DNA from: Corynebacterium urinipleomorphum
GTDB taxonomy: Bacteria > Actinomycetota > Actinomycetes > Mycobacteriales > Mycobacteriaceae
Direction: 5' to 3'
Assembly (NCBI RefSeq): GCF_900155535.1
Contig: NZ_LT706965.1
Span: 571,393-635,392 of the forward strand
Length of the DNA: 64,000 bases
The notes below the pieces were generated by a model that made no database searches, was not told where the DNA came from, and saw nothing but the letters and a program-made list of their open reading frames with translations. Shown here piece by piece: positions 1-64,000 of the stretch. The translations under genes were made by a program, and so were the position numbers. The stretch's first letter is position 1, and each line of letters starts with the position of its first letter.

Positions 1-95
1 TAACTCCTGCAACATGCGTCACAGACTTGAAACACTGCCGCTAAAGACAACCTGAGAGAATGCTTTTGAAGCTGGATAGGCCCTCACTTCGGCCC

Positions 96-124
96 TTGCA
101 GCCCCTAAACCTCGGCTGTAGAGT
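96..124 (+). promoter_or_regulatory. Putative sigma-70 promoter of the small secreted protein gene
   Basis: A -35-like TTGCAG (96-101) is followed after 17 bp by a -10-like TAGAGT (119-124). It lies 43 bp before the start codon at 167. Spacing is ideal for a housekeeping actinobacterial promoter; the -35 is a partial match. Prediction only. Confidence 0.45.
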
Positions 125-166
125 GATCCACGTCAATACGAGCTTCACTCCGAAAGGTCAGTCCCT

Positions 167-496
167 ATGAAGATCCGCAAGGGCCTCCTCGCCGCTGCTA
201 CTGCTGCAACCGTTTCCTTCTCCGGCGTTGTCGCCGCACCGGCATTCGCTGAGACGAATGCGTCGAACCCCACCGTCGCAACCGATGTTAACGGCCACCC
301 TTTGCCGGAAGGCTCTTCGGGCAAGCAGCTGTCCCAGAATGCGACTGACCTCTTCTACGCTTTCGACAAGGAGCAGAACCGGTACATCCTCTCCGCGACC
401 AAGATCGGTGGCTGGATCACCCTGTTCACGTCGATCCTCGGCGCTGTTACCGCCATCATCAACTTCGCCCAGAAGAACTTCAACATCAAGCGCTAG
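167..496 (+). CDS. Small secreted or membrane-anchored protein of unknown function
   Basis: The 109-residue product has a classical Sec signal peptide (basic start, hydrophobic core, AFA cleavage motif near residue 28). A polar middle follows, then a hydrophobic, glycine-containing helix at about residues 80-100 and a basic last few residues. After cleavage it would be about 80 residues, either exported or anchored by the C-terminal helix. I recognise no catalytic motif. It is monocistronic, with a promoter-like sequence upstream and a hairpin terminator just downstream. The size and layout recall the small cell-envelope proteins of corynebacteria, but I cannot assign it to a porin family. 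Confidence 0.75.
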   Translation: MKIRKGLLAAATAATVSFSGVVAAPAFAETNASNPTVATDVNGHPLPEGSSGKQLSQNATDLFYAFDKEQNRYILSATKIGGWITLFTSILGAVTAIINFAQKNFNIKR

Positions 497-524
497 GTTC
501 GCTTAGGGCTTTCAGCTCGCAAGT

Positions 525-557
525 AGCCGCCACGGTAATTGGCTGTGGCGGCTTTTT
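525..557 (+). terminator. Rho-independent terminator after the small secreted protein gene
   Basis: Perfect 9-bp stem AGCCGCCAC / GTGGCGGCT with an 11-nt loop, followed by TTTT. It lies 29 bp past the stop codon and also separates this gene from the convergent rel gene. Confidence 0.85.
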
Positions 558-685
558 GCATTCCTAAATCGGTTGCGGTGGATCTGGTTGACACAGCGGG
601 AAAACCGACCAGCGGAAATAGTGAAGTGGGAGCTGCGAAGTGTAAACGAGATCCACAGGGTTCCGGGGCTAGGCTGTCCCCGTTG

Positions 686-2962
686 TTAAGCCGTGACGCG
701 ATAGACGTCGAAGACGCCCTCGATGTTGCGGATCTGGTTCATGAGGGTCCCCAGCTGCTTGGTGTCGGACACTTGGAAGGTGAACCGGACGGTGGCAATG
801 TGGTCGTCATCGCAATGGTGGTTGAACGCGATGACGGGCAGCTTCTGATCGTTGAGGACGCGGGTGAGCTCCGCGAGCAGGCCCTGCTTGTCCAATGCTT
901 CGAGCTGCATGGTGGCCAGGGATGCGCCTTGGCGGGAACCGCTATTCCATTCGACCTGGATCAGGCGGGCGGATTCCTGTTTCAGCTTCTCAGCATTCGT
1001 GCAGTCCACACGGTGGACGGAGACTCCCCCGCCGCGGGTGACAAAGCCGAAGATCTCGTCGCCTGGGACGGGCTGGCAGCACCGGGCCAGTTTGGCCATG
1101 ACGTCGGGGGAACCTTCGACGAGGATGCCGGGGCCGTCGATACGCGAAGGCGTTTTGGTGAGCTCCGACATGGGCGTGCGCGCGGTGAGGGCGTCGACGG
1201 CGTCGTCCTCATCGCCGAACATTTCCACGAGCATGCCCACGACATGCTTTGCAGAGACCTGGCCGGAACCGATGGCTGTGTAGAGCGCGTCGACGCTCTC
1301 GTAATGCAGCTGGACGGCGACTTTATTCATTGAATCCGCCGTGAACAGGCGGTGCATCGGCAGACCGCCGCGCTGAACCTCAGCGGCGAGTGCATCGCGG
1401 CCAGCTTCAAGGTGCTCCTCACGTCGCTCCTTGGCAAACCACTGGCGGATCTTGGTCCGCGCACGGGGCGACACAACGAATTCCTGCCAATCGCGCGACG
1501 GGCCAGCATTGGTGTCCTTCGATGTGAATACCTCAACGCGGTCGCCGGACTTCAGTGTCGACTCGAGGGCGACGAGCTTCCCGTTGACCTTCGCGCCGAT
1601 ACAGCGGTGGCCCACCTCCGTGTGGACGGCGTAGGCGAAATCCACGGGCGTGGATCCCGCCGGCAAGTTGATCACATCGCCCTTTGGTGTGAAGCAGAAG
1701 ATTTGGGCAGACGTGAGATCATAACGCAGCGAGTCGAGGAACTCGTTCGGGTCCGCCGCTTCCTTCTGCCAGTCGAGCAACTGACGCATCCACGTCATCT
1801 GGTCCAGTTCCGCCTGATCGCCCTTGTGGGAGCCTTTCGTCTCCTTGTAGCGCCAGTGGGCGGCGACTCCGAACTCAGCGTTGTAGTGCATCTCGTGGGT
1901 GCGCACCTGGATCTCTAGCGGGCGGCCGGAGTTAGTCATCACCGTGGTGTGCAACGACTGGTAGACGCCGAAGCGCGGGTTGGAGATGTAATCCTTGAAC
2001 CGCCCCGGCATTGCCGAGTACAACGAGTGCACGACGCCGATAGCGGCATAACAATCACTGACATCGTCGACGAGAACGCGGATACCGACGAGATCGAAGA
2101 TCTCATTGAAGTCGCGTCCGCGCACCACCATCTTTTGGTAAATCGACCAGTAGTGCTTCGGCCGACCCATGACTTCGGCTTTGATCCCGTTGGATTTCAG
2201 CTCTGCCTGGATCTCGTTGGTGATCTCTTGCAGCGCACGGTCGCGCGACGGGGCGCGCTCGGCAACGAGGCGGACGATTTCCTCGTACTTCTTGGGGTAC
2301 AAGATGGCAAAGGCGAGGTCCTCAAGCTCCCATTTCACCGTCGCCATACCGAGGCGGTGAGCCAGCGGAGCGATGACTTCGAGGGTCTCGCGCGCCTTCT
2401 TCTGCTGCTTCTCAGGCGGCAGGAAGCGCATCGTGCGCATGTTGTGCAGACGGTCGGCGACCTTGATTACCAGCACGCGCGGGTCCTGGGACATGGCCAC
2501 GATCATCTTGCGGATCGTCTCCGCTTCAGCGGCGGCACCGAGAGCGACTTTGTCCAGCTTGGTCACGCCGTCGACGAGACGGGCCACCTCCGGCCCGAAA
2601 TCATTAGTGAGGTCTTCCAGCGAGTACTCGGTGTCCTCCACCGTGTCATGCAACAAAGCCGCCATGATCGTGGTGGTGTCCATGCCGATCTCGGCGCAGA
2701 TCGTGGCCACCGCCAACGGGTGAGTGATGTACGGGTCACCTGACTTACGCTGCACTCCCTCGTGGAGCCGCTCCGCAGTGTCGTAAGCGCGCGAGATCTC
2801 CTCAGCGTTCGCTTTCGGGTGGTACTTGCGGTGGATCGAGTACAGCGGCTCGATCACCGGGTTCGTTTTCGGCCGGCCACCGGTGAGTGACCGGGCGAGT
2901 CGGGCCGAAACACTGCGCATCGACGAACCCGAACGCCGTTGCGGTCTGTCTTGGGACGTCAT
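686..2962 (-). CDS. rel: Bifunctional (p)ppGpp synthetase/hydrolase
   Basis: The 758-residue protein has the full RSH layout. The N-terminal hydrolase domain keeps its HD pair (H105-D106 in LLHDTVEDT). The synthetase domain contains [13 protein letters not shown] and the RFKDYI...YQSLHTT segment. A TGS domain ([14 protein letters not shown]) and a C-terminal ACT-like domain complete it. It makes and degrades the stringent alarmone, as expected for the single long RSH of actinobacteria. ATG start. It is the last gene of a leftward run behind apt (28-bp gap), the order seen in other corynebacteria. Confidence 0.97.
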
Positions 2963-2990
2963 GCGCCCAGCTTAGGCCACACGGTCACCC

Positions 2991-3566
2991 CTACGCCGCA
3001 TCGCCGTCGCTTTGGTTGAGGACCACGAGCGGGATTCCGTCGAGGCGTTCGCGGCCACCAAGACCGGAAACTTCGAGGACCACGACACAGCCAGCAATCG
3101 TGCCGCCGGCCTGCTCAATGAGTGCGCGAGCGGCCATGAGGGTGCCACCGGTGGCCAGCACGTCATCCACGAGCACGACTCTCTTGCCTTCCAGGTTCAT
3201 GCCCTCAGCGGGGATCTCCAGAGCGGCGTCGCCGTACTCAAGCGAGTACTCTTGGCTGATCACCGGCGGCGGGAGCTTGCCCTTCTTGCGGATGGCCAGA
3301 ATGCCGAGACCCATGTCGTACGCGACTGCAGAGCCGAGCAGGAAGCCGCGGGCATCGAGCCCGCCAATCATGTCCGCGCCAAGGTTACGGGAGGCCTCGG
3401 CCATCTCGGAAATGACCACCTTGAGCGCCTCACCGTCAGCCAGCACGGGAGTCAAGTCCTCAAAAAGCACGCCCTTTTCCGGAAAGTCCTGCACGTACCG
3501 CATCCGAGCAGCCAACGCTTCGCGGGCAGTCCTGTACGTGGGTTGCGAGTTCTCAGGAGAAGTCAT
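2991..3566 (-). CDS. apt: Adenine phosphoribosyltransferase
   Basis: The 191-residue protein converts adenine and PRPP to AMP in purine salvage. The PRPP-binding loop is clear ([17 protein letters not shown]), as is the [10 protein letters not shown] segment typical of Apt. The length is normal for the family. Only 3 bp separate it from the lipoprotein gene upstream, so the two are probably co-transcribed and translationally coupled. rel follows after 28 bp; apt-rel adjacency is conserved in actinobacteria. Confidence 0.96.
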
Positions 3567-3569
3567 GGG

Positions 3570-5330
3570 CTATTCGCCGTCCTTTTGTTCCGGTGTGGGT
3601 TCCAGACCGGGAACGTGCCAGCGGTCCATGTTCCAGCCGATCCCGACAGGGCCAGTGTAGACCACCACATTCTTGATGCTGTTGTCCACGATGAAGGTGC
3701 GCGGTTGCGGCGACAGCGGAATCGACGGCACTTCATCCCAGAGGCGTTTTTCCTCCGCGCGCAAGCTTTGCAGCTCCTCGGAACGGGACGTCGCAGTCTC
3801 GTATTCCATCATGGGGTCCACAGACCCGAGGAATGCGTCGATCTTGCCTCCCCGGTCCATCTCACCCTGGTCGTTGTACCCCGGTTCCTCGGTGAGGAGG
3901 TCGCCTCGTGTCTTTCCGTTGCCCGTCACGTCCGTGACGGTGATACCAGCGGGCTCGCAGGACTTCCTGATCGCTTCAACCATGGCCGCCAAGCGCTTAC
4001 TAGGCACCGGGTAGCCGATGTGAAGCTCGAGGCCCTCCGCAACCCGGGCACTTTCGATATCGACGTTGAGGTGCGGGTTCGCTATATCTTCGAGTCGACG
4101 CGACATCGGATCGTTCTGCGTGAGCACGTGAACAGGGGACGGAGGGAGCTCAATGCCAGCTTCGCTTGACGACGCCGCCGCTACTCCTCGAATATCCACG
4201 CACTTCGCTAGAGCTTGCCGGTTTTCGTGGTACGCCCATGGACCCGCAGAGGCGAAGATGAGTGTGTCCGTCATCTCTCCGATGACGGTTTGAAGTTCTT
4301 GGTGGCTCTCCGGGGCCTCGGGGTTAGCAGTCTCGGACGACGGTGACTCGCCTGCCTCGCTCGCCTCGGATGCGTCGGCATCTTTGCCGTCTTTACCGGT
4401 GCGGACATCGTCGGCGTTAGCTCCGTCATCCGGTTCGGGTGATGCCTTGAACCACTCAGGGTTGTGGTTGTCCAGGTCGCCCACCATCAAGGCGCCAGCT
4501 GCTTGGAGCTCTGCCGAGTCCTTGGATGACGGCCACACCACGATTTTGGACACCTCGGGGGCGTCGCCGTAGTACGTGTCGTTAGCGACAAGAACGACCT
4601 CGCCCTCTTCGCCGACCGACTCAATCTTGTATGGCCCGTAGGAGACTTGGAGCTCGGGGTCGAATTTGTTCAGGGCGAACCCGAACCGCCACACCTCCGC
4701 CGTGCGGCCAAGCAAGTCGGGATCTCTCGCTTCCAGTCCACGTGTAAGGTCAGCGGTATCCATACCAAGGCGTTTCGCGATGGCGTGTGCGGGAAGCACC
4801 GTTCCGGCGCTGAACAGCTCGCGCCAGCGCCCGCCCTTACCCTGCTGGTACACCACCGTGAACTGCTTCGAACCCGGAGTGCAGTCCACGCGCTCCACCT
4901 GCTGCATCTGTGGCATGTGGGAAGAGAAAATGTCCGGGTTGGAACCAGCAGCGAATGCGAGAGCGTAGTCGTCGCATGTCACGGGAACTCCATCCGAGAA
5001 CACGGCTTGATCAGAGAGGGTGTAGATCACCTGCCGCTGGGGAGCTGGGAGCACCTGCGTTGAAACGAGGTCCGTGTTGGGAATACGCTGGCCCGACGGA
5101 CCGGGGATGAAAGCGCCCGGGAAGATGCGCCCTGAAAGGCGTTGCATCTTCAACGATTCACCGATTTTCGTGCCGGCGTTCGTGGTCACCAATGGAACCG
5201 TGAGCTGGTAGCCGAAATAATCCATTGCGCTCGACTGCTTCGGTTCAGGATTCGAACCGGAGCATCCTGCCATGAAGGTCGCCAACGCGGTGATAACCGC
5301 GGCGACCTGCACCAGGTGCTTGCGTCTCAC
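3570..5330 (-). CDS. Solute-binding lipoprotein, SBP family 5 (peptide/nickel ABC type)
   Basis: The 586-residue protein begins with a lipoprotein signal; the lipobox FMAGC places the lipidated Cys at residue 23. The body resembles extracellular binding proteins of oligopeptide ABC transporters (YTLSDQAVFSDGVPVTCDD and the C-terminal EEKRLWDEVPSIPL). No permease or ATPase gene is adjacent. Roughly residues 297-343 are a low-complexity stretch rich in Asp, Glu, Ser and Ala, probably a flexible surface loop inserted into the fold. GTG start preceded by GAGGAAA. Between secF and apt, this orphan binding protein is a known actinobacterial arrangement of unclear ligand. Confidence 0.85.
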   Translation of the reverse strand: MRRKHLVQVAAVITALATFMAGCSGSNPEPKQSSAMDYFGYQLTVPLVTTNAGTKIGESLKMQRLSGRIFPGAFIPGPSGQRIPNTDLVSTQVLPAPQRQVIYTLSDQAVFSDGVPVTCDDYALAFAAGSNPDIFSSHMPQMQQVERVDCTPGSKQFTVVYQQGKGGRWRELFSAGTVLPAHAIAKRLGMDTADLTRGLEARDPDLLGRTAEVWRFGFALNKFDPELQVSYGPYKIESVGEEGEVVLVANDTYYGDAPEVSKIVVWPSSKDSAELQAAGALMVGDLDNHNPEWFKASPEPDDGANADDVRTGKDGKDADASEASEAGESPSSETANPEAPESHQELQTVIGEMTDTLIFASAGPWAYHENRQALAKCVDIRGVAAASSSEAGIELPPSPVHVLTQNDPMSRRLEDIANPHLNVDIESARVAEGLELHIGYPVPSKRLAAMVEAIRKSCEPAGITVTDVTGNGKTRGDLLTEEPGYNDQGEMDRGGKIDAFLGSVDPMMEYETATSRSEELQSLRAEEKRLWDEVPSIPLSPQPRTFIVDNSIKNVVVYTGPVGIGWNMDRWHVPGLEPTPEQKDGE

Positions 5331-5377
5331 AGTGGTTTCCTCTCCCCTTCTCTTCCCGTACTCGTGCTGGATGATCG

Positions 5378-6613
5378 CTAGCTCTGGTTCGGACGCCAGG
5401 TCGCAGCCGACTGACGGGCCGGCTCCGCAATCGGGGCCTCAGTCCTGTGCAGCGGAGATGCCACGGTCCGCTTTGCACCGGTCGCCGGGGCGGCTTCGCT
5501 ACCGGAGCCGTCGATAAGCGAGCCCTCTTCCTTGCCCGCACGGTATGCGGCGACCAACTTGTTGTGCTCTTTGTACTTGCTCTGAGCGTTAGTGAGCGTG
5601 ACCAGCAGCGACGTTGCCAGAAGGAGTGAGGAAATGACACCTTCAACAACACCGATCAGCTGAATCAGTGCGAGGTCTTGGAGAGTACCCACGCCGAGCA
5701 GCCACACGGCCACGATCATCAAAGCAATGATCGGCAGAGCGGAAATCACCGACGTGGAAATGGAGCGCATCAACGTCTCGTTGACCGCAAGGTTGGTTTC
5801 TTCAGCGTACGTGGAACGGCGGGAATCCAGAACTCCTTCGGTGTTCTCCTTCACCTTGTCGAAGACGATGACGGTGTCGTAGAGCGAGAACGTCAACACA
5901 GTCAACAGACCGATAATCATTGCCGGAGTGACCTCGAGCCCGAAGAGAGCGTAAATGCCGAGGATGACCACACCGTCAAAGAGCAGAGCCACCATCGCAG
6001 CGATGGCCATGTTGCGCTGCAAACGAAGCGCAACATACACGGAAGCTGCCACGAGGAAGATCAACATCGACAACAGCATGCGGTTTGTAATCGTCGAACC
6101 CCAGGATTCGGACACTGTGGAATCACCGATGGCATCCGGGGAGGGCTCGCCCGAAGCGTCGAGCGGCTTGTACTCGTTGTAGATAGCTTCGCGCGCGCTG
6201 TCGATCTGTTCCTGGCTCAGGTGCTCGGAATTGATCTCCAAGGTGCGGGAATCACCTGCACCCACGATTTGGGTCAGTTCCGGAGTGATGCCGGTCGCGT
6301 CGACGAAAGTCTCCTCGACCTGCTCGGCGACGAGCTCTCCAGCGGGCATGGTCATCTTGGTGCCGCCTTCGAAGTCGATGCCCAAGTTGAAGCCACGGAT
6401 CAGCATCGCCGCCGCAGAAATGACGACCAAGACGACCGCAATGATGTACCAGAGCTTGCTTCTGCCGATGAAGTCGATTGCCCCTGTGCCTTCGTAGAGG
6501 CGCTCAATGCCTTTCGAGTGTGCAGCCTTTTCCTGCTCAGATACGGATGTTGTGGAGGCATCCGCGCCGTTGTGCGCCGGCGTGGGGGTCCCGGCGTTCA
6601 GTGAGGTGCTCAT
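5378..6613 (-). CDS. secF: Protein translocase subunit SecF
   Basis: The 411-residue membrane protein has one N-terminal helix (IIAVVLVVISAAAMLI), the signature FDFEGGT-like GIDFEGGTKM at the start of the periplasmic domain, and five more helices including SLYDTVIVFDKVKEN. It works with SecD and YajC on the outer side of SecYEG to drive late steps of export with the proton gradient. The N-terminal and C-terminal cytoplasmic tails (Ala/Pro/Ser-rich) are longer than in E. coli, as in other actinobacteria. ATG start, GGAG upstream; it starts 2 bp after the secD stop. Confidence 0.97.
   Translation of the reverse strand: MSTSLNAGTPTPAHNGADASTTSVSEQEKAAHSKGIERLYEGTGAIDFIGRSKLWYIIAVVLVVISAAAMLIRGFNLGIDFEGGTKMTMPAGELVAEQVEETFVDATGITPELTQIVGAGDSRTLEINSEHLSQEQIDSAREAIYNEYKPLDASGEPSPDAIGDSTVSESWGSTITNRMLLSMLIFLVAASVYVALRLQRNMAIAAMVALLFDGVVILGIYALFGLEVTPAMIIGLLTVLTFSLYDTVIVFDKVKENTEGVLDSRRSTYAEETNLAVNETLMRSISTSVISALPIIALMIVAVWLLGVGTLQDLALIQLIGVVEGVISSLLLATSLLVTLTNAQSKYKEHNKLVAAYRAGKEEGSLIDGSGSEAAPATGAKRTVASPLHRTEAPIAEPARQSAATWRPNQS
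5509..5520 (+). repeat. Dispersed 12-mer CGTCGATAAGCG, copy 1
   Basis: Exact copy. On the complementary strand it encodes Leu-Ile-Asp (CTT ATC GAC) in the SecF C-terminal tail, a poorly constrained region. Confidence 0.9.
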
Positions 6614-6615
6614 TG

Positions 6616-8643
6616 TTATTTCTCCTCTTCCCTGGTTGCCGTGGGCTCAGTGCCATTAGCGCCGTCATTGAGCGGGGTGGCGTTGATCTGATCCGACGCG
6701 AGTGTCGGCGTGGCGGTGGCAGCCGCTTCAGGCTCAGCCGTCGCAGAACGTTCGGCCTCTGTTGCAGCCACACCGGATCGTTTCACGGGTCGGGCTGGCA
6801 CGGCCTTGGAACGGCCAGCTTCAAACGCCTTGGACATGCCGTTGACCGACGGTTTAGACCAGAACTTGCTGCGCGATGCCAAGATCATCAGCGGTGCAGT
6901 GACAAGGAAGGTGACCACGAGGTCGAACACCGTGGTCAAGCCCATGGTGAAGGCGAAGCCCTTGACCTCGCCGACAGCGAGGAAGTAGATCACCACGGCA
7001 CCGATGAGCGTGACCATATTTCCTGTGACGATCGTTTCCTTCGCACGATCCCAGCCGTTCAGCGTCGCAGACCGGAAGGTTCTGCCACGGCGCACCTCGT
7101 CCTTGATCCTCTCGTAAAGCACCACGAAGGAGTCGGCGGTGGTACCGATACCGATGATCAGGCCCGCGACACCCGACAGGTCGAGCGTGTAACCGATCCA
7201 GCGGCCAAGCAGCACCAGTGCTCCGTACACCAAAAGACCGGCAGCGAACAGAGTGAACAAGGAGATGAGGCCGTAGAGGCGGTAGTACACGAAGACGAAG
7301 ATGGCCACGAGTGCCAGACCGACCAGGCCAGCGATGACACCAGCCTTCAAGGAGGCAATACCTAGCGACGGCGGGACCGTCAGCGCAGTGCCACCGGGCT
7401 CGCCGTTCTCACCTGCGAAGGACAACGGCAGAGCGCCATAACGCAGGTTGTTGGCTAGGTTCTCCGCTTCTTCCTGGGTGAATTGGCCCGTGATCGAGGT
7501 AGCAGAACCCACCGGGGTCGGCGACTGGATCTGCGGTGCGGAAATCACCTGGGAGTCCAGGGTGATGGCGATCTGCTGCTGGAGCATCGCCGCCGTCAGC
7601 GCCGCCCACGTGGACGAACCGTTGTGCTCGCCATCCTGCTTGAAAGCGAAGTTGATCTCCATCTGACCGGTCTGCGAGTTGAAGCCACCGGTAATCGGAC
7701 GGTCCGTGTCAATCTGGCTACCCGTCAAACGCGGACCATTGGGGTCCTCAACGCCGTCCAGCAGGGGCACCGGATCGAGCAACATGGGCTGACCGGAATT
7801 CGAGTCGCATGCCACGAGCGGGCGTGCTGGATCGTCGGTACCTGCCAGCGGGTCGACCGGCGCCGGGCTCTCCCCATCCGCCGACGTGCACTTCATCAAC
7901 CACGATGCAGCCTGCAGCTTCGTCGGATCGTCGGACTGGCGGTCCTCCCGCAGCATCGCTGTCGCCTCCTGGCGCAGATCCGATGCCTCGAGGCTATTCT
8001 CCGGTTCCGGCTTCGGCTCAGCGGTGATCTCGGGAGCTTCGATCGGCTGAACGTTCGTCGCCGTTTGCCCTTCCGCTCCCTGCTCCTCTTGAGCTTTGTT
8101 CAAAGCCTCAACCTGCTGGTTGAACGTGTCAGCGAACTGCTGCATCGTTCCCTGCGCGTCTTCCTTGGTAATCACGCGGTATTCAACCCACCGGTTCGCC
8201 ATGTCCTGCATCACTTGCGGGAAGGACACGACATCAGCCTGCTGGTTCGGTTGTGCCACGGGGCGGAACATCAGCTGGGATGTCTGGCCGATATTCCGCA
8301 CGTCGGCAGAATCCTCACCCGACACAGTGATAACCAGCGTGTTTCCGTCTACGACCACGGAAGCGTCCGAGACACCCATGCCGTTGACGCGGTTCTCCAG
8401 AATCGTGCGCGCCTGGTCCAACTGTTCCTTCGTCGGCTCTTCGCCTTGAGGGACGAGTGTGACGCGGGTGCCGCCCTGGAGGTCAATGCCCAATTTGGGC
8501 GACGCTTCACGGTTCCCAGTGAGGAACACGAGGGCGTAAGTGGCCACCAAAATGAGTGCGAACAGCGCTAGCGCCCGTTTGGGCCACGCTCGCTTCGATC
8601 CTCCCTCGCGGGCCGATCGCCTGCCTGATGTCTTCGAAGTCAC
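6616..8643 (-). CDS. secD: Protein translocase subunit SecD
   Basis: The 675-residue protein has an N-terminal helix, the LGIDLQGGTRVTL motif of the first periplasmic domain, and a C-terminal block of helices with GLIIGIGTTADSFVVLYERIKDE. It forms the SecDF motor with the gene downstream. Two features are longer than in E. coli: a Glu/Pro/Ala-rich insert around residues 190-230 in the periplasmic domain, and a cytoplasmic tail of about 75 residues ending in Thr/Glu. GTG start. It belongs to the yajC-secD-secF cluster, but a 256-bp gap with a hairpin separates it from yajC. Confidence 0.97.
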   Translation of the reverse strand: MTSKTSGRRSAREGGSKRAWPKRALALFALILVATYALVFLTGNREASPKLGIDLQGGTRVTLVPQGEEPTKEQLDQARTILENRVNGMGVSDASVVVDGNTLVITVSGEDSADVRNIGQTSQLMFRPVAQPNQQADVVSFPQVMQDMANRWVEYRVITKEDAQGTMQQFADTFNQQVEALNKAQEEQGAEGQTATNVQPIEAPEITAEPKPEPENSLEASDLRQEATAMLREDRQSDDPTKLQAASWLMKCTSADGESPAPVDPLAGTDDPARPLVACDSNSGQPMLLDPVPLLDGVEDPNGPRLTGSQIDTDRPITGGFNSQTGQMEINFAFKQDGEHNGSSTWAALTAAMLQQQIAITLDSQVISAPQIQSPTPVGSATSITGQFTQEEAENLANNLRYGALPLSFAGENGEPGGTALTVPPSLGIASLKAGVIAGLVGLALVAIFVFVYYRLYGLISLFTLFAAGLLVYGALVLLGRWIGYTLDLSGVAGLIIGIGTTADSFVVLYERIKDEVRRGRTFRSATLNGWDRAKETIVTGNMVTLIGAVVIYFLAVGEVKGFAFTMGLTTVFDLVVTFLVTAPLMILASRSKFWSKPSVNGMSKAFEAGRSKAVPARPVKRSGVAATEAERSATAEPEAAATATPTLASDQINATPLNDGANGTEPTATREEEK

Positions 8644-8899
8644 GTACGTGTTCTCCTATAAACCTGCTCTATCCACCTCAGGCGGCTGGTTGCCCGCGGT
8701 CGCGGCTTTACGTCCGGGACTTCCCGTACAAGGTGGTTCTGCCGTTTTCTTGTCCCGCCCGGTTAAGACCGGCATAGGCATGCCAGTTCCAGGCCGGGAA
8801 AGGTCCAAAAAGTGATCGTACGTCATGTACCGGACAATGATTAAGCCCGGCGTGCGTTTTTCTCGGCACGTCGGGCTATCTCGATTTATCTAAGCTGTT
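8644..8899. other. yajC-secD intergenic region
   Basis: A 256-bp gap without a plausible gene. It holds the hairpin at 8844-8877 and must contain the secD promoter, which I could not pin down. Confidence 0.5.
8844..8877 (-). terminator. Hairpin downstream of yajC
   Basis: 12-bp stem AGCCCGGCGTGC / GCACGTCGGGCT with one G-T pair and a 10-nt loop. It starts about 22 bp past the yajC stop. The T-run is poor, so it may attenuate transcription into secD rather than end it. Confidence 0.5.
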
Positions 8900-9238
8900 C
8901 TAACGCGGTTCTTCGGCGATGCCCTCGCCCGTGTCGCCGAGCGTGCTGCCCTGCTGGTTCTCGTCGGTGCTCACCGCCGGTGCATCCTCAAGAACCTTGT
9001 ACACGCCCTCTCGCTCCATCGTGGCCACCAGCCCCGGAGCCAGTTCGATGTCAACGGTGGTTTCTCCCGCAGCGACAATCTCGCCGTGGAAGCCCGACAC
9101 GGTGATAATCCGGTCACCCGGCTTTGCCGCCGCTTGGACCGCGCGTGCCTTTTCCACCCGCTTCCGGTTCGTGCGCGACAACAATAGGCCCGGCAGCGCG
9201 AACAGAACAAAAACGAGGAGTAACAGTAAGTATTCCAT
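8900..9238 (-). CDS. yajC: Preprotein translocase subunit YajC
   Basis: A small protein with one N-terminal helix (MEYLLLLLVFVLFALPGL) and the YajC core RPGDRIITVSGFHGEIV-like segment (KPGDRIITVSGFHGEIV). It is an accessory of SecDF. I chose the ATG at 9238 because YajC proteins normally start directly before the helix. An in-frame GTG at 9256 would add six residues. It lies 44 bp after ruvB, linking the recombination and secretion clusters as in other actinobacteria. Confidence 0.9.
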   Translation of the reverse strand: MEYLLLLLVFVLFALPGLLLSRTNRKRVEKARAVQAAAKPGDRIITVSGFHGEIVAAGETTVDIELAPGLVATMEREGVYKVLEDAPAVSTDENQQGSTLGDTGEGIAEEPR

Positions 9239-9282
9239 GGTGAACCATTGTGGCACACCACCGCGGCGGCCCTAGTTAGGCA

Positions 9283-10359
9283 TCAGTAAAGGTGCAGCTG
9301 TCCTGGTGCCTCGGGCGGAGGTGTCATTCCGAGGTGGTGCCACGCAGCGGCTGTAGCAACACGGCCGCGACCCGTCCGAGCCATCAGGCCCGCGCGCACA
9401 AGGTACGGTTCGCAAACTTCCTCGACGGTGGAGGGTTCCTCCCCCACCGCGATGGCCAAGGTGGACACACCGACGGGGCCACCCCCGTGGCTTCGGATCA
9501 GCGTGTCCAACACAGCGCGGTCGAGTCGATCCAACCCGAGCTCGTCGACATCGAACACATCGAGTGCCCGCTGCGCGGCCTCCACCGTGACCGTCCCATC
9601 GCCGTTCACTTCAGCCCAGTCGCGCACGCGGCGGAGCAAACGGTTGGCAATGCGCGGCGTCCCGCGCGAGCGTGAACCGATTTCCACGGCGGCATCGTGG
9701 TCGATCTCAACACCGAGAATCGACGCCGCACGCGTGATCACGTGGGTGAGGTCCTCGACATCGTAGAACTCCATCTGAGCTGTGAAGCCGAAACGGTCGC
9801 GCAGGGGGCCCGTAAGCATGCCCGCGCGGGTGGTTGCACCGACCAAGGTGAACGGTGGAATCTCAAGTGGAATGGACGTCGCACCAGGACCTTTACCAAC
9901 GATCACGTCGATGCGGAAATCCTCCATAGCCATGTACAGCATTTCTTCGGCGGGACGCGCAATGCGGTGGATCTCATCAATGAAGAGGACGTCGCCTTCC
10001 ATGAGGTTCGACAGCATTGCCGCCAGATCGCCGGCACGCTCGAGGGCAGGGCCGGATGTCATGCGTAACGACGTCCCGAGTTCCTGCGCCACGATCATCG
10101 CCATCGTGGTCTTGCCCAGCCCCGGAGGCCCCGAAAGCAGAATGTGGTCGGGAGTGACGTTGCGCTTTTTGGCACCGGTGAGGACGAGACCTAATTGCTC
10201 GCGCACCTTCGGCTGACCGATGAACTCGTCGATCGACTTGGGTCGCAGAGATTTCTCGTAATCCTGCTCTCCGGTCTGCTCGTTCGCGTCCACCGGGGAA
10301 TTCAATTGCCGGGCGAGGTCCGGTGGCAGTTCGAACTCCGTCTTCTCCACATCAGACAT
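9283..10359 (-). CDS. ruvB: Holliday junction branch-migration ATPase RuvB
   Basis: The 358-residue AAA+ protein shows Walker A ([11 protein letters not shown]), Walker B (LFIDEIHRI), sensor 1 (GATTRAG) and the C-terminal winged helix with the RTGRGRVAT segment. RuvB hexamers pump DNA through the RuvA-bound Holliday junction. Length is typical. It is the third gene of ruvC-ruvA-ruvB, 36 bp after ruvA. Confidence 0.98.
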
Positions 10360-10395
10360 GCGCTACGCCCTCCTTAAACACTCGCCTCTCCTCTG

Positions 10396-11028
10396 CTACT
10401 GCTTACCCAACCGGTTCAGGGCACTGCGGAGCAACGCCGAGGACTCCGCAGCCGCAGAAAAATCGGTTTCCGGGGATTCAGCAATCACAGCATCGACAGC
10501 TGCGCGTGCGCCCTTTTCCGGGAAGCCGAGACCGACGAGGGCCTCGACCACCTGTTCGGTGGCCAAAGATGCGCCCTGAGCAGAAGACAGAGAGGCAGAC
10601 GCGGCTGCACCAGGCTGCGAGCCGTACACTCCCGCTAGCTTGTCCTTGAGCTCCAGCACCAAACGGTCCGCCATCTTTTTGCCCACACCTGGGATTGACT
10701 GGATCGCCTTCGAATCCCCCGCCGTGATATGCCCGGCAAGCTCTGCCGGCTCGAACACCGACAAGGATGCCAGCGCCAACTTAGGCCCGAGCCCCGTGAC
10801 AGTGGTGAGACGGTGGAACATCTCGCGCGCATCATCGTCGGTGAACCCGTACAGCGTCATGGCATCTTCTTTGACTACCAAACTGGTGAGTACACGCGCG
10901 TTCTCACCCCGCGTCAACCGGCCCAACGTCGGCGGCGTGGCCAAGAAGCGGTAGCCGACGCCGCCGCATTCAATGACACCGTGGTCCAACCCGATGGAAA
11001 TTACCTGACCGTTCAGCGAATCGATCAC
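10396..11028 (-). CDS. ruvA: Holliday junction-binding protein RuvA
   Basis: The 210-residue protein has an N-terminal OB-fold ([13 protein letters not shown]), a helix-hairpin-helix region ([24 protein letters not shown]) and a C-terminal domain that binds RuvB. It forms the tetramer that holds the four-way junction. Its start overlaps the ruvC stop by 4 bp, indicating translational coupling. No SOS box was seen in front of the ruv genes. Confidence 0.98.
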
Positions 11029-11573
11029 AGTCCTTGACTCCTTTTTCCAGTTAACGCCGCGGCCGCCTGGGTACGGGCGAGCAAAGGCGCACGCCAGCAG
11101 TGGCAGACCGCGATGGCTAACGCATCAGCAGCATCCGCCGGTTTCGGCGGTGCACTCAAACCGAGGATGCGAGTGATCATCGCCGTCATCTGCTTTTTAT
11201 CCGCCCTCCCGTTACCCGAGATGGCTTTCTTCACCTCGGACGGGGTGTACATATACACAGGGATGCCGCGCTGCGCAGCAGCGAGCACCATCACACCCAC
11301 GGCATGGGCAGTGTGCATAACAGTGGACACATTGCTGCGCTCGAAAATGCGCTCCATTGCCACAACGTCCGGCGCATAGTCGTCAAGCCACTCGTTGACG
11401 GCGTTGGACAACCGCAGCAGGCGTTCCGGCAATTCCGCGCTGGACGGGGTACGCACTACGCCGACTGCAACAGGAATGACCTGTCGCCCCTTACCGGTTT
11501 GCAGCACAGACAAACCGCACCGGGTGAGCCCCGGGTCGATCCCCATTACGCGCAAGCCCTCCGTCGTAGTCAC
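11025..11573 (-). CDS. ruvC: Crossover junction endodeoxyribonuclease RuvC
   Basis: The 182-residue nuclease resolves Holliday junctions. The acidic residues of the RNase H-like site are visible: D in [13 protein letters not shown] in [11 protein letters not shown], and the aspartates in [17 protein letters not shown] start, placing the first catalytic Asp about 12 residues in as usual. It is the first gene of ruvCAB and lies 105 bp after yebC; the gap contains only a weak inverted repeat. Confidence 0.97.
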
Positions 11574-11678
11574 ACACTTGTTCTACCACAGAGTCTGGAC
11601 ACCGACCGGCAGCGACGCTGAAAAGCGGAAACGGACCCAGCCGAAGCCGAGTCCGTCGAGCCGCAGCCGTAACCGGGA

Positions 11679-12434
11679 TTACTCGCTAGCGAGAGCTTGC
11701 GCGACCTCGTCCGACACCGTCATGTTGGTGTAGACGTTCTGGACGTCGTCGGCGTCCTCCAATGCGTCGATAAGCTTCGCCAGCTTCTTCGCGCCGTCGA
11801 GGTCCAAGTCGACCTCGACCGAGGCGCGGAAATCCTGCTCGGTGTCCTCGACCTCGATTTCAGCCTCGCGGAGTGCGTCGCGCACTGCGTAGAGGTCGGT
11901 CGCCTCCGACACGACCTCGAAGTGCTCGCCCAGGTCGTTGACCTCCTCGGCGCCGGCCTCGAGCACGGCCATGAGTAGATCATCCTCGGTCAGCTCACCC
12001 TTGGCCACGGTGTTCACGCCCTTGCGGCTGAACATGTAGGCGACGGAACCCGACTCACCCAAGTTGCCGCCGTTCTTGGTCATAGCCGTGCGGACTTCTG
12101 TCGCCGCACGGTTGCGGTTGTCGGTCAGGCACTGAATCAGCATGGCCACACCGTTCGGGCCGTACCCCTCGTAAGTGACATCTTCCCAGTTGGATCCGCC
12201 GGCTTCCTCGCCCGAACCGCGCTTACGGGCGCGCTCGATGTTGTCCTTCGGAACAGAGGCCTTCATGGCCTTCTTCATCATGTCGTCGAGCGTCGGGTTG
12301 CCTGCCGGATCTCCGCCGCCGGTGCGAGCCGCGACCTCGATGTCCTTGATCATTTTCGCCCACAACTTGGAGCGCTTCGCATCGTTAGCGGCTTTCTTGT
12401 GCTTAGTTGTAGCCCATTTTGAGTGGCCTGACAT
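11679..12434 (-). CDS. yebC: YebC/PmpR family transcription or translation factor
   Basis: The 251-residue protein begins [15 protein letters not shown], the family hallmark, so I set the start at the ATG at 12434 although the frame stays open further upstream. The conserved [13 protein letters not shown] and [19 protein letters not shown] segments are present. Members bind nucleic acid; some regulate transcription and others have been linked to relief of ribosome stalling. It sits before ruvCAB, its usual place in bacteria. Confidence 0.95.
11765..11775 (+). repeat. Dispersed 12-mer CGTCGATAAGCG, copy 2 (11 of 12)
   Basis: Matches CGTCGATAAGC; the last base is T instead of G. It encodes Leu-Ile-Asp (CTT ATC GAC) on the yebC strand. 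Confidence 0.8.
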
Positions 12435-12524
12435 GCGCCATCTCCCCTTTCTCCGGCTGAAGTGTCGGCTGTTCAGTATACGCCCGCACTTGACGCAGGC
12501 ATTCACGTGGACTCTGCGGGCCGA

Positions 12525-13373
12525 CTAAGAAAACGCGATTCCGCCTTCCTTCAGAGTGCGGGTGAGCCCCTCTTGAACCGTCATGGCAACGAGGTTGCCC
12601 TTGCGGTCGAAAATTCGGCCCTGAGTCAATGCGCGCGCACCGTGGGCGGACGGCGACACTTGGTCATAAAGCATCCAGTCGTCTGCGCGGAAGGGGCGCA
12701 TGAACCACATCGCGTGATCGAGCGACGCCATTTGCACCTTGTGTCCGCGGTGAGGGACCAGCGCGGAGTGGAGCAAAGTCAGGTCGGACATGTAGGCGAG
12801 AGTGCAAATGTGGAAGGTCTGGTCGTCTGGGAGCTGGCGCTTGGACTTGAACCAGACGACCTGCTGGCTCGGTGTGTACGGGTTGTGCTCGAATTCGTCG
12901 TCTGGCACAACACGGACATCCCAGTCCTTCGCCCACATGGAGAAGAATTTCAGCGGACCGTCGGTTTCCTCGAGTGGAACGACATTCTCGGGGTCAGGTA
13001 CTGCGCGCATCTTGTCGGAATGCTCAATACCTTCATCATCCGTGATGTGGAAACTAGCCTCGAGCGAAAAGATGGTCTCGCCTCCCTGCACTGCGTCGAC
13101 GATTCGGGTGGAGAAGCTGTGTCCGTCGCGCACGCGGTTGACGACGAAGACGATGTCTCGGTCAGCTCGCCCCGGTCGAATGAAATAGCTGTGCAGAGAG
13201 TGGACGAGTTTCCCCTCACTCACCGTCTTCGTTGCCGCCGAGAGAGCCTGCGCAGCCACCTGGCCACCGTAGGTACGCTGCAGGCCCGAGTAAATGCCGG
13301 TGCCGCGGAAGACGTTGTCGTCCAGCTGCTCCAGGTTGAGAATGCCGTCGATGCTGGGGATGTCGAATTGCAT
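12525..13373 (-). CDS. tesB: Acyl-CoA thioesterase II
   Basis: The 282-residue protein is a double hot-dog thioesterase that hydrolyses acyl-CoA to fatty acid and CoA. The catalytic elements of TesB are recognisable: Asp in SLDHAMWF, the SPSAHGARALTQG segment and the Gln in TVQEGLTR. The N-terminal FRGTGIYSGLQRTYGGQVAAQAL is typical. It lies 90 bp before yebC on the same strand. Its natural substrate cannot be read from sequence. Confidence 0.94.
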   Translation of the reverse strand: MQFDIPSIDGILNLEQLDDNVFRGTGIYSGLQRTYGGQVAAQALSAATKTVSEGKLVHSLHSYFIRPGRADRDIVFVVNRVRDGHSFSTRIVDAVQGGETIFSLEASFHITDDEGIEHSDKMRAVPDPENVVPLEETDGPLKFFSMWAKDWDVRVVPDDEFEHNPYTPSQQVVWFKSKRQLPDDQTFHICTLAYMSDLTLLHSALVPHRGHKVQMASLDHAMWFMRPFRADDWMLYDQVSPSAHGARALTQGRIFDRKGNLVAMTVQEGLTRTLKEGGIAFS

Positions 13374-13447
13374 GTGAGACAGCTTAAACCCTTGCCCCGC
13401 CCCGTTTTCCTGCTCCGTGAAAAATCAACCGGGTGCTAGGCAGTCAG

Positions 13448-13822
13448 TCACTCCTTGGTTGAGCGGGCGCTGCCGTAGAACTCTGGCATCGGCGCCGTAC
13501 CTGCGAGGCGCAAGGCCCGCACTCCCGGTTTGAGTCTCACAGCTCGGGTCGCCGCGACTGCGTCGTTGTACAGTCGCAGCGACAGATCGACCCGTTGGCG
13601 AGCTGTGTCGAGCGCGCGTCGCGCGGCGCCGTCGTCAAGCGTGTTCGCGGCAATATCCGCCACTGCGTCCCGGTGCTCCACAGCAGCGTCATACGACGCA
13701 CGTGCCCGGTCAAGGCGGATATGCAACCGGTCAAGTCGCCGGGCCGTCAACACTGCCCACACAACCGCTAAACACACAACTGCAGCCACGACGACGAGCG
13801 TGAGTGCCACGAGAGAGCTCAT
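13448..13822 (-). CDS. Conserved membrane-anchored protein of unknown function downstream of pimA
   Basis: The 124-residue protein has one N-terminal transmembrane helix (SLVALTLVVVAAVVCLAVVWAVL). A predicted helical, Arg/Ala-rich cytoplasmic region follows (about residues 27-95, likely coiled coil), then a short Pro-containing tail. Its ATG overlaps the pimA stop by 4 bp, so it is translationally coupled to the PIM pathway genes. I recognise no enzyme motif; a scaffolding or accessory role near the membrane is an inference from context. Confidence 0.8.
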   Translation of the reverse strand: MSSLVALTLVVVAAVVCLAVVWAVLTARRLDRLHIRLDRARASYDAAVEHRDAVADIAANTLDDGAARRALDTARQRVDLSLRLYNDAVAATRAVRLKPGVRALRLAGTAPMPEFYGSARSTKE

Positions 13823-14967
13823 CGCGCTTTCCCTCTCCCCCCTGCGGCAGCTTCATAGACCGCCTCCACCTGGTCGGCGACGATCTCCCAGTCGTAGCGC
13901 TGAGCACGTTTCATCCCTGCAACGGCATAGCTCTCACGCTCGCGGGGGTTCCGGATGAGGCGCTGCAGAGTCGCTGCGAGTGCATTCGCATCCCCCATCG
14001 GGAACAACGCTCCTGCGGGGGCTTCCGTATCCGCGCCACACACGTCGGCGAATGCTTCAATATCGCTTGCAACCACAGCGCACCCCGCGGCCATCGCCTC
14101 CACAAGGACAATGCCGAATGATTCCCCGCCGGTATTCGGTGCGACGTATATGTCCGCCGATGCGAGCAATCGGGCTTTCTCCGCCTCACTCACCCGCCCC
14201 ACGAATTCCACGTTCGCGGGCGCCGACGCTGATGCCGCCCGAGCGGCTCCTCCGCCAGCAACGGTCACACGGGGTGTCTCGTCCATGATGGCCAGCGATT
14301 CCAGGAGCACCGTGAGGCCTTTTCTCGGTTCGTCGTAGCGGCCAAGGAACACGATGTGAACTGGGCCTCCGCCATCGCAGTCCCCCGAAGGTTCTTTACT
14401 GTCCACTGCTTGCTGCGCCGCCCGGAAGCGTTGAGTTTCCACCCCGTTGGGGATCAGCAGCGGGTCGCCACCGAGCTGCTCCACTTGCCAGCGGCGCGAC
14501 ATCTCGCTCACTGAAATTCCCGCCTGAATCTTCTCCAATGCCGGTCGCAGCACCGGACGGACAGCGCGGAGCGCCCGAGACGAGGCCGCCGACGCGTGGT
14601 AGGTGGCCACCACTGGTGCTTTTGCCAAAAGCAGTGCTGCGAGTGAGTAGCTCGGGGCATTCGGCTCATGGATGTGCACGACGTCGAAGTCGCCCTCACT
14701 CAGGAACCGGCGCACAGTCATGAACGTCCCCGGGCCAAAGGAGATCCTGGCGACAGACCCGTTATACGGAACGGGAAGTGCCCTGCCCCCGAGAGTGACA
14801 TAATTAGGCAACCGGTCGCGCGCTTGTCCCGAGCCAGGTCGAGTCCCGGGCCCGACGACACGCACGTCGTGGCCGCGGCCAATCAAAATTCGTGCCAGAT
14901 CAAGGATGTGCGCTTGAACGCCTCCCGGGTGGTCGAAGGAGTACGGGCACACCATGCCAATCCGCAC
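13819..14967 (-). CDS. pimA: Phosphatidyl-myo-inositol mannosyltransferase
   Basis: The 382-residue GT4 glycosyltransferase transfers the first mannose from GDP-mannose to phosphatidylinositol on the inner leaflet. The N-terminal MVCPYSFDHPGGVQAH is the PimA signature, and the EX7E-like segment (GESFGIVLVEAMAAG) marks the nucleotide-sugar site. GTG start. It starts 6 bp after the acyltransferase gene, in the conserved order pgsA-patA-pimA that makes PIMs, the anchors of lipomannan and lipoarabinomannan. Confidence 0.96.
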   Translation of the reverse strand: MRIGMVCPYSFDHPGGVQAHILDLARILIGRGHDVRVVGPGTRPGSGQARDRLPNYVTLGGRALPVPYNGSVARISFGPGTFMTVRRFLSEGDFDVVHIHEPNAPSYSLAALLLAKAPVVATYHASAASSRALRAVRPVLRPALEKIQAGISVSEMSRRWQVEQLGGDPLLIPNGVETQRFRAAQQAVDSKEPSGDCDGGGPVHIVFLGRYDEPRKGLTVLLESLAIMDETPRVTVAGGGAARAASASAPANVEFVGRVSEAEKARLLASADIYVAPNTGGESFGIVLVEAMAAGCAVVASDIEAFADVCGADTEAPAGALFPMGDANALAATLQRLIRNPRERESYAVAGMKRAQRYDWEIVADQVEAVYEAAAGGRGKAR

Positions 14968-14973
14968 AACAAG

Positions 14974-15861
14974 TCACCGCTTCCGTGCGGCGCGGTCGGC
15001 GGGCCACATCGGCTGCAAAGCGTGCCAGTCGGCCGGGTGCGCGGCGATATTCGAGGCGAACTGGTCGGCGATGCGCTGGGTGGTCTCGGGCACATCGGTC
15101 ACCTTAATCAGAGGCGACACCGAGTGCCCCCAATCCGGGTCCGCGGACGTGCCTGCGAACCAGGAATGCGCCACGTGGAGGCCGGCCCCAGTGTCCAGAG
15201 CCAGCTTTGCAGGCCCCGCTGGCAACGTTGTCTCCTCGCCGAAGAAGGTCACCGGCACGCCCCGCGGTGTCATGTCCCGTTCCCCCATCAGGCACACGAT
15301 TCCGCCGGCGGCGAGCACTTCCCGCAGCCGATCGTACGGGGGGTTCTCCGAGCCGGTGGCAGCGAGGACCTCGAAGCCGAGGCTCTCGCGGTAAGCCACG
15401 AAAGCGTCGTAAAGCGCCTCGGGGCGCAGTCGTTCCGCGACCGTGGCGAAACCTCTGTACCGGGAGACGAGCCACATACCCGCCATGTCCCAGTTACCCG
15501 AATGCGGCAGGGTGAGGATCAGCCCGTTGCCGCGGGACAATGTGTCATCGAGGTGTTCCCGTCCGCGCACTCCGGCATCGAGCCGTGCGAGCAGCGCCGG
15601 GTCGCCCGCGATTTCGGGGAGGCGGAAGGCCTCATTCCAGTACCGCGCGTACGAGCGCATCGAGTCGCGCACGAGTGCCCGGGTGACGTTTTCCGCGCCG
15701 ACGACGCGAGTAAGGTTGCGGCGCAGCATGTCCGCGCCGCGTCCGTTGTCCGAGGCGAAGTCCGCGCCCGCATTGAACAGCGCCGCAACCATGCGCGGCG
15801 GCACATGTCTGACGGCTTTCCAGCCCGCAATGTATCCGGCCGCGGCGAGACGCTCGGTCAC
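14974..15861 (-). CDS. Phosphatidylinositol mannoside acyltransferase
   Basis: The LpxL/HtrB-family enzyme acylates the mannose of PIM1/PIM2. The HX4D catalytic motif is present (PHSGNWDMAG), followed by GERDMTPRGVPVTFFG. I chose the GTG at 15861 (product about 295 residues beginning TERLAAAGYIAGWKAVR). That is where family similarity begins, and a GGGAGGGAG purine run lies upstream. The frame is open to 16017, but the extra 52 codons overlap pgsA and look non-coding. Equivalent to mycobacterial PatA by position and motif. Confidence 0.92.
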   Translation of the reverse strand: MTERLAAAGYIAGWKAVRHVPPRMVAALFNAGADFASDNGRGADMLRRNLTRVVGAENVTRALVRDSMRSYARYWNEAFRLPEIAGDPALLARLDAGVRGREHLDDTLSRGNGLILTLPHSGNWDMAGMWLVSRYRGFATVAERLRPEALYDAFVAYRESLGFEVLAATGSENPPYDRLREVLAAGGIVCLMGERDMTPRGVPVTFFGEETTLPAGPAKLALDTGAGLHVAHSWFAGTSADPDWGHSVSPLIKVTDVPETTQRIADQFASNIAAHPADWHALQPMWPADRAARKR

Positions 15862-15890
15862 GGAAACGCCACTGGAACTCCCTCCCGCCA

Positions 15891-16547
15891 CTACCGCGCG
15901 GCTCCTGGTTCCGGGGCACCTGCAGGCGGGGCAATGCGCTGGCTCGCTTCCGGGTCGCGCGAGGCTTTGATGAGGCGCTGCACGACGGTGACCACCGACC
16001 CAGCGGCCAAGATCCACAGCGCGATCTCCAGTGCCAAGTGGACGCCGATTCCTTCGAGGAACAAGCCCCCGACCGCCAAGATGAGACGCTCCGGCCGCTC
16101 GATCAAGCCGCCGTTGACTTTCAGGCCGCCTGCTTCGGCGCGCGCTTTGATGTAGCTGATGGTCTGCGACAATGTCAGCACAACGAGCGCAACGGCGACC
16201 GTCGCCCGGTCTGCGTGGTCAACGTACACGAGCCAGAAGACGATGGCGCCGAACAAGGCGCCGTCGGAAAGCCTGTCACACGAAGCGTCGAGAGTAGCTC
16301 CGAAAGCCGTTCCGCCCCCGCGCAGCCGTGCCATTGTGCCGTCGAGCATGTCGAAGGCGGCGAAGAACGCGGTCAATACCGCAGCCCACACCAGATGTCC
16401 TCCGGGGATGAGCACAACAGCGGCCGCGATCGTGGCTAGGGTGCCCAGGACCGTCACGGCATTCGGAGTGAAACCAAAGCGCAAAAACAGCTTTGCGACG
16501 GGCTCCGCCACCGTCGCCGCCGGTTTCCTCCCGTGCAAACTGAGCAT
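15891..16547 (-). CDS. pgsA: CDP-alcohol phosphatidyltransferase (phosphatidylinositol phosphate synthase type)
   Basis: A membrane protein of 218 residues with the CDP-OH-P signature DX2DGX2AR...GX3DX3D (FDMLDGTMARLRGGG then GATLDASCD). In actinobacteria this locus encodes the enzyme joining CDP-diacylglycerol and inositol phosphate, the first step of PI and PIM synthesis. I set the start at the ATG at 16547, which overlaps the stop of the HIT gene by one base (TGATG). An upstream in-frame start at 16601 would lie entirely inside the HIT gene. Confidence 0.94.
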   Translation of the reverse strand: MLSLHGRKPAATVAEPVAKLFLRFGFTPNAVTVLGTLATIAAAVVLIPGGHLVWAAVLTAFFAAFDMLDGTMARLRGGGTAFGATLDASCDRLSDGALFGAIVFWLVYVDHADRATVAVALVVLTLSQTISYIKARAEAGGLKVNGGLIERPERLILAVGGLFLEGIGVHLALEIALWILAAGSVVTVVQRLIKASRDPEASQRIAPPAGAPEPGAAR

Positions 16548-17188
16548 CAGGCCCGGTCCTTCCCGGCGCTTTCGGCGTCTTCCCGGACAATGTCCTGCCA
16601 TCCCTCGGCAAGCAGAGCGCGCGTCTCACGCAACAACTGCGGCAACACCTTGGTTCCCCCGATCACCGTCATGAAATTCGAATCCCCCGCCCACCGCGGC
16701 ACAACGTGGAGGTGCAGGTGGTCGCCGACGGATCCGCCGGATGCTTTACCCAGATTGAGACCCACGTTGACTGCCTCAGGCTGCGACACGCGCTTGAGGG
16801 TGCGCACGGCGAGCTTGGCAAAGTCCATGAGCTCCGCTGTTTCCTCGTCGGTGAGGTTCTCCAGCTCCGCGACCTTGCGGTACGGCACCACCATGAGGTG
16901 CCCCGCGTTGTAGGGGTACAGGTTGAGCAGCGCATAGACGGTCTCTCCGCGAGCGATGATCAGCGCGTCCTCGTCGGACTGCGCCGGCGCCGCCAGAAAT
17001 GGATCGGCCTTCCGGTCCTTCTCCCCCGGTATGGAGGAGATGTAGGCCGAGCGGAACGGCGCCCACAACCGCACGAGGCGGTCGCGCTCGCCCACGCCGG
17101 AATCTACGTACTCCGCCGGGGCAGGTGCTTCGCCCGCAGCGGTAGTGCCGCCGGAGCGGTTCGGGGTCTTATCCGCGGCGTGCCTCAA
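16547..17188 (-). CDS. HIT-family nucleotide hydrolase or phosphorylase
   Basis: The 213-residue protein carries the histidine triad [10 protein letters not shown], so it acts on a nucleotide-phosphate bond. Homologues at this locus in mycobacteria are Ap4A phosphorylases, but the substrate here is inferred. The frame begins at a TTG inside the thrS stop region (20-bp overlap). Conserved sequence starts only near [25 protein letters not shown], so the true start may be a few codons later. It is coupled to thrS upstream and pgsA downstream. Confidence 0.9.
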
Positions 17189-19235
17189 AGGACACCTCGT
17201 TCGGTTGTTCGTTGAGCTGGTCGCCTACCCACGCGGTGATCAGGTCCACCGCTTCGTCGACAGGCACGCCGTTGACCTGGCTACCGTCGAGGAAGCGGAA
17301 GCTCACGGCGTTCGCCTCCACGTCGCGGGCGCCAGCGAGCAGCATGAACGGAACCTTGCCCGTGGTGTGGGTGCGGATCTTCTTCTGCATGCGGTCGTCC
17401 GAGTGGTCCACCTCCGCGCGGATTCCGCGGGAACGCAGCGTGTCCACCAATGCGTCGAGGTGCGGTGCGAAATCGTCCGCAACGGGAATGCCCACCACCT
17501 GGTGCGGTGCCAGCCACGCCGGGAACGCGCCGGCGTAGTGCTCGAGCAGCACGCCGAAGAAGCGCTCGATGGACCCGAACAGCGCGCGGTGAATCATGAC
17601 CGGGCGCTTCTTCGTGCCGTCGGACGCGGTGTACTCGAGGTCGAAGCGCTCCGGCAGGTTGAAGTCCAGCTGCACAGTGGACATCTGCCAGGTGCGGCCG
17701 ATGGCGTCGCGTGCCTGGACGGAGATCTTCGGGCCGTAGAACGCGGCACCCGCCGGGTCTGGGACCAGCTCCAATCCGGACTTCTCAGCCACGGACTGGA
17801 GGATGTTCGTGGAGCGCTCCCAGATCTCGTCGTCGCCGATGTACTTCTCCGGGTCCTTGGTGGACAGCTCGAGGTAGAAGTCGTCGAGGCCGTAGTCCTT
17901 CAGCAGGGAGATGATGAATTCGAGGACGTCGGTGAGCTCCTGCTCCAGCTGTTCCTCGGTGCAGTAGATGTGTGCGTCGTCCTGTGTGAAGCCGCGTGCG
18001 CGGGTCAGACCGTGGACCACGCCGGACTTCTCGTAGCGGTAAACGGTGCCGAACTCGAACAGACGCAGCGGCAGCTCGCGGTAGGAACGCCCGCGGGAAT
18101 CGAAGATGAGGTTGTGCATCGGGCAGTTCATCGGCTTGACGTAGTAGTCCTGAGCCTGCTTGGTCACCTCACCGGCATCGTTGGTCTCGCCGTCGAGCTG
18201 CATCGGCGGGAACATGCCGTCGGCGTACCAGTCCAGGTGGCCTGACTGCTGGAACAGGTCACCCTTGGTCACGTGCGGGGTGTTCACAAAGGAGTAACCG
18301 GCTTGGATGTGGCGCTTGCGGGAGTGGTTTTCCATCTCCATACGCACAATGCCGCCGTCCGGGTGGAAGACCGGCAGACCGGAGCCGACCTCATCCGGGA
18401 AGGAGAAGAGGTCCATTTCGGAGCCGAGGCGGCGGTGGTCGCGCTTCTCGGCCTCCTCGATCATGTGCTGGTACTCCTCCAGCTTCTCCTTGGACTCCCA
18501 CGCAGTTCCGTAGATGCGCTGGAGGCCGGCGTTGGACTGGTCGCCGCGCCAGTACGCCGCGGACGAACGGGTCAGCGCGAAGGCCGGGATGTACTTGGTG
18601 GTGGGCACGTGCGGGCCGCGGCACAGGTCGTGCCAGACAACTTCGTCGGTGCGGGGGTTGACGTTGTCGTAGTGCGTCAGGTCGCCGGCACCGACCTCGG
18701 TGGCCTCGTCGGAGTTCGGGTCGACAGAACCCTTGTCCTGGATGAGCTCGAGCTTGTACGGCTCGTTCTTCAGGTCCTCTGCCGCCTCCTCAGGCGATGC
18801 GTACACGCCGCGGACGAATTTCTGGCCCTGTTTGATGATCTTTTTCATCCGCTTTTCCAGCGTCTTCAGATCTTCGGGTGTGAACGGCTCTGCAACATCG
18901 AAGTCGTAGTAGAAGCCGTCGTTGATCGCGGGACCGATACCCAGCTTGGCGTCGGGGAACTCCTCCTGCACCGCCTGCGCGAGAACGTGGGCGCAAGAGT
19001 GGCGGATGACGCTGCGGCCCAGTTCCGTGTTGGCAGCGACCGGCATGAACGTCCCGGTCTCTTCCGGCACGTGGGAGAGATCCTTCAGGTTTCCTTCGGC
19101 ATCCTGCACGCAGACAATGGCGTCCTCGCCCTTGTTGGGCAGCGCGAGCTCACGCATCGCCGCGCCGACAGGTGTGCCGGCGGGGACCTCGAAGGGCTCG
19201 TGGTTCAGTGCAGTTGGGGCAATCCCGCTGGACAT
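17169..19235 (-). CDS. thrS: Threonyl-tRNA synthetase
   Basis: The 688-residue class II synthetase has an N-terminal TGS domain ([16 protein letters not shown]), the editing domain with [13 protein letters not shown], the catalytic core with [25 protein letters not shown], motif 3 ([13 protein letters not shown]) and a C-terminal anticodon-binding domain. It charges tRNA-Thr. Length is normal. It heads the leftward run that continues into the PIM genes. I saw no T-box in the 160-bp leader. Confidence 0.98.
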
Positions 19236-19397
19236 ATGTTCTTCAGCGCTCCTTTGCGCTCGTGCGGGACGGCATACCTGGCCGCGCCCGCGGTGTGTTC
19301 ACGTCAAACCCGCGCAGGCCGCTGAGCAACCAGCCGCCGCGTGGGCACTGGGGGCGATCTTACCCCTGCGGGGCACAGCCGTTATTCCGGGCGCTGC

Positions 19398-20054
19398 CTA
19401 CGCGCGGCCGTCACCGTCTTCGCCGTCGAGCCCGTCCATATCGCGCAGGCGCTGCCCTGCGTCCCCGTTACGCTGGCGCCGGCTCAGCGCCGCGATCACC
19501 ACGCCACTAAAGAACAGCGCACCGAGCAGCAGCCACAGCCAGGTGTAGCCCGAGCCCGTCTCGTCCGCTTCATCGCTTATCGACGTCGCCTCGTCCCCTT
19601 CCCCCTTTCCACTCCCCGCGGACTCGCCGCCCGGCGCGGTGGTCTCCCCCGTTGCTTGTGCTGAGGCGAAGGTGAAACTGGTGGTGCCTTTCGTGGCGTG
19701 TCCGTCGGAGGAGGTGATCTGGTAACCGATGCGGTACTCCCCCGGCTGCGTATCGATGCCGGAGGGAACCGCAATGCTGATTTCCCGGTCGTTCACTTCT
19801 GGCTCTCCACTGAACAGGACTTCGCCGTCGGCGACGCGGGACAGCGCCACGGTGTTGAAGTCCTCTTTCGGCTGCCCGGAGAATTCCAGGACGAGCTCCG
19901 AGGGGAATTCATCGACTGTTTCATCGATGCCGGGCTGAGCGGAAATCACCGAGTCATGCGCGGACGCCAGCGGCGCGGTGCCGAGCGCGAGCGCTGCGGC
20001 GGCAGCTCCTGCGAACACTGCTCGTGCGGTTCTGGGGATCCTGGTGCGTGCCAT
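19398..20054 (-). CDS. CopC-domain exported copper-binding protein
   Basis: The 218-residue protein has a signal peptide ending in ASA, so the mature chain starts with His-Asp, the usual CopC copper ligands. The CopC fold follows (FPSELVLEFSGQP ... SSDGHATKGTTSFTF, with the second His site). A Gly/Glu/Thr-rich linker leads to a C-terminal transmembrane helix (WLWLLLGALFFSGVVIAAL) and a short charged tail. It would sit on the outer face of the membrane and handle copper. No copD or copper ATPase gene is adjacent. Confidence 0.88.
   Translation of the reverse strand: MARTRIPRTARAVFAGAAAAALALGTAPLASAHDSVISAQPGIDETVDEFPSELVLEFSGQPKEDFNTVALSRVADGEVLFSGEPEVNDREISIAVPSGIDTQPGEYRIGYQITSSDGHATKGTTSFTFASAQATGETTAPGGESAGSGKGEGDEATSISDEADETGSGYTWLWLLLGALFFSGVVIAALSRRQRNGDAGQRLRDMDGLDGEDGDGRA
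19574..19585 (-). repeat. Dispersed 12-mer CGTCGATAAGCG, copy 3
   Basis: Exact copy on the minus strand inside copC, read there as Ser-Ile-Ser with the rare Ile codon ATA, in the low-complexity linker. Confidence 0.9.
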
Positions 20055-20255
20055 GTGCGGTGTGCTCCTTGCTCGACTTTGGTGTCATCTACTAGTACCC
20101 AAGCTAGCCGTGAAAGTTCCCGCCTACCTGCCCGTCGTCTGCCGCTCGTCTCGTTGCCCGGCACCCGGCCCAGCTCGCGCCCCGCAAATCCTGCTGTCGT
20201 GCCCGGTCATTGCCTAGCCGTGACAAAGCACAGGTGGAGGGGTAGGTTGTCCGGC

Positions 20256-21746
20256 GTGCTTTCCCGTGACCATACCCAGCGAAGAAAACGGCCCAACCCG
20301 AACAGGTGGCCGTTTTTCGCTGTCGTGTCGCTGGGGTTGCTCATGGTCGCGCTGGATAACTCCATCCTCTATACGGCGCTCCCGGAGCTGGATGCGCAGC
20401 TCGGGGCGACCGCCTCGCAGTCTTTGTGGATCATCAATGCATATCCATTGGTGATCACGGGACTGCTGCTGGGCTCTGGTTCGCTCGGCGACCGCATCGG
20501 TCACCGCCGAATGTTCATGGTGGGGTTGGTCGTTTTTGGTTTGGCGTCCCTCGCCGCCGCATTCTCTCCCACGGTGTGGGCGCTTGTCGCCGCTCGAGCT
20601 TTCTTGGGGGCGGGTGCCGCGACGATGCTTCCCGCCACTCTCGCTCTGGTCAACCAGATCTTCCCGGGGGAACGGGAACGCAACCTGGCTATGAGCATCT
20701 GGGTGTCGGCTGCGGTGCTTGGCGCGGCCCTCGGCCCGGTGGTCGGCGGCGCGCTGCTGGAATTCTTCTGGTGGGGCTCGGTCTTTTTGATCAACGTTCC
20801 CGTGGTGGTGATCACTCTCGTGCTCACCGTCCTGATCGGCCCGCGCAACAAACCGAATCCCGACAAGCACTGGGACCTTGTCTCTTCGGTCTTCGCCCTT
20901 TTCGCCTTGTCGGGTTTGACCATGACCATCAAGGAGGCCGCGCGCCTGGACACGCACCCGGTGACGCTCGCCGTCTCCGCGGTAGTGATGACCATCGGCG
21001 CGATCCTTTTCGCGCACCGGCAGAAAAAGCTCGACGATCCGTTGTTGACCCTCGATGTCTTCTCTAACCCGATCTTCACCGGCGGCGTCATCGCAGCTAC
21101 AGGCGCCATGTTCGTGGAGATCGGGGTGGAGATGACCACCACGCAGCGCCTCCAGCTTGTCGACGGCTTCTCCCCCTTCCATGCCGGCCTAGCCATCGGC
21201 GTTGTTGGCTTCGCCGCCCTTCCGTTCTCCGTCGCCGGCGGCGCAGTGCTCCACCGCATCGGGTTCCGCACGATCGTCTCCGGCGGATTCGCCGCGTGCA
21301 TTGTCGGCGCGCTCATCGCGTGGTGGGGTTCGGCCATCGACAACTTCCCCGTGTTCCTCGGCGGCGTGATCGTTCTCGGTGCCGGCGCGAACTTAGCCAT
21401 GTCTGTGTCCTCCACCGCCATCATCGGCGCCGCCCCGCCGCAGCGTTCGGGCATGGCTGCGGGTGTTGAGGAAGTCTCCTACGAGTTCGGCACTCTCATT
21501 ACCGTCGCGGTTTCCGGCTCCATGCTCACCTCATTGATGCTCACGTTCCTCCCGCCGGAGCTCGCGTCCGCCGGTATGGACGCCATTTACGATCCCGCGA
21601 CCCACGATGCCGCCGCCCCCGCCTACGCCCACGCCCACGAACTCGTGATCGCTTTCCACGCGCTCGCCGCCGCCGTTCTCTGCGCTCTTACCGCCTGGTG
21701 TTTCCGCGGCAACCCGAAGTCACCGGGCGTTTCACGAGACGCATGA
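20256..21746 (+). CDS. MFS exporter, DHA2 (14-helix) drug:H+ antiporter family
   Basis: About 496 residues with 14 predicted membrane segments. Motif D1-like LDNSILYTALPELDAQLGA follows the first helix and the loop 2-3 motif GSLGDRIGHRR is clear, both typical of the EmrB/SmvA/LfrA group. It likely exports cationic or amphipathic compounds with proton exchange. I chose the GTG at 20256, preceded by GGTGGAGGGG; the frame remains open far upstream but crosses copC. It diverges from copC over a 200-bp gap. No regulator gene is adjacent. Confidence 0.9.
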   Translation: MLSRDHTQRRKRPNPNRWPFFAVVSLGLLMVALDNSILYTALPELDAQLGATASQSLWIINAYPLVITGLLLGSGSLGDRIGHRRMFMVGLVVFGLASLAAAFSPTVWALVAARAFLGAGAATMLPATLALVNQIFPGERERNLAMSIWVSAAVLGAALGPVVGGALLEFFWWGSVFLINVPVVVITLVLTVLIGPRNKPNPDKHWDLVSSVFALFALSGLTMTIKEAARLDTHPVTLAVSAVVMTIGAILFAHRQKKLDDPLLTLDVFSNPIFTGGVIAATGAMFVEIGVEMTTTQRLQLVDGFSPFHAGLAIGVVGFAALPFSVAGGAVLHRIGFRTIVSGGFAACIVGALIAWWGSAIDNFPVFLGGVIVLGAGANLAMSVSSTAIIGAAPPQRSGMAAGVEEVSYEFGTLITVAVSGSMLTSLMLTFLPPELASAGMDAIYDPATHDAAAPAYAHAHELVIAFHALAAAVLCALTAWCFRGNPKSPGVSRDA

Positions 21747-21768
21747 GCAGAGCACATAAAAAGGAATT

Positions 21769-21791
21769 GCACCCAGAGTCACCCTGGGTGC
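21769..21791. terminator. Bidirectional terminator between the MFS gene and tRNA-Val
   Basis: 8-bp perfect stem GCACCCAG / CTGGGTGC with a 7-nt loop. T-rich tracts follow on both strands (GATTAGTTTT on plus; AATTCCTTTTT on minus). It serves both convergent units. Confidence 0.75.
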
Positions 21792-21802
21792 GATTAGTTT
21801 TG

Positions 21803-21874
21803 TGGTCCCAGCTGGGATCGAACCAGCGACCTTTCCGGTGTGAACGGAACGCTCTTCCACTGAGCCATGGGACC
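21803..21874 (-). tRNA. tRNA-Val (anticodon CAC)
   Basis: A full cloverleaf: acceptor GGTCCCA / TGGGACC, D-arm, anticodon stem TTCCG / CGGAA around loop TTCACAC, and T-arm with TTCGATC. CCA is not encoded. It reads the GTG codon. Confidence 0.95.
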
Positions 21875-22232
21875 GTTGCGTTTTTGGCGCGAGGGATACA
21901 TTAACACCGCAGGGCCACAAGACCATAATCGCCCCCTCAGGCACGGGAAACAGGTTCAGGGAAACGACACTTAGACAGCCACGGTCAGTACGGCGCAACG
22001 GCTTGGGTGACAAACGGATCGACGGCTGACCGCGATGATGAAGTGACCGCAACCGAAGAGAACGCTCGACGGCGCCACGGGACGGTGAAGTGGAGGCGCT
22101 GCCGCGGTCGAAAAGCGTGCAAAGCGGACCCCGCAACCAGCGCGAAAATGAGTCACAACGACGGGATTTGGTCGAATGCGGGGCGACACATTAGAGTTTC
22201 TAGTCGCACAAGTTCACAGCGAACGAATGCAT
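21875..22232. other. 358-bp gap between divergent tRNA genes
   Basis: No supported gene. Small open frames occur on both strands but show no ribosome site or coding signature. It should carry the promoters for tRNA-Val (minus) and for the plus-strand tRNA cluster. Confidence 0.5.
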
Positions 22233-22305
22233 GCGGATGTAGCGCAGTTGGTAGCGCATCACCTTGCCAAGGTGAGGGTCGCGAGTTCGAGTCTCGTCAT
22301 CCGCT
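22233..22305 (+). tRNA. tRNA-Gly (anticodon GCC), copy 1
   Basis: Cloverleaf with acceptor GCGGATG / CATCCGC and anticodon arm CACCT TGCCA AGGTG (loop TTGCCAA). Encoded CCA follows the discriminator. The body is identical to copies 2 and 3. Confidence 0.97.
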
Positions 22306-22335
22306 CCAAGTCCCCACGCGGGACTTAAAACATAA

Positions 22336-22407
22336 GCGCGATTAGCTCAGCGGTAGAGCACTACCTCGACACGGTAGGGGTCACTGGTTCGATCCCAGTA
22401 TCGCGCA
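22336..22407 (+). tRNA. tRNA-Val (anticodon GAC), copy 1
   Basis: Acceptor GCGCGAT / ATCGCGC, D-arm GCTC/GAGC, anticodon stem CTACC / GGTAG and T-arm ACTGG TTCGATC CCAGT fit a standard cloverleaf. The 7-nt anticodon loop is TCGACAC, which puts C rather than the near-universal U at position 33. Otherwise normal. Confidence 0.93.
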
Positions 22408-22455
22408 CGAAGATCAATCAACGATCTTCTTCGTGCAAGCACCGTCTTGCACGAT

Positions 22456-22528
22456 GCGGATGTAGCGCAGTTGGTAGCGCATCACCTTGCCAAGGTGAGG
22501 GTCGCGAGTTCGAGTCTCGTCATCCGCT
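22456..22528 (+). tRNA. tRNA-Gly (anticodon GCC), copy 2
   Basis: Identical in sequence to copy 1 over the mature tRNA. CCA is not encoded here (CTA follows the discriminator T). Confidence 0.97.
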
Positions 22529-22587
22529 CTAGGTACACAACCTGTCACGCACGGGTTGGTACTGTGAAAGAGGCGGAAATCGCCCGC

Positions 22588-22658
22588 GGTGGAATGGCCG
22601 AGTGGTGAGGCAAAGGTCTGCAAAACCTTGTACACGGGTTCGATTCCCGTTTCCACCT
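22588..22658 (+). tRNA. tRNA-Cys (anticodon GCA)
   Basis: Acceptor GGTGGAA / TTCCACC, anticodon stem AAGGT / ACCTT around loop CTGCAAA, T-arm CGGG TTCGATT CCCG. Encoded CCA follows. Lies between the repeated Gly and Val genes. Confidence 0.96.
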
Positions 22659-22679
22659 CCATATTCATGTGAATATTGC

Positions 22680-22751
22680 GCGCGATTAGCTCAGCGGTAG
22701 AGCACTACCTCGACACGGTAGGGGTCACTGGTTCGATCCCAGTATCGCGCA
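22680..22751 (+). tRNA. tRNA-Val (anticodon GAC), copy 2
   Basis: Identical to copy 1, including the unusual C at position 33. CCA is not encoded (CAA follows). Confidence 0.93.
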
Positions 22752-22769
22752 CAAGGACTACGGTCCTTT

Positions 22770-22842
22770 GCGGATGTAGCGCAGTTGGTAGCGCATCACC
22801 TTGCCAAGGTGAGGGTCGCGAGTTCGAGTCTCGTCATCCGCT
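22770..22842 (+). tRNA. tRNA-Gly (anticodon GCC), copy 3
   Basis: Identical to copies 1 and 2; encoded CCA follows. It is the last tRNA of the cluster, with a strong terminator a few bases later. Confidence 0.97.
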
Positions 22843-22848
22843 CCACTA

Positions 22849-22877
22849 CCCCGGCGACGAAAATCGCCGGGGTTTTT
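22849..22877 (+). terminator. Terminator of the tRNA cluster
   Basis: Perfect 9-bp stem CCCCGGCGA / TCGCCGGGG, 6-nt loop, then TTTTT. It begins 7 bp after the last tRNA-Gly. Confidence 0.93.
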
Positions 22878-22927
22878 CTGTGTCCAGTGATCAGCTCCTA
22901 AGCCTCACCCCACCTACGCTGGACCAC

Positions 22928-23569
22928 ATGAACGAACGAATCATCGGCCCAGGCACCGCCACAGAAGAGATCCGTGCGGTGGCTATCACGACGGCATTCG
23001 GATCCTTCACCTCCGGCGGCACGTCCGGGGCGCTTGGCAACGACGCGGACAAACAGGTCATGCTCGCACTGCGCGAATGGGCCGACGTCGTCCTTGTGGG
23101 GTCCGGGACGGTCAAGGCAGAGGACTACGGCCCGGCGGACATTCCTCTCGCGGTGGTGTCGCGCTCCCTCGACTTCGACACAACGGCGAAACTCTTCAGC
23201 GGCACTCCCCCGCTGATTCTCACGCCCGACGAGTCGCTGACCAACGCGAGCCTCGCCGAGCAGCGCGACGCTCTCGCACAGGCAGGTGCAGAACTCGTCG
23301 GGACGGGAACAGGCGGGGCGCAAGAGATCGTCGATACGCTCCGCGCGCGGGGGCTTGGCCGCATCGTGTGCGAGGGAGGCCCGTCGCTGTACGCCGCGAT
23401 GTTCGAAGCATCGCTTATCGACGTCCTCCACCTCACCGCCGCCCCCTACGTCAACGGCGAGCCCGCCGGCCTGTCCGGCGACATCGACGTGGAGCTCGAG
23501 CTGGAGGACGTGCACTCCGCCGGTTCCCATATCTTCGCCCGCTACCGGCGGGTGGGCGCAGGAAACTAG
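22928..23569 (+). CDS. RibD C-terminal-domain reductase (DHFR-like fold)
   Basis: The 213-residue protein has only the reductase half of RibD, an NADPH-dependent DHFR-like fold. Supporting segments are DVVLVGSGTVKAEDYGP near the N-terminus and RIVCEGGPSLYAAMFEASLIDVLHLT near the C-terminus. The substrate is uncertain; it need not be the riboflavin intermediate. I chose the ATG at 22928. The open frame continues upstream, but it crosses two tRNA genes and their terminator, so that part is not coding. Confidence 0.88.
   Translation: MNERIIGPGTATEEIRAVAITTAFGSFTSGGTSGALGNDADKQVMLALREWADVVLVGSGTVKAEDYGPADIPLAVVSRSLDFDTTAKLFSGTPPLILTPDESLTNASLAEQRDALAQAGAELVGTGTGGAQEIVDTLRARGLGRIVCEGGPSLYAAMFEASLIDVLHLTAAPYVNGEPAGLSGDIDVELELEDVHSAGSHIFARYRRVGAGN
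23412..23423 (-). repeat. Dispersed 12-mer CGTCGATAAGCG, copy 4
   Basis: Exact copy on the minus strand. The plus-strand gene reads it as Leu-Ile-Asp (CTT ATC GAC). Confidence 0.9.
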
Positions 23570-23594
23570 TGGCCGTTTAGTAGTTTTGGGGGCT

Positions 23595-24899
23595 GTGACT
23601 ACCCGCATGAACGCAATTCGCTCCGCCTGGTCCTCCCCCGCACCGGATCAGCCTCAGAATTGGCCGGCTGTGGCCAATGCGTTCCTGTGGCCGCTGGCTC
23701 TCCTCCTCGTCGTCCACCGCGTGTTCGCCGTGGCGCTGCCCGGAACCGTCACCGACGACTTCACCACCGTGTGGTCCGCCGCCCGGCGGTTTGTCCTGCG
23801 GGAACCGGTGTACAACGAGGTCTACTACCACGTCGACCCGCACTACCTGTACAACCCGGGCGCCACACTGCTGCTCTCCCCGCTGGGGCTGGTGGACAAC
23901 ATGCCCGCTGTCCGCGCACTGTTCATCCTCGCTAACGCCGCCTGCATCATCGCCGCACTGGCGTGGTTGACCCGGTTGGCGGGGCGCACCCTCGCATCCC
24001 CGGTGTTCCCGGGCGCCATCGCACTCGCCTTCACCACTGAGGCAGTGACCAACACACTCGGCTTTTCCAACATCAACGGGATTCTGTTCCTCGGTCTCGT
24101 GGTCTTCCTCGCCTGGCTATTAGGGGAAGGAAACGGGTCCTCGTGGGCTGCCGGCGCAGTCTTAGGCTTGTGTATCCTGGTCAAGCCGATGTTCGCCCCG
24201 CTACTACTGCTGCCCCTGCTGCGTCTGGACTGGCGCGCGATCGTCGGCGCAATCGTCGTGCCGGTGGTGTTCAACGCGGTCGCGTGGCCGCTGACTCCTG
24301 GCGCACGCGACTACATCGACGTCGTCGCACCGTACCTGAAGCAAACCCGTGACTACGCCAACTCATCGCTAGCCGGTGCAGCTGTCTATTTCGGAATGCC
24401 GGGATGGCTCCATGCCGGGCTGTTCCTTCTGTTCGCAGCGGCAGTGCTCGCAGCTGTGGTCGCCCTCGCTCGGTTCCGCTACACCGCACCGTGGATGTGG
24501 GCCGCCACCACAGCGGCTGTCCTGTTGGCCGGTGTCTGTTTACTTTCCTCGCTCGGGCAGGCCTATTACTCCATGATGCTCTTCCCCGCCGTGTTCACTC
24601 TGGGAAGCCGTCTCAGCGCGTTCCGCTCCCCGGCCGCGTGGGCGGGAATAATTCTGTGCCTGTCACCGCTGAGCTGGGTAGTGGAGGGCCACTATGTCGC
24701 CGGCCGTTGGCTGGACACGTTCCTGCCCACAGTGGGCTGGGCGGTGTTCATCGTCGCGGTCGCCGCATGGGCGGTAGCAGCCGCGCTCAACACACCGGTG
24801 GCGGAGGCTACAGAAGCAACGACGCACTCCCGGACATTCAACCGACCTGAAAGGACGCAACGCCATGGCGGAAAACACGAAGTACAGCGACTGGACTGA
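23595..24899 (+). CDS. GT87-type polyprenyl-phosphate-mannose mannosyltransferase (DUF2029 family)
   Basis: The approximately 434-residue protein has about ten membrane segments. The first large outer loop carries acidic residues (TVTDDFTTVWSAARRF), as expected for GT-C glycosyltransferases that use lipid-linked mannose outside the membrane. YNPGATLLLSPLGLV is typical of the DUF2029/GT87 family. PimE and relatives that extend PIM and lipomannan belong here, so a role in envelope mannosylation is likely; the exact linkage is unknown. Start is the GTG at 23595 or the ATG at 23607. Its 3' end overlaps msrB by 35 bp. Confidence 0.82.
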   Translation: MTTRMNAIRSAWSSPAPDQPQNWPAVANAFLWPLALLLVVHRVFAVALPGTVTDDFTTVWSAARRFVLREPVYNEVYYHVDPHYLYNPGATLLLSPLGLVDNMPAVRALFILANAACIIAALAWLTRLAGRTLASPVFPGAIALAFTTEAVTNTLGFSNINGILFLGLVVFLAWLLGEGNGSSWAAGAVLGLCILVKPMFAPLLLLPLLRLDWRAIVGAIVVPVVFNAVAWPLTPGARDYIDVVAPYLKQTRDYANSSLAGAAVYFGMPGWLHAGLFLLFAAAVLAAVVALARFRYTAPWMWAATTAAVLLAGVCLLSSLGQAYYSMMLFPAVFTLGSRLSAFRSPAAWAGIILCLSPLSWVVEGHYVAGRWLDTFLPTVGWAVFIVAVAAWAVAAALNTPVAEATEATTHSRTFNRPERTQRHGGKHEVQRLD

Positions 24900-25284
24900 G
24901 CAGCAGTGGCGTGAGCGCCTGAGCCCCGAGGAGTACCACGTGCTCCGCGAGGCCGGCACGGAGCCTCCCGGAGTCGGCGAGTACACCGACACCACCACCG
25001 AGGGTGTGTACCGCTGCCGCGCCTGCGGCGAGGAGCTATTCCGCTCCACAGAGAAATTCGAGTCCCACTGCGGGTGGCCGTCCTTCTTCTCCCCGCTGGC
25101 AGGCGACAAGATCATCGAGCGCGAAGACCGCTCGCTCGGCATGGTGCGCACCGAGGTGCTTTGCGCCAACTGCGAATCCCACCTCGGCCACGTCTTCGCC
25201 GGAGAGGGCTACGACACCCCGACGGACCTGCGCTACTGCATCAACTCCATCTCCATGACGCTGGAGAAAAAGCCGGTCCAATAA
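24865..25284 (+). CDS. msrB: Peptide-methionine (R)-S-oxide reductase
   Basis: The 139-residue enzyme repairs the R form of methionine sulfoxide in proteins. Two zinc CXXC pairs are present (CRACGE, CANCES), as are CGWPSF and the catalytic Cys in RYCINSISM. A GAAAGGA ribosome site lies inside the end of the preceding gene. Length and motifs are complete. It starts within the preceding gene in another frame, so the two are probably co-expressed. A terminator follows. Confidence 0.97.
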   Translation: MAENTKYSDWTEQQWRERLSPEEYHVLREAGTEPPGVGEYTDTTTEGVYRCRACGEELFRSTEKFESHCGWPSFFSPLAGDKIIEREDRSLGMVRTEVLCANCESHLGHVFAGEGYDTPTDLRYCINSISMTLEKKPVQ

Positions 25285-25305
25285 TTGGGCACTGCAGCGA
25301 AAAAC

Positions 25306-25338
25306 GCCTGTTCACGCGGTGAGCGTGGACAGGCTTTT
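25306..25338. terminator. Bidirectional terminator between msrB and hemQ
   Basis: 12-bp stem GCCTGTTCACGC / GCGTGGACAGGC (one G-T pair), 5-nt loop, TTTT on plus and a matching A-run before the stem for the minus strand. It separates the two convergent genes. Confidence 0.88.
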
Positions 25339-25350
25339 CGTCGATAAGCG
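25339..25350 (+). repeat. Dispersed 12-mer CGTCGATAAGCG, copy 5 (intergenic)
   Basis: Exact copy directly after the terminator T-run, in the gap between the convergent msrB and hemQ genes. No protein coding explains it. Confidence 0.92.
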
Positions 25351-25358
25351 GGCTGCTC

Positions 25359-26060
25359 TTAAGGCAGAACCTCGATGATCTCAGCGACATCCGCGACGCG
25401 GCGTCCGGAGAAGAACGGCAGCTCCTCGCGCACGTGGAGACGCGCCTCGGTGTAGCGCATCTTGTGCATCAGGTCGGAGATGCGCTCCAGCGTCGGTGCC
25501 TCGAAGGCGAGCATCCACTCGTAGTCGCCGAGGGAGAACGCCGACATCGTGTTGGCGCGCACATCCTTGTACTCGGCTGCGGCCTGTCCGTGCTCAATGA
25601 GCAGACGGCGGCGCTTATCCGCATCCATGATGTACCAGTCGTAGGAACGCGTGAACGGGTAGACCGTGATCCAATCCTGCGGCTCCTCACCCATGATGAA
25701 CGCCGGAAGGTGGCCACGGTTGAACTCCGCCGGACGGTGCAGCCCCACGCCGATCCAGAAGACCTCGAGCGCCTGGCCGAACACCGTCGTGCGGCGGAAG
25801 TCGTTGTATGCCTTCTGGATGTCGGAAAATTCCTCCGCGTGCCACCAGATCATCACATCCGCTTCCGCGCGAATACCGGAGATGTCGTAGATACCGCGGA
25901 CGACGACCTTGCCTTCCTCCTCGAGGCGGGCGAAGAAGTTCTTCACCTCGGCGATGATCTCCGAGCGCTCATTGCCCAGCGCCCCCGGGATCGCACGGAA
26001 CGTGGCCCACTGGGCGTAGCGCTGTGTGTTGTTGAGCTTCTCAATGTCCGGCTGTGTCAT
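25359..26060 (-). CDS. hemQ: Coproheme decarboxylase HemQ (chlorite dismutase-like)
   Basis: The 233-residue protein catalyses the last step of the coproporphyrin-dependent heme pathway of Gram-positive bacteria, decarboxylating coproheme to heme b. It has the family segments MIWWHAEEFSDIQKAYNDFRR and TVYPFTRSYDWYIMDADKRR, with the conserved Tyr/Lys of the active-site loop. I placed the start at the ATG at 26060 (TQPDIEKLNNTQRYAQWATF), because the longer frame adds 28 residues unlike the family. Confidence 0.95.
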   Translation of the reverse strand: MTQPDIEKLNNTQRYAQWATFRAIPGALGNERSEIIAEVKNFFARLEEEGKVVVRGIYDISGIRAEADVMIWWHAEEFSDIQKAYNDFRRTTVFGQALEVFWIGVGLHRPAEFNRGHLPAFIMGEEPQDWITVYPFTRSYDWYIMDADKRRRLLIEHGQAAAEYKDVRANTMSAFSLGDYEWMLAFEAPTLERISDLMHKMRYTEARLHVREELPFFSGRRVADVAEIIEVLP

Positions 26061-26192
26061 TGCGGCGCATCCTTTCTTCCCGCACGCGGGAGGTCCAACA
26101 AAAGTTCTATACGCCGATCCTACCGTGCACCCTGCCGCGGGCAACGGCGCGCCTCCACAGAATGGTGCCAGCGTCTAGATAGCTTGGAACGC

Positions 26193-26840
26193 GTGACACA
26201 TTCGGACCACCCGCAGCTCTCCGCCGCCCCCTCCCCAACATCCACCGCCACCAAGGATGGGGAGTCCGCGACAATTCCCGCTGAGTTCAACGAAGCCGTG
26301 GAATCGATGCACCGCGCACAGTTGCGGCCGGAGATCAGCCTGGGCACCATCCGCCCACCGCAGCGTCCCGCACCGTACAGCCACGCGGTGGGGCTCGAGG
26401 TGCAGGAGCTTGACGACGACGCGCCAATCCCCACCGACTCCCAAGGCGACGCCTTCGGCCGCCTGATCCTCCTGTACTCCCCTTCTTCGGAGGAGACGTG
26501 GGAAGGTTCGATGCGCTTAGTCGCCTATATCCAGGCGGACATGGACGACGCGGTGGCTTCCGACCCGCTCCTGCCGGATGTGGCGTGGCAGTGGCTCGGC
26601 GAATCCCTTGCCGAGTCCGGGGCCGACTACACCGATCTCGGCGGCACCGTGACCTCGACGTCCTCGGTTCGCTTCGGTGAGATCGGTGGCCCACCGCGCG
26701 CCTACCAGATTGAAATGCGCGCCTCATGGACCGCGACCGGTACGGACTTGTCCCACCACGTCGAGGCGTTCTCCAAGGTCCTCGCTCACGTCGCCGGCCT
26801 GCCGCCCGAGGGCGTCGCAGGCATTGACGGCCGCCGCTAA
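26193..26840 (+). CDS. DUF3000 family protein
   Basis: The 215-residue soluble protein is of unknown function. The segment FNEAVESMHRAQLRPEISLGTIRPPQRPAPYSHA and the C-terminal DLSHHVEAFSKVLAHVAGLPPEGV match the actinobacterial DUF3000 family. It starts at a GTG at 26193; the long open frame before it overlaps hemQ antisense. It lies 3 bp upstream of the RNase D gene, a pairing conserved in actinobacteria that hints at a link to RNA metabolism. No catalytic residues are obvious. Confidence 0.85.
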   Translation: MTHSDHPQLSAAPSPTSTATKDGESATIPAEFNEAVESMHRAQLRPEISLGTIRPPQRPAPYSHAVGLEVQELDDDAPIPTDSQGDAFGRLILLYSPSSEETWEGSMRLVAYIQADMDDAVASDPLLPDVAWQWLGESLAESGADYTDLGGTVTSTSSVRFGEIGGPPRAYQIEMRASWTATGTDLSHHVEAFSKVLAHVAGLPPEGVAGIDGRR

Positions 26841-26843
26841 ACC

Positions 26844-28055
26844 ATGCCCCATTCCCACCGGCACCCGAAAGGGGCCGACTACGAGCTGGACGCAACACCG
26901 GAGGGGTACAGGCGCGCCGCCGACGCTCTGTCCCGCGGACGTGGCCCCTTCGCCATCGACACTGAACGCGCCTCCTCGTACAGGTACGACGACCGCGCGT
27001 TCCTAGTCCAGGTCTTCCGCCGCGATGCGGGCACTTTCCTTCTCGCTCCCGAGGGACACCGCTCCGAATTCCAGGAAATCCTCGCACCGGTGCTGAACGG
27101 CGAAGACTGGATTGTCCACGCAGCTCCCGAGGATTTGCCCAGTTTGGCGGAGCTCGGCCTGTACCCCGGCACGCTTTTCGATACCGCGTTAGCGGGACGC
27201 ATCCTCGGATTCGACAAACCCAACCTCGGAGCCATGGTCGAAGAGTTCTGCGGGGTCCACTTGGAAAAGGGACACGGCCGCGAGGACTGGTCCGAGGTGC
27301 CCCTGCCACCGGAATGGCTCGTATACGCCGCCGAAGACGTCATCTACCTCAACGAGCTCGCTGAAGCGCAGGCGGAGCTTCTTGCCGCTACGGACAAACT
27401 GGACATTGCCGACGAGGAATTCGCCTTCATCGTCGCCGAGTACGCCGAATGGGAACCCACCCACAAGACGTGGCGGGACATGAAGGGGATCTCGCACCTG
27501 AAGAAGAGCGAATCCCTCGCCGTTGCCCGGACTGCCTGGGAGGTGCGCGACAGTCAGGCTCGCGCCCGTGACCTGTCCCCGTCGTTGCTGTTACCCAACA
27601 AAGTCCTCCTCGCCATGGCGAAGGAGCTTCCCCGCACTCCGCGGGATCTAAGAATGATCCCCGGATTCCCCCGTCGCCGCAGAGGTGCTGTGGAGTCGTG
27701 GTTCTCGGTTCTTGAATCGGTCTACGAATCAGACCCCGCCGACTGGCCCGAGAGAGAGCACAAGCTCGACCACGACAGCCTTCCACCCGGAAAGTCCGCG
27801 TGGCAGCGCCACCACCCAGATTCATGGGAGTCGGTGCAGGCAATGCGCTCGGCGGTGGCCTACACGGCCAGCCAGCTGGAGATCCAACCGGAAGTGCTCA
27901 TCACTCCGGCGCTACTGCGTCAAGCAGTGTGGACCGTGACACAAGAGCCCGGGCCATGGAGCACCCACCGAGTTGCAATTCTGCTGCGCGCACTCGGTGC
28001 ACGCGAGTGGCAGATCGCCGAAGTCGCGCCGCTGTTCCAGCTCATCGGGACGTAG
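26844..28055 (+). CDS. rnd: Ribonuclease D (DEDDy exonuclease with HRDC domain)
   Basis: The 403-residue 3'-5' exoribonuclease shows the DEDD acidic residues in FAIDTERA, HAAPEDL, FDTALAGRIL and the YAAEDVIYL motif with the Tyr of the DEDDy class. An HRDC domain follows (about residues 220-295), then a C-terminal extension. It trims the 3' ends of structured RNAs such as tRNA precursors. Convergent with dxs, with only 14 bp between stop codons. Confidence 0.94.
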   Translation: MPHSHRHPKGADYELDATPEGYRRAADALSRGRGPFAIDTERASSYRYDDRAFLVQVFRRDAGTFLLAPEGHRSEFQEILAPVLNGEDWIVHAAPEDLPSLAELGLYPGTLFDTALAGRILGFDKPNLGAMVEEFCGVHLEKGHGREDWSEVPLPPEWLVYAAEDVIYLNELAEAQAELLAATDKLDIADEEFAFIVAEYAEWEPTHKTWRDMKGISHLKKSESLAVARTAWEVRDSQARARDLSPSLLLPNKVLLAMAKELPRTPRDLRMIPGFPRRRRGAVESWFSVLESVYESDPADWPEREHKLDHDSLPPGKSAWQRHHPDSWESVQAMRSAVAYTASQLEIQPEVLITPALLRQAVWTVTQEPGPWSTHRVAILLRALGAREWQIAEVAPLFQLIGT

Positions 28056-28069
28056 TGCCCGAGAAACCT

Positions 28070-29989
28070 CTAGAGATTCTCGATCCACTCCGCCATGGAC
28101 GTGCGCGCAGACTCCGCATCCAGCCCAACACTGGCGATGAGCTGCGATCGCGAGGCGTGCTTCGGAAACACGTCCGGGAATGCCAAATGGCGCAGGGGCG
28201 TGTCCACCTCAGCGGCACTGAGCACTTCGCCGATAGCCGATCCGATTCCTCCGCGAACGATTCCGTCTTCGTAGACCACCACCATGTCAGCGTTTGCAGC
28301 CATTTCGACGATCTCCGGACTCACCGGGACAATCCAGCGCGGATCCACAACGGTGATGCGGTGCCCTTCACTGTTCAGCTGTTCGGCAGCTGCGACCGCG
28401 TTCTCCGCGAACTCTCCCACAGCCACAATGAGAACTTCGGGTACCTCATCCGTTGTCTTGTCCCCGGCTTCGCGGGGATCGACCAGGATGTCGCATCCGC
28501 CGGGGGTTCGACGCACGGCCTCAATCGCCGGTCCGACATCGCCCTTGGGAAAACGCACGACCGTCGGCCCGTCGTCGACAGCAATCGCCTCGTGGAATTC
28601 CTCGCGTAGACGGTCGGCGTCGCGCGGCGCGGCGACTCGGATGCCAGGGACAATCGACGTGATCGCCATATCCCACACACCGTTGTGGCTCGCCCCGTCG
28701 CTGCCGGTCACCCCCGCACGGTCGAGCACGAGTGTGACCGGCTGGTTGATCAGCCCCACGTCCATCAGCAGCTGATCGAAGGCGCGGTTGAGGAAGGTGG
28801 AGTAAATCGCCACAACCGGGTGCAAACCGCCCAAAGCCATTCCCGAGGCAGAAGTCACCGCGTGCTGTTCAGCGATACCGACGTCAAAGAACCGCGACGG
28901 AAATTTCTCGGCGAACGGTGTCAATCCGGTGGGTCCGGCCATCGCGGCGGTCAGCGCGACGATGTCCTCGCGCTCATGCGCGGCGCGCAGCAGCTCCTCG
29001 GAGAAGACCGACGTCCACCCGGGACCAGCTTCACCAAGCGCTTCACCGGTGACCGGGTCAATGACACCGGTGGAGTGCATCTGGTCCGCCTCGTTGTTGA
29101 CGGCCGGGGCGAATCCGTGCCCTTTTTCTGTTGCGACGTGAACGATCAACGGCCCGTCATACTGCTTGGCGTAGGCGAACGCCGTCATCAGTGCACCGAT
29201 GTCGTGTCCTTCGATCGGACCGACGTATTTCAACCCGAGGTCCTGGAACATCTGGGTAGTCACTACTTGGTGCTTGATGCCTTCCTTGACGGCTTGGAGC
29301 GCACCGAATGCGCGTTCCCCGACCCACCCCATGGATTTCAGGGTTCGTTTGCCCTGCTCCATGACTTCGTCGTATCCCGGCTGGATCCGAATCTGTGCGA
29401 TCTGGGATTTCAGCTCGTCAAGGTTGCGAGCAAAACCACCGATGGTCGGCGAGTAGGAGCGGCCGTTGTCATTGACCACGATGACAACGTTGCGGTCCCC
29501 CTCCGCGATGTTGTTCAGCGCTTCCCAGCACATGCCGCCGGTCAGTGCACCGTCGCCGACGACCGCCACAACGTTCTTGTCTCCGTTTCCTTGGAGCGCT
29601 TTCGCCTTAGACAGACCATCAGCGTAGGAGAGAGCTGCCGAAGCGTGAGACGACTCGGTCCAGTCATGCTCCGATTCGCTCCGGCTGGTGTAGCCCGACA
29701 AACCGTCTTTCTGGCGGAGGGTGTCGAACTGGCTGGCGCGACCGGTGAGAATCTTGTGCACGTACGACTGATGCGAGGTGTCGAAGATGATCGGTTCCTC
29801 TGGGGAATCAAAGACCGCGTGCAGCGCGATAGTCAGTTCCACCACACCCAGATTCGGGCCGATGTGGCCCCCAGTCGCAGACACCTTCTGGATGAGGAAT
29901 TCGCGGATCTCGCGCGCGAGACGGTCGAGCTCCTCGCCCGACATGCTCTTCAGATCAGCGGGAAGGTTGAGGTGGTCAAGCCTACTCAA
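28070..29989 (-). CDS. dxs: 1-deoxy-D-xylulose-5-phosphate synthase
   Basis: The 639-residue enzyme joins pyruvate and glyceraldehyde 3-phosphate in the first step of the MEP isoprenoid pathway. The thiamine diphosphate motif ([18 protein letters not shown]) and the catalytic His region ([14 protein letters not shown]) are present, followed by pyrimidine-binding and C-terminal transketolase domains ([15 protein letters not shown]). The start appears to be TTG at 29989, with AAGGAG 12 bp upstream; homologues begin about there, a few residues before PADLKSM. Confidence 0.96.
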
Positions 29990-30131
29990 TGGTCGTCTTG
30001 GCTCCTTCTCGGCGAATTCTCCCCGCCACCGGGGATGTTGCTGTTGCTGCCACCGTGGGCATCGCTGCCCGGGCTACCGGCGGCGGACTCAGTCGTTCTG
30101 ATCGAGCTTACACCGCACGTACCCGAAACCA

Positions 30132-31484
30132 TCATTTTTCGGGGGTGGGAACTGCAGGAATGAGGCTCGTGAGAACCTCGAAGTGGTGGGTGTTTGGGAA
30201 GGCGTCGATAAGCGCCATGCGTTCCACGACGTATCCTGCTTCGCCCCACGCAGCGAGGTCGCGCGCAAAGGTCGCGGGATCGCAGCCGATGTGGATGACA
30301 CGCTGCGGGTTCCGGGCGGCGACTGCGTGCACCACGTCAGTGCCCGCGCCCGTTCGCGGCGGATCGAGCACGACAAGCCCCGGGTCCGGGAGACCGTCGA
30401 TGCTCGCCTCCACCTTCTGGTTGCGCACCTCAACGTCGAATTGCTCGAGCGCAGGCTGCAAGTCACGTGTTGCTGCCGCGGAATAATCCACGCTGACCAC
30501 GTGCGCGCCGGAGCCGAGCGCGTCACTTATCTCCGGCACGAACAGGCCCACACCGCCGTACAGGTCCCACCCGACGGGGCGCGCGTATGTGTCTTCGGCC
30601 CAATCCGCGATGTAGCGGCAATACGTGGCGGGGGCGGTGGTGTGCGCCTGCCAGAACGCCGTCGGCGGGAAGCGGAACACCGCCTCCTCCAGGCCGGAGC
30701 CCATCGGCGCTGGAACTGCCTCGGTGACCGCCGCGTCACCCTCGATACGCGTTTCAATGTGCTCAATCCGCTTTCCGCGCTGAGCACGTTGCGTTTCCAC
30801 GACGTGTCGTTTCCCGCGCGAATCCACCACCACAACAAGCTCCGCTCCAGGCGTGAATGCACGGGCATCCGGCCCGACAATGCCGTCGAGCGCTTCCTGG
30901 TTCACCTGCGTGCAGCGCACACCTGCGATGACGTCGTGACTGCGGGCTCGGCGCATTCCGGCGCGGCCGTCCTCCCCCACGCCGAGGCGGACACGGGTGC
31001 GCCAACCGGTCTGCGGCGCCAACGTGTCCTGCTCGAGATCGATGGCGAGGTCGAAACCCGTGAGTACACCGCTAGGCCGCGCGAATTTATCCAGCTGGCC
31101 AACGAGAATTTCACGCTTCAAACGCTCCTGGGCCGCCGGTGTGATGTGCGAGTAGTCGCAGCACCCTGCACCAGCTTCCGCCGCGGGGCACGCCGGATCC
31201 ACCCGGTCCGGGGAGGGCTCCTCGATGGAGGTCGCCTCACCCCGCGCCCAGTTCTTCTTCACCTTGGTCAACGTCACCCGCGCAGTGTCGCCCGGGATTG
31301 CGCCAGTGACAAATACCACCCGCCCGTCGGGGGCGTGCGCGATCGCTTCTCCACCGTGAGCCATTGTCGTTGGTGTCAGCGTCAGCTCGCCGCCCACACG
31401 CAATACCTCTGGTGCGGTCTTGGAATCCGAGTGGTTTGGGGTATCAGGGGTAGAGATTCCGTCATCCATTGCTGGTTGCTTCAC
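30132..31484 (-). CDS. TrmA/RumA-type class I SAM-dependent RNA methyltransferase
   Basis: The 450-residue protein has an N-terminal TRAM domain (VFVTGAIPGDTARVTLTKVKKNWARGE) and a cysteine cluster (DPACPAAEAGAGCCDYSH), likely an Fe-S ligand set. A Rossmann methyltransferase domain ends in VVLDPPRTG and HIGCDPATFARDL. It probably makes 5-methyluridine in rRNA or tRNA; the Cys expected shortly after the DPPR motif is the one in GCDP. GTG start, 21 bp after the DUF3710 gene. Confidence 0.9.
   Translation of the reverse strand: MKQPAMDDGISTPDTPNHSDSKTAPEVLRVGGELTLTPTTMAHGGEAIAHAPDGRVVFVTGAIPGDTARVTLTKVKKNWARGEATSIEEPSPDRVDPACPAAEAGAGCCDYSHITPAAQERLKREILVGQLDKFARPSGVLTGFDLAIDLEQDTLAPQTGWRTRVRLGVGEDGRAGMRRARSHDVIAGVRCTQVNQEALDGIVGPDARAFTPGAELVVVVDSRGKRHVVETQRAQRGKRIEHIETRIEGDAAVTEAVPAPMGSGLEEAVFRFPPTAFWQAHTTAPATYCRYIADWAEDTYARPVGWDLYGGVGLFVPEISDALGSGAHVVSVDYSAAATRDLQPALEQFDVEVRNQKVEASIDGLPDPGLVVLDPPRTGAGTDVVHAVAARNPQRVIHIGCDPATFARDLAAWGEAGYVVERMALIDAFPNTHHFEVLTSLIPAVPTPEK
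30203..30214 (+). repeat. Dispersed 12-mer CGTCGATAAGCG, copy 6
   Basis: Exact copy near the 3' end of the methyltransferase gene, read on its strand as Leu-Ile-Asp (CTT ATC GAC). Confidence 0.9.
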
Positions 31485-31505
31485 GTCCTCGCTTCCGTGT
31501 TGGGT

Positions 31506-32402
31506 TTAGTTCTCTGGGTTCTGGTTCTGCTGCTGTTGCTGCTGCGCCATGGCCTGCTGGAGCTGCGCCGCGAGCTGAGCGGGGAGCTCAACTGGAAGAG
31601 AGTTACCCGCCAAAACCGGCGCGGTGCCGCGGTAGATGAAGGAGCGCGCAACGATCTCCCGTGCCAACTCCGCGAGCTGATTTTCCTTTCCGTGCGGGGC
31701 AGCGAGGGTGACGCGGTAGAGCCAACGCGGCCCTTCCACTCCGATGATGCGGATGACACCGTTATCACCGCGGCCGACGACCTCGCGGCCCCACGGCCCT
31801 TCTTCGTAGGCTGCCGGCATTCCGTCGCCGCGCATCCCCTCTGCGATCTCGTCGCTCGATTCCTCCCACATGCCGCCTGAATTCGGAGCTGCAAACGCTA
31901 CCGGGGTGATGCGGCCGAATTCGGTGACCACGTGCAGCATCCGCGGGCCCTGCTCGCCCATTTCCACTTGCACTTGGGAGCCCTTCGGCAGAGGCAGCTG
32001 GATGGAACCAAGGTTGAGGATGCCTTCGGCGAAATCACTGAAGTCGAATTCCGTGATGTCCACGTTGTCACCGTCGAACGGGCCGGTGTCACCGCCGATC
32101 GCGTCGTGCTCCTTGGTCACCGGGCCGGTGTACGTCTTCCCGATTGCACTCGCGGCCGCAGTCTCATTCTTGTCTTTCTGCGGCGACTCGGACGCTGCAG
32201 CCGCATCCGCAGGGGTATCCGCGACAGCTGGTTCTACTACCGGTTCCCGGGTGGTCTCAGGGCCGGTCTCGGTGACAGCAGCTGCAGTCTCCTCCACGGG
32301 CTCATCGACCGGGTTGCTGCCGGTATCGCTGACATCCGGAATTTCCACCGGCTCCGCATTTACGTTCTTCTTGTTCTTCTTGCCAAACGGCCACAGTGCC
32401 AT
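31506..32402 (-). CDS. DUF3710 family protein
   Basis: A 298-residue actinobacterial protein of unknown function. The first 100 residues are low complexity and acidic, with a short basic start (WPFGKKNKKN). The conserved domain covers about residues 105-265 (GSIQLPLPKGSQVQVEMGEQGP, GRGDNGVIRIIGVEGPRWLYRVTLAAP). The tail is rich in Gln (ten within the last 20 residues). It lies between dut and the methyltransferase on the same strand, as in other corynebacteria. ATG start with GGAG before it. Confidence 0.87.
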   Translation of the reverse strand: MALWPFGKKNKKNVNAEPVEIPDVSDTGSNPVDEPVEETAAAVTETGPETTREPVVEPAVADTPADAAAASESPQKDKNETAAASAIGKTYTGPVTKEHDAIGGDTGPFDGDNVDITEFDFSDFAEGILNLGSIQLPLPKGSQVQVEMGEQGPRMLHVVTEFGRITPVAFAAPNSGGMWEESSDEIAEGMRGDGMPAAYEEGPWGREVVGRGDNGVIRIIGVEGPRWLYRVTLAAPHGKENQLAELAREIVARSFIYRGTAPVLAGNSLPVELPAQLAAQLQQAMAQQQQQQNQNPEN

Positions 32403-32489
32403 AGTGAGTGTTCTCCTTGTCGCTACCGGTTCGCCTAAAAGCGTTAATCTGCTTCTTTGAATTCTAAGAATGCCTAGATGACGGAGTGT

Positions 32490-32975
32490 CTAGATCACGC
32501 CAGGGGCCACGCCGGTTGAGCCGTAACCGCCGGCGCCGCGGACCGTCTCGTCCAATTCGTCGACCTCTACGAATTCAGGCAACTCCACCCGTTGAACCAC
32601 GAGCTGTGCAATGCGCATCCCCCTAGTGACTTCGAAAGGAGTGTCCTTATCCGTGTTGAGCAGGCACACCATCAGTTCGCCGCGGTAATCCGCGTCCACA
32701 GTTCCAGGCGCGTTGACAATGGTCAGCCCGTGTTTGGCGGCTAGACCCGAACGCGGGTGGATAAGTCCCACGGTGCCCAGCGGCAGCGCGAGCGCTATGC
32801 CTGTTTTCACGAGAGCGCGCTCCCCCGGTGCAATGGTGAGGTTCTCTGCGGAATGCAGATCCACACCCGCATCGCCACGGTGCGCGCGCTTGGGCATGGG
32901 CAGGTCGGGGTCGATCCGCTTCAGCGGAATCGGCCCTATGCCGGCTGCGCCTGTTTCAATCGCTTGATTAGTCAC
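32490..32975 (-). CDS. dut: Deoxyuridine 5'-triphosphate nucleotidohydrolase
   Basis: The 161-residue trimeric dUTPase hydrolyses dUTP to dUMP, keeping uracil out of DNA. All motifs are visible: [10 protein letters not shown] (1), PRSGLA (2), [13 protein letters not shown] (3), RIAQLV (4) and the Gly-rich [10 protein letters not shown] (5). Upstream in an apparent leftward unit with DUF3710, with an 87-bp gap. It diverges from the DUF3093 gene. Confidence 0.97.
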
Positions 32976-33128
32976 GGCCCCACACTACGTCAGGTGGGAG
33001 GTGTCCTGTCGCGCACAGATTCAGAGCTGGCAGGGTGTGGAAGCGACGCGAACGCAATACTCGCTCACAGCCACGCCCGGCATGCGCAGGATTAAGACTT
33101 GCCGTTCCTCCTGCCTAACATGGGGTAT

Positions 33129-33680
33129 GTGACTGACAGGACTGACAATGCGAGCGACAACATGACCACGCCCCCTGCCGCAACACCGGAGGTGCTCTAT
33201 TCGGAGCGCCAGTGGGTGCCCGTGTGGTGGTGGATCGTGGGGTTTGCTTTCGCGGCCCTGCTGGGTGGGCAGATGGGGAACAACCGCGGCATCTGGTGGT
33301 TCGTGATCACCTTCGTTCTAGTTGCGGCCGTGATCGCGTGGTTCTTGTGGCACCTGTCGTCAACGGTGGTGAAAGTGGAGAGGGATGCCGACGGAACTCG
33401 GTGGCTCGTCATCGGCGAAGCCAACCTGCCGTCGACTGTCGTCGCTCGGTCGCTCGCCGTGCCTAAGACGGCCACACGGAACGCGCTCGGGCGTCAGCTC
33501 GACCCAGCCGCGTACCTCGTGCACCACGCGTGGGTGGATGAGCTCGCACTCTTCGTCTTGGACGACCCGGAGGACCCCACGCCGTACTGGCTCGTGTCGT
33601 CGAGAGACCCGGAAGCTCTTCTCCGGGCATTTCTGCCCGATCAAGCGGACCGGGCGACGGAGCCGTTGCAGAAGGACTAG
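33129..33680 (+). CDS. DUF3093 family membrane protein
   Basis: About 183 residues with two adjacent transmembrane helices (VWWWIVGFAFAALLGGQMG and WWFVITFVLVAAVIAWFLW). A soluble domain follows, with HHAWVDELALFVLDDPEDPTPYWLVSSRDPE, the DUF3093 signature. Function unknown. Start is uncertain: GTG at 33129 follows a GGGG purine run; ATG at 33120 or 33162 is possible. It diverges from dut and converges on the DUF4193 gene, whose stop is the next base. Confidence 0.85.
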   Translation: MTDRTDNASDNMTTPPAATPEVLYSERQWVPVWWWIVGFAFAALLGGQMGNNRGIWWFVITFVLVAAVIAWFLWHLSSTVVKVERDADGTRWLVIGEANLPSTVVARSLAVPKTATRNALGRQLDPAAYLVHHAWVDELALFVLDDPEDPTPYWLVSSRDPEALLRAFLPDQADRATEPLQKD

Positions 33681-33974
33681 CTACTCGCAGTCAAGACAGA
33701 TCTTGGAACCGTCCGGCTCAGTGTGGCCGAGACGGTTGTTCTTCTGGACAAGGAAGCAAGAAGCGCACGTGAACTCGTTCTGCTGCTTCGGAACCACGGA
33801 GACGTTGAGTTCTTCGCCGCTGAGATCAACCTGCGGCGGGTCGAACGCATCCACGACTTCTCCGTCATCGTCCATGCTGCTGCCGGCCGCTTCCTCGGCC
33901 TTGAGGCCTTCAAGGGAGTCGGTCTCAATTTCATCGTCGAGACGGCGGCGGGGCGCGTCGTAATCGGTGGCCAC
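33681..33974 (-). CDS. DUF4193 family zinc-ribbon-like protein
   Basis: A 97-residue acidic protein. The C-terminal CASCFLVQKNNRLG...CLDCE carries two CXXC pairs, likely a zinc ribbon. The middle is strongly acidic. The start is the GTG at 33974 (ATDYDAPRRR), with AGAAGGAG 8 bp before it; a longer frame would add eight residues. The family is confined to actinobacteria and usually sits near sigA and dut; a DNA- or RNA polymerase-related role is only a guess. Confidence 0.88.
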   Translation of the reverse strand: MATDYDAPRRRLDDEIETDSLEGLKAEEAAGSSMDDDGEVVDAFDPPQVDLSGEELNVSVVPKQQNEFTCASCFLVQKNNRLGHTEPDGSKICLDCE

Positions 33975-34199
33975 TAGTGGGTCTCCTTCTGCAAACATTT
34001 TCGCAGTAGCAACCGTACTTTCATGGGTGCTGAATCACCCCTATATCGGCCATTACTGCTCTACTTTCGAGGCGATACTAAATCACCGGCTTCTCTCTGT
34101 CATGTTTCGCTCCCACATCGCCGTTTCGGCGTGTCGCATCACCCTCCCCTTTCCTCGCTGGGCCACACCCAGCTCTGTGCGTAGCTAGACTGATTCACC

Positions 34200-35009
34200 A
34201 TGGATAACGGGGTTAATCACACCAGCGGAAATGAGTCCTCCACAGCCGATGAGGGGACACGCAGCTACTGCTGCGGCATCGATATCGGCGGCTCAGGGGT
34301 GAAGGGGGCGATCGTCGATATGCGAACGGGCGAATTTGTCGGCGAGCGCGTCAAGATTGAGACTCCGCAACCTGCGACCCCGGAAGCCGTCGCCGACACC
34401 ACCGCAGAAATTGTGCGCCAGCTGGAGTGGGACGGCCCAGTGGGCATTTGCCTGCCGTCCGTTGTCACCGACCAAATCGCGCGCACAGCGGCCAACATCG
34501 ACGACTCCTGGATTGGCACCAACGTCCACGATCTCTTCGCGCAGCGCCTTCCGGGACGGGAACTCGCCGTGCTTAACGACGCCGACGCCGCAGGTCTCGC
34601 CGAGGTAGCCTTCGGCGACGAGACGGCCCGGTCGGGGGCTGTGATCTTCCTGACTTTCGGCACGGGAATCGGGTCTGCGTTCCTCATGGACGGCGACCTT
34701 TTCCCCAACACGGAATTGGGCCACATGATGGTCGGTGGCAAAGAGGCGGAACACCAAGCGTCCTCCGCTGTGCGCGACCGTGAAGAACTGAGTTACAAGA
34801 AGTGGGCGAAACGTGTGAGCACCGTGCTCGCCGAGTACGAACGTCTCTTCACCCCCTCCGCTTTCGTCGTCGGTGGCGGTATCTCGCGTAAGGCCGACAA
34901 GTGGGTTCCGCTGCTCAGCATCGATACTCCGGTTGTTCCCGCAACACTTCGTAACCGGGCCGGCATTGTCGGAGCTGCTATGGCTGTGTGGAAGCACGTC
35001 GCCCCGTAG
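34200..35009 (+). CDS. ppgK: Polyphosphate/ATP-dependent glucokinase
   Basis: The 269-residue ROK-family kinase phosphorylates glucose using polyphosphate or ATP. The phosphate-binding motif DIGGSGVKGAIVD lies near the N-terminus, and FLTFGTGIGSAF and VVGGGISRKADKW follow. Actinobacterial PpgK enzymes have this length. In corynebacteria the gene sits next to sigA as here; suhB, often between dut and ppgK, is absent at this locus. It feeds glucose not phosphorylated by the PTS into glycolysis. Confidence 0.94.
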   Translation: MDNGVNHTSGNESSTADEGTRSYCCGIDIGGSGVKGAIVDMRTGEFVGERVKIETPQPATPEAVADTTAEIVRQLEWDGPVGICLPSVVTDQIARTAANIDDSWIGTNVHDLFAQRLPGRELAVLNDADAAGLAEVAFGDETARSGAVIFLTFGTGIGSAFLMDGDLFPNTELGHMMVGGKEAEHQASSAVRDREELSYKKWAKRVSTVLAEYERLFTPSAFVVGGGISRKADKWVPLLSIDTPVVPATLRNRAGIVGAAMAVWKHVAP

Positions 35010-35269
35010 ACCGCCTCCGCACCGTGGCGGCGCCGCGTGAAATTAATGAGTTCAGCAAGGTGGCGCACGCAAAGCACGCATGCGTATGCTGTAGGGTTGT
35101 TCAATACTCAGCGGTACCGGCAATGGCGGGGCACCCTCCCACCGGGGCCGGTATCGCGCCGTAACTCATGGACGTAGGAATAGACTCCGCCTCTCCGCGT
35201 TGACACTGCAGTCCCGTATTGTGGTGGGACACTGACGAAGAGAAGCGACGAGCTCACGAAAGGTCGTAC

Positions 35270-36865
35270 GTGGCAGCGAGCACCCCATCTGACAAGAACA
35301 GCCCTGAGACAAGCGCTGACACCTCCGGGGACACCGGCGCTACTTCGCCTGCCCGCAAGACCGTCGCGAAGAAAACGGCGAAGAAGGCCGTGAAGAAAGC
35401 CACCAAGAAGACAGCGAAGAAGACTGCTAAGAAGGCGACGGCCAAAAAGACTGTCAAGAAGGCAGCGAAGAAGACAACCAAGAAGACAGCGAAGAAAACG
35501 GTGCGGAAGTCGGCCGCCAAAAAGACGGTTCGCACAACCGCCGCGGCTCAAACGCAAGCACCGGAGACCGACGAGCTGGACGAGTCCGCCGAGGACGACA
35601 ACGAGCTCGATGACGACATGTTGGATGAGGACATCGACAACGATGACCTCGATGGCGACATGGACGACGAGCTCGATGACGCCCTGGGCGACGACGAGTT
35701 CGGTGAGGACCTCGACGATGAAGAGGCCGTCGATGCCGCGATCGAGGACGACAGTGACGAGGACGACGCTGAGGATGTCGTGCCCGAGCTCGGCGAGGAA
35801 GATAGCTCCGAGAAGGCACCTGCAAGCACTGACGACGACGAGGAAGAAGAGTCCTCTGCGCCGTCCGTGTGGGACATTGAAGAGTCCGCCGCGCTGCGCC
35901 AAGCCCGTAAGGACGCTCAACTCACTGCATCGGCCGACTCGGTGCGCGCGTACCTGAAGCAGATCGGTAAGGTCGCACTCCTTGACGCGGAGCAAGAGGT
36001 CTCCCTGGCCAAGCGTATCGAGGCTGGCCTCTACGCCCAGTACCGTCTCGACGAGATGCAGCGCGCCGCCGACGAAGGCGACAAGGATGCCAAACTCAGC
36101 CCGGCCATGAAGCGCGACCTGCGCGCCGTGGCGCGCGACGGCCGCAAGGCGAAGAACCACCTCCTGGAGGCGAACCTCCGCCTCGTGGTCTCCCTGGCGA
36201 AGCGCTACACCGGCCGCGGCATGGCTTTCCTGGACCTGATCCAGGAGGGCAACTTGGGTCTGATCCGCGCGGTGGAGAAGTTCGACTACTCCAAGGGTTA
36301 CAAGTTCTCCACTTACGCCACCTGGTGGATCCGTCAGGCGATCACCCGCGCGATGGCCGACCAGGCCCGCACGATCCGCATCCCGGTCCACATGGTCGAG
36401 GTCATCAACAAGCTCGGACGCATCCAGCGCGAACTGCTGCAGGACCTGGGCCGCGAGCCGACGCCGCAGGAACTGGCGAAGGAAATGGACATCACCGAGG
36501 AGAAGGTCCTCGAGATCCAGCAGTACGCCCGTGAACCGATCTCGCTCGACCAGACCATCGGCGACGAGGGCGACAGCCAGCTCGGCGACTTCATCGAGGA
36601 TTCCGAGGCAGTCGTCGCAGTGGATGCCGTGTCCTTCACACTGCTCCAGGATCAGCTCCAGGACGTTCTGCACACTCTGTCCGAGCGCGAGGCCGGCGTT
36701 GTCCGCCTACGCTTCGGGCTTACCGACGGCATGCCCCGCACCCTCGACGAGATCGGCCAAGTCTACGGCGTCACCCGCGAACGCATCCGCCAGATCGAGT
36801 CCAAGACGATGTCGAAGCTGCGCCACCCCTCGCGCTCGCAGGTGCTGCGCGACTACCTCGACTAG
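35270..36865 (+). CDS. sigA: Primary RNA polymerase sigma factor SigA
   Basis: The 531-residue protein is the housekeeping sigma. Its core runs from about residue 221 ([15 protein letters not shown], region 1.2), through regions 2-3 ([22 protein letters not shown]), to region 4 ([22 protein letters not shown]). The N-terminus has two unusual halves: about residues 27-88 are Lys/Ala/Thr repeats (KKTAKKA-like), and about 100-205 are strongly acidic. I chose the GTG at 35270, with GAAAGG 6 bp upstream, as in C. glutamicum SigA, rather than the longer frame. Confidence 0.96.
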
Positions 36866-36889
36866 CTCGAGACTCGCTCCCTCCATCTA

Positions 36890-36926
36890 CTGCCCCACGG
36901 TTACTTTCCAACTCTGGGGCAGTTTT
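36890..36926 (+). terminator. Terminator of sigA
   Basis: Perfect 8-bp stem CTGCCCCA / TGGGGCAG, 17-nt loop, then TTTT; 25 bp after the sigA stop. Confidence 0.8.
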
Positions 36927-36957
36927 CACATTTGCTTCGCCGGACGCCCCGCAGATC

Positions 36958-37533
36958 TCATACGTTCTCGGTGTACCGGTCGTGGGAACGCTCGAGAATG
37001 CTCTCGTTGACGCCGCCGGGATCTGACGGGGCACCGCCGTCGTAAGCGGGTGCGCCGGGGTCACCGGTCATCGAAATGAGAATGGCGGCGAAGACGATGG
37101 CGCTGACCAGCGCGCAGCCGTTCAGCACAATGCCAATGGTGCCCTGCACGAGGCCGCCGCGACGCAGGCCCCGGCGGTTCTGGCCAATGCCTATGACGCC
37201 GAGGACGATTCCGCCAATCGCTGCAATGGAGCCGGAGATGATGAACCACCACGAGGTCAGGGCGGTGAGGATGCCCAGGATCAACGATGCTGTGGCGTAC
37301 CCGTTCGCGCGCATGGGCTCCCCAGCCGTCGGGGACGGTCCACCGGCAGGCAGGTAGGAGTTCGGGCCGTGCGGGTTGTAGCGGCCGTAGGCGTCTACGG
37401 GGCCTTGGTCGAAGGGTTGGCCGTAGCCGTCGAACTGGCCGGCGCGCTCGTGGGAGTAGCCGCCGTACGGCTCGTTCAACGGGTCCCGGGGGCTGCGCGG
37501 GTACCCAGCGCCGAATGGGTTCGGGTGCACCAT
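36958..37533 (-). CDS. DUF4190-type membrane protein
   Basis: The 191-residue protein has a Pro/Gly/Tyr/Asn-rich cytoplasmic N-terminus (about 85 residues). Two transmembrane helices follow, with the family features YATASLILGILTAL and IAAIGGIVLGVIGIGQNRR, then a further helix around VLNGCALVSAIVFAAIL and a short tail. Such proteins are common in actinobacteria and of unknown function. It is convergent with sigA and lies 13 bp after the helicase gene on the same strand. Confidence 0.82.
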   Translation of the reverse strand: MVHPNPFGAGYPRSPRDPLNEPYGGYSHERAGQFDGYGQPFDQGPVDAYGRYNPHGPNSYLPAGGPSPTAGEPMRANGYATASLILGILTALTSWWFIISGSIAAIGGIVLGVIGIGQNRRGLRRGGLVQGTIGIVLNGCALVSAIVFAAILISMTGDPGAPAYDGGAPSDPGGVNESILERSHDRYTENV

Positions 37534-37546
37534 AGTGCGGCCGAGC

Positions 37547-39304
37547 CTACCACTGCGTCAGGTACTTGATTCTCTCCCTGAGCTGGTCCGCCGAGCACAA
37601 TGCGGTAGGCGGACCGCCGCAGGCTTTACGCACCTCAGTGTGGATCGCGCCGTGGGGGCGCCCCGTGCGCGATGCCATGATGGCCACGCGTGCGTTGAGC
37701 TCCTGACGCAGCGCCGGGATATCCTCCGACGCCACGCCGCTCCCGCCGTCGACAGCACTACCCGGCGCGGCCGAAGGCGGCTCCTTATCCCTGGCCGCCT
37801 CGCGCGCGGCTTCCTCCGCGCGCCGCGCCTTCTCCTCGGCTTCGCGGGCGTCGAGCTGATCGGACTGGCGTTTGCGCAGGAGGGTCTTCACCTGCTCGGC
37901 ATCCAGGAGCCCGGGAAGCCCAAGGAAATCCTGTTCCTCGTCGGTGCCGGCGAGGGTGGGCGTGCCGTAGGTGGAGCCGTCGAAGATGAGCGAATCCAGC
38001 TCGGCGGATGCCCCGATGGATTCGTACTTCGGGGCTTCGTCCGGCTCACTGCGCTTCTGGTTGGCTTGCTCGAGCAGCTCGTCGGACCAGCCGGACTCGC
38101 GGTGGGGTTTCCCCAGAACGTGGTCGCGGGAGACCTCCATTTCCTCCGCCAGACGTAGCAGGACCGGGACGGAGGGCAGGAAGATCGAGGCGGATTCGCC
38201 CGGCATGCGTGAACGTACGAAGCGGCCGATGGCCTGGGCGAAGAACAACGGTGTCGAGGCGGAGGTCGCGTACACGCCCACCGCGAGCCGGGGCACGTCG
38301 ACGCCCTCGGAGACCATGCGCACAGCCACGAGCCATTCGTCCTGGGAGGCTGAGAATTCGGCGATGCGCTTGGAGGACCCTGGTTCGTCGGAAAGCACGA
38401 CCGTGACGGGAGTGTTGCTGATCGTGCGCAGGATCTTCGCGTACGCACGCGCCGTGGTGGTGTCGGTGGCGATCACCAGGCCGCCGGCATCGGGCATGTG
38501 GGAACGGATCTTGGTCAACCGGGTCTGGGCGGCCTGGAGGACGGCGGCAATCCAGTCGCCCTTCGGGTCCAGCGCCGTCTTCCATGCGCGGGCGGTCTGC
38601 GCCGCGTCGAGCGGCTCGCCGAGGCGCGCGGAGTACTCCTCCCCCGCCGAATCCTTCCACTGCGCTTCGCCGCTGTATGCGAGGAAGACCACGGGGCGGA
38701 CCACACCGTCCGCCAGCGCCTCCGCATAACCGTAGGTGTAGTCCGCCTGGGAGACGAGGTGCCCCTCGCCATCCTCCTCGTACGTGACAAACGGAATCGC
38801 GGAGTCATCCGAGCGGAAGGGAGTGCCGGTAAGAGCCAAGCGGTGCTCGACGTCGTTGTACGCCTCGCGCACGCCGTCGCCCCAACTCTTAGCGTCGCCG
38901 GCGTGGTGGATCTCGTCCAAAATCACCAGCGTGCGGCGCGACGACGCCACCGCGTGGTGCTTGAACGGGTGCATGCCCACCTGCGCGTAGGTGACCACGA
39001 TGCCGTCGTAGGCGGGGTTGACTGCGGAGGAGTTGGTGAATTCCGGGTCCAGCGACAGCCCGAACCGCGCCGCGGCCTGGGACCACTGCACCTTCAAGTG
39101 CTCCGTGGGCACCACGACGATGATGCGCTCCACGGTCTTTTCCGCATGCAGCGTGCTCGCCAGCGTCAACGCGAAGGTCGTCTTACCCGCGCCCGGCGTT
39201 GCCACAGCGAGGAAGTCTTTCGGTTTCTGGGCGAGAAAAAGGTCAAGGGCCTCCTGCTGCCATTGGCGCAGAGACGGCCCGTTGCCCTGGACGGCTGATG
39301 TCAC
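37547..39304 (-). CDS. DEAH-box superfamily II helicase
   Basis: About 585 residues. Motif I (ATPGAGKTTFALTLAS), motif II (VILDEIHHAGDAKSWGD), motif III (LALTGTPFRSD) and motif VI (QAIGRFVRSRMPGES) define an SF2 helicase of the type found next to sigA in actinobacteria. The C-terminus has a charged coiled-coil segment (AREAEEKARRAEEAAREAARD). I chose the GTG at 39304, which overlaps the DUF3039 stop by 4 bp (GTGA); the frame continues 14 codons upstream. Substrate unknown; DNA repair or RNA unwinding are both possible. Confidence 0.9.
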   Translation of the reverse strand: MTSAVQGNGPSLRQWQQEALDLFLAQKPKDFLAVATPGAGKTTFALTLASTLHAEKTVERIIVVVPTEHLKVQWSQAAARFGLSLDPEFTNSSAVNPAYDGIVVTYAQVGMHPFKHHAVASSRRTLVILDEIHHAGDAKSWGDGVREAYNDVEHRLALTGTPFRSDDSAIPFVTYEEDGEGHLVSQADYTYGYAEALADGVVRPVVFLAYSGEAQWKDSAGEEYSARLGEPLDAAQTARAWKTALDPKGDWIAAVLQAAQTRLTKIRSHMPDAGGLVIATDTTTARAYAKILRTISNTPVTVVLSDEPGSSKRIAEFSASQDEWLVAVRMVSEGVDVPRLAVGVYATSASTPLFFAQAIGRFVRSRMPGESASIFLPSVPVLLRLAEEMEVSRDHVLGKPHRESGWSDELLEQANQKRSEPDEAPKYESIGASAELDSLIFDGSTYGTPTLAGTDEEQDFLGLPGLLDAEQVKTLLRKRQSDQLDAREAEEKARRAEEAAREAARDKEPPSAAPGSAVDGGSGVASEDIPALRQELNARVAIMASRTGRPHGAIHTEVRKACGGPPTALCSADQLRERIKYLTQW

Positions 39305-39555
39305 TTGCGGCGCAGCCCCTTGTAAATCCGCTCGCAGTCGGGGCACACCGGCGATCCGGGCTTGGCTTGCTTCCGCACAGGGAAGGTCTCACCGCACAAC
39401 GCGACGACCATGGCACCGCTGACTGCGGAGTTCACAATCTGGTCCTTCTTCACGTAGTGGAAGAACTTGGGGGTGTCATTGTCCTGCGAGGTGTCGTCGC
39501 GGACATCGGGCCGTTCAATCGTCTTCGTCGTCGTCTGTGTCACGCACACCATCAT
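39301..39555 (-). CDS. DUF3039 family protein
   Basis: An 84-residue protein with a C-terminal CPDC motif and an upstream Cys in VALCGETFPVRKQAKPGSPVCPDCERIYKGL, suggesting a small metal site. The family occurs in actinobacteria beside the helicase gene, with which it overlaps by 4 bp here, so the two likely act together. The start is ATG at 39555 or 39552, or GTG at 39543 (TQTTTKTIERP), which is where homologues usually begin. Confidence 0.86.
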   Translation of the reverse strand: MMVCVTQTTTKTIERPDVRDDTSQDNDTPKFFHYVKKDQIVNSAVSGAMVVALCGETFPVRKQAKPGSPVCPDCERIYKGLRRK

Positions 39556-39664
39556 GCCTCATTGGCCGAACCATGTTTAAAAACCATGTTGAGGCACTAC
39601 CGGCACTTGCCCTGGGCCACGGGGAGTCGCACGAGCGCGCCGCCAGCGTCTACCCTGGGTTCCC

Positions 39665-40117
39665 ATGAGCACAGCAGGCGGTTCCAGCGATCCACACGTG
39701 GTGGACGCGGATGCCGTGAGCTCGCCCGGTAAGCGCTTCGGACGGCGCAAGGCCGAGTTGATTACGTCCGCGAAGCGTTCGCCGATGGAGAATCTCCGGT
39801 CGCGCGAGCGGGCGTACCTGATCATGCAGGGCATGCGCCTCCCGTTCGTCTTCCTCTCCATCGCCGCGGTGATGTGGTGGCACAACTGGGTGTTGGCCAT
39901 CATTTTCTTCGCCATCTCCATTCCGCTTCCGTGGATCTCCGTGGTGGTGGCGAATGATTCGAACGAGGTCCGCGACAAGCGTTCGCGCAACGTGTACAAG
40001 CCTGCGGCCGCGCGCCAAGCACAAGTGGCGTACACGCAGCAGCAGCAATTGGCCGCCGGCCAGCCCAGCTCGCGGCCCGAGCCGGACAGCCCCGGAACGA
40101 TCGACCACGAGGATTAA
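39665..40117 (+). CDS. DUF3099 family membrane protein
   Basis: A 150-residue protein with two close transmembrane helices (LPFVFLSIAAVMWWHNW and VLAIIFFAISIPLPWISVVVAND) flanked by basic residues. The C-terminal tail is polar and Gln-rich. RSRERAYLIMQGMRLPFVFL is characteristic of DUF3099. Function unknown. It lies 12 bp before the methyltransferase gene. Confidence 0.83.
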   Translation: MSTAGGSSDPHVVDADAVSSPGKRFGRRKAELITSAKRSPMENLRSRERAYLIMQGMRLPFVFLSIAAVMWWHNWVLAIIFFAISIPLPWISVVVANDSNEVRDKRSRNVYKPAAARQAQVAYTQQQQLAAGQPSSRPEPDSPGTIDHED

Positions 40118-40129
40118 GGAGAGCACACC

Positions 40130-41653
40130 GTGCAGCCAACCGACATCGCGCGCGACCTCGTCCGCGAGTTCGACGACGCCGGATTCACGGCGGATTCCAT
40201 CGCCGCCCACCTCGGGCCCGACGCGATGGAGGCGCTCTTCCGTGGGGAGCCCGGCGCGGTCCTCGAGGCATGCGACAGCTCGCGTTTGTCCGGCCTCATC
40301 CGCTTCTTCCTCGTGCGTGAGAAGATGACGGCGGAAGAGCTCTCCGAGTATCTTCCGGCGCGTCTCGTTCTTTCGCTTATCGACGCCGCCGTGGTCTCCC
40401 CCACCCGCTCCGGCGACCTCCAGATTGCCCTGGATGTCCGCCCGCACATCATCGCGGGGCGCGACCGCTTCATTTTCTCGGACCTGGACGCGTCCATGAC
40501 CGACCATGTTCCGGGGCCGGACCATGTCCTCGGTGTGGGCGCGGCGAGCTTGTCGCTGCTCTCTGCCACTCCCCTGACTCCAGTTGAGTCCGTGCTCGAC
40601 GTGGGCACCGGTTCCGGCGTGCAGGCACTCGCGCAGTCCACCTCCGCCGAGCGCGTGGTGGCCACAGACGTCCACGAACGCGCCCTCACCCTCGCCGAGG
40701 CGACCATGGCGGGTGCGGGCGTGAACAATGTCGAGCTGCGTCACGGCTCCTGGTTCGAGCCCGTTGAAGGTGAGCGCTTCGACCGCATCGTGGCCAACCC
40801 GCCCTTCGTCGTCGGTCTGCCCGAAGTAGGCCACGTCTACCGGGATTCGGGTCTGGACCTGGATGGTGCATCGGAGCTCGTCGTCTCCTCAGTGCCCCAC
40901 CATCTGGCGCGAAACGGCTCCGCGTTCATCCTCGGTTCTTGGGTGCACACCAGCGACCAGTCGTGGGAGCAGCGCGTGGCCAGCTGGTTCCCGTCGACAG
41001 GGGTCTCCGCGTGGGTCCTGCAGCGCGATGTCGTCGACCCCGCGCTGTACGTGTCCACGTGGCTCAAAGACGAGTCCGTAGACCCGCGCTCAGCCGACGG
41101 GATCGAGCGGACCCGCCGTTGGCTCGCGCATTTCCGCGAACAGGACGTGCGTGCTGTCGGGTTCGGGTGGATCTTCGTGCGCGATATCGGCGACGCTCCC
41201 ACGGAGGTCACCACGGAGACCCTCACGCAGCCGTTCACGGACCCCCTCGGCCCCGAGGTTGAGGAGTATTTCGTGCGGATGGAGTGGTTGAGGGGGACGT
41301 CGATAAGCGACGTGCTCGATGCGCGCTATGCCCTGCGGCCCGGCGTCGCCCTCGAGGACGTGAGCCTCGCGGACGCGGTGACCGGAATGGGCTTCGCGCC
41401 GGAGGTCAAGCGCATCACGCGTACCGATGGCCCACGCTTCACCCACGATGTGGACGACGCTGTCGCCGCGATCCTCGCCGGCCTCAACCCGGATGGCCTG
41501 CCGCTGCGCGACATTGTCTCGCTCTGGGCCGCATCCCACGGACTGGACGATGACGCGGAGACCGCGCTTTACGACGAAGCCGCCGCCGTCATTGTCGACC
41601 TGATCCGCCACGGCTTTGTCCTGCCCACCGACATTGTCAGCCTGAACAGCTAG
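40130..41653 (+). CDS. HemK/PrmC-like class I SAM methyltransferase with extra domains
   Basis: The 507-residue protein has a Rossmann methyltransferase core at about residues 135-300, with motif [16 protein letters not shown] and the NPPF tetrapeptide ([31 protein letters not shown]). The NPPF motif is typical of enzymes that methylate an amide or exocyclic amine (glutamine, adenine, guanine). The first 130 residues look helical and winged-helix-like; the C-terminal 160 residues form another uncharacterised domain. GTG start. Target unknown. The gene contains two copies of the dispersed 12-mer. Confidence 0.85.
40374..40385 (-). repeat. Dispersed 12-mer CGTCGATAAGCG, copy 7
   Basis: Exact copy on the minus strand; the methyltransferase gene reads Leu-Ile-Asp (CTT ATC GAC) here. 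Confidence 0.9.
41298..41309 (+). repeat. Dispersed 12-mer CGTCGATAAGCG, copy 8
   Basis: Exact copy in the same methyltransferase gene, in another reading frame, giving Thr-Ser-Ile-Ser with the rare Ile codon ATA. Confidence 0.9.
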
Positions 41654-41679
41654 CTCCCCACAGAAAGTACGCACCACCC

Positions 41680-42114
41680 ATGAAGGCCGTGCTCACGCGC
41701 GTAACCGAAGCATCCGTCACTGTCGACGGCGAGACCGTCGGCGCCATCGACTGCCCGGAGACCGGCGGGATCCTCGCTCTGGTCGGCGTCGGCTCGGCAG
41801 ACGCCGACGGCGCGTGGGAGACGATGGTGCGCAAGATCGCCGAACTGCGCATTCTCGACGGCGAAGTCTCCGTCGAGGAAGCCGGTGCGCCCGTTCTGCT
41901 CGTCAGCCAGTTCACGCTCATGGGGCGCACGAAGAAGGGTCGTCGCCCCTCCTGGTCCGACGCAGCCCCGGGCGACGTTGCCGAACCCGTCATTGCGAAA
42001 ATCGCCGAGGGGCTCAGGGCGCGAGGAATCCACGTCGAGGAGGGCCGCTTCGGCGCGATGATGGAGGTCGCCTCCGTCAATTCCGGACCGTTCACCGTAC
42101 TGGTTGAAAGCTAA
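41680..42114 (+). CDS. dtd: D-aminoacyl-tRNA deacylase
   Basis: The 144-residue enzyme removes D-amino acids from mischarged tRNAs. The two active-site motifs are SQFTLMG and NSGPFTV. The latter has Phe where most bacterial Dtd have Val in the GPVT motif, a mild variation. Length is normal. It lies 26 bp after the methyltransferase gene. Confidence 0.95.
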
Positions 42115-42218
42115 ACCGGAACTGCTAAAGTCCCATTCACGGCAACCGCGCACCCGCTCCTCCGCACAACCCCCGCTGAGCTGCGCGAACACACAGCTCA
42201 GCGGGAGAGGCCCACAGC

Positions 42219-42248
42219 GGGAACAAACTGCTCTTGTCCGGCGTTAGA
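42219..42248 (+). promoter_or_regulatory. Putative SigH (ECF)-type promoter of sigB
   Basis: GGGAAC (42219-42224), an 18-bp spacer, then GTTAGA (42243-42248), 36 bp before the sigB ATG. This matches the GGAA...GTT pattern recognised by corynebacterial SigH, and sigB is a known SigH target in C. glutamicum. Confidence 0.65.
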
Positions 42249-42284
42249 ACGATAGATTCGCGAGACTTGAAGGAGCTTTCATCC

Positions 42285-43280
42285 ATGACTCAGCCCAATG
42301 TGGATCATGTCGATGACAATGAAGAGAAAGTCGACCGCGGAAGCCGGCGAAACCAGACGAACGATAATCCGTCCGCCGACCTCGTGCGCGTCTACCTCAA
42401 CGGCATCGGCAAGACTGCTCTACTGAACGCTGAGGAAGAGGTCGAGCTCGCCCAGCGCATCGAGGTCGGTCTGTACGCTCAGCATCTCCTCGACGACCCG
42501 GAAGTGGACCTCACCCGGGCGAAGCGCCGCGACCTGAAGATCCTGGCCAAAGATGGCCGCAAGGCCCGCTCCCACCTCCTCGAGGCGAACCTGCGCCTCG
42601 TCGTCTCCCTGGCCAAGCGCTACACCGGCCGCGGCATGCCGCTGCTGGACCTAATCCAGGAAGGCAACCTGGGTCTCATCCGTGCGATGGAGAAATTCGA
42701 CTACACCAAGGGCTTCAAGTTCTCCACCTACGCCACCTGGTGGATCCGTCAGGCCATCACGCGCGGCATGGCCGACCAGTCGCGCACCATCCGCCTCCCA
42801 GTCCACCTCGTGGAGCAGGTGAACAAGCTCTCCCGTATCCGCCGCGAGATGTACCAGTCGCTCGGCCGCGAACCCACGAACGAAGAGCTGGCGGAGGAAT
42901 CCGGCATCGACGAATCCAAGATCGAGATGCTGCTGCGCCAGTCCCGCGACCCGGTGAGCCTGGACATGCCGGTCGGTGCCGACGAGGAAGCCCCGTTGGG
43001 CGACTTCATCGAGGACGCTGAAGCAGCCGACGCCGAGGACGCTGTCGTCTCTGCCCTGCGCCACGACGACATCAACGACATCATCGGCGGCTTGGAGCAG
43101 CGCGAGCAGGACGTGATCCGTTTGCGTTACGGGCTCGATGACGGCGTGCCACGCACCCTGGACCAGATCGGACGCAAATTCGGTCTGTCCCGCGAGCGCG
43201 TCCGCCAGATTGAGCGCGAAGTCATGAGCAAGCTGCGTGTCGGCGACCGCGCTGATCGCCTGCGCGACTACGCGCTCTAA
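42285..43280 (+). CDS. sigB: Primary-like RNA polymerase sigma factor SigB
   Basis: The 331-residue group 2 sigma factor has regions 1.2 to 4 nearly matching SigA ([22 protein letters not shown] and [22 protein letters not shown]) but lacks the long N-terminal extension. It serves transition-phase and stress genes in corynebacteria. The ATG at 42285 has AAGGAG at a good distance; the open frame before it overlaps the promoter-like sequence. dtxR follows 157 bp later, the conserved order. Confidence 0.96.
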
Positions 43281-43437
43281 CCCCGTCACCCAGGCGTACC
43301 GGCCAAAGATCGGTGTGTTCTGGGTTACTATGTGCTCTAGCCGTTATTAGCTGTTGACCGTGTTGGGCCCTCGCATCGCTGCTTTGCCCGAGTGCGCACT
43401 TCACGGCCCCCGTGTGAAGGATTGAGGGAAGTCCGTA

Positions 43438-44130
43438 GTGAGAGATCTCGTAGATACCACCGAAATGTACTTGCGCACGGTCTACGAGCTTGAAGAAGAA
43501 GGCATCATCCCGCTGCGCGCGCGCATCGCGGAACGCCTCGACCAGTCCGGCCCCACCGTCTCCCAGACTGTCGCCCGCATGGAGCGCGACGGCCTGATCG
43601 TCGTTGAGTCGGACCGCTCCCTTTCTTTGACCGAACGGGGCCGCGAACTAGCCACCTCGGTCATGCGCAAGCACCGCCTCGCAGAACGTCTTCTCACCGA
43701 CGTGCTCAACCTCGACCTCAGCCAGGTCCACGCCGAGGCGTGCCGTTGGGAGCACGTCATGAGTGAAGACGTCGAGCGCCAGATGCTCAAAGTCCTCGAT
43801 GATCCCACCCGCTCCCCCTTCGGCAACCCGATCCCCGCGCTCGACGAACTCGGTTACACCGAGCCCACTGAGAAAGACTTGGGCTCACGCGCCAGCGACC
43901 TCGATCTCACGGAGCCCGTCCGCGTTGAGGTGGTGCAGATCAACGAGATCCTGCAGCTCGACTCGGAGCACTACTCCTCCATCTGCCGGTACGGCATCAG
44001 CCGCGGAGTGGCAGTGACTCTCGAGCGCAACGAAAATGGCTCACTTGCCGTGATCACCGAGTCCGGCTCCCGCGTAGACTTGGCCCCGGAGTTGGCGCAC
44101 GCTCTGCGCGTCACTCCGCTGAACGCCTGA
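43438..44130 (+). CDS. dtxR: Iron-dependent transcriptional repressor DtxR
   Basis: The 230-residue repressor of iron uptake genes has an N-terminal winged helix (residues 1-73), a dimerisation domain and a C-terminal SH3-like domain. All known metal ligands are in register with diphtheria DtxR: M10, C102, E105 and H106 for the primary site, and H79, E83 and H98 for the ancillary site. So iron sensing should be intact. GTG start, GGGAAG upstream. It lies after sigB and before galE. Confidence 0.97.
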
Positions 44131-44174
44131 TATTCCGCCGTCCGCTTGCTCTCCCACTAGAAAGAGATCTCTCC

Positions 44175-45140
44175 ATGTCCCGTCTCGTCGTCACCGGAGG
44201 CGCCGGCTACGTCGGCAGTGTCTGCTCCAAGGTCCTGCTGGAAGCGGGCCACTCCGTCACTATCGTGGACAATTTCTCCACCGGTAACCGCGACGCGGTG
44301 CCGGAGGGCGCGACGCTTGTCGAGGGCGACATCAACGACGTGATCGACGACGTTCTCGCGGACGGGCCTGTCGACGGCGTCCTCCACTTCGCCGCCCGCT
44401 CCCTTGTGGGCGAATCCGTGGAGAAGCCCGACGAGTACTGGCGAGACAATGTGGGCACCACACTGAAGCTGCTCAACTCCATGCGCGACCACGACGTGGC
44501 GTCTCTGGTCTTCTCCTCCACCGCCGCCACCTACGGCGAGCCGGAGCAGGTGCCCATCACCGAGGACATGCCCACCGCCCCGACCAACGCGTACGGCGCG
44601 ACCAAGCTGGCCATCGACTACGCAATTACCTCCTACGCCACCGCTTTCGGCCTCGGCGCGACGAGTCTGCGCTACTTCAACGTCGCCGGCGCGTACGGCG
44701 GCCTCGGCGAGAACCACGCCACGGAGACCCACCTCATTCCGCTGGTCCTCCAGGTTGCGCAGGGCACACGCGACAAAATCCTGATGTTCGGCGACGACTG
44801 GCCCACCGCGGATGGCACCTGCGTGCGCGATTACATCCACATCCGCGACCTCGCCGATGCGCATTTGCTCGCCTTAGAGTCCAACACCCCGGGCAAGCAC
44901 CGGATCTTCAACCTGGGCTCCGGCGACGGCTACTCAGTCAAGGAAGTCATCGATGCCTGCCGCCGCGTGACCGGCCACCCGATCCCCGCCGAGGTCGCGC
45001 CCCGGCGCGCCGGCGACCCCGCCACGCTCATCGCGTCCTCTCAGCGCGCGAAGAACGAGCTGGGCTGGGCGCCCACCCGCACGGACCTAGACCAGATCGT
45101 GCGTGATGCATGGGAGTACACCCATTCTGCTGGCGAGTAA
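44175..45140 (+). CDS. galE: UDP-glucose 4-epimerase
   Basis: The 321-residue short-chain dehydrogenase interconverts UDP-glucose and UDP-galactose, the galactose donor for arabinogalactan. The NAD motif [10 protein letters not shown] is at the N-terminus and the catalytic YXXXK is Y140-K144, with the partner Ser in [10 protein letters not shown]. The last five codons (HSAGE) are AT-richer than the rest. They follow a 14-bp sequence that recurs 940 bp downstream ahead of what looks like the original galE tail. The fold should not be affected. Confidence 0.95.
45111..45124 (+). repeat. Left copy of 14-bp direct repeat flanking the LysE insertion
   Basis: TGGGAGTACACCCA, coding Trp-Glu-Tyr-Thr near the galE C-terminus. 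An identical copy is at 46051-46064. Confidence 0.85.
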
Positions 45141-45340
45141 TTCACCTAACGTTCCTAGTTCAGCCACCACCCTTGGACTTGGCGCTTAACCATGCTCCAA
45201 CTTCTGTTTCCAGATCCGCTCCCGTTTGGCGTCGAATGATTTGGAATCCGTAGACTAAAGCCTCCGGCTATTCACGGATTAGACTCCTGACCGGGATCGC
45301 TGACACATCAATAGAGGGCCACCAAGAAGTTCGGAGAGCA
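45141..45340 (+). other. Intergenic left part of the inserted block
   Basis: 200 bp between galE and the LysE gene, visibly AT-richer than the flanks. No supported gene. It should contain the promoter of the LysE gene; I could not identify it firmly. Confidence 0.5.
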
Positions 45341-45994
45341 ATGTTATTCGGAGATTTTCTCGCTTTAATTGGCGTGTTCGCTGCCGCGGTAGCGGTTCCT
45401 GGGCCTGATGTTGTACAGATTATCCGTTTCAGTGTGAAATCCCGGGCCGCTGGAGTGGCTTGTGCTACGGGAATCATGGCGGGGTATGCAGTCTGGATCG
45501 CTGCATCGTTGCTGGGATTAAGCGCCCTCATGCAAGCTGCTCCTCAACTGCTTGCAATCTTGCAACTGGTCGGCGGTGCCTACCTTCTCTATATGGGGTT
45601 TAGCGCGGTGCGTGGCGGACTTCGAGCCTGGCGATCGGGTGAGTCAGCGGCACTTCCTTCGAATCTCCATGATCAGTCAGTCGAAACGCGCAAGGCTTTT
45701 GGGGTTGGGATGGCAACGAACCTGTCGAACCCTAAGTCGGTGCTGTTTTTCGGAGCAGTGTTCGCTCAATTCGTGAAACCCAATATGGGCGCGGAGTGGA
45801 TGCTGCTGATCCTCGTCACTCTCTTTGTTGTGGGCTTCGTGATGTCGGCTGGTTTTGCTCTTCTTGTTGATGTCTTTTCCAGTTTCCTATCCCGCTACGG
45901 CCACTTTGTTGATATGGGTACAGGCTCGATCTTCATCATGTTAGCTCTCTGGATGCTCGGAGAAGGTACCGCGAGCCTAGTGCCGTCTCGATGA
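45341..45994 (+). CDS. LysE/RhtB-family amino-acid exporter
   Basis: The 217-residue protein has about six transmembrane helices and the family start FLALIGVFAAAVAVPGPDVVQIIR, plus GVGMATNLSNPKSVLFFGAVFAQF. It probably exports an amino acid or related metabolite; the substrate cannot be told. Codon use differs from the neighbours, with more A/T-ending codons such as TTA, ATT, GTT and CTT, and the coding region is AT-richer. Together with the flanking 14-bp direct repeat this points to acquisition by transfer into the 3' end of galE. Confidence 0.9.
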   Translation: MLFGDFLALIGVFAAAVAVPGPDVVQIIRFSVKSRAAGVACATGIMAGYAVWIAASLLGLSALMQAAPQLLAILQLVGGAYLLYMGFSAVRGGLRAWRSGESAALPSNLHDQSVETRKAFGVGMATNLSNPKSVLFFGAVFAQFVKPNMGAEWMLLILVTLFVVGFVMSAGFALLVDVFSSFLSRYGHFVDMGTGSIFIMLALWMLGEGTASLVPSR

Positions 45995-46019
45995 TCTAAG
46001 TGAACAAATCAAACGACGA

Positions 46020-46057
46020 ACTCCCACGGGTTTGCGCAATCAATAATTCGTGGGAGT
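46020..46057. repeat. 9-bp inverted repeat at the right edge of the insertion
   Basis: ACTCCCACG (46020-46028) and CGTGGGAGT (46049-46057), perfect, 20-nt spacer. The right arm overlaps the direct repeat. It may be a weak terminator for the LysE gene or part of the junction; no T-run follows. Confidence 0.6.
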
Positions 46058-46064
46058 ACACCCA
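46051..46064 (+). repeat. Right copy of the 14-bp direct repeat
   Basis: TGGGAGTACACCCA, identical to 45111-45124. Confidence 0.85.
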
Positions 46065-46089
46065 GTCCCGCGCCGGCGGCGCCCGCTAA
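46051..46089 (+). pseudogene. Detached 3' tail of galE
   Basis: In the frame set by the repeat this stretch reads Trp-Glu-Tyr-Thr-Gln-Ser-Arg-Ala-Gly-Gly-Ala-Arg-stop. It starts like the current GalE end (Trp-Glu-Tyr-Thr-His-Ser). It is GC-rich like the native genes, and its TAA overlaps the stop of the convergent DUF4192 gene. It is best explained as the ancestral galE C-terminus cut off by the insertion. Confidence 0.7.
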
Positions 46090-47330
46090 GCGCTGGCCGC
46101 CTCACCGTAGTCGTCGCCGGGGTCGTCGAAGCTCTGCGCATCTCCGCTGTCGTCGCTGCCGCCAGCCGCGCCAGTGATGTGCGCGCACGCCAGCTCGCAG
46201 CCCTGCAAAATCGTGGTGACCAGGTGCTGTTGTTCGCCGGCGGCGAGGATTTCCAGGCAGATCGCCGACATGGAGTGCCGCGGGAGCTCTTCCTGCGCGA
46301 TGGCCAGCGCCGCCGACGCCCACGAAGACAGACCGCGGCTGATGGCCACGATGCCCCACAAGCTCAACGCGTTGGCGCGCACAACTCCATCGAAGGCCCT
46401 GGCGACCGCGAGCAACGCCGTGGCCGCTTCCTCCGGGTGGCGCACGGCAGTTCCAATCACGCAGTCGCGCAGCACCGATCGAGTCAGCACCGTCACCACT
46501 GCGTGCAGGTCTCCGCGGTCAGCGAAAACCCGGTCCACTCCGTAGCGCTCATCCAGCGCGATGAGCGGCTGGGCAGGGGCGTGTGTCAGGGCCCGCATTG
46601 CCTGGCGTACGACAGCACTGGGCTCGGCGGAACCGCGGTCGATCTTCCGGCGCAGCTCATCTGCGCGGCGCCGGGCATCGCGTGAGAAAGCTGTCACGTC
46701 GACGCGCTCGCCATCGACAGTGATGCCTGCTGGGTCGTCGTCCGGCTGGAAGTACTCGAATGTGTCGGATCGGTTCAAGGCCGGCAAAATGCCGTTATCG
46801 CGCCAAGCGCGCATCGCCGGTGAGCTCACCACCGACGCGACCGTGCCCCGGCCCCACTTCAGATCCGGCCACTGCCGGTCCATGTCGTCCGGATCCGGAC
46901 CGAAGACCATTTCGTACGGCGTGCCCTGAGCAATCTCGGAGACATGCCACAAGACATCTACCAGCGGCTCGCCGCACGGCCGGGTCAGGTCTTCGAGAGT
47001 CTGGACTGCCTCATTCGCGCTTTCTGAATGCGGCATGCGGGTCACCATGACCCCCAGAAAGGCGACGCAATGCTCAACCGGCGCAGTGGTCAGGAAATCG
47101 GCGAGCTGGTCCGCGTTCACGATATCGGCGCGCAGCATCGGCCCCAGCACGAGCTCACCCCCGATCTCCGCGTCGGGCACGAGCCCGATCACAATGATGG
47201 ACTCCTGCGGGTAGTACCCGAGCGTTCCCGGGATGGTGGCGATGATGGTCGAAGGATCGTCAACAGAACCGACGTTGTCGGTCCAGGGGTCAAAGGGCGG
47301 TTTCTGCGGATCTGAGAATGAATTGTTCAT
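46086..47330 (-). CDS. DUF4192 family protein
   Basis: The 414-residue soluble protein begins with a Pro/Asp-rich stretch, then DPSTIIATIPGTLGYYPQESIIVIGL, the DUF4192 signature. A helical C-terminal part (ALSLWGIVAISRGLSSWASAALAIAQEELPRHSMSAICLEIL) and an acidic tail follow. The family is actinobacterial and of unknown function. Its stop overlaps the detached galE tail, so galE and this gene were probably directly convergent before the LysE insertion. ATG start. Confidence 0.86.
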   Translation of the reverse strand: MNNSFSDPQKPPFDPWTDNVGSVDDPSTIIATIPGTLGYYPQESIIVIGLVPDAEIGGELVLGPMLRADIVNADQLADFLTTAPVEHCVAFLGVMVTRMPHSESANEAVQTLEDLTRPCGEPLVDVLWHVSEIAQGTPYEMVFGPDPDDMDRQWPDLKWGRGTVASVVSSPAMRAWRDNGILPALNRSDTFEYFQPDDDPAGITVDGERVDVTAFSRDARRRADELRRKIDRGSAEPSAVVRQAMRALTHAPAQPLIALDERYGVDRVFADRGDLHAVVTVLTRSVLRDCVIGTAVRHPEEAATALLAVARAFDGVVRANALSLWGIVAISRGLSSWASAALAIAQEELPRHSMSAICLEILAAGEQQHLVTTILQGCELACAHITGAAGGSDDSGDAQSFDDPGDDYGEAASA

Positions 47331-47415
47331 GCCCTATTGGACTTGTGTGACCCCTCGCTCGGTTCCCCAAGGCAGGACATCAGGCGGAAAAGAGGTGGGG
47401 GACGGAGCGGGGGAA

Positions 47416-47427
47416 CGTCGATAAGCG
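47416..47427 (+). repeat. Dispersed 12-mer CGTCGATAAGCG, copy 9 (intergenic)
   Basis: Exact copy in the non-coding gap between the divergent DUF4192 and PAC2 genes. Confidence 0.92.
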
Positions 47428-47490
47428 GAGCTGTGCTTTCCTAGTCAATGCGGCGGTGCGCGACATGTCCGTGCGCGGGGTCCGTAAGGT

Positions 47491-47521
47491 GGGAATGAAA
47501 CTCTGCACCCGTGCGGTTGAA
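47491..47521 (+). promoter_or_regulatory. Putative SigH (ECF)-type promoter of the PAC2 gene
   Basis: GGGAAT (47491-47496), a 19-bp spacer, then GTTGAA (47516-47521), 41 bp before the start codon. This is a close match to the GGGAAT...GTTGAA pattern of corynebacterial SigH promoters. Confidence 0.6.
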
Positions 47522-47562
47522 CGTGGTGTTAGACGGTCCAGAAGACAAGGAGGATGTCACCC

Positions 47563-48597
47563 ATGACGTCAGACGATCAGCGGCACATGTACGAGCTGGA
47601 ATACCCGGCTCCCGCCGTGGAAGACGGTGCGTCTTCTGGCCCCACCCTCATCGTGGCCATGCAGGGCTACGCGGACGCGGGCCACGCTGTCGAAGGCGCA
47701 GCCGGGCACCTAAAGGACGCGCTGGACTCGCGGACGCTGGCCACGTTCAACAACGACGAGCTCATCGACTACCGCTCACGCCGCCCGATGGTGACGTTGA
47801 ACGAGCACGAGATCAGCGACATCGACGAGATCGACCTGGACATCCGCGTGCTGCGCGACTCTAAGGGCGAATCCTTCCTGCTGCTCTCCGGCCCCGAGCC
47901 GGACTTGAGGTGGGAGGCATTCTCGAAGTCCGTCGCAGACTTGGCCGATCGCTTCAACGTGGACAAGACTATTTGCCTGTACTCAGCGCCGATGGGCGCC
48001 CCGCACACACGTCCCCTGGTTGTGTCCGCGCACGGCAACGACCGCGAGCTGGTGGGCAAGATGTTCACCTTCGACGGCATGGTCTCCGTTCCGGGCGCCG
48101 CCGCCGTGATGATCGAGCGCGAGCTGCACTCCCGCGGCCGCCGCGTGGCCGGCTACACCGCACACGTCCCGCACTACGTCGCGTCCTCGCCGTACCCGCA
48201 GGCTGTGTACCAACTGCTGCAGTCTGTGTCGGACACCTCCGACCTGAAGTTCCCGCTGCGCGCGATCGAGCGCGACATGGACCGCGTTGCGCAGCAGCTC
48301 GCCGAGCAGACCAACAGCTCCGAGGAGATCGCGCAGGTGGTCGAGCAGCTGGAGCAACACTACGACTCCGAGATGGCCTCCTACCGCGAGAAGAACCCGC
48401 AGAAAATGATGCCGGGTGAAGCCCAGGTGCCCAGTGGCGACGAGATCGGCGAGGCCTTCGAGAACTTCCTCGCCGCCATCGACGACCGCGACCGCGGCAA
48501 GACCCTCGGCCCAGGCAACGAGACAGGAGACGATTCCGGCATGTGGGACGAAGGCGGGCAGATCGACCTACCGGACGTTCCTGATGATGACGAGTAG
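47563..48597 (+). CDS. PAC2 family (proteasome assembly chaperone-like) protein
   Basis: The 344-residue protein contains the PAC2 fold. Supporting segments are LIVAMQGYADAGHAVEGAAGHLKDAL, LLLSGPEPDLRWEAFSKSV and VPHYVASSPYPQAVYQLLQSV. A helical region follows (about residues 245-285) and an acidic tail. Eukaryotic relatives help assemble the proteasome core; the role in actinobacteria is unproven, and no proteasome gene is nearby. The ATG at 47563 is chosen over 47554 because AAGGAGG ends immediately before the latter. A SigH-like promoter suggests stress induction. Confidence 0.88.
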   Translation: MTSDDQRHMYELEYPAPAVEDGASSGPTLIVAMQGYADAGHAVEGAAGHLKDALDSRTLATFNNDELIDYRSRRPMVTLNEHEISDIDEIDLDIRVLRDSKGESFLLLSGPEPDLRWEAFSKSVADLADRFNVDKTICLYSAPMGAPHTRPLVVSAHGNDRELVGKMFTFDGMVSVPGAAAVMIERELHSRGRRVAGYTAHVPHYVASSPYPQAVYQLLQSVSDTSDLKFPLRAIERDMDRVAQQLAEQTNSSEEIAQVVEQLEQHYDSEMASYREKNPQKMMPGEAQVPSGDEIGEAFENFLAAIDDRDRGKTLGPGNETGDDSGMWDEGGQIDLPDVPDDDE

Positions 48598-48624
48598 GCG
48601 CGAAGCTGAAGTACCGTAGTCCAC

Positions 48625-51192
48625 GTGACTGACAACGCCGCCGCACCGACGCTCGCCGACAGCATCGCCGACCTCGAAGACGTTCCCGCCGCGCTTATCG
48701 ACGACGCCGTATGGGACACCTTCACCTCCTGGACCACCTCGCGCGGGATTTCCCTCTACCCGGCGCAGGAGGAAGCGTCGCTGGCGCTGCTGGCGGGCGA
48801 TAACGTCATCCTGGCCACCCCGACCGGCTCCGGTAAGTCCATGGTGGCCAACGCCGCCCACTTCATCGCCATGTCGCGCGGCCAGCGCAGCTTCTACACC
48901 GCACCGATCAAGGCGCTGGTGAGCGAGAAATTTTTCTCCCTGTGCGAGATCTTCGGGCCGGAAAACGTGGGGATGATGACGGGCGATGCCACCGTCAACG
49001 GCGACGCCCCGATCATCGCGGCCACAGCCGAGATCGTGGCTAACATCGCGCTGCGCGAGGGAGCGAAGTCCGACATCCGGCAAGTGGTCATGGATGAATT
49101 CCACTACTATTCCGAGCCGGATCGCGGCTGGGCGTGGCAGGTGCCGCTGCTGGAACTGCCCAAAGCCCAGTTCCTGCTCATGTCCGCCACCCTCGGCAAC
49201 ACGAAATGGCTCGAGGACGACCTGACCCGCCGCACCGGGCGGAAAACCACGTTCGTCGGCGGCTCCGAGCGCCCCGTCCCGCTCGACTTCCACTACGTGT
49301 TCACCCCGGTGCACGAGACCATCGAGGAACTGCTGGAAGACGGAAAAGCGCCCATCTACGTGGTGCACTTCTCCCAACGTGAAGCGACGGAGCGGGCGCA
49401 GGCATTGACGTCGATGTCGATTGTCACCGCCGAGGAGAAGGAGGCGATCGCGGAGGCTATCGGCGACTTCAGGTTCACCACCACCTTCGGCAAAACGCTG
49501 TCGAAGCTGCTGCGCCGCGGCATCGGCATCCACCACGCCGGCATGCTGCCCAAGTACCGCCGCCTGGTCGAACGGCTCGCCCAGGCGGGCCACCTCAAGG
49601 TCATCTGCGGCACCGACACCCTCGGCGTGGGCATCAACGTGCCCATCCGCACAGTTCTCATGACCGGTCTGACCAAATTCGACGGCACAAAGCAGCGCAT
49701 TGTGAAATCCCGCGAATTCCACCAGATCGCCGGACGCGCGGGCCGCGCCGGGTACGACACGGAAGGCACCGTCGTCGTCGAGGCGCCCGAGCACGAGATC
49801 GAGAACGTGAAGTTGCGCCGCAAGGCCGGCGACGACCCGAAGAAGCTGAAGAAGATCCGCAAAAAGGCCCCGCGCGACGGCGAAGTCTCCTGGTCGGAGA
49901 ACACCTTCAACCGCCTCACCGAAGCCGAGCCGGAGGAGCTGACCAGCCAGTTCGCGGTGTCCAACTCGATGCTGCTCAACGTCGTGGCGCGCCCCGGCGA
50001 CGGGTACGAGCACATGAAGCACCTCCTGCGCGACAACCACGACACCCGCGCCAAGCAGAACCGCGACATCCTCACCGCCGTCGACCTCTTCCGCGGTCTC
50101 ATCGCCGCCGACGTCGTGGAACGCACCCCGGACTCCCCCGCCTTCCGCCCGTACACGCTGACGGCGGAGCTCGACCGGGACTTCGCGCTCAACCAGCCGC
50201 TCGCACCGTTTGCGCTGGCGTTCTTGACCCTGCTCGACCCCGCGAGCGAGACCTACGACCTCGACGTCATCTCCACCTTCGAAGCGATTCTGGACGACCC
50301 GCGCCAGCTGTTCCAAGCCCAGCAGTCCGCTGCGCGCGGCGAGGAGATCGCGGCGCTCAAAGCCGACGGAGTGGACTACACGGAACGCATGGCGCTCGTC
50401 GAGGATGTCACCTACCCGCAGCCGCTGCGCGAGGAGCTCGAGGACGCTTACGAGACCTTCGTCCAGGGCAACCCGTGGGCGAAGGAATTCGACCTTTCGC
50501 CGAAGTCCGTCGTGCGCGACATGATCGAGCACGCCATGACGTTCTCCGACGTCATCGCCACCTACGGCCTCGCGCGCAGCGAAGGCGTGGTCCTGCGCTA
50601 CCTCACCGACGCATGGCGCACCTTGTCGCATTCCATCCCCGACGCGTACATGACGGAGCGACTCGACGACATCAACGTGTGGCTCGGCGAACTCATCCGC
50701 CAGGTCGATTCTTCGCTTATCGACGAATGGGCCCACATGGCCGACGACACCACCCCCATCAGCCGCGACGACCTGGAACGCGAGTTGGCCTTCGGTGTGG
50801 AGGATCCGACAGCCCTCACCGCCAACCGCCGCGCCTTCACCATCATGGTGCGCAATTACTTCTTCCGTCTCGTGGAGCTCTTCGCCTACGAGAAGGAGAA
50901 GGAACTGGCGGAGATGCTCGACTACATGGACCTCACCGACCAGCCGGACTGGCCGGCTCTCATGGACGACTACTTCGACGAGTACGACGACGTGGACCTG
51001 GACGCCGACGCCCGCGGCCCCGAATACTTCGCGCTCGCCGACGCCGATTCCGGTTCACGGTCCTGGACCGTCACCCAGATCATCAAAGACCCGGACGGCG
51101 ACAACGCATTCCAACTGCACGGCACCGTCGACCTCGACGCCTCCGACGCCGCCGGCGAGGTGCGACTGAGCGCGCTGGAGATGCGCCACTAG
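48625..51192 (+). CDS. DEAD/DEAH-box RNA helicase, HelY-like with DUF3516 C-terminus
   Basis: The 855-residue SF2 helicase of Ski2-like type has motif I ATPTGSGKSMVA, motif II DEFH (VMDEFHYYSEPD), motif III LLMSATLGN and motif VI QIAGRAGRAGYDTEG. The C-terminal 350 residues match the actinobacterial DUF3516 extension and end in an acidic segment. It is probably an RNA helicase in processing or decay. GTG start at 48625. It lies 27 bp after the PAC2 gene and carries two copies of the dispersed 12-mer. Confidence 0.92.
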   Translation: MTDNAAAPTLADSIADLEDVPAALIDDAVWDTFTSWTTSRGISLYPAQEEASLALLAGDNVILATPTGSGKSMVANAAHFIAMSRGQRSFYTAPIKALVSEKFFSLCEIFGPENVGMMTGDATVNGDAPIIAATAEIVANIALREGAKSDIRQVVMDEFHYYSEPDRGWAWQVPLLELPKAQFLLMSATLGNTKWLEDDLTRRTGRKTTFVGGSERPVPLDFHYVFTPVHETIEELLEDGKAPIYVVHFSQREATERAQALTSMSIVTAEEKEAIAEAIGDFRFTTTFGKTLSKLLRRGIGIHHAGMLPKYRRLVERLAQAGHLKVICGTDTLGVGINVPIRTVLMTGLTKFDGTKQRIVKSREFHQIAGRAGRAGYDTEGTVVVEAPEHEIENVKLRRKAGDDPKKLKKIRKKAPRDGEVSWSENTFNRLTEAEPEELTSQFAVSNSMLLNVVARPGDGYEHMKHLLRDNHDTRAKQNRDILTAVDLFRGLIAADVVERTPDSPAFRPYTLTAELDRDFALNQPLAPFALAFLTLLDPASETYDLDVISTFEAILDDPRQLFQAQQSAARGEEIAALKADGVDYTERMALVEDVTYPQPLREELEDAYETFVQGNPWAKEFDLSPKSVVRDMIEHAMTFSDVIATYGLARSEGVVLRYLTDAWRTLSHSIPDAYMTERLDDINVWLGELIRQVDSSLIDEWAHMADDTTPISRDDLERELAFGVEDPTALTANRRAFTIMVRNYFFRLVELFAYEKEKELAEMLDYMDLTDQPDWPALMDDYFDEYDDVDLDADARGPEYFALADADSGSRSWTVTQIIKDPDGDNAFQLHGTVDLDASDAAGEVRLSALEMRH
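48692..48703 (-). repeat. Dispersed 12-mer CGTCGATAAGCG, copy 10
   Basis: Exact copy on the minus strand, 67 bp into the helicase gene, read as Leu-Ile-Asp (CTT ATC GAC). Confidence 0.9.
50714..50725 (-). repeat. Dispersed 12-mer CGTCGATAAGCG, copy 11
   Basis: Exact copy on the minus strand in the DUF3516 part of the helicase gene, again read as Leu-Ile-Asp. Confidence 0.9.
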
Positions 51193-51304
51193 TCTGCGCG
51201 GGGTGAATAGCGGTGGTTCACCGAGACATGACGCTCCTACTCTGAAAGGCGAAAATAATCCCTGTTTTCGCCCTGCAACCTATCAATCCTTGTACTTTTA
51301 AAAC

Positions 51305-52246
51305 ATGAGCACCAAGGAGTACCGCCCGACGCTGGCTCAAATCCGCACGTTCGTCACCATCGCCGAGCACCGGCACTTCGGCACCGCAGCGAACCAGCTG
51401 CAGATCTCCCAGCCCTCGCTGTCCCAGGCGCTCGTCGCCCTGGAAACAGGCTTGGGCATTCAGCTCATAGAGCGCTCCACACGCAAAGTGATTGTCACTC
51501 CGATTGGACAGCGGTTGCTCCCCTACGCGCAGGCCACACTAGAAGCCGCCGATTCCTTTGTGCAGCACTCCCGCGGCGCACACGGTGTGTTGACCGGCCA
51601 GCTCACGTTGGGTGTCATTCCCACCATCGCTCCGTATCTGCTCCCGGAGCTGCTCCGCGTTGCGCAGGAACGCTACCCCGCGCTCGAACCGAAGATCGTC
51701 GAGGAGACAACCCCTGCGCTCATGGAGCAGCTGCGCAGCGGGCAGCTCGACGCAGCGCTGATCGCCTTCCCCACCGGCACGACCGGCCTGACGGAGCTCC
51801 CCCTCTACACCGAGGACTTCGCCATCGCCGTCCCCGACGGACACGTACTCGCCGGCCGGGACGACGTGACACTTTCAGAGCTTGACAAGCTGGACATGCT
51901 GCTCATGGACGACGGCCACTGCCTGCGCGACCAGATCATGGATCTGTGCCGCACCGCCCACCTCGACGTCGCCGGGATGGCCGACTCCGTCACCCGGGCA
52001 TCCTCCCTGACCACCATCATCCAGCTCGTGTCCGCCGGATACGGTGCGACCCTGCTGCCCGTCTCCGCTGTTCCCGTCGAGTGCGCCCGCCCCAACGTTT
52101 CCGTCGCGCGCTTCGCTCCCAGCGTCACCGCCTCCCGCAACGTAGGACTCGTGCACCGCTCATCGTCTACACGAGCCGACGAATTCGTTGCCCTGGGGGA
52201 ATTGATCACGGATGCGTTTGAGGGGACCGTCGATAAGCGCGCGTAG
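51305..52246 (+). CDS. oxyR: Hydrogen-peroxide sensing LysR-type regulator OxyR
   Basis: The 313-residue regulator has an N-terminal LysR helix-turn-helix (HFGTAANQLQISQPSLSQALVALE). Its sensor domain has two cysteines, C206 and C215 (GHCLRDQIMDLC), nine residues apart like C199 and C208 of E. coli OxyR, so disulfide sensing is expected. Length is normal. In corynebacteria OxyR represses catalase and Dps genes in the absence of peroxide. The 112-bp upstream gap is AT-rich. It lies just before hrpA. Confidence 0.94.
   Translation: MSTKEYRPTLAQIRTFVTIAEHRHFGTAANQLQISQPSLSQALVALETGLGIQLIERSTRKVIVTPIGQRLLPYAQATLEAADSFVQHSRGAHGVLTGQLTLGVIPTIAPYLLPELLRVAQERYPALEPKIVEETTPALMEQLRSGQLDAALIAFPTGTTGLTELPLYTEDFAIAVPDGHVLAGRDDVTLSELDKLDMLLMDDGHCLRDQIMDLCRTAHLDVAGMADSVTRASSLTTIIQLVSAGYGATLLPVSAVPVECARPNVSVARFAPSVTASRNVGLVHRSSSTRADEFVALGELITDAFEGTVDKRA
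52228..52239 (+). repeat. Dispersed 12-mer CGTCGATAAGCG, copy 12
   Basis: Exact copy at the extreme 3' end of oxyR, coding Val-Asp-Lys-Arg just before the stop. Confidence 0.9.
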
Positions 52247-52293
52247 CTAGCTGCTAGTTTCGCGCGGTGTGCGGGTACACTCGCGCGTTGACT

Positions 52294-55200
52294 ATGACGA
52301 AACCTGAACTCACCCGCGACGAGCTCTACCGCCGACTCGACGAACTGCCCATCGCCAGCGTCCGGCGGTTCCAGCGCCGACTGAAAAAAGCGCGGTCCCC
52401 GCACGCGCTCGCGCAGATCAGCGCAGACATGGACGTGGACGCGGCGAAAGTCGCTGACGTGAACACGCACGTCCCAGACATCACGTACCCCGAGGGTCTG
52501 CCCGTTTCCGCGCGGCGCGACGACATCAAGGAACTCATCCGCGACAACCAAGTCGTCGTCATCGCGGGTGAAACCGGCTCGGGCAAGACGACGCAGATCC
52601 CGAAGATGCTGCTCGAACTCGGGCGCGGCCGCCGCGGTCTCATCGGGCACACCCAGCCGCGCCGCATCGCCGCGCGCACCGTCGCCGAGCGCATCGCCGA
52701 CGAACTCGGCCAGGACATCGGCGAGACCGTCGGCTACGCCATTCGTTTCGACGACCGCGTCTCCCCCACCACCGCCGTCAAACTCATGACCGACGGTATT
52801 CTCCTCGCCGAAATGCAGCGCGACCGGTTCCTCAACGCATACGACACGATCATCATCGACGAGGCACACGAACGATCGCTCAACATCGACTTCCTGCTCG
52901 GCTACCTGAAGCGGCTGCTGCCGGCCCGGCCGGACCTCAAAGTCATCATCACCTCAGCGACGATCGATCCGGAGCGCTTCGCCGCGCACTTCGCCGATGC
53001 CTCCGGCGAGCCTGCGCCGATCATCGAGGTCTCCGGGCGCACGTACCCGGTGGAGATCCGCTACCGCCCGCTCGAGACCGAAGTGCCCGCGAAGGACGGG
53101 GGCACGAAAGTCGTCGACATTGACATGCTCGACGGGCTTGTCAGCGCCCTCAAGGAACTCATGGCCGAAGGCAACGGGGACATCCTCTGCTTCTTCGCCT
53201 CCGAGCGCGACATCCGCGACGCCATGGAGGTCATCGAGAAACAGCATTGGCGCGGTGTCGAAGTCACGCCCCTGTTCGGCCGCCTGTCCAACGCCGAGCA
53301 GCACCGCGTGTTCTCCCCACACTCCGGGCGGCGCATCGTGTTGGCGACGAATATCGCCGAGACTTCCCTGACCGTCCCCGGCATCCACTACGTCGTCGAC
53401 ACCGGGCTTGCCCGCATCTCCCGCTACTCCACCCGCACCAAAGTGCAGCGCCTGCCTATCGAGGAGATCTCCCAGGCCAGCGCCAACCAGCGTTCCGGCC
53501 GCTCCGGCCGCATCGCCGACGGCATCGCCATCCGCCTCTACTCCGAGGACAACTTCAACGCCCGCCCCGAATTCACCGACCCGGAAATTCTGCGCACCAA
53601 CCTGGCCAGCGTCATCCTCCAGATGATCAACCTGCGGCTCGGCGACGTCGCCGACTTCCCCTTCGTGCAGCCGCCCGACACCAAATCCGTCCGCGACGGC
53701 CTGCTGCTCCTCCACGAGCTCGGTGCCATCACCGACAAAGAAGACCACGACGCGCCGGTGCTCACCGGCATCGGCCGCGACATCGCGCGCATCCCCGTCG
53801 ACCCGCGCATGGCGCGCATGCTCGTCGAGGCCAACCGCCTCGGCGTGCTCCGCGACGTCACCGTCATCGTCGCCGCCATGACAATCCAGGACGTCCGCGA
53901 ACGCCCCCTCGAGTACCAGGCACAGGCCGACCAAGCCCACGCGCGCTTCAAAGACAAGACCTCGGACTTCCTCGCCTCGCTGAACCTGTGGGAGTACATC
54001 AAAGACTCCCGCGACGAGCTGTCCGGCAACGCGTTCCGCAAACACATGAAGAAAGAGTTCCTCCACTACATGCGCATCCGCGAGTGGTTTGACCTCGTAC
54101 GCCAGCTCCGCGACGCCGAAAAGCAGCTGGGGTGGAAGAATATTTCAGCGGAAGAGGCAGCCACCTCCGGGGAGTCAACGGACCGCGACCCCAGCGCCAT
54201 CCACCAGTCGCTGCTCACGGGCCTGCTATCCAATATCGGCGCCCGCGACGGCAACTCCAAGGAGTTCAAGGGCGCCCGCGGCACCCGCTTCATGATCTTC
54301 CCGGGCTCCGCCCTGGCCAAGAAGCCGCCGGAATTCGTCATGGCAGCCGAACTCGTGGAAACATCCCGCCTGTGGGCGCGCGATGTCGCCGCGATCGATC
54401 CGTCTTGGGTGGAGAAGATCGCCCGCGACCTGCTCAAACACTCGTACTCCGAGCCCGTCTGGTCCCAAAAGCGCGCCGCGCCGATGGTGCACCAGAAATC
54501 CATGCTGTACGGCGTCACCGTTGTCGCCGACCGCCTCGTGCCGTACCACCGCGTCGATATGGAAGCAGCGCGCGACCTGTTCATCCGCCACGCGCTCATC
54601 GACGGCGAATGGAACGCCCACCACGCCTTCCTCAAACACAACGCCACACTCCTCGAAGAAGCAGCGGCCGTCGAGGAGAAGGTCCGCCGCCGCGGCATTG
54701 TCGTCGACGAGGACACGCTCTTCGAGTTCTACGACGAACGGGTCCCCGCCGACATCGGCACCGGCCGTCACTTCGACGCATGGTGGAAGAAGAAACGGCA
54801 GCACGACGCGTCCTTCCTCGACTTCGACCCCGAGGCATTGCTTAACGACGCCTCCGCCGACTCCTCCGAAGCCGCCTTCCCCGACAAATGGCGCCAGGGC
54901 TCCATCAATTACGACCTCCAATACAAGTTCGAGCCCGGCGACCCGTTCGACGGTGTGACAGTGCTTGTTCCCGTTCCGCTGCTCGCCGGGATGGAAGACG
55001 TGGACTTCGACTGGCTTGTTCCTGGTCTGCGCGAGGAATTGGTCACCGAGCTGATCCGCTCTCTGCCCAAGGCACTGCGCAAGACAGTCGTGCCCGCCCC
55101 CGAATTCGCGGAACGCGCCATGGGCAAACTCATCCCGTTCGAAGCACCCATCACCGAGCAACTCGCTGAGGTTCTCCGCTCGCTCGGCGGACACGGCATC

Positions 55201-56226
55201 AACGGGACCGATTTCCGCCCTGAAGTTCTCCCACCGCACCTGACAATGACCTTCGCAGCCGTCAACCGCCGCGGCAAAATCATCGACCACGACACGAGCC
55301 TGTCCGCGTTGAAGAACCGGCAGGCAGGTCACATCACGTCCTCAGTGGCTAAGGCCACGCGCAAAGCGGAATCCGATTCCGTCGCCGATTGGACCTCCGA
55401 CACTCTCGGCGAGGTCCCAGAGACCGTCACCACTGAGATCGAAGGCAACCACGTCGATGCCTACCCGGCGCTCGAGGCCACCGCAGACGGCGTCCGTGTG
55501 AAGGTCTTCCCCACCAAGGCTGCAGCCGATGCCTCCATGATGACCGCCACCTTGGCCATGCTCATGCGTAAGATTTCTGTGAACACCGCCCAGATGACAA
55601 AGGGACTCCCACTGCGCCAGCGTGTCGCCGTGGACAAGTACCCTCATGGCGGTGCCGCAGGACTCGTCGAGGACGCGCGCGTCTCAGCGATCCGCGACCT
55701 GATGATGGCCAACGGCGGCCCCGTCCGCACACCCGGCGAGTTCGACGAACTGCTGAACACCATCAAACCCCAGGTCCCCGGGGCAGTGCGCCGAGCTGTG
55801 GTCGGCATTGCCGGTGGAGTGGTCGAATACGTCAACATTGCCGCGGAGTTGGATAACTGGTCGGGGCCGGCCATAGACGACATCCGGCAGCAAATGCAGT
55901 TCCTCCTCCCCAAGAACGCCATCACGATCCACGGTATGGAGAACCTCCAGCACCTGCCGCGCTACATGTCCGCGATCCGCATGCGCCTCGACGACATGAA
56001 CCTTGACCCAGACCGTGACACCGACCGCCAGGCCGTCGTCGATGAGGTGAAGGCTTACCGTGATGCCAAACTCGGTCGCTTACCCGCAAGCCGTGCCAAG
56101 TCCCGCGCCGTGAAGGAGATCAATTGGCGTATCCAGGAGCTGCGTGTGAGTCTCTTCGCCCAACGGCTAGGTACGGTAAAGCCGGTGAGCCCCCGGCGCA
56201 TCGAGAAGATGGTCGACAAACTGTGA
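52294..56226 (+). CDS. hrpA: ATP-dependent RNA helicase HrpA
   Basis: About 1310 residues. The DEAH helicase core has IAGETGSGKTTQIPK, IIIDEAHERSLNIDFLLGYL, ITSATIDPERF and QRSGRSGRIADG. HA2 and OB domains and the long DUF3418 C-terminal region typical of HrpA follow. It is thought to act on mRNA and to rescue stalled or collided ribosomes in E. coli. Start is uncertain: ATG at 52294 fits homologues, but GTG at 52267 and TTG at 52288 are in frame. Confidence 0.95.
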   Translation: MTKPELTRDELYRRLDELPIASVRRFQRRLKKARSPHALAQISADMDVDAAKVADVNTHVPDITYPEGLPVSARRDDIKELIRDNQVVVIAGETGSGKTTQIPKMLLELGRGRRGLIGHTQPRRIAARTVAERIADELGQDIGETVGYAIRFDDRVSPTTAVKLMTDGILLAEMQRDRFLNAYDTIIIDEAHERSLNIDFLLGYLKRLLPARPDLKVIITSATIDPERFAAHFADASGEPAPIIEVSGRTYPVEIRYRPLETEVPAKDGGTKVVDIDMLDGLVSALKELMAEGNGDILCFFASERDIRDAMEVIEKQHWRGVEVTPLFGRLSNAEQHRVFSPHSGRRIVLATNIAETSLTVPGIHYVVDTGLARISRYSTRTKVQRLPIEEISQASANQRSGRSGRIADGIAIRLYSEDNFNARPEFTDPEILRTNLASVILQMINLRLGDVADFPFVQPPDTKSVRDGLLLLHELGAITDKEDHDAPVLTGIGRDIARIPVDPRMARMLVEANRLGVLRDVTVIVAAMTIQDVRERPLEYQAQADQAHARFKDKTSDFLASLNLWEYIKDSRDELSGNAFRKHMKKEFLHYMRIREWFDLVRQLRDAEKQLGWKNISAEEAATSGESTDRDPSAIHQSLLTGLLSNIGARDGNSKEFKGARGTRFMIFPGSALAKKPPEFVMAAELVETSRLWARDVAAIDPSWVEKIARDLLKHSYSEPVWSQKRAAPMVHQKSMLYGVTVVADRLVPYHRVDMEAARDLFIRHALIDGEWNAHHAFLKHNATLLEEAAAVEEKVRRRGIVVDEDTLFEFYDERVPADIGTGRHFDAWWKKKRQHDASFLDFDPEALLNDASADSSEAAFPDKWRQGSINYDLQYKFEPGDPFDGVTVLVPVPLLAGMEDVDFDWLVPGLREELVTELIRSLPKALRKTVVPAPEFAERAMGKLIPFEAPITEQLAEVLRSLGGHGINGTDFRPEVLPPHLTMTFAAVNRRGKIIDHDTSLSALKNRQAGHITSSVAKATRKAESDSVADWTSDTLGEVPETVTTEIEGNHVDAYPALEATADGVRVKVFPTKAAADASMMTATLAMLMRKISVNTAQMTKGLPLRQRVAVDKYPHGGAAGLVEDARVSAIRDLMMANGGPVRTPGEFDELLNTIKPQVPGAVRRAVVGIAGGVVEYVNIAAELDNWSGPAIDDIRQQMQFLLPKNAITIHGMENLQHLPRYMSAIRMRLDDMNLDPDRDTDRQAVVDEVKAYRDAKLGRLPASRAKSRAVKEINWRIQELRVSLFAQRLGTVKPVSPRRIEKMVDKL

Positions 56227-56352
56227 GTCAATCGCCCCGGCACTGAACGCTGCGCCTAACACACAACCCAGGTCTCACTTCGACCGCGTGCCAGGGTGGC
56301 ACACTCAGATGCAGGCTTCAGAGATAGCTTTATTGGAGTAGCTCGAGTCGAG

Positions 56353-56817
56353 CTAGAGTTCTTCCATCCCGCGGTCTTTGCGGCGCATGAGACGGATTTC
56401 GGATTCGAAGTCGTCGGCGCTTTCGAAAGACTTGTACACAGATGCGAAGCGAAGATACGCGACTTCGTCGAGCGCTCGAAGCGGCTCGAGGATAGCGAGG
56501 CCGATCTCATTCGAGGGGATCTGCGAGCTGCCGTGACTGCGAACAATCTCCTCGACCTCCTGGGCAAGGCGCTTCAACGCGTCATCGGACACATCGCGCC
56601 CCTGGCATGCGCGCCGCACGCCCACGATGAGTTTGTCCCTGTCGAATGGTTCGCTGACACCATTTCGCTTCACCACTGTGAGCACAGCTTTCTCCATGGT
56701 GGTGAACCGACCCCCACACTCCGTGCATTCACGTCGGCGCCTAATCGCCGCACCACCGTCGACAAGGCGGGAATCAGAAACTCGGGAGCTATCGTTCTGG
56801 CAAAAAGGGCAATGCAC
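56353..56817 (-). CDS. nrdR: Transcriptional repressor NrdR
   Basis: The 154-residue repressor of ribonucleotide reductase genes has an N-terminal zinc ribbon (CPFC ... CTECG) and the ATP-cone domain starting [27 protein letters not shown]/dATP binding controls its DNA binding. Length is standard. It lies 39 bp after the divS-like gene on the same strand, matching the divS-nrdR unit of C. glutamicum. Confidence 0.97.
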
Positions 56818-56856
56818 GAGAGTTCATGTTACCCCCACCTTCCCCCAATCCCGGAT

Positions 56857-57222
56857 CTACTGAACTACCGCTGCCATGTGCTGGCTTGTCTCATGAGGAA
56901 CGAAGCCAGCGTCACCGCCCGAGAACGCTCCTCCGAACGCTGAGCCGACGATCAAGGCAATCCCGAACAACGCACCCATGATCGTCGCGCCTCCCTTCTC
57001 GCGGCGAGATTCGAAAACCCCGTCAGACTCAGGACGACCATTAGACCCGCCGATATCCACTGACGCACACGTTCGATTTCGAGCGTCCAGCGTTCGAACA
57101 TGGGCCGTTTCGTGAGCATTCATGCTCCGGCGCTCGAGGTCCCACACATCAGCAGGAATTACAGAGCGCGTCCGGGTGGTTTTTACCTCAGTGCTGTTTG
57201 TGCGAGCAAGAGAGATGGTCAT
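56857..57222 (-). CDS. divS: DivS-like SOS cell-division suppressor
   Basis: The 121-residue protein is divergent from lexA. Its N-terminal half is polar and basic. The C-terminal half has one transmembrane helix (IMGALFGIALIVGSAFGGAF) and a short outer tail. Sequence alone does not prove function, but the place between lexA and nrdR, the size and the single helix fit DivS, which delays division during the SOS response. No LysM domain is visible, unlike YneA or ChiZ. A candidate SOS box lies about 67 bp upstream. Confidence 0.75.
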   Translation of the reverse strand: MTISLARTNSTEVKTTRTRSVIPADVWDLERRSMNAHETAHVRTLDARNRTCASVDIGGSNGRPESDGVFESRREKGGATIMGALFGIALIVGSAFGGAFSGGDAGFVPHETSQHMAAVVQ

Positions 57223-57288
57223 GATTGTTTCCTTTCTGTAGTTCGGTGACGATTCTATGGACCGCGTGAACCACGGGCCGAGATTCGT

Positions 57289-57304
57289 TCGAGTGCATGT
57301 TCGA
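57289..57304. promoter_or_regulatory. Candidate SOS (LexA) box between divS and lexA
   Basis: TCGAGTGCATGTTCGA: 10 of the 12 fixed positions of the actinobacterial SOS box TCGAAC-N4-GTTCGA. Further GTTCGA/TCGAAC half-sites lie nearby (57314-57319; 57367-57372). It would serve both divergent genes. Confidence 0.6.
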
Positions 57305-57493
57305 TAGATTCTATGTTCGATTTATAGCAACACGCTGATTTTTTGTCCAGGCATACGCGCGAAATTTCGAACAGACTTGCCTATCCGTGGTAGACAAGAC
57401 TCAAGGGAACCGAACGTCGAGCAGCGTCGTCGAAAAGAATGCGGGTCACCGCAACGCCGACGGAGAAGCATCATTGAGGAGAGGACGCAGCTA

Positions 57494-58168
57494 ATGCCGA
57501 AGCGCGAAGACAAGAAGCCAGACCTGAAATCGTTGACCGAACGTCAACGGCGCATCCTCGAGGTCATTCAGGATGCCGTCGTACTTCGCGGGTATCCGCC
57601 CAGCATCCGAGAAATCGGCGACGCCGCAGGACTGCAATCGACATCGTCGGTCGCCTACCAGCTCAAAGAACTTGAGAAGAAGGGCTTCCTCCGCCGTGAC
57701 CCCAACAAGCCACGTGCGGTGGACTTGCGCCACCTCCCCGAGACGGCGGGCCGCAAAACTAAGAAATCGGCGCCGACGCCCGATGACGCGGCTGCACCAC
57801 GCTACATTCCCGTAGTCGGCCAGATCGCGGCTGGGAATCCGATCCTGGCAGAGGAAAACGTGTCCGAGTATTTCCCGTTGCCGGAGGAACTCGTCGGCGA
57901 CGGCGACCTGTACCTTCTCCAGGTTGTCGGCGAATCCATGCGGGACGCGGGCATTCTCGACGGGGACTGGGTGGCCGTGCGTACCCAGCCCGTTGCGGAG
58001 GAAGGCCAATTCGTGGCGGCGCTGATTGACGGTGAGGCAACCGTCAAGGAGTTTCACAAAGACTCTTCCGGCGTGTGGCTGCTGCCCCACAACGACGCGT
58101 TTGCCCCCATTAAGGGCGACGACGCGGAAATCATGGGTCTTGTCGTGTCAGTATTCCGCAAGCTTTAA
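57494..58168 (+). CDS. lexA: SOS repressor LexA
   Basis: The 224-residue repressor has an N-terminal winged helix ([16 protein letters not shown] ... [15 protein letters not shown]) and a C-terminal S24 peptidase domain. The self-cleavage site is A113-G114 (QIAAGNP), and the catalytic dyad is S148 (GESMRD) and K185 (ATVKEF), so it should be cleavable upon RecA activation. I chose the ATG at 57494 after a GAGGAGAGG run; the longer frame is rich in Arg and unlike LexA. Confidence 0.96.
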
Positions 58169-58299
58169 CCTCCCCTTCTGGGGGTGAAACGGGCACACTC
58201 AAACCGGATCGGACCTGTTTTTCCGCATATAGGGTGAATAATGGGCACCAAGCGTTCATGCCCCGCGCGCGATTCTGTGGGGCCCGGAAGGAAGTGTCC

Positions 58300-59079
58300 A
58301 TGTACGCCGAAGAACGGCGCCGTCAAATCGCGTCCCTCACTGCTGTCGAGGGGCGCGTCAATGTCACCGAACTCTCCGAAAAGTTCGACGTCACGGCTGA
58401 AACCATCCGCCGCGACCTCGCTGTTCTCGACCGGGAAGGCATCGTCCAGCGGGTTCACGGCGGTGCTGTTTCGAGCCAGTCCTACCTGACAACGGAACTA
58501 CCCCTTGACACGCGCTCGCGCTCCGCCACAACGGCGAAAACCGCGATTGCGCAAGCCGCCCTGAAATATCTTCCGGACGAACACGGCTCAGTGTTCCTCG
58601 ATTCCGGAACAACGATCAACGTTCTTGCAGGCCTACTCAAAGAGGAACCGAGCGCCTCGTCGTTGTCATTCGTGACCAATTCCCTCCCCATCGCCGTGGA
58701 TCTTTCCAGCAGCGGCAACCTCAATGTCCAGCTTCTCGGCGGCACAGTGCGCACCATCACCCAAGCAGTCGTCGGCGACACCGCGTTGCGTACGCTCGCT
58801 CTTTTGCGTGCCGACGTCGCGTTCATCGGCACCAACGCCCTCACCGTCGACCATGGCCTGTCCACCGCTGACGCACAAGAAGCTGCTGTGAAATCGGCGA
58901 TGGTCACTAACGCTCGACGAGTAGTGGTGCTGTGCGACTCCTCGAAGCTCGGTAGCGACTACCTGGTCAGTTTCGCATCCTTGGACAGCATCGACGTCGT
59001 CATCACCGACACCGAGGCACCTGCCTCATTCCTGGAGGAGTTGACGGAACTGGGCGTCGACGTCGTCCAAGCTCAGTAG
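58300..59079 (+). CDS. sugR: DeoR-family regulator of sugar/PTS genes
   Basis: The 259-residue protein has an N-terminal DeoR helix-turn-helix (RRRQIASLTAVEGRVNVTELSEKFDVTAETIRRDL followed by VQRVHGGAV) and a sugar-phosphate sensing domain (DSGTTINVLAGLL). Its position between lexA and the fructose PTS genes identifies it as SugR, the repressor of PTS and glycolytic genes in C. glutamicum. The ATG at 58300 has GGAAGGAAG before it; the upstream open frame is not conserved. Confidence 0.92.
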   Translation: MYAEERRRQIASLTAVEGRVNVTELSEKFDVTAETIRRDLAVLDREGIVQRVHGGAVSSQSYLTTELPLDTRSRSATTAKTAIAQAALKYLPDEHGSVFLDSGTTINVLAGLLKEEPSASSLSFVTNSLPIAVDLSSSGNLNVQLLGGTVRTITQAVVGDTALRTLALLRADVAFIGTNALTVDHGLSTADAQEAAVKSAMVTNARRVVVLCDSSKLGSDYLVSFASLDSIDVVITDTEAPASFLEELTELGVDVVQAQ

Positions 59080-59304
59080 CGATCCCTCGATTTTCCCCTG
59101 CTCATCGCTCCGGTGTTGTTCCGCCGCGTAGACGCGATATTCATCCGCTGCCCCCAGCTATTGCCGTCCTTGTGTCCCTCCTTGAGGTATCCCACTTAAA
59201 CGGGCACAATCGGACATTAAGGGGTTATTCTCCCCACCCGGAGGGAGGCCCACCCCCCGTTCCGAATTGCCCCCGACCGATATGGGGCTGAAAGGGATTG
59301 CCTC
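59080..59304 (+). other. sugR-fruK intergenic region
   Basis: 225 bp with no gene. It should hold the promoter and operator of the fruK-ptsF unit. ATCGGACATTAA at 59209-59220 and the nearby AT-rich stretch are possible parts, but I cannot assign a SugR site with confidence. Confidence 0.45.
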
Positions 59305-60270
59305 GTGATCATTACGTTCACCGCCAACCCCAGCATCGACGCGACAATGAGTATTGACTCACTCGATGCTGGCGGTGTGCTCCGAGTTTCCGAAAGCCGC
59401 CGTGAACCGGGCGGCAAAGGCATCAACGTCTCCAACGCCGTTCTGAAAGCGGGCGAATCGACGCTGGCCATCGTTCCTGCCGCGGACACCGACCCGTTCA
59501 TCGCTCTGGCCGCGGCAGCCGGTATCCCGCTGCAAACCGTGCCGGTTGAGGACGCGGTCCGGACCAACACGGCAGTGACTGAGACGAACGGCCGGACGAC
59601 CAAGTTCAACGAACCCGGTGCGCGACTCACGGACTCGACGTTGAACGGGCTCCAGGAAGCGCTTGTCGACGCCGCGGCCTCGCCAGCAGCGCAGGCTGCC
59701 GTTCTCGCCGGCTCTCTGCCACCCGGCGCTCCAACCGATTGGTACGCGCAACTTATTCGCGCGCTCCGTGAGGCAGACAGGAATCTGCTCATCGCAGTCG
59801 ACACCTCTGACGAACCGCTGCGCCAGCTGGGTAAGCGGTTGGAAGAGGGGGCACCGGACGTCGTCAAGCCGAATGCTTTTGAGCTCGGCCAACTGGCCGG
59901 CCTCGACGGCGCCGAGCTCGAACGGCAAGCCGACAACGGCAACCTCGACGCTGTCGTCGATGCCGCCAAGGAGCTCGTAGCCAAGGGAATCCGCGAGGTG
60001 CTGGTCACCCTCGGTGGTGCAGGCGCTTGCCTGGTCACTTCGGAAGGTGCGTGGCATGCCTCCACCCCGCCGGCACAGGTGAGCTCCACCGTCGGCGCAG
60101 GCGACAGCTCGCTCGCCGGCTACATCCTCGCGCGGCTCGACGGCGCTGACTACCCGGATGCTCTCCGCACCGCCGTCGCCTACGGCACAGCCGCAGCAGC
60201 GAAACCCGGAACGGGAATCCCCTCGCCAGAAGACATCGACCTCGCCCGCACCGAAGTGCGGGGCCTCTAA
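59305..60270 (+). CDS. fruK: 1-phosphofructokinase
   Basis: The 321-residue PfkB-family kinase converts fructose 1-phosphate to fructose 1,6-bisphosphate. The N-terminal GGKGINVSN and the C-terminal anion-hole motif VGAGDSSLAGY (catalytic D267) are present. GTG start with GAAAGG upstream. It is followed after 14 bp by the fructose permease gene, so import and onward metabolism form one transcription unit. Confidence 0.95.
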   Translation: MIITFTANPSIDATMSIDSLDAGGVLRVSESRREPGGKGINVSNAVLKAGESTLAIVPAADTDPFIALAAAAGIPLQTVPVEDAVRTNTAVTETNGRTTKFNEPGARLTDSTLNGLQEALVDAAASPAAQAAVLAGSLPPGAPTDWYAQLIRALREADRNLLIAVDTSDEPLRQLGKRLEEGAPDVVKPNAFELGQLAGLDGAELERQADNGNLDAVVDAAKELVAKGIREVLVTLGGAGACLVTSEGAWHASTPPAQVSSTVGAGDSSLAGYILARLDGADYPDALRTAVAYGTAAAAKPGTGIPSPEDIDLARTEVRGL

Positions 60271-60284
60271 CTGAAGGAAGAACC

Positions 60285-62426
60285 GTGTCATCATCCACCA
60301 TCACACCGGATCTCGTCCGGCTCGACCCTGATTTCGGCGGTACGCCCGCCGAGGTGATTGGCAACCTGGCCGAGCTCGTCGCCAGCGCCGGGCGCACATC
60401 TGAACCACAAGTCCTTGCCGACGCCGCCGCGGCCCGCGAAGAAAAGGCGGGCACAGGCGTCAACGGCCAGGTGGCTATCCCCCACTGCCGCACGTCCGCG
60501 GTGAGCGAACCGACCCTCGCGTTCGCGCGTCTGTCTCGGCCCGTCGATTTCTCGGGTCCGGACGGCGACGCCCAGCTCGTGTTCCTCATCGCCGCGCCGG
60601 AAGGCGGAGGCAAAGAGCACCTGAAGATCCTGTCCAAGCTCGCCCGCGCTCTGGTCCGCGGCGACTTCCTGGACAAGCTGCGCAACGCCTCCGTGCCGGA
60701 AGATGTCGTCGCGGCCGTCGATGAAGTGCTCAACGCCGAGCCGAAAAAGAAGAAGGCTGCTACCAGCGAAACTGCTGAAACCGCGGCTGCCGGCTCGACC
60801 GTCGCTGCCACAACGGCCACCTCCGCGGTCAAGCAGCCCGCAAGCGCACCGAAGAAACGCATCGTCGCGGTCACCTCGTGCGCGACCGGCATCGCTCACA
60901 CTTACATGGCGGCCGACGCACTCGAGCAAGCGGCGAACGCGCGCGACGATGTCGAATTGCGCATCGAACCCCAAGGATCCTCCGGTGGCGACCGCGTCGA
61001 CCAGGCATTCATCGACTCGGCCGACGCCGTGATTTTCGCGCACGACGTTGCCGTTCATGATCGCGAGCGCTTCGCAGGCAAACCAGTCATCGACAGCCCC
61101 GTCAAGCGCGGCATCAACGAGCCGAACACGATGATCGACGAGGCCATCGCCGCAGCCGACAACCCGAACGCCCGCCGCGTTCCGGGCGGCGCCGCCGCGG
61201 CATCCTCCGGTTCCGGTGACGCCCAGGGCGACGTGAGCTGGCCGAAGCGTCTCCAGCAAGCCATCATGACGGGTGTTTCCTACATGGTCCCGTTCGTCGC
61301 CGCTGGCGGTCTACTGCTGGCGCTCGGCTTCCTTGTCGGCGGCTACGACGTGGCTAACGGCTGGCAGACAATTCCGCTCGATTTCTCGCCCGCGAACCTG
61401 CCGGGCCACGACGTGCTTATCGACGGCGAAACCGTCACCTTCGACCGCTCCGGCTGGGCCTTGTATATGGGCGCGGTCCTCTTCGCCATTGGACAGCTAG
61501 CCATGCAGTTCGTGGTGGCCGCGCTATCCGGCTACATCGGGTACGGCATCGCCGGCCGCCCCGGCATCGCCCCGGGCTTCGTCGGTGGCGCTATCTCCGT
61601 CATGGTCGGCGCCGGCTTCATCGGTGGCCTGGTCACCGGTCTGCTGGCGGGTGTCATCGCCTACTGGATCGGTTCGTGGAAGGTGCCGCGCTGGCTCGGT
61701 TCGCTCATGCCCGTGGTGATTATCCCGCTGCTGACATCCCTGATCGTCGGTCTGGTCATGTTCCTGCTGCTGGGTCGCCCGCTGGGCGCGGTCATGACCG
61801 GCCTGCAGAGCTGGCTGGAATCCATGAGCGGCTCCTCCGCGATCCTGCTGGGCGTGATCATCGGTCTGATGATGTGCTTCGACCTGGGTGGCCCGGTCAA
61901 CAAGGCTGCCTACCTCTTCGGTACAGCCGGTCTGTCCGCTGGCACCGACGCCGCGTACGAAATCATGGCAGCCGTGATGATCGCAGGCATGGTCCCGCCG
62001 ATCGCGCTGTCCATCGCAACGTTCCTCCGCTCCAAGCTGTTCACCCCCGCAGAGCAGGAGAACGGCAAGTCCGCGTGGCTGTTGGGCCTGTCCTTCGTCT
62101 CCGAGGGCGCGATCCCGTTCGCGGCTGCTGACCCGTTCCGAGTCATCCCCTCGATGATGCTTGGTGGCGCAGCTGCCGGCGCAACCTCGATGGCGCTGAG
62201 CGTGGGTGCAAAGGCACCTCACGGCGGCATCTTCGTGATCTTCGCCTACGAGCCGTGGTGGGGCATGTTCATCGCTCTCGCAGTCGGTGTGGTCGTTGCG
62301 ACGATCGCCGTGATCGCCGCCAAGCAGCTCTGGCCGAACAAGACGATCGAAGAGGCAGCTCAGGACCACGCTGACGCTACCGCTGACAACCAGACGGATT
62401 CCTCTGCCGCACCGGCAACCGCGTAA
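60285..62426 (+). CDS. ptsF: Fructose-specific PTS enzyme II (EIIABC)
   Basis: The 713-residue fusion runs A-B-C. The EIIA domain has the phosphorylated His at residue 67 (AIPHCR), the EIIB domain has C199 (VTSCATGIAHTYMAADALE), and the EIIC membrane domain runs from about residue 320 to 690. An Ala/Thr/Lys-rich linker joins A and B. It imports fructose as fructose 1-phosphate, using phosphate from HPr. GTG start with GAAGGAAG upstream. The last 20 residues are polar. Confidence 0.96.
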   Translation: MSSSTITPDLVRLDPDFGGTPAEVIGNLAELVASAGRTSEPQVLADAAAAREEKAGTGVNGQVAIPHCRTSAVSEPTLAFARLSRPVDFSGPDGDAQLVFLIAAPEGGGKEHLKILSKLARALVRGDFLDKLRNASVPEDVVAAVDEVLNAEPKKKKAATSETAETAAAGSTVAATTATSAVKQPASAPKKRIVAVTSCATGIAHTYMAADALEQAANARDDVELRIEPQGSSGGDRVDQAFIDSADAVIFAHDVAVHDRERFAGKPVIDSPVKRGINEPNTMIDEAIAAADNPNARRVPGGAAAASSGSGDAQGDVSWPKRLQQAIMTGVSYMVPFVAAGGLLLALGFLVGGYDVANGWQTIPLDFSPANLPGHDVLIDGETVTFDRSGWALYMGAVLFAIGQLAMQFVVAALSGYIGYGIAGRPGIAPGFVGGAISVMVGAGFIGGLVTGLLAGVIAYWIGSWKVPRWLGSLMPVVIIPLLTSLIVGLVMFLLLGRPLGAVMTGLQSWLESMSGSSAILLGVIIGLMMCFDLGGPVNKAAYLFGTAGLSAGTDAAYEIMAAVMIAGMVPPIALSIATFLRSKLFTPAEQENGKSAWLLGLSFVSEGAIPFAAADPFRVIPSMMLGGAAAGATSMALSVGAKAPHGGIFVIFAYEPWWGMFIALAVGVVVATIAVIAAKQLWPNKTIEEAAQDHADATADNQTDSSAAPATA
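61415..61425 (-). repeat. Dispersed 12-mer CGTCGATAAGCG, copy 13 (11 of 12)
   Basis: Matches CGTCGATAAGC on the minus strand, last base A instead of G; ptsF reads Leu-Ile-Asp (CTT ATC GAC). Confidence 0.8.
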
Positions 62427-62496
62427 TCCGCAATATTCTCCTACGATGGGGTGAGTATCGCGCCCGTCGAAGCGCCAACAAGAAAGGACATTTCAG

Positions 62497-62766
62497 ATGG
62501 CTTCCAAGACAGTCAAGGTCGGCTCCACCGTCGGCTTGCACGCCCGCCCCGCAACCGTGATCGCTGAGGCTGCCGGCGAGTACGACGAGGACATCATCCT
62601 CACCCTCGTCGGCGGCGACGAGGACGACGAGACCGATGCCGCTTCCTCCCTCATGATCATGGCCATGGGTGCCGAGCACGGTGACGAAGTCACCGTCACC
62701 TCTGACGATGCCGAGGCCGTTGAGAAGATCGCGGCTCTCATCGAGTCCAACCTCGACGACGAGTAA
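62497..62766 (+). CDS. ptsH: Phosphocarrier protein HPr
   Basis: The 89-residue phosphocarrier has its phosphorylation site at H15 (GLHARPAT). Ser51 in the SLM segment occupies the regulatory Ser-46 position. The protein is unusually acidic, with many Asp/Glu around residues 41-48 and at the C-terminus. It passes phosphate from enzyme I to PtsF and other enzymes II. AGAAAGGA precedes the ATG. No enzyme I gene (ptsI) is present in the window. Confidence 0.97.
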   Translation: MASKTVKVGSTVGLHARPATVIAEAAGEYDEDIILTLVGGDEDDETDAASSLMIMAMGAEHGDEVTVTSDDAEAVEKIAALIESNLDDE

Positions 62767-62784
62767 AACCCGCCGTCGACCTCC

Positions 62785-62816
62785 ACTCCAGCCCATTTTC
62801 GGGCTGGAGTTTTTTC
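62785..62816 (+). terminator. Terminator of ptsH
   Basis: Perfect 10-bp stem ACTCCAGCCC / GGGCTGGAGT, 6-nt loop, then TTTTTT. It lies 18 bp past the ptsH stop and before the convergent DUF222 gene. Confidence 0.93.
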
Positions 62817-62829
62817 ATGCCCCCGCTAT

Positions 62830-63927
62830 CTACGGCGGCACGCTCTCAACCGCCCCGTCGCCGAAGAGACTGTGCACCGCCCCGAACCGGTGGTAGGAGT
62901 TCACCACCGTGTACCCGCGCGGCGACCGCCACACCGGTGTGCCCCGAACTCGCTCGATGCGCCCGCGTGCGGCTCGGCCGGGGTCGTCGTCATTGACCCT
63001 GTTGTGGTACCTGCATAGCGGAGCTAGGTTGTCCCAATTCGTTTCCCCGCCGTGCCGCCACGCGGTGATGTGGTGGATTTCGCAGGCATCCGCGCTGTGG
63101 CGGCACCCTGGCACGGGGCAGACCGGAGCGGAGACACGAGCGAGGTCCCGTTGCTTCGTGTTGGCCAGTCTCTCACCGCGGTAGAGGTTCACCGGGCCTT
63201 CCTGGGGGTGGACAGCGGCGAGCTCGAGTTCTGCGCCGGCACACTGCTGCAGGAATTCCGCGCCGGTCATAGTAGTGGCATCGGTGAGACCGAGGACGAT
63301 GTCGTCGCCTTCGCCACGCAGGATTTTGGTCCACGCCGGCATGGGCACGAGCACCATGGGCCGGGGAGCCGCGAATGGCACCCCTGCTCCCCCGCCGCGC
63401 ATGATCCGTAGAAAGTTCTCCAGCAGCTGCGGCGACACAGGCCGCGCCGTGTCCACACCCCGGAGCAGGACGTTCTCGAGATCGGCGATATCGCGTTCCT
63501 CGCCGGTGACGGTCATCGTGCGGCGGCCCTTCCGGGACTTGGAGAAGCGGACTTGCTTCCGCGGCGCGGTTTCTTCCTTCCGCACGGCATCATTTGCTTG
63601 TCGACGAACCGTCTCATATCCCCCTCCCACCCCCAGCAGCGCAAACCGCAGTTCCCATTTCTCGCGGGGATCCTTGACAGACTGCAGTTTTTTTTCGATG
63701 ACCGCCAGCTGGTCGATGCTCATTCTCGATGCACGCGCCAGCCCGACTGCGCGGCGTTGCTGAGCGGTCCATTTCGTCGGTCCGAGGTAGGTCTCGTGGA
63801 CCAACCCCCATTCGTTGACGTGATTCGGGCGAATACCCGCAGCGAGAGCAGCCTCGCGGTCGAATTCCGCGAGGGTGTCCAGCGCGTCGTCTGTTTGAGC
63901 GCTCAGGAAAGCGTCGAATCTGCTCAT
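62830..63927 (-). CDS. DUF222/HNH endonuclease-domain protein
   Basis: The 365-residue protein has an N-terminal DUF222 (13E12-repeat) region, about residues 40-270. A C-terminal HNH nuclease fold follows: CPVPGCRHSADACEIHHITAWRHGGETNWDNLAPLCRYHN, in which Cys pairs likely bind zinc and the HH and N...H residues form the active site. Such genes occur in many copies in actinobacterial genomes; some are linked to mobile elements, and their role is unknown. ATG start. No intron or intein context is seen here. Confidence 0.9.
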   Translation of the reverse strand: MSRFDAFLSAQTDDALDTLAEFDREAALAAGIRPNHVNEWGLVHETYLGPTKWTAQQRRAVGLARASRMSIDQLAVIEKKLQSVKDPREKWELRFALLGVGGGYETVRRQANDAVRKEETAPRKQVRFSKSRKGRRTMTVTGEERDIADLENVLLRGVDTARPVSPQLLENFLRIMRGGGAGVPFAAPRPMVLVPMPAWTKILRGEGDDIVLGLTDATTMTGAEFLQQCAGAELELAAVHPQEGPVNLYRGERLANTKQRDLARVSAPVCPVPGCRHSADACEIHHITAWRHGGETNWDNLAPLCRYHNRVNDDDPGRAARGRIERVRGTPVWRSPRGYTVVNSYHRFGAVHSLFGDGAVESVPP

Positions 63928-64000
63928 GCCTCGGAGACTAAACAGTTCACCGGCGAGGTCAACGGGATCCGTGCCATACCTGTGGATAGTTTTCAGTTAT

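Follow-up and report, generated by a model that had tools for sequence, protein, structure and literature searches.

What is the 12-mer that recurs along a stretch of the Corynebacterium urinipleomorphum chromosome, and what might read it? The stretch (the window hereafter) comprises 64,000 nt on the forward strand of GCF_900155535.1 (NZ_LT706965.1, positions 571,393 to 635,392). The earlier note had counted 11 exact and two 11-of-12 copies in it, and all of them lie where they were placed, the last one at 61414-61425. With up to one mismatch the window holds 17 matches, four one-mismatch copies more than the 13 already listed, whereas dinucleotide shuffles predict 0.48. The several hundred copies foreseen for the whole genome are also there: a search of the 2.26 Mb yielded 251 exact copies (119 forward and 132 reverse; none for the reversed control), and 755 matches with at most one mismatch versus 15 for the control. 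The base that follows the 11-nt core varies (G in 90, A in 45, T in 45 and C in 15 of 195 cases). Both 11-of-12 copies (11765 and 61415) carry the full 11-nt core and differ at that variable twelfth base. The copies are real. What the earlier note missed is that the 12-mer is merely the most frequent form of a longer site, degenerate and polar, whose cores in the window are the following.

4164..4174, minus strand, core CGTCGTCAAGC
5509..5519, plus strand, core CGTCGATAAGC, exact 12-mer, in secF
11765..11775, plus strand, core CGTCGATAAGC, twelfth base T
13630..13640, plus strand, core CGTCGTCAAGC, outside called genes
15405..15415, plus strand, core CGTCGTAAAGC
16262..16272, plus strand, core CGTCGGAAAGC
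16490..16500, minus strand, core CGTCGCAAAGC
19575..19585, minus strand, core CGTCGATAAGC, exact 12-mer, G-rich arm, in copC-like gene
21155..21165, minus strand, core CGTCGACAAGC
23413..23423, minus strand, core CGTCGATAAGC, exact 12-mer, in RibD-like reductase gene
25339..25349, plus strand, core CGTCGATAAGC, exact 12-mer, outside called genes
26408..26418, minus strand, core CGTCGTCAAGC
30203..30213, plus strand, core CGTCGATAAGC, exact 12-mer, in rRNA-methyltransferase-like gene
34571..34581, minus strand, core CGTCGTTAAGC, in polyphosphate glucokinase gene
36718..36728, minus strand, core CGTCGGTAAGC
38386..38396, plus strand, core CGTCGGAAAGC
40375..40385, minus strand, core CGTCGATAAGC, exact 12-mer, in methyltransferase-like gene
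41298..41308, plus strand, core CGTCGATAAGC, exact 12-mer, methyltransferase-like gene of the 40375 site
41566..41576, minus strand, core CGTCGTAAAGC, methyltransferase-like gene of the 40375 site
47416..47426, plus strand, core CGTCGATAAGC, exact 12-mer, outside called genes, strong G-rich arm
48693..48703, minus strand, core CGTCGATAAGC, exact 12-mer, in helicase gene
50715..50725, minus strand, core CGTCGATAAGC, exact 12-mer, helicase gene of the 48693 site
52228..52238, plus strand, core CGTCGATAAGC, exact 12-mer, end of oxyR-like gene
54840..54850, minus strand, core CGTCGTTAAGC
59661..59671, minus strand, core CGTCGACAAGC, in 1-phosphofructokinase gene
59859..59869, plus strand, core CGTCGTCAAGC, 1-phosphofructokinase gene of the 59661 site
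61415..61425, minus strand, core CGTCGATAAGC, twelfth base A, in fructose PTS gene
63596..63606, minus strand, core CGTCGACAAGC, outside called genes

Read along one strand, the site consists of a G-rich arm of 22 nt, a 5-nt gap, GGNGN and then CGTCGNNAAGC, a core of nine fixed bases in blocks of five and four separated by two free positions. The core differs from its own reverse complement, so that the motif is not palindromic, and a tandem arrangement was likewise rejected, both as the earlier note had it. Across the genome there are 1,152 CGTCGNNAAGC cores versus 69 for the reversed control, about one per 2 kb, on both strands. At positions -32 to -11 of 446 core sites G makes up 49% and C 19%, the corresponding G and C values being 37 and 28% at 553 one-substitution near misses and 33 and 30% at 31 reversed-pattern sites. 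The two commonest gene frames account for 142 of the 197 AT-centre sites; in both, the additional G is found at wobble positions regardless of the gene strand, and the arm is also present at the 32 intergenic sites.

Since 87% of the sites are inside genes, most of these reading CTT NNC GAC along the gene strand, codon usage or a recurrent peptide motif could have produced them as a by-product. Family searches identified the hosts of the 12-mer much as previously named (SecF, a RibD-like reductase, two methyltransferase-like proteins, a helicase, an OxyR-like protein and the fructose PTS), the copC assignment resting on a CopC-like match that is below the family cut-off; the two copies described as intergenic, 25339 and 47416, are indeed outside called genes. 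Synonymous-codon shuffling of the 732 called genes of an 864 kb sample (30 shuffles) gave 6.4 genic CGTCGATAAGC (maximum 12) where 163 were observed, and 41 genic CGTCGNNAAGC (maximum 53) where 387 were observed, about a tenth, with none of the 30 shuffles reaching the observed count. Because these shuffles fall far below the observed numbers and the counts hold genome-wide, the enrichment is neither confined to the window nor close to the codon-aware expectation in the 38% of the genome that this check covered. Moreover, the sites occur in both orientations, in several frames and in intergenic DNA. They are carried by 276 of 1,749 Leu-X-Asp and by 63 of 330 Val-[VADEG]-Lys tripeptides, and the similarity of these fractions indicates that, once coding is allowed for, occupancy is similar in both orientations. 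We therefore consider the probability of a codon or peptide by-product to be practically negligible. Most sites lie within alignable sequence and their turnover is mostly by substitution, which rules out an origin from insertion sequences or mobile repeats for most of them.

The sites showed no preference for either strand: 209 were on the plus and 237 on the minus strand of the 864 kb sample (p = 0.20), the figures for the whole genome were 561 and 591, and no bias appeared in the window or in two 400-kb stretches with a GC skew of mostly one sign. This bears on the idea of a Chi-like signal read by a helicase-nuclease in break repair, with which over-representation, polarity, a partly G-rich sequence and the depletion in mobile DNA described below would agree. 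However, besides the absence of strand bias, known Chi sites are much shorter than this arm and its core of nine fixed bases, and the spelling differs within one genus (see below), so that such a signal seems very unlikely. Spacing was more even than random (CV 0.87) and close pairs were rare (40 gaps below 300 bp versus 64 expected). Even spacing with few close pairs, together with a genome-wide presence and a depletion on the plasmids and phages examined, is what could be expected if, inside the cell, a sequence-specific protein that organises or segregates the chromosome (a nucleoid protein or an SMC-type loader) bound sites evenly spread to serve the whole chromosome. Against this stand the lack of strand polarity in the stretches examined and the location of most sites inside genes, where they occupy 276 of the 1,736 CTT leucine codons (CTT being 8% of leucine codons). 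In addition, hundreds of sites have been respelled together in the dialects presented below, a change more easily brought about by recombination drive than by selection on each site. We regard this second explanation as unlikely.

In ten plasmid stretches (362 kb) there were 11 cores versus 7 for the reversed pattern, when about 184 would be expected at the density of the C. urinipleomorphum genome, a reference from which the hosts' own chromosomes may differ. Seven of the 11 were in a single pTP10 segment, tetAB-pyrD-uppP-mshC, of housekeeping, chromosome-like character, and two phage stretches of 50 kb each had one CGTCG core apiece. The site is thus nearly absent from the plasmids and phages examined, a depletion equally expected of other chromosome-specific sites, and, as pTP10 suggests, it may help to tell foreign DNA apart in these genomes. 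If the site were instead the mark of self in a defence or modification system, such as a methylation target or a tag exempting DNA from interference, this would also leave mobile DNA almost without sites and could exist in dialects. Nevertheless, fixed parts of five and four bases around two free positions plus a long one-sided arm are unlike a methyltransferase target, and restriction targets are usually avoided whereas this site is enriched, which makes a self mark highly improbable.

To follow the site through the genus, we counted cores in the genomes of 242 Corynebacterium species, taking those with at least 150 as dialect-bearing. CGTCG cores reached this number in 171 (median among those, 1,090), and 17 of the remaining 71 had at least 150 cores of a CATCG spelling, CATCGNNAAGC; hence 188 genomes carried either dialect, with 150 to almost two thousand sites each, and 54 carried neither. 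The two dialects are largely exclusive across the genus: one genome (G024) has both (352 and 1,337 cores) and, besides it, seven CGTCG-rich genomes hold 150-165 CATCG cores. The CATCG sites of G001 and G027 have an arm of the same kind, and in G056 the arm is weak. In a single-gene (helicase) tree of 18 taxa, the three CATCG taxa formed one clade with 100/100 support. When 17 CATCG sites were aligned to the sample of G000, nine had CGTCG there and none had CATCG. Since three of those nine sites come from copies of a repeated G027 segment, seven of 15 distinct aligned sites were switched, and some aligned gene positions therefore show the dialect-switched spelling. This G027 segment holds two sites and is repeated three times.

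Another 14 genomes lacking both dialects were searched for new ones (40-80 kb each), and no motif like the site in copy number and length came up. GGTGGCGTCGA was weakly enriched in G049 and G230, which carry neither dialect, and the palindromic CTCGNCGAG was enriched in the GC-rich G207 and G232 and likewise in G021 and G121. In the motif-less G012 there is a dense motif of a very different kind, CGCGRCGTCAT. An apparent GACTTTTTGGAC repeat in G001 and CRISPR repeats in G007 and G054 were discounted and not taken for new dialects.

We believe that the site is likely a DNA uptake sequence by which Corynebacterium would take up DNA of its own kind. Between the two options left by the earlier note, one resembling uptake sequences and the other a chromosome-organising or replication-linked site, the former is favoured by the absence of strand polarity, the existence of dialects with CATCG marking a clade, the switches at aligned positions, the near absence from mobile DNA and the presence of Tad/Flp, ComEA and ComEC genes. 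Among the 242 genomes, matches were found for ComEC in 241, the T2SSE (TadA-type) ATPase in 239, TadF in 241 and ComEA in 242, the ComEA scores being below the curated cut-off of the family in all 242 and the model matching other helix-hairpin-helix proteins as well. The TadE score is also below its family cut-off. G000 has a tad locus, and in the C. urinipleomorphum assembly comEC reads as split, in two frames. All 54 genomes with neither dialect matched ComEC, TadF and ComEA, and all but G204 matched the ATPase, so that these genes do not discriminate motif-bearing species; being nearly universal in the genus, the four were rejected as phyletic markers of the motif. Motif-less genomes tend to score lower for T2SSE, which we read as phylogenetic distance.

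Under the uptake proposal, a minor pilin in the predicted Tad/Flp pilus would bind free DNA carrying the site; this DNA would then be pulled through the cell envelope and handed to ComEA and ComEC, with preferential uptake of own-kind DNA as the outcome. We infer that fragments bearing the site would be taken up and recombined more often, so that sites accumulate by molecular drive, that dialects would arise through changes in the reader protein, and that this reader is part of the pilus. By analogy, TadE and TadF are candidate DNA receptors; dialect-matched residues in a reader would be confounded because the three available CATCG taxa all belong to a single clade. Taking these elements together, we lean towards the fuller proposal that Corynebacterium runs a Neisseria-like password, a G-armed CRTCGNNAAGC with clade-specific dialects read by the predicted Tad/Flp pilus.

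Several known systems offer points of comparison. HIP1 of cyanobacteria, Chi and KOPS/AIMS are, like the Corynebacterium site, dispersed over-represented oligonucleotides, but HIP1 is a palindromic octamer and Chi and KOPS/AIMS are strand-biased, in contrast with the non-palindromic core found here and its lack of strand bias in the window and the two 400-kb stretches. The uptake sequences (USS) of Pasteurellaceae share with it a short core with a longer flanking consensus and a mostly genic location on both strands. However, the Haemophilus core is accompanied by AT-rich tracts and the Corynebacterium one by a G-rich flank, and Haemophilus uptake sequences form terminators as close pairs, which are few here. 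We know of no precedent for a long G-rich arm among known uptake sequences. The closest likeness is to the DNA uptake sequences (DUS) of Neisseriaceae, on account of matching dispersion, lack of polarity, depletion in mobile DNA and clade-wise dialects. These DUS comprise eight dialects with ComP as the receptor, reach roughly a thousand copies or more in each genome as here, follow phylogeny (as the CATCG clade does in our single-gene tree), coexist as two related dialects in Simonsiella, as in G024, and are atypically distributed on mobile elements, as is the Corynebacterium site (PMC3630211, PMC7371117). The differences are the phylum, the core itself (C[G/A]TCGNNAAGC, which is degenerate at its centre and has a G-rich arm) and a predicted Tad/Flp pilus in place of the type IVa pili of Neisseriaceae. 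Another actinobacterium, Micrococcus luteus, transforms using comEA, comEC and Flp/Tad pili, the set of genes matched in Corynebacterium, and does so without comG; the available part of that review makes no mention of an uptake sequence (PMC6370729).

Among the literature matches listed, in a search outside which lay most subscription journals and all preprints, there was no report of competence, of an uptake sequence or of this motif for Corynebacterium. Titles matching a 10-mer concern other organisms. To our knowledge, uptake sequences have been described in no more than two families, both Gram-negative, and the reason for their origin there is under debate. Where Corynebacterium and a motif were paired, the available text was only CRISPR-related (PMC5217627).

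If the uptake proposal is true, an uptake sequence would have evolved independently outside the Gram-negative Neisseriaceae and Pasteurellaceae, and kin-selective natural transformation would have been long ongoing in a genus not known as transformable. An independent actinobacterial case, with an outer mycomembrane and another class of pilus, would allow the origin of uptake sequences, dialect switching and species isolation to be compared. Even without uptake, polar, dialect-bearing sites that number from 150 to nearly two thousand per genome in 188 of 242 genomes call for an explanation, and the literature matches listed offered none. With the sequence that the DNA should carry now proposed, natural competence in Corynebacterium would become directly testable.

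The 12-mer CGTCGATAAGCG had been singled out in the earlier note as over-represented, and as resembling either an uptake sequence or a chromosome-organising or replication-linked site. All its listed positions in the window were confirmed here, and the whole genome (2,263,348 bases in 13 contigs, with the window at C13:571393-635392) contained it 251 times, with 119 copies forward and 132 reverse; the reversed control was absent. In an 864-kb sample of this genome (the window and 40 further 20-kb stretches), CGTCGATAAGCG was the most frequent unmasked 12-mer, with 90 copies vs 0.12 expected under a second-order model.

The 12th base of the 12-mer varies and a C precedes all 195 sampled GTCGATAAGC copies with full flanks, so that the unit is CGTCGATAAGC. 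Bases 6 and 7 are free, a like flank being present at 246 more sites of the form CGTCGNNAAGC. On the 5' side of this core the order is GGNGN, a gap and then a G-rich, C-poor arm at -32 to -11. The arm is 49% G and 19% C over 446 sites; the corresponding region is 37% G and 28% C at 553 near misses (one substitution off the core), and 33% G and 30% C at 31 reversed-pattern sites. Where a site is in either of the two most frequent gene frames (102 antisense plus 40 sense, among 197 sites), its excess G sits at wobble positions; 32 intergenic sites have the excess too, with no clear periodicity. Thus, the arm's three-base rhythm tracks the coding frame, and the arm itself seems to be a DNA property.

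Against a codon-aware control the enrichment held: the 732 called genes contained 387 cores vs 41 (sd 5) after synonymous shuffling, and 163 copies of CGTCGATAAGC vs 6.4, with a further 55 cores in the 153 kb outside called genes. The excess of antisense (291) over sense (96) genic sites is due to which peptides are available, since the site is carried by 276 of 1,749 Leu-X-Asp tripeptides (16%) and by 63 of 330 Val-[VADEG]-Lys tripeptides (19%); of 1,736 CTT codons, 276 lie inside a site. The two strands carried 209 and 237 sites (p = 0.20), and no strand bias was observed in two 400-kb stretches with GC skew mostly of one sign. Moreover, the mean spacing was 1.9 kb (CV 0.87) and close pairs were rarer than expected at random (40 gaps shorter than 300 bp vs 64). 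Taken together, these features argue against Chi, KOPS and ori-ter organisers, and the site distribution also argues against terminator-forming inverted pairs like those of Haemophilus. Two stretches, C13:38514-48642 and C10:89984-101552, are site-free; by eye, they seem to hold heavy-metal ATPase and heme/iron-uptake genes, and are possible acquired islands.

Among 242 Corynebacterium genomes, the exact 12-mer ranged from 0 to 331 copies; outside the genus but within its family, 95 genomes had at most 3 copies each. For the generalised core, 171 of the 242 had 150 copies or more (195 to 1,964, median 1,090; reversed controls, 20 to 119), the highest count being that of G200, a genome with 7% contamination, followed by 1,901 in G237. 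A de novo motif search in 100 kb from each of eight 12-mer-poor genomes disclosed a CATCGNNAAGC dialect in G001 and G027, and other centres of CGTCGNNAAGC in G056 and, in lower number, in G054; no motif of such kind was found in the 100 kb of G007, G021 or G121. Genome G012 (stretches L058-L062, L094 and L102), which lacks the CGTCG and CATCG dialects, has a dense dispersed motif of another kind, CGCGRCGTCAT, which occurs 45 times in 100 kb, lacks the G-rich arm and is possibly a far-diverged dialect. At least 150 CATCG cores (159 to 1,184) were counted in 17 of the 71 CGTCG-poor genomes, and 54 of the 242 had neither dialect; samples of fourteen more of these yielded no comparable motif. Both dialects coexist in G024 (352 CGTCG and 1,337 CATCG cores; 3 and 31 in 60 kb), perhaps because a dialect switch is under way or there are two readers. 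Seven more CGTCG-rich genomes carry 150 to 165 CATCG cores and, therefore, dialect exclusivity is not strict. Other repeats were seen in these samples. GGTGGCGTCGA, which is like the site's left half (GGNGN-CGTCG-A), was weakly enriched in G049 (L125-L127) and G230 (L148-L150), and the palindromic CTCGNCGAG was enriched in GC-rich G207 (L139-L141; 72 in 60 kb vs 6 expected), G232 (L131-L132), G121 and G021. CRISPR-like repeats dominated k-mer counts in G007 (L053-L057) and G054 (L078-L082), those of G054 being similar to C. jeikeium and C. urealyticum repeats printed in PMC5217627.

The stretches of G009, G184, G010 and G056 contained 33, 25, 23 and 58 CGTCG sites, of which 31, 23, 16 and 3 could be aligned to the C. 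urinipleomorphum sample, with a CGTCG core there at 23, 16, 5 and 1, respectively. For CATCG sites, 9 of 56 (G001) and 8 of 44 (G027) were alignable, and C. urinipleomorphum had CGTCG at 3 and 6 of them and CATCG at none; these are positions matched by best alignment, as putative orthologues. Three of the six in G027 are copies of one repeated segment, which leaves CGTCG at 7 of 15 distinct CATCG sites. Within 40 kb of this genome (L069, L070), there are three copies of a segment bearing two CATCG sites some 1.6 kb from each other. In an 18-taxon helicase tree, the three CATCG taxa grouped as a single clade with full support, amid CGTCG taxa, with deeper nesting supported at only 80-86 and the motif-less taxa on long branches. 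On the basis of the aligned positions and the single clade, the spelling changed at many positions, apparently once in the taxa sampled.

Ten stretches (362 kb) from 10 of 32 matched Corynebacterium plasmids contained 11 CGTCG cores, 7 reversed controls and 4 CATCG cores, vs about 184 CGTCG cores expected at the density of the C. urinipleomorphum genome. A segment of C. striatum pTP10 (L165, 4.5-14 kb), bearing tetAB, pyrD, uppP and mshC, accounts for seven of the 11 (at 5.8-13.1 kb), and the remainder of the 50-kb stretch has none, which suggests that this segment is of chromosomal origin. A like origin is suggested for a piece of another C. striatum plasmid (L168, 15.3-15.8 kb), both of whose sites are in or beside the aac(3)-XI gene. 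Of the Corynebacterium phages listed, two were sampled by a 50-kb stretch; each stretch contained a single CGTCG core, with no CATCG core in one and 2 in the other.

The C. urinipleomorphum genome has a tad locus with TadA (TIGR03819, 461 bits), two T2SSF proteins (TadB and TadC), a Flp-like pilin (DUF4244), a weak TadE match and TadF (TIGR03816, 80 bits), preceded by a frame that we read as TadZ-like. Its tad ATPase is 92% identical to that of Corynebacterium sp. Marseille-P3884, the nearest named relative found, and 78-79% to those of C. tuscaniense and C. meitnerae. ComEA (SLBB plus HHH_3) is followed by ComEC, which is in two frames in this assembly (C13:121452-123028, L029) and is one open frame in other high-copy genomes among the matches listed (e.g. 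G172, G009 and G184). Matches were obtained in 241 (ComEC), 239 (T2SSE ATPase), 241 (TadF) and 242 (ComEA, all below the curated cut-off) of the 242 genomes. Micrococcus luteus, also an actinobacterium, is described in PMC6370729 as transformed via comEA, comEC and Flp/Tad pili without comG. Since motif-less species have the Tad/ComEA/ComEC set too, the machinery permits an uptake reading and does not prove it.

Known uptake sequences are dense, dispersed and chromosome-preferring, with dialects bound to phylogeny. For the Neisseriaceae, PMC3630211 describes eight dialects, one species with two of them, copy numbers of, for example, 943 and 4,265, and one-mismatch ratios of 1.45 and 1.15, beside which the C. 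urinipleomorphum sample has 553 near misses to 446 sites, part of these near misses being background. A putative pilus-borne reader, a presumed drive behind site accumulation and the reason for the G-rich arm are inferred. Being likewise dense, dispersed, chromosome-preferring and split into clade-wise dialects, the Corynebacterium site is probably a DNA uptake sequence, short of a proven DUS.
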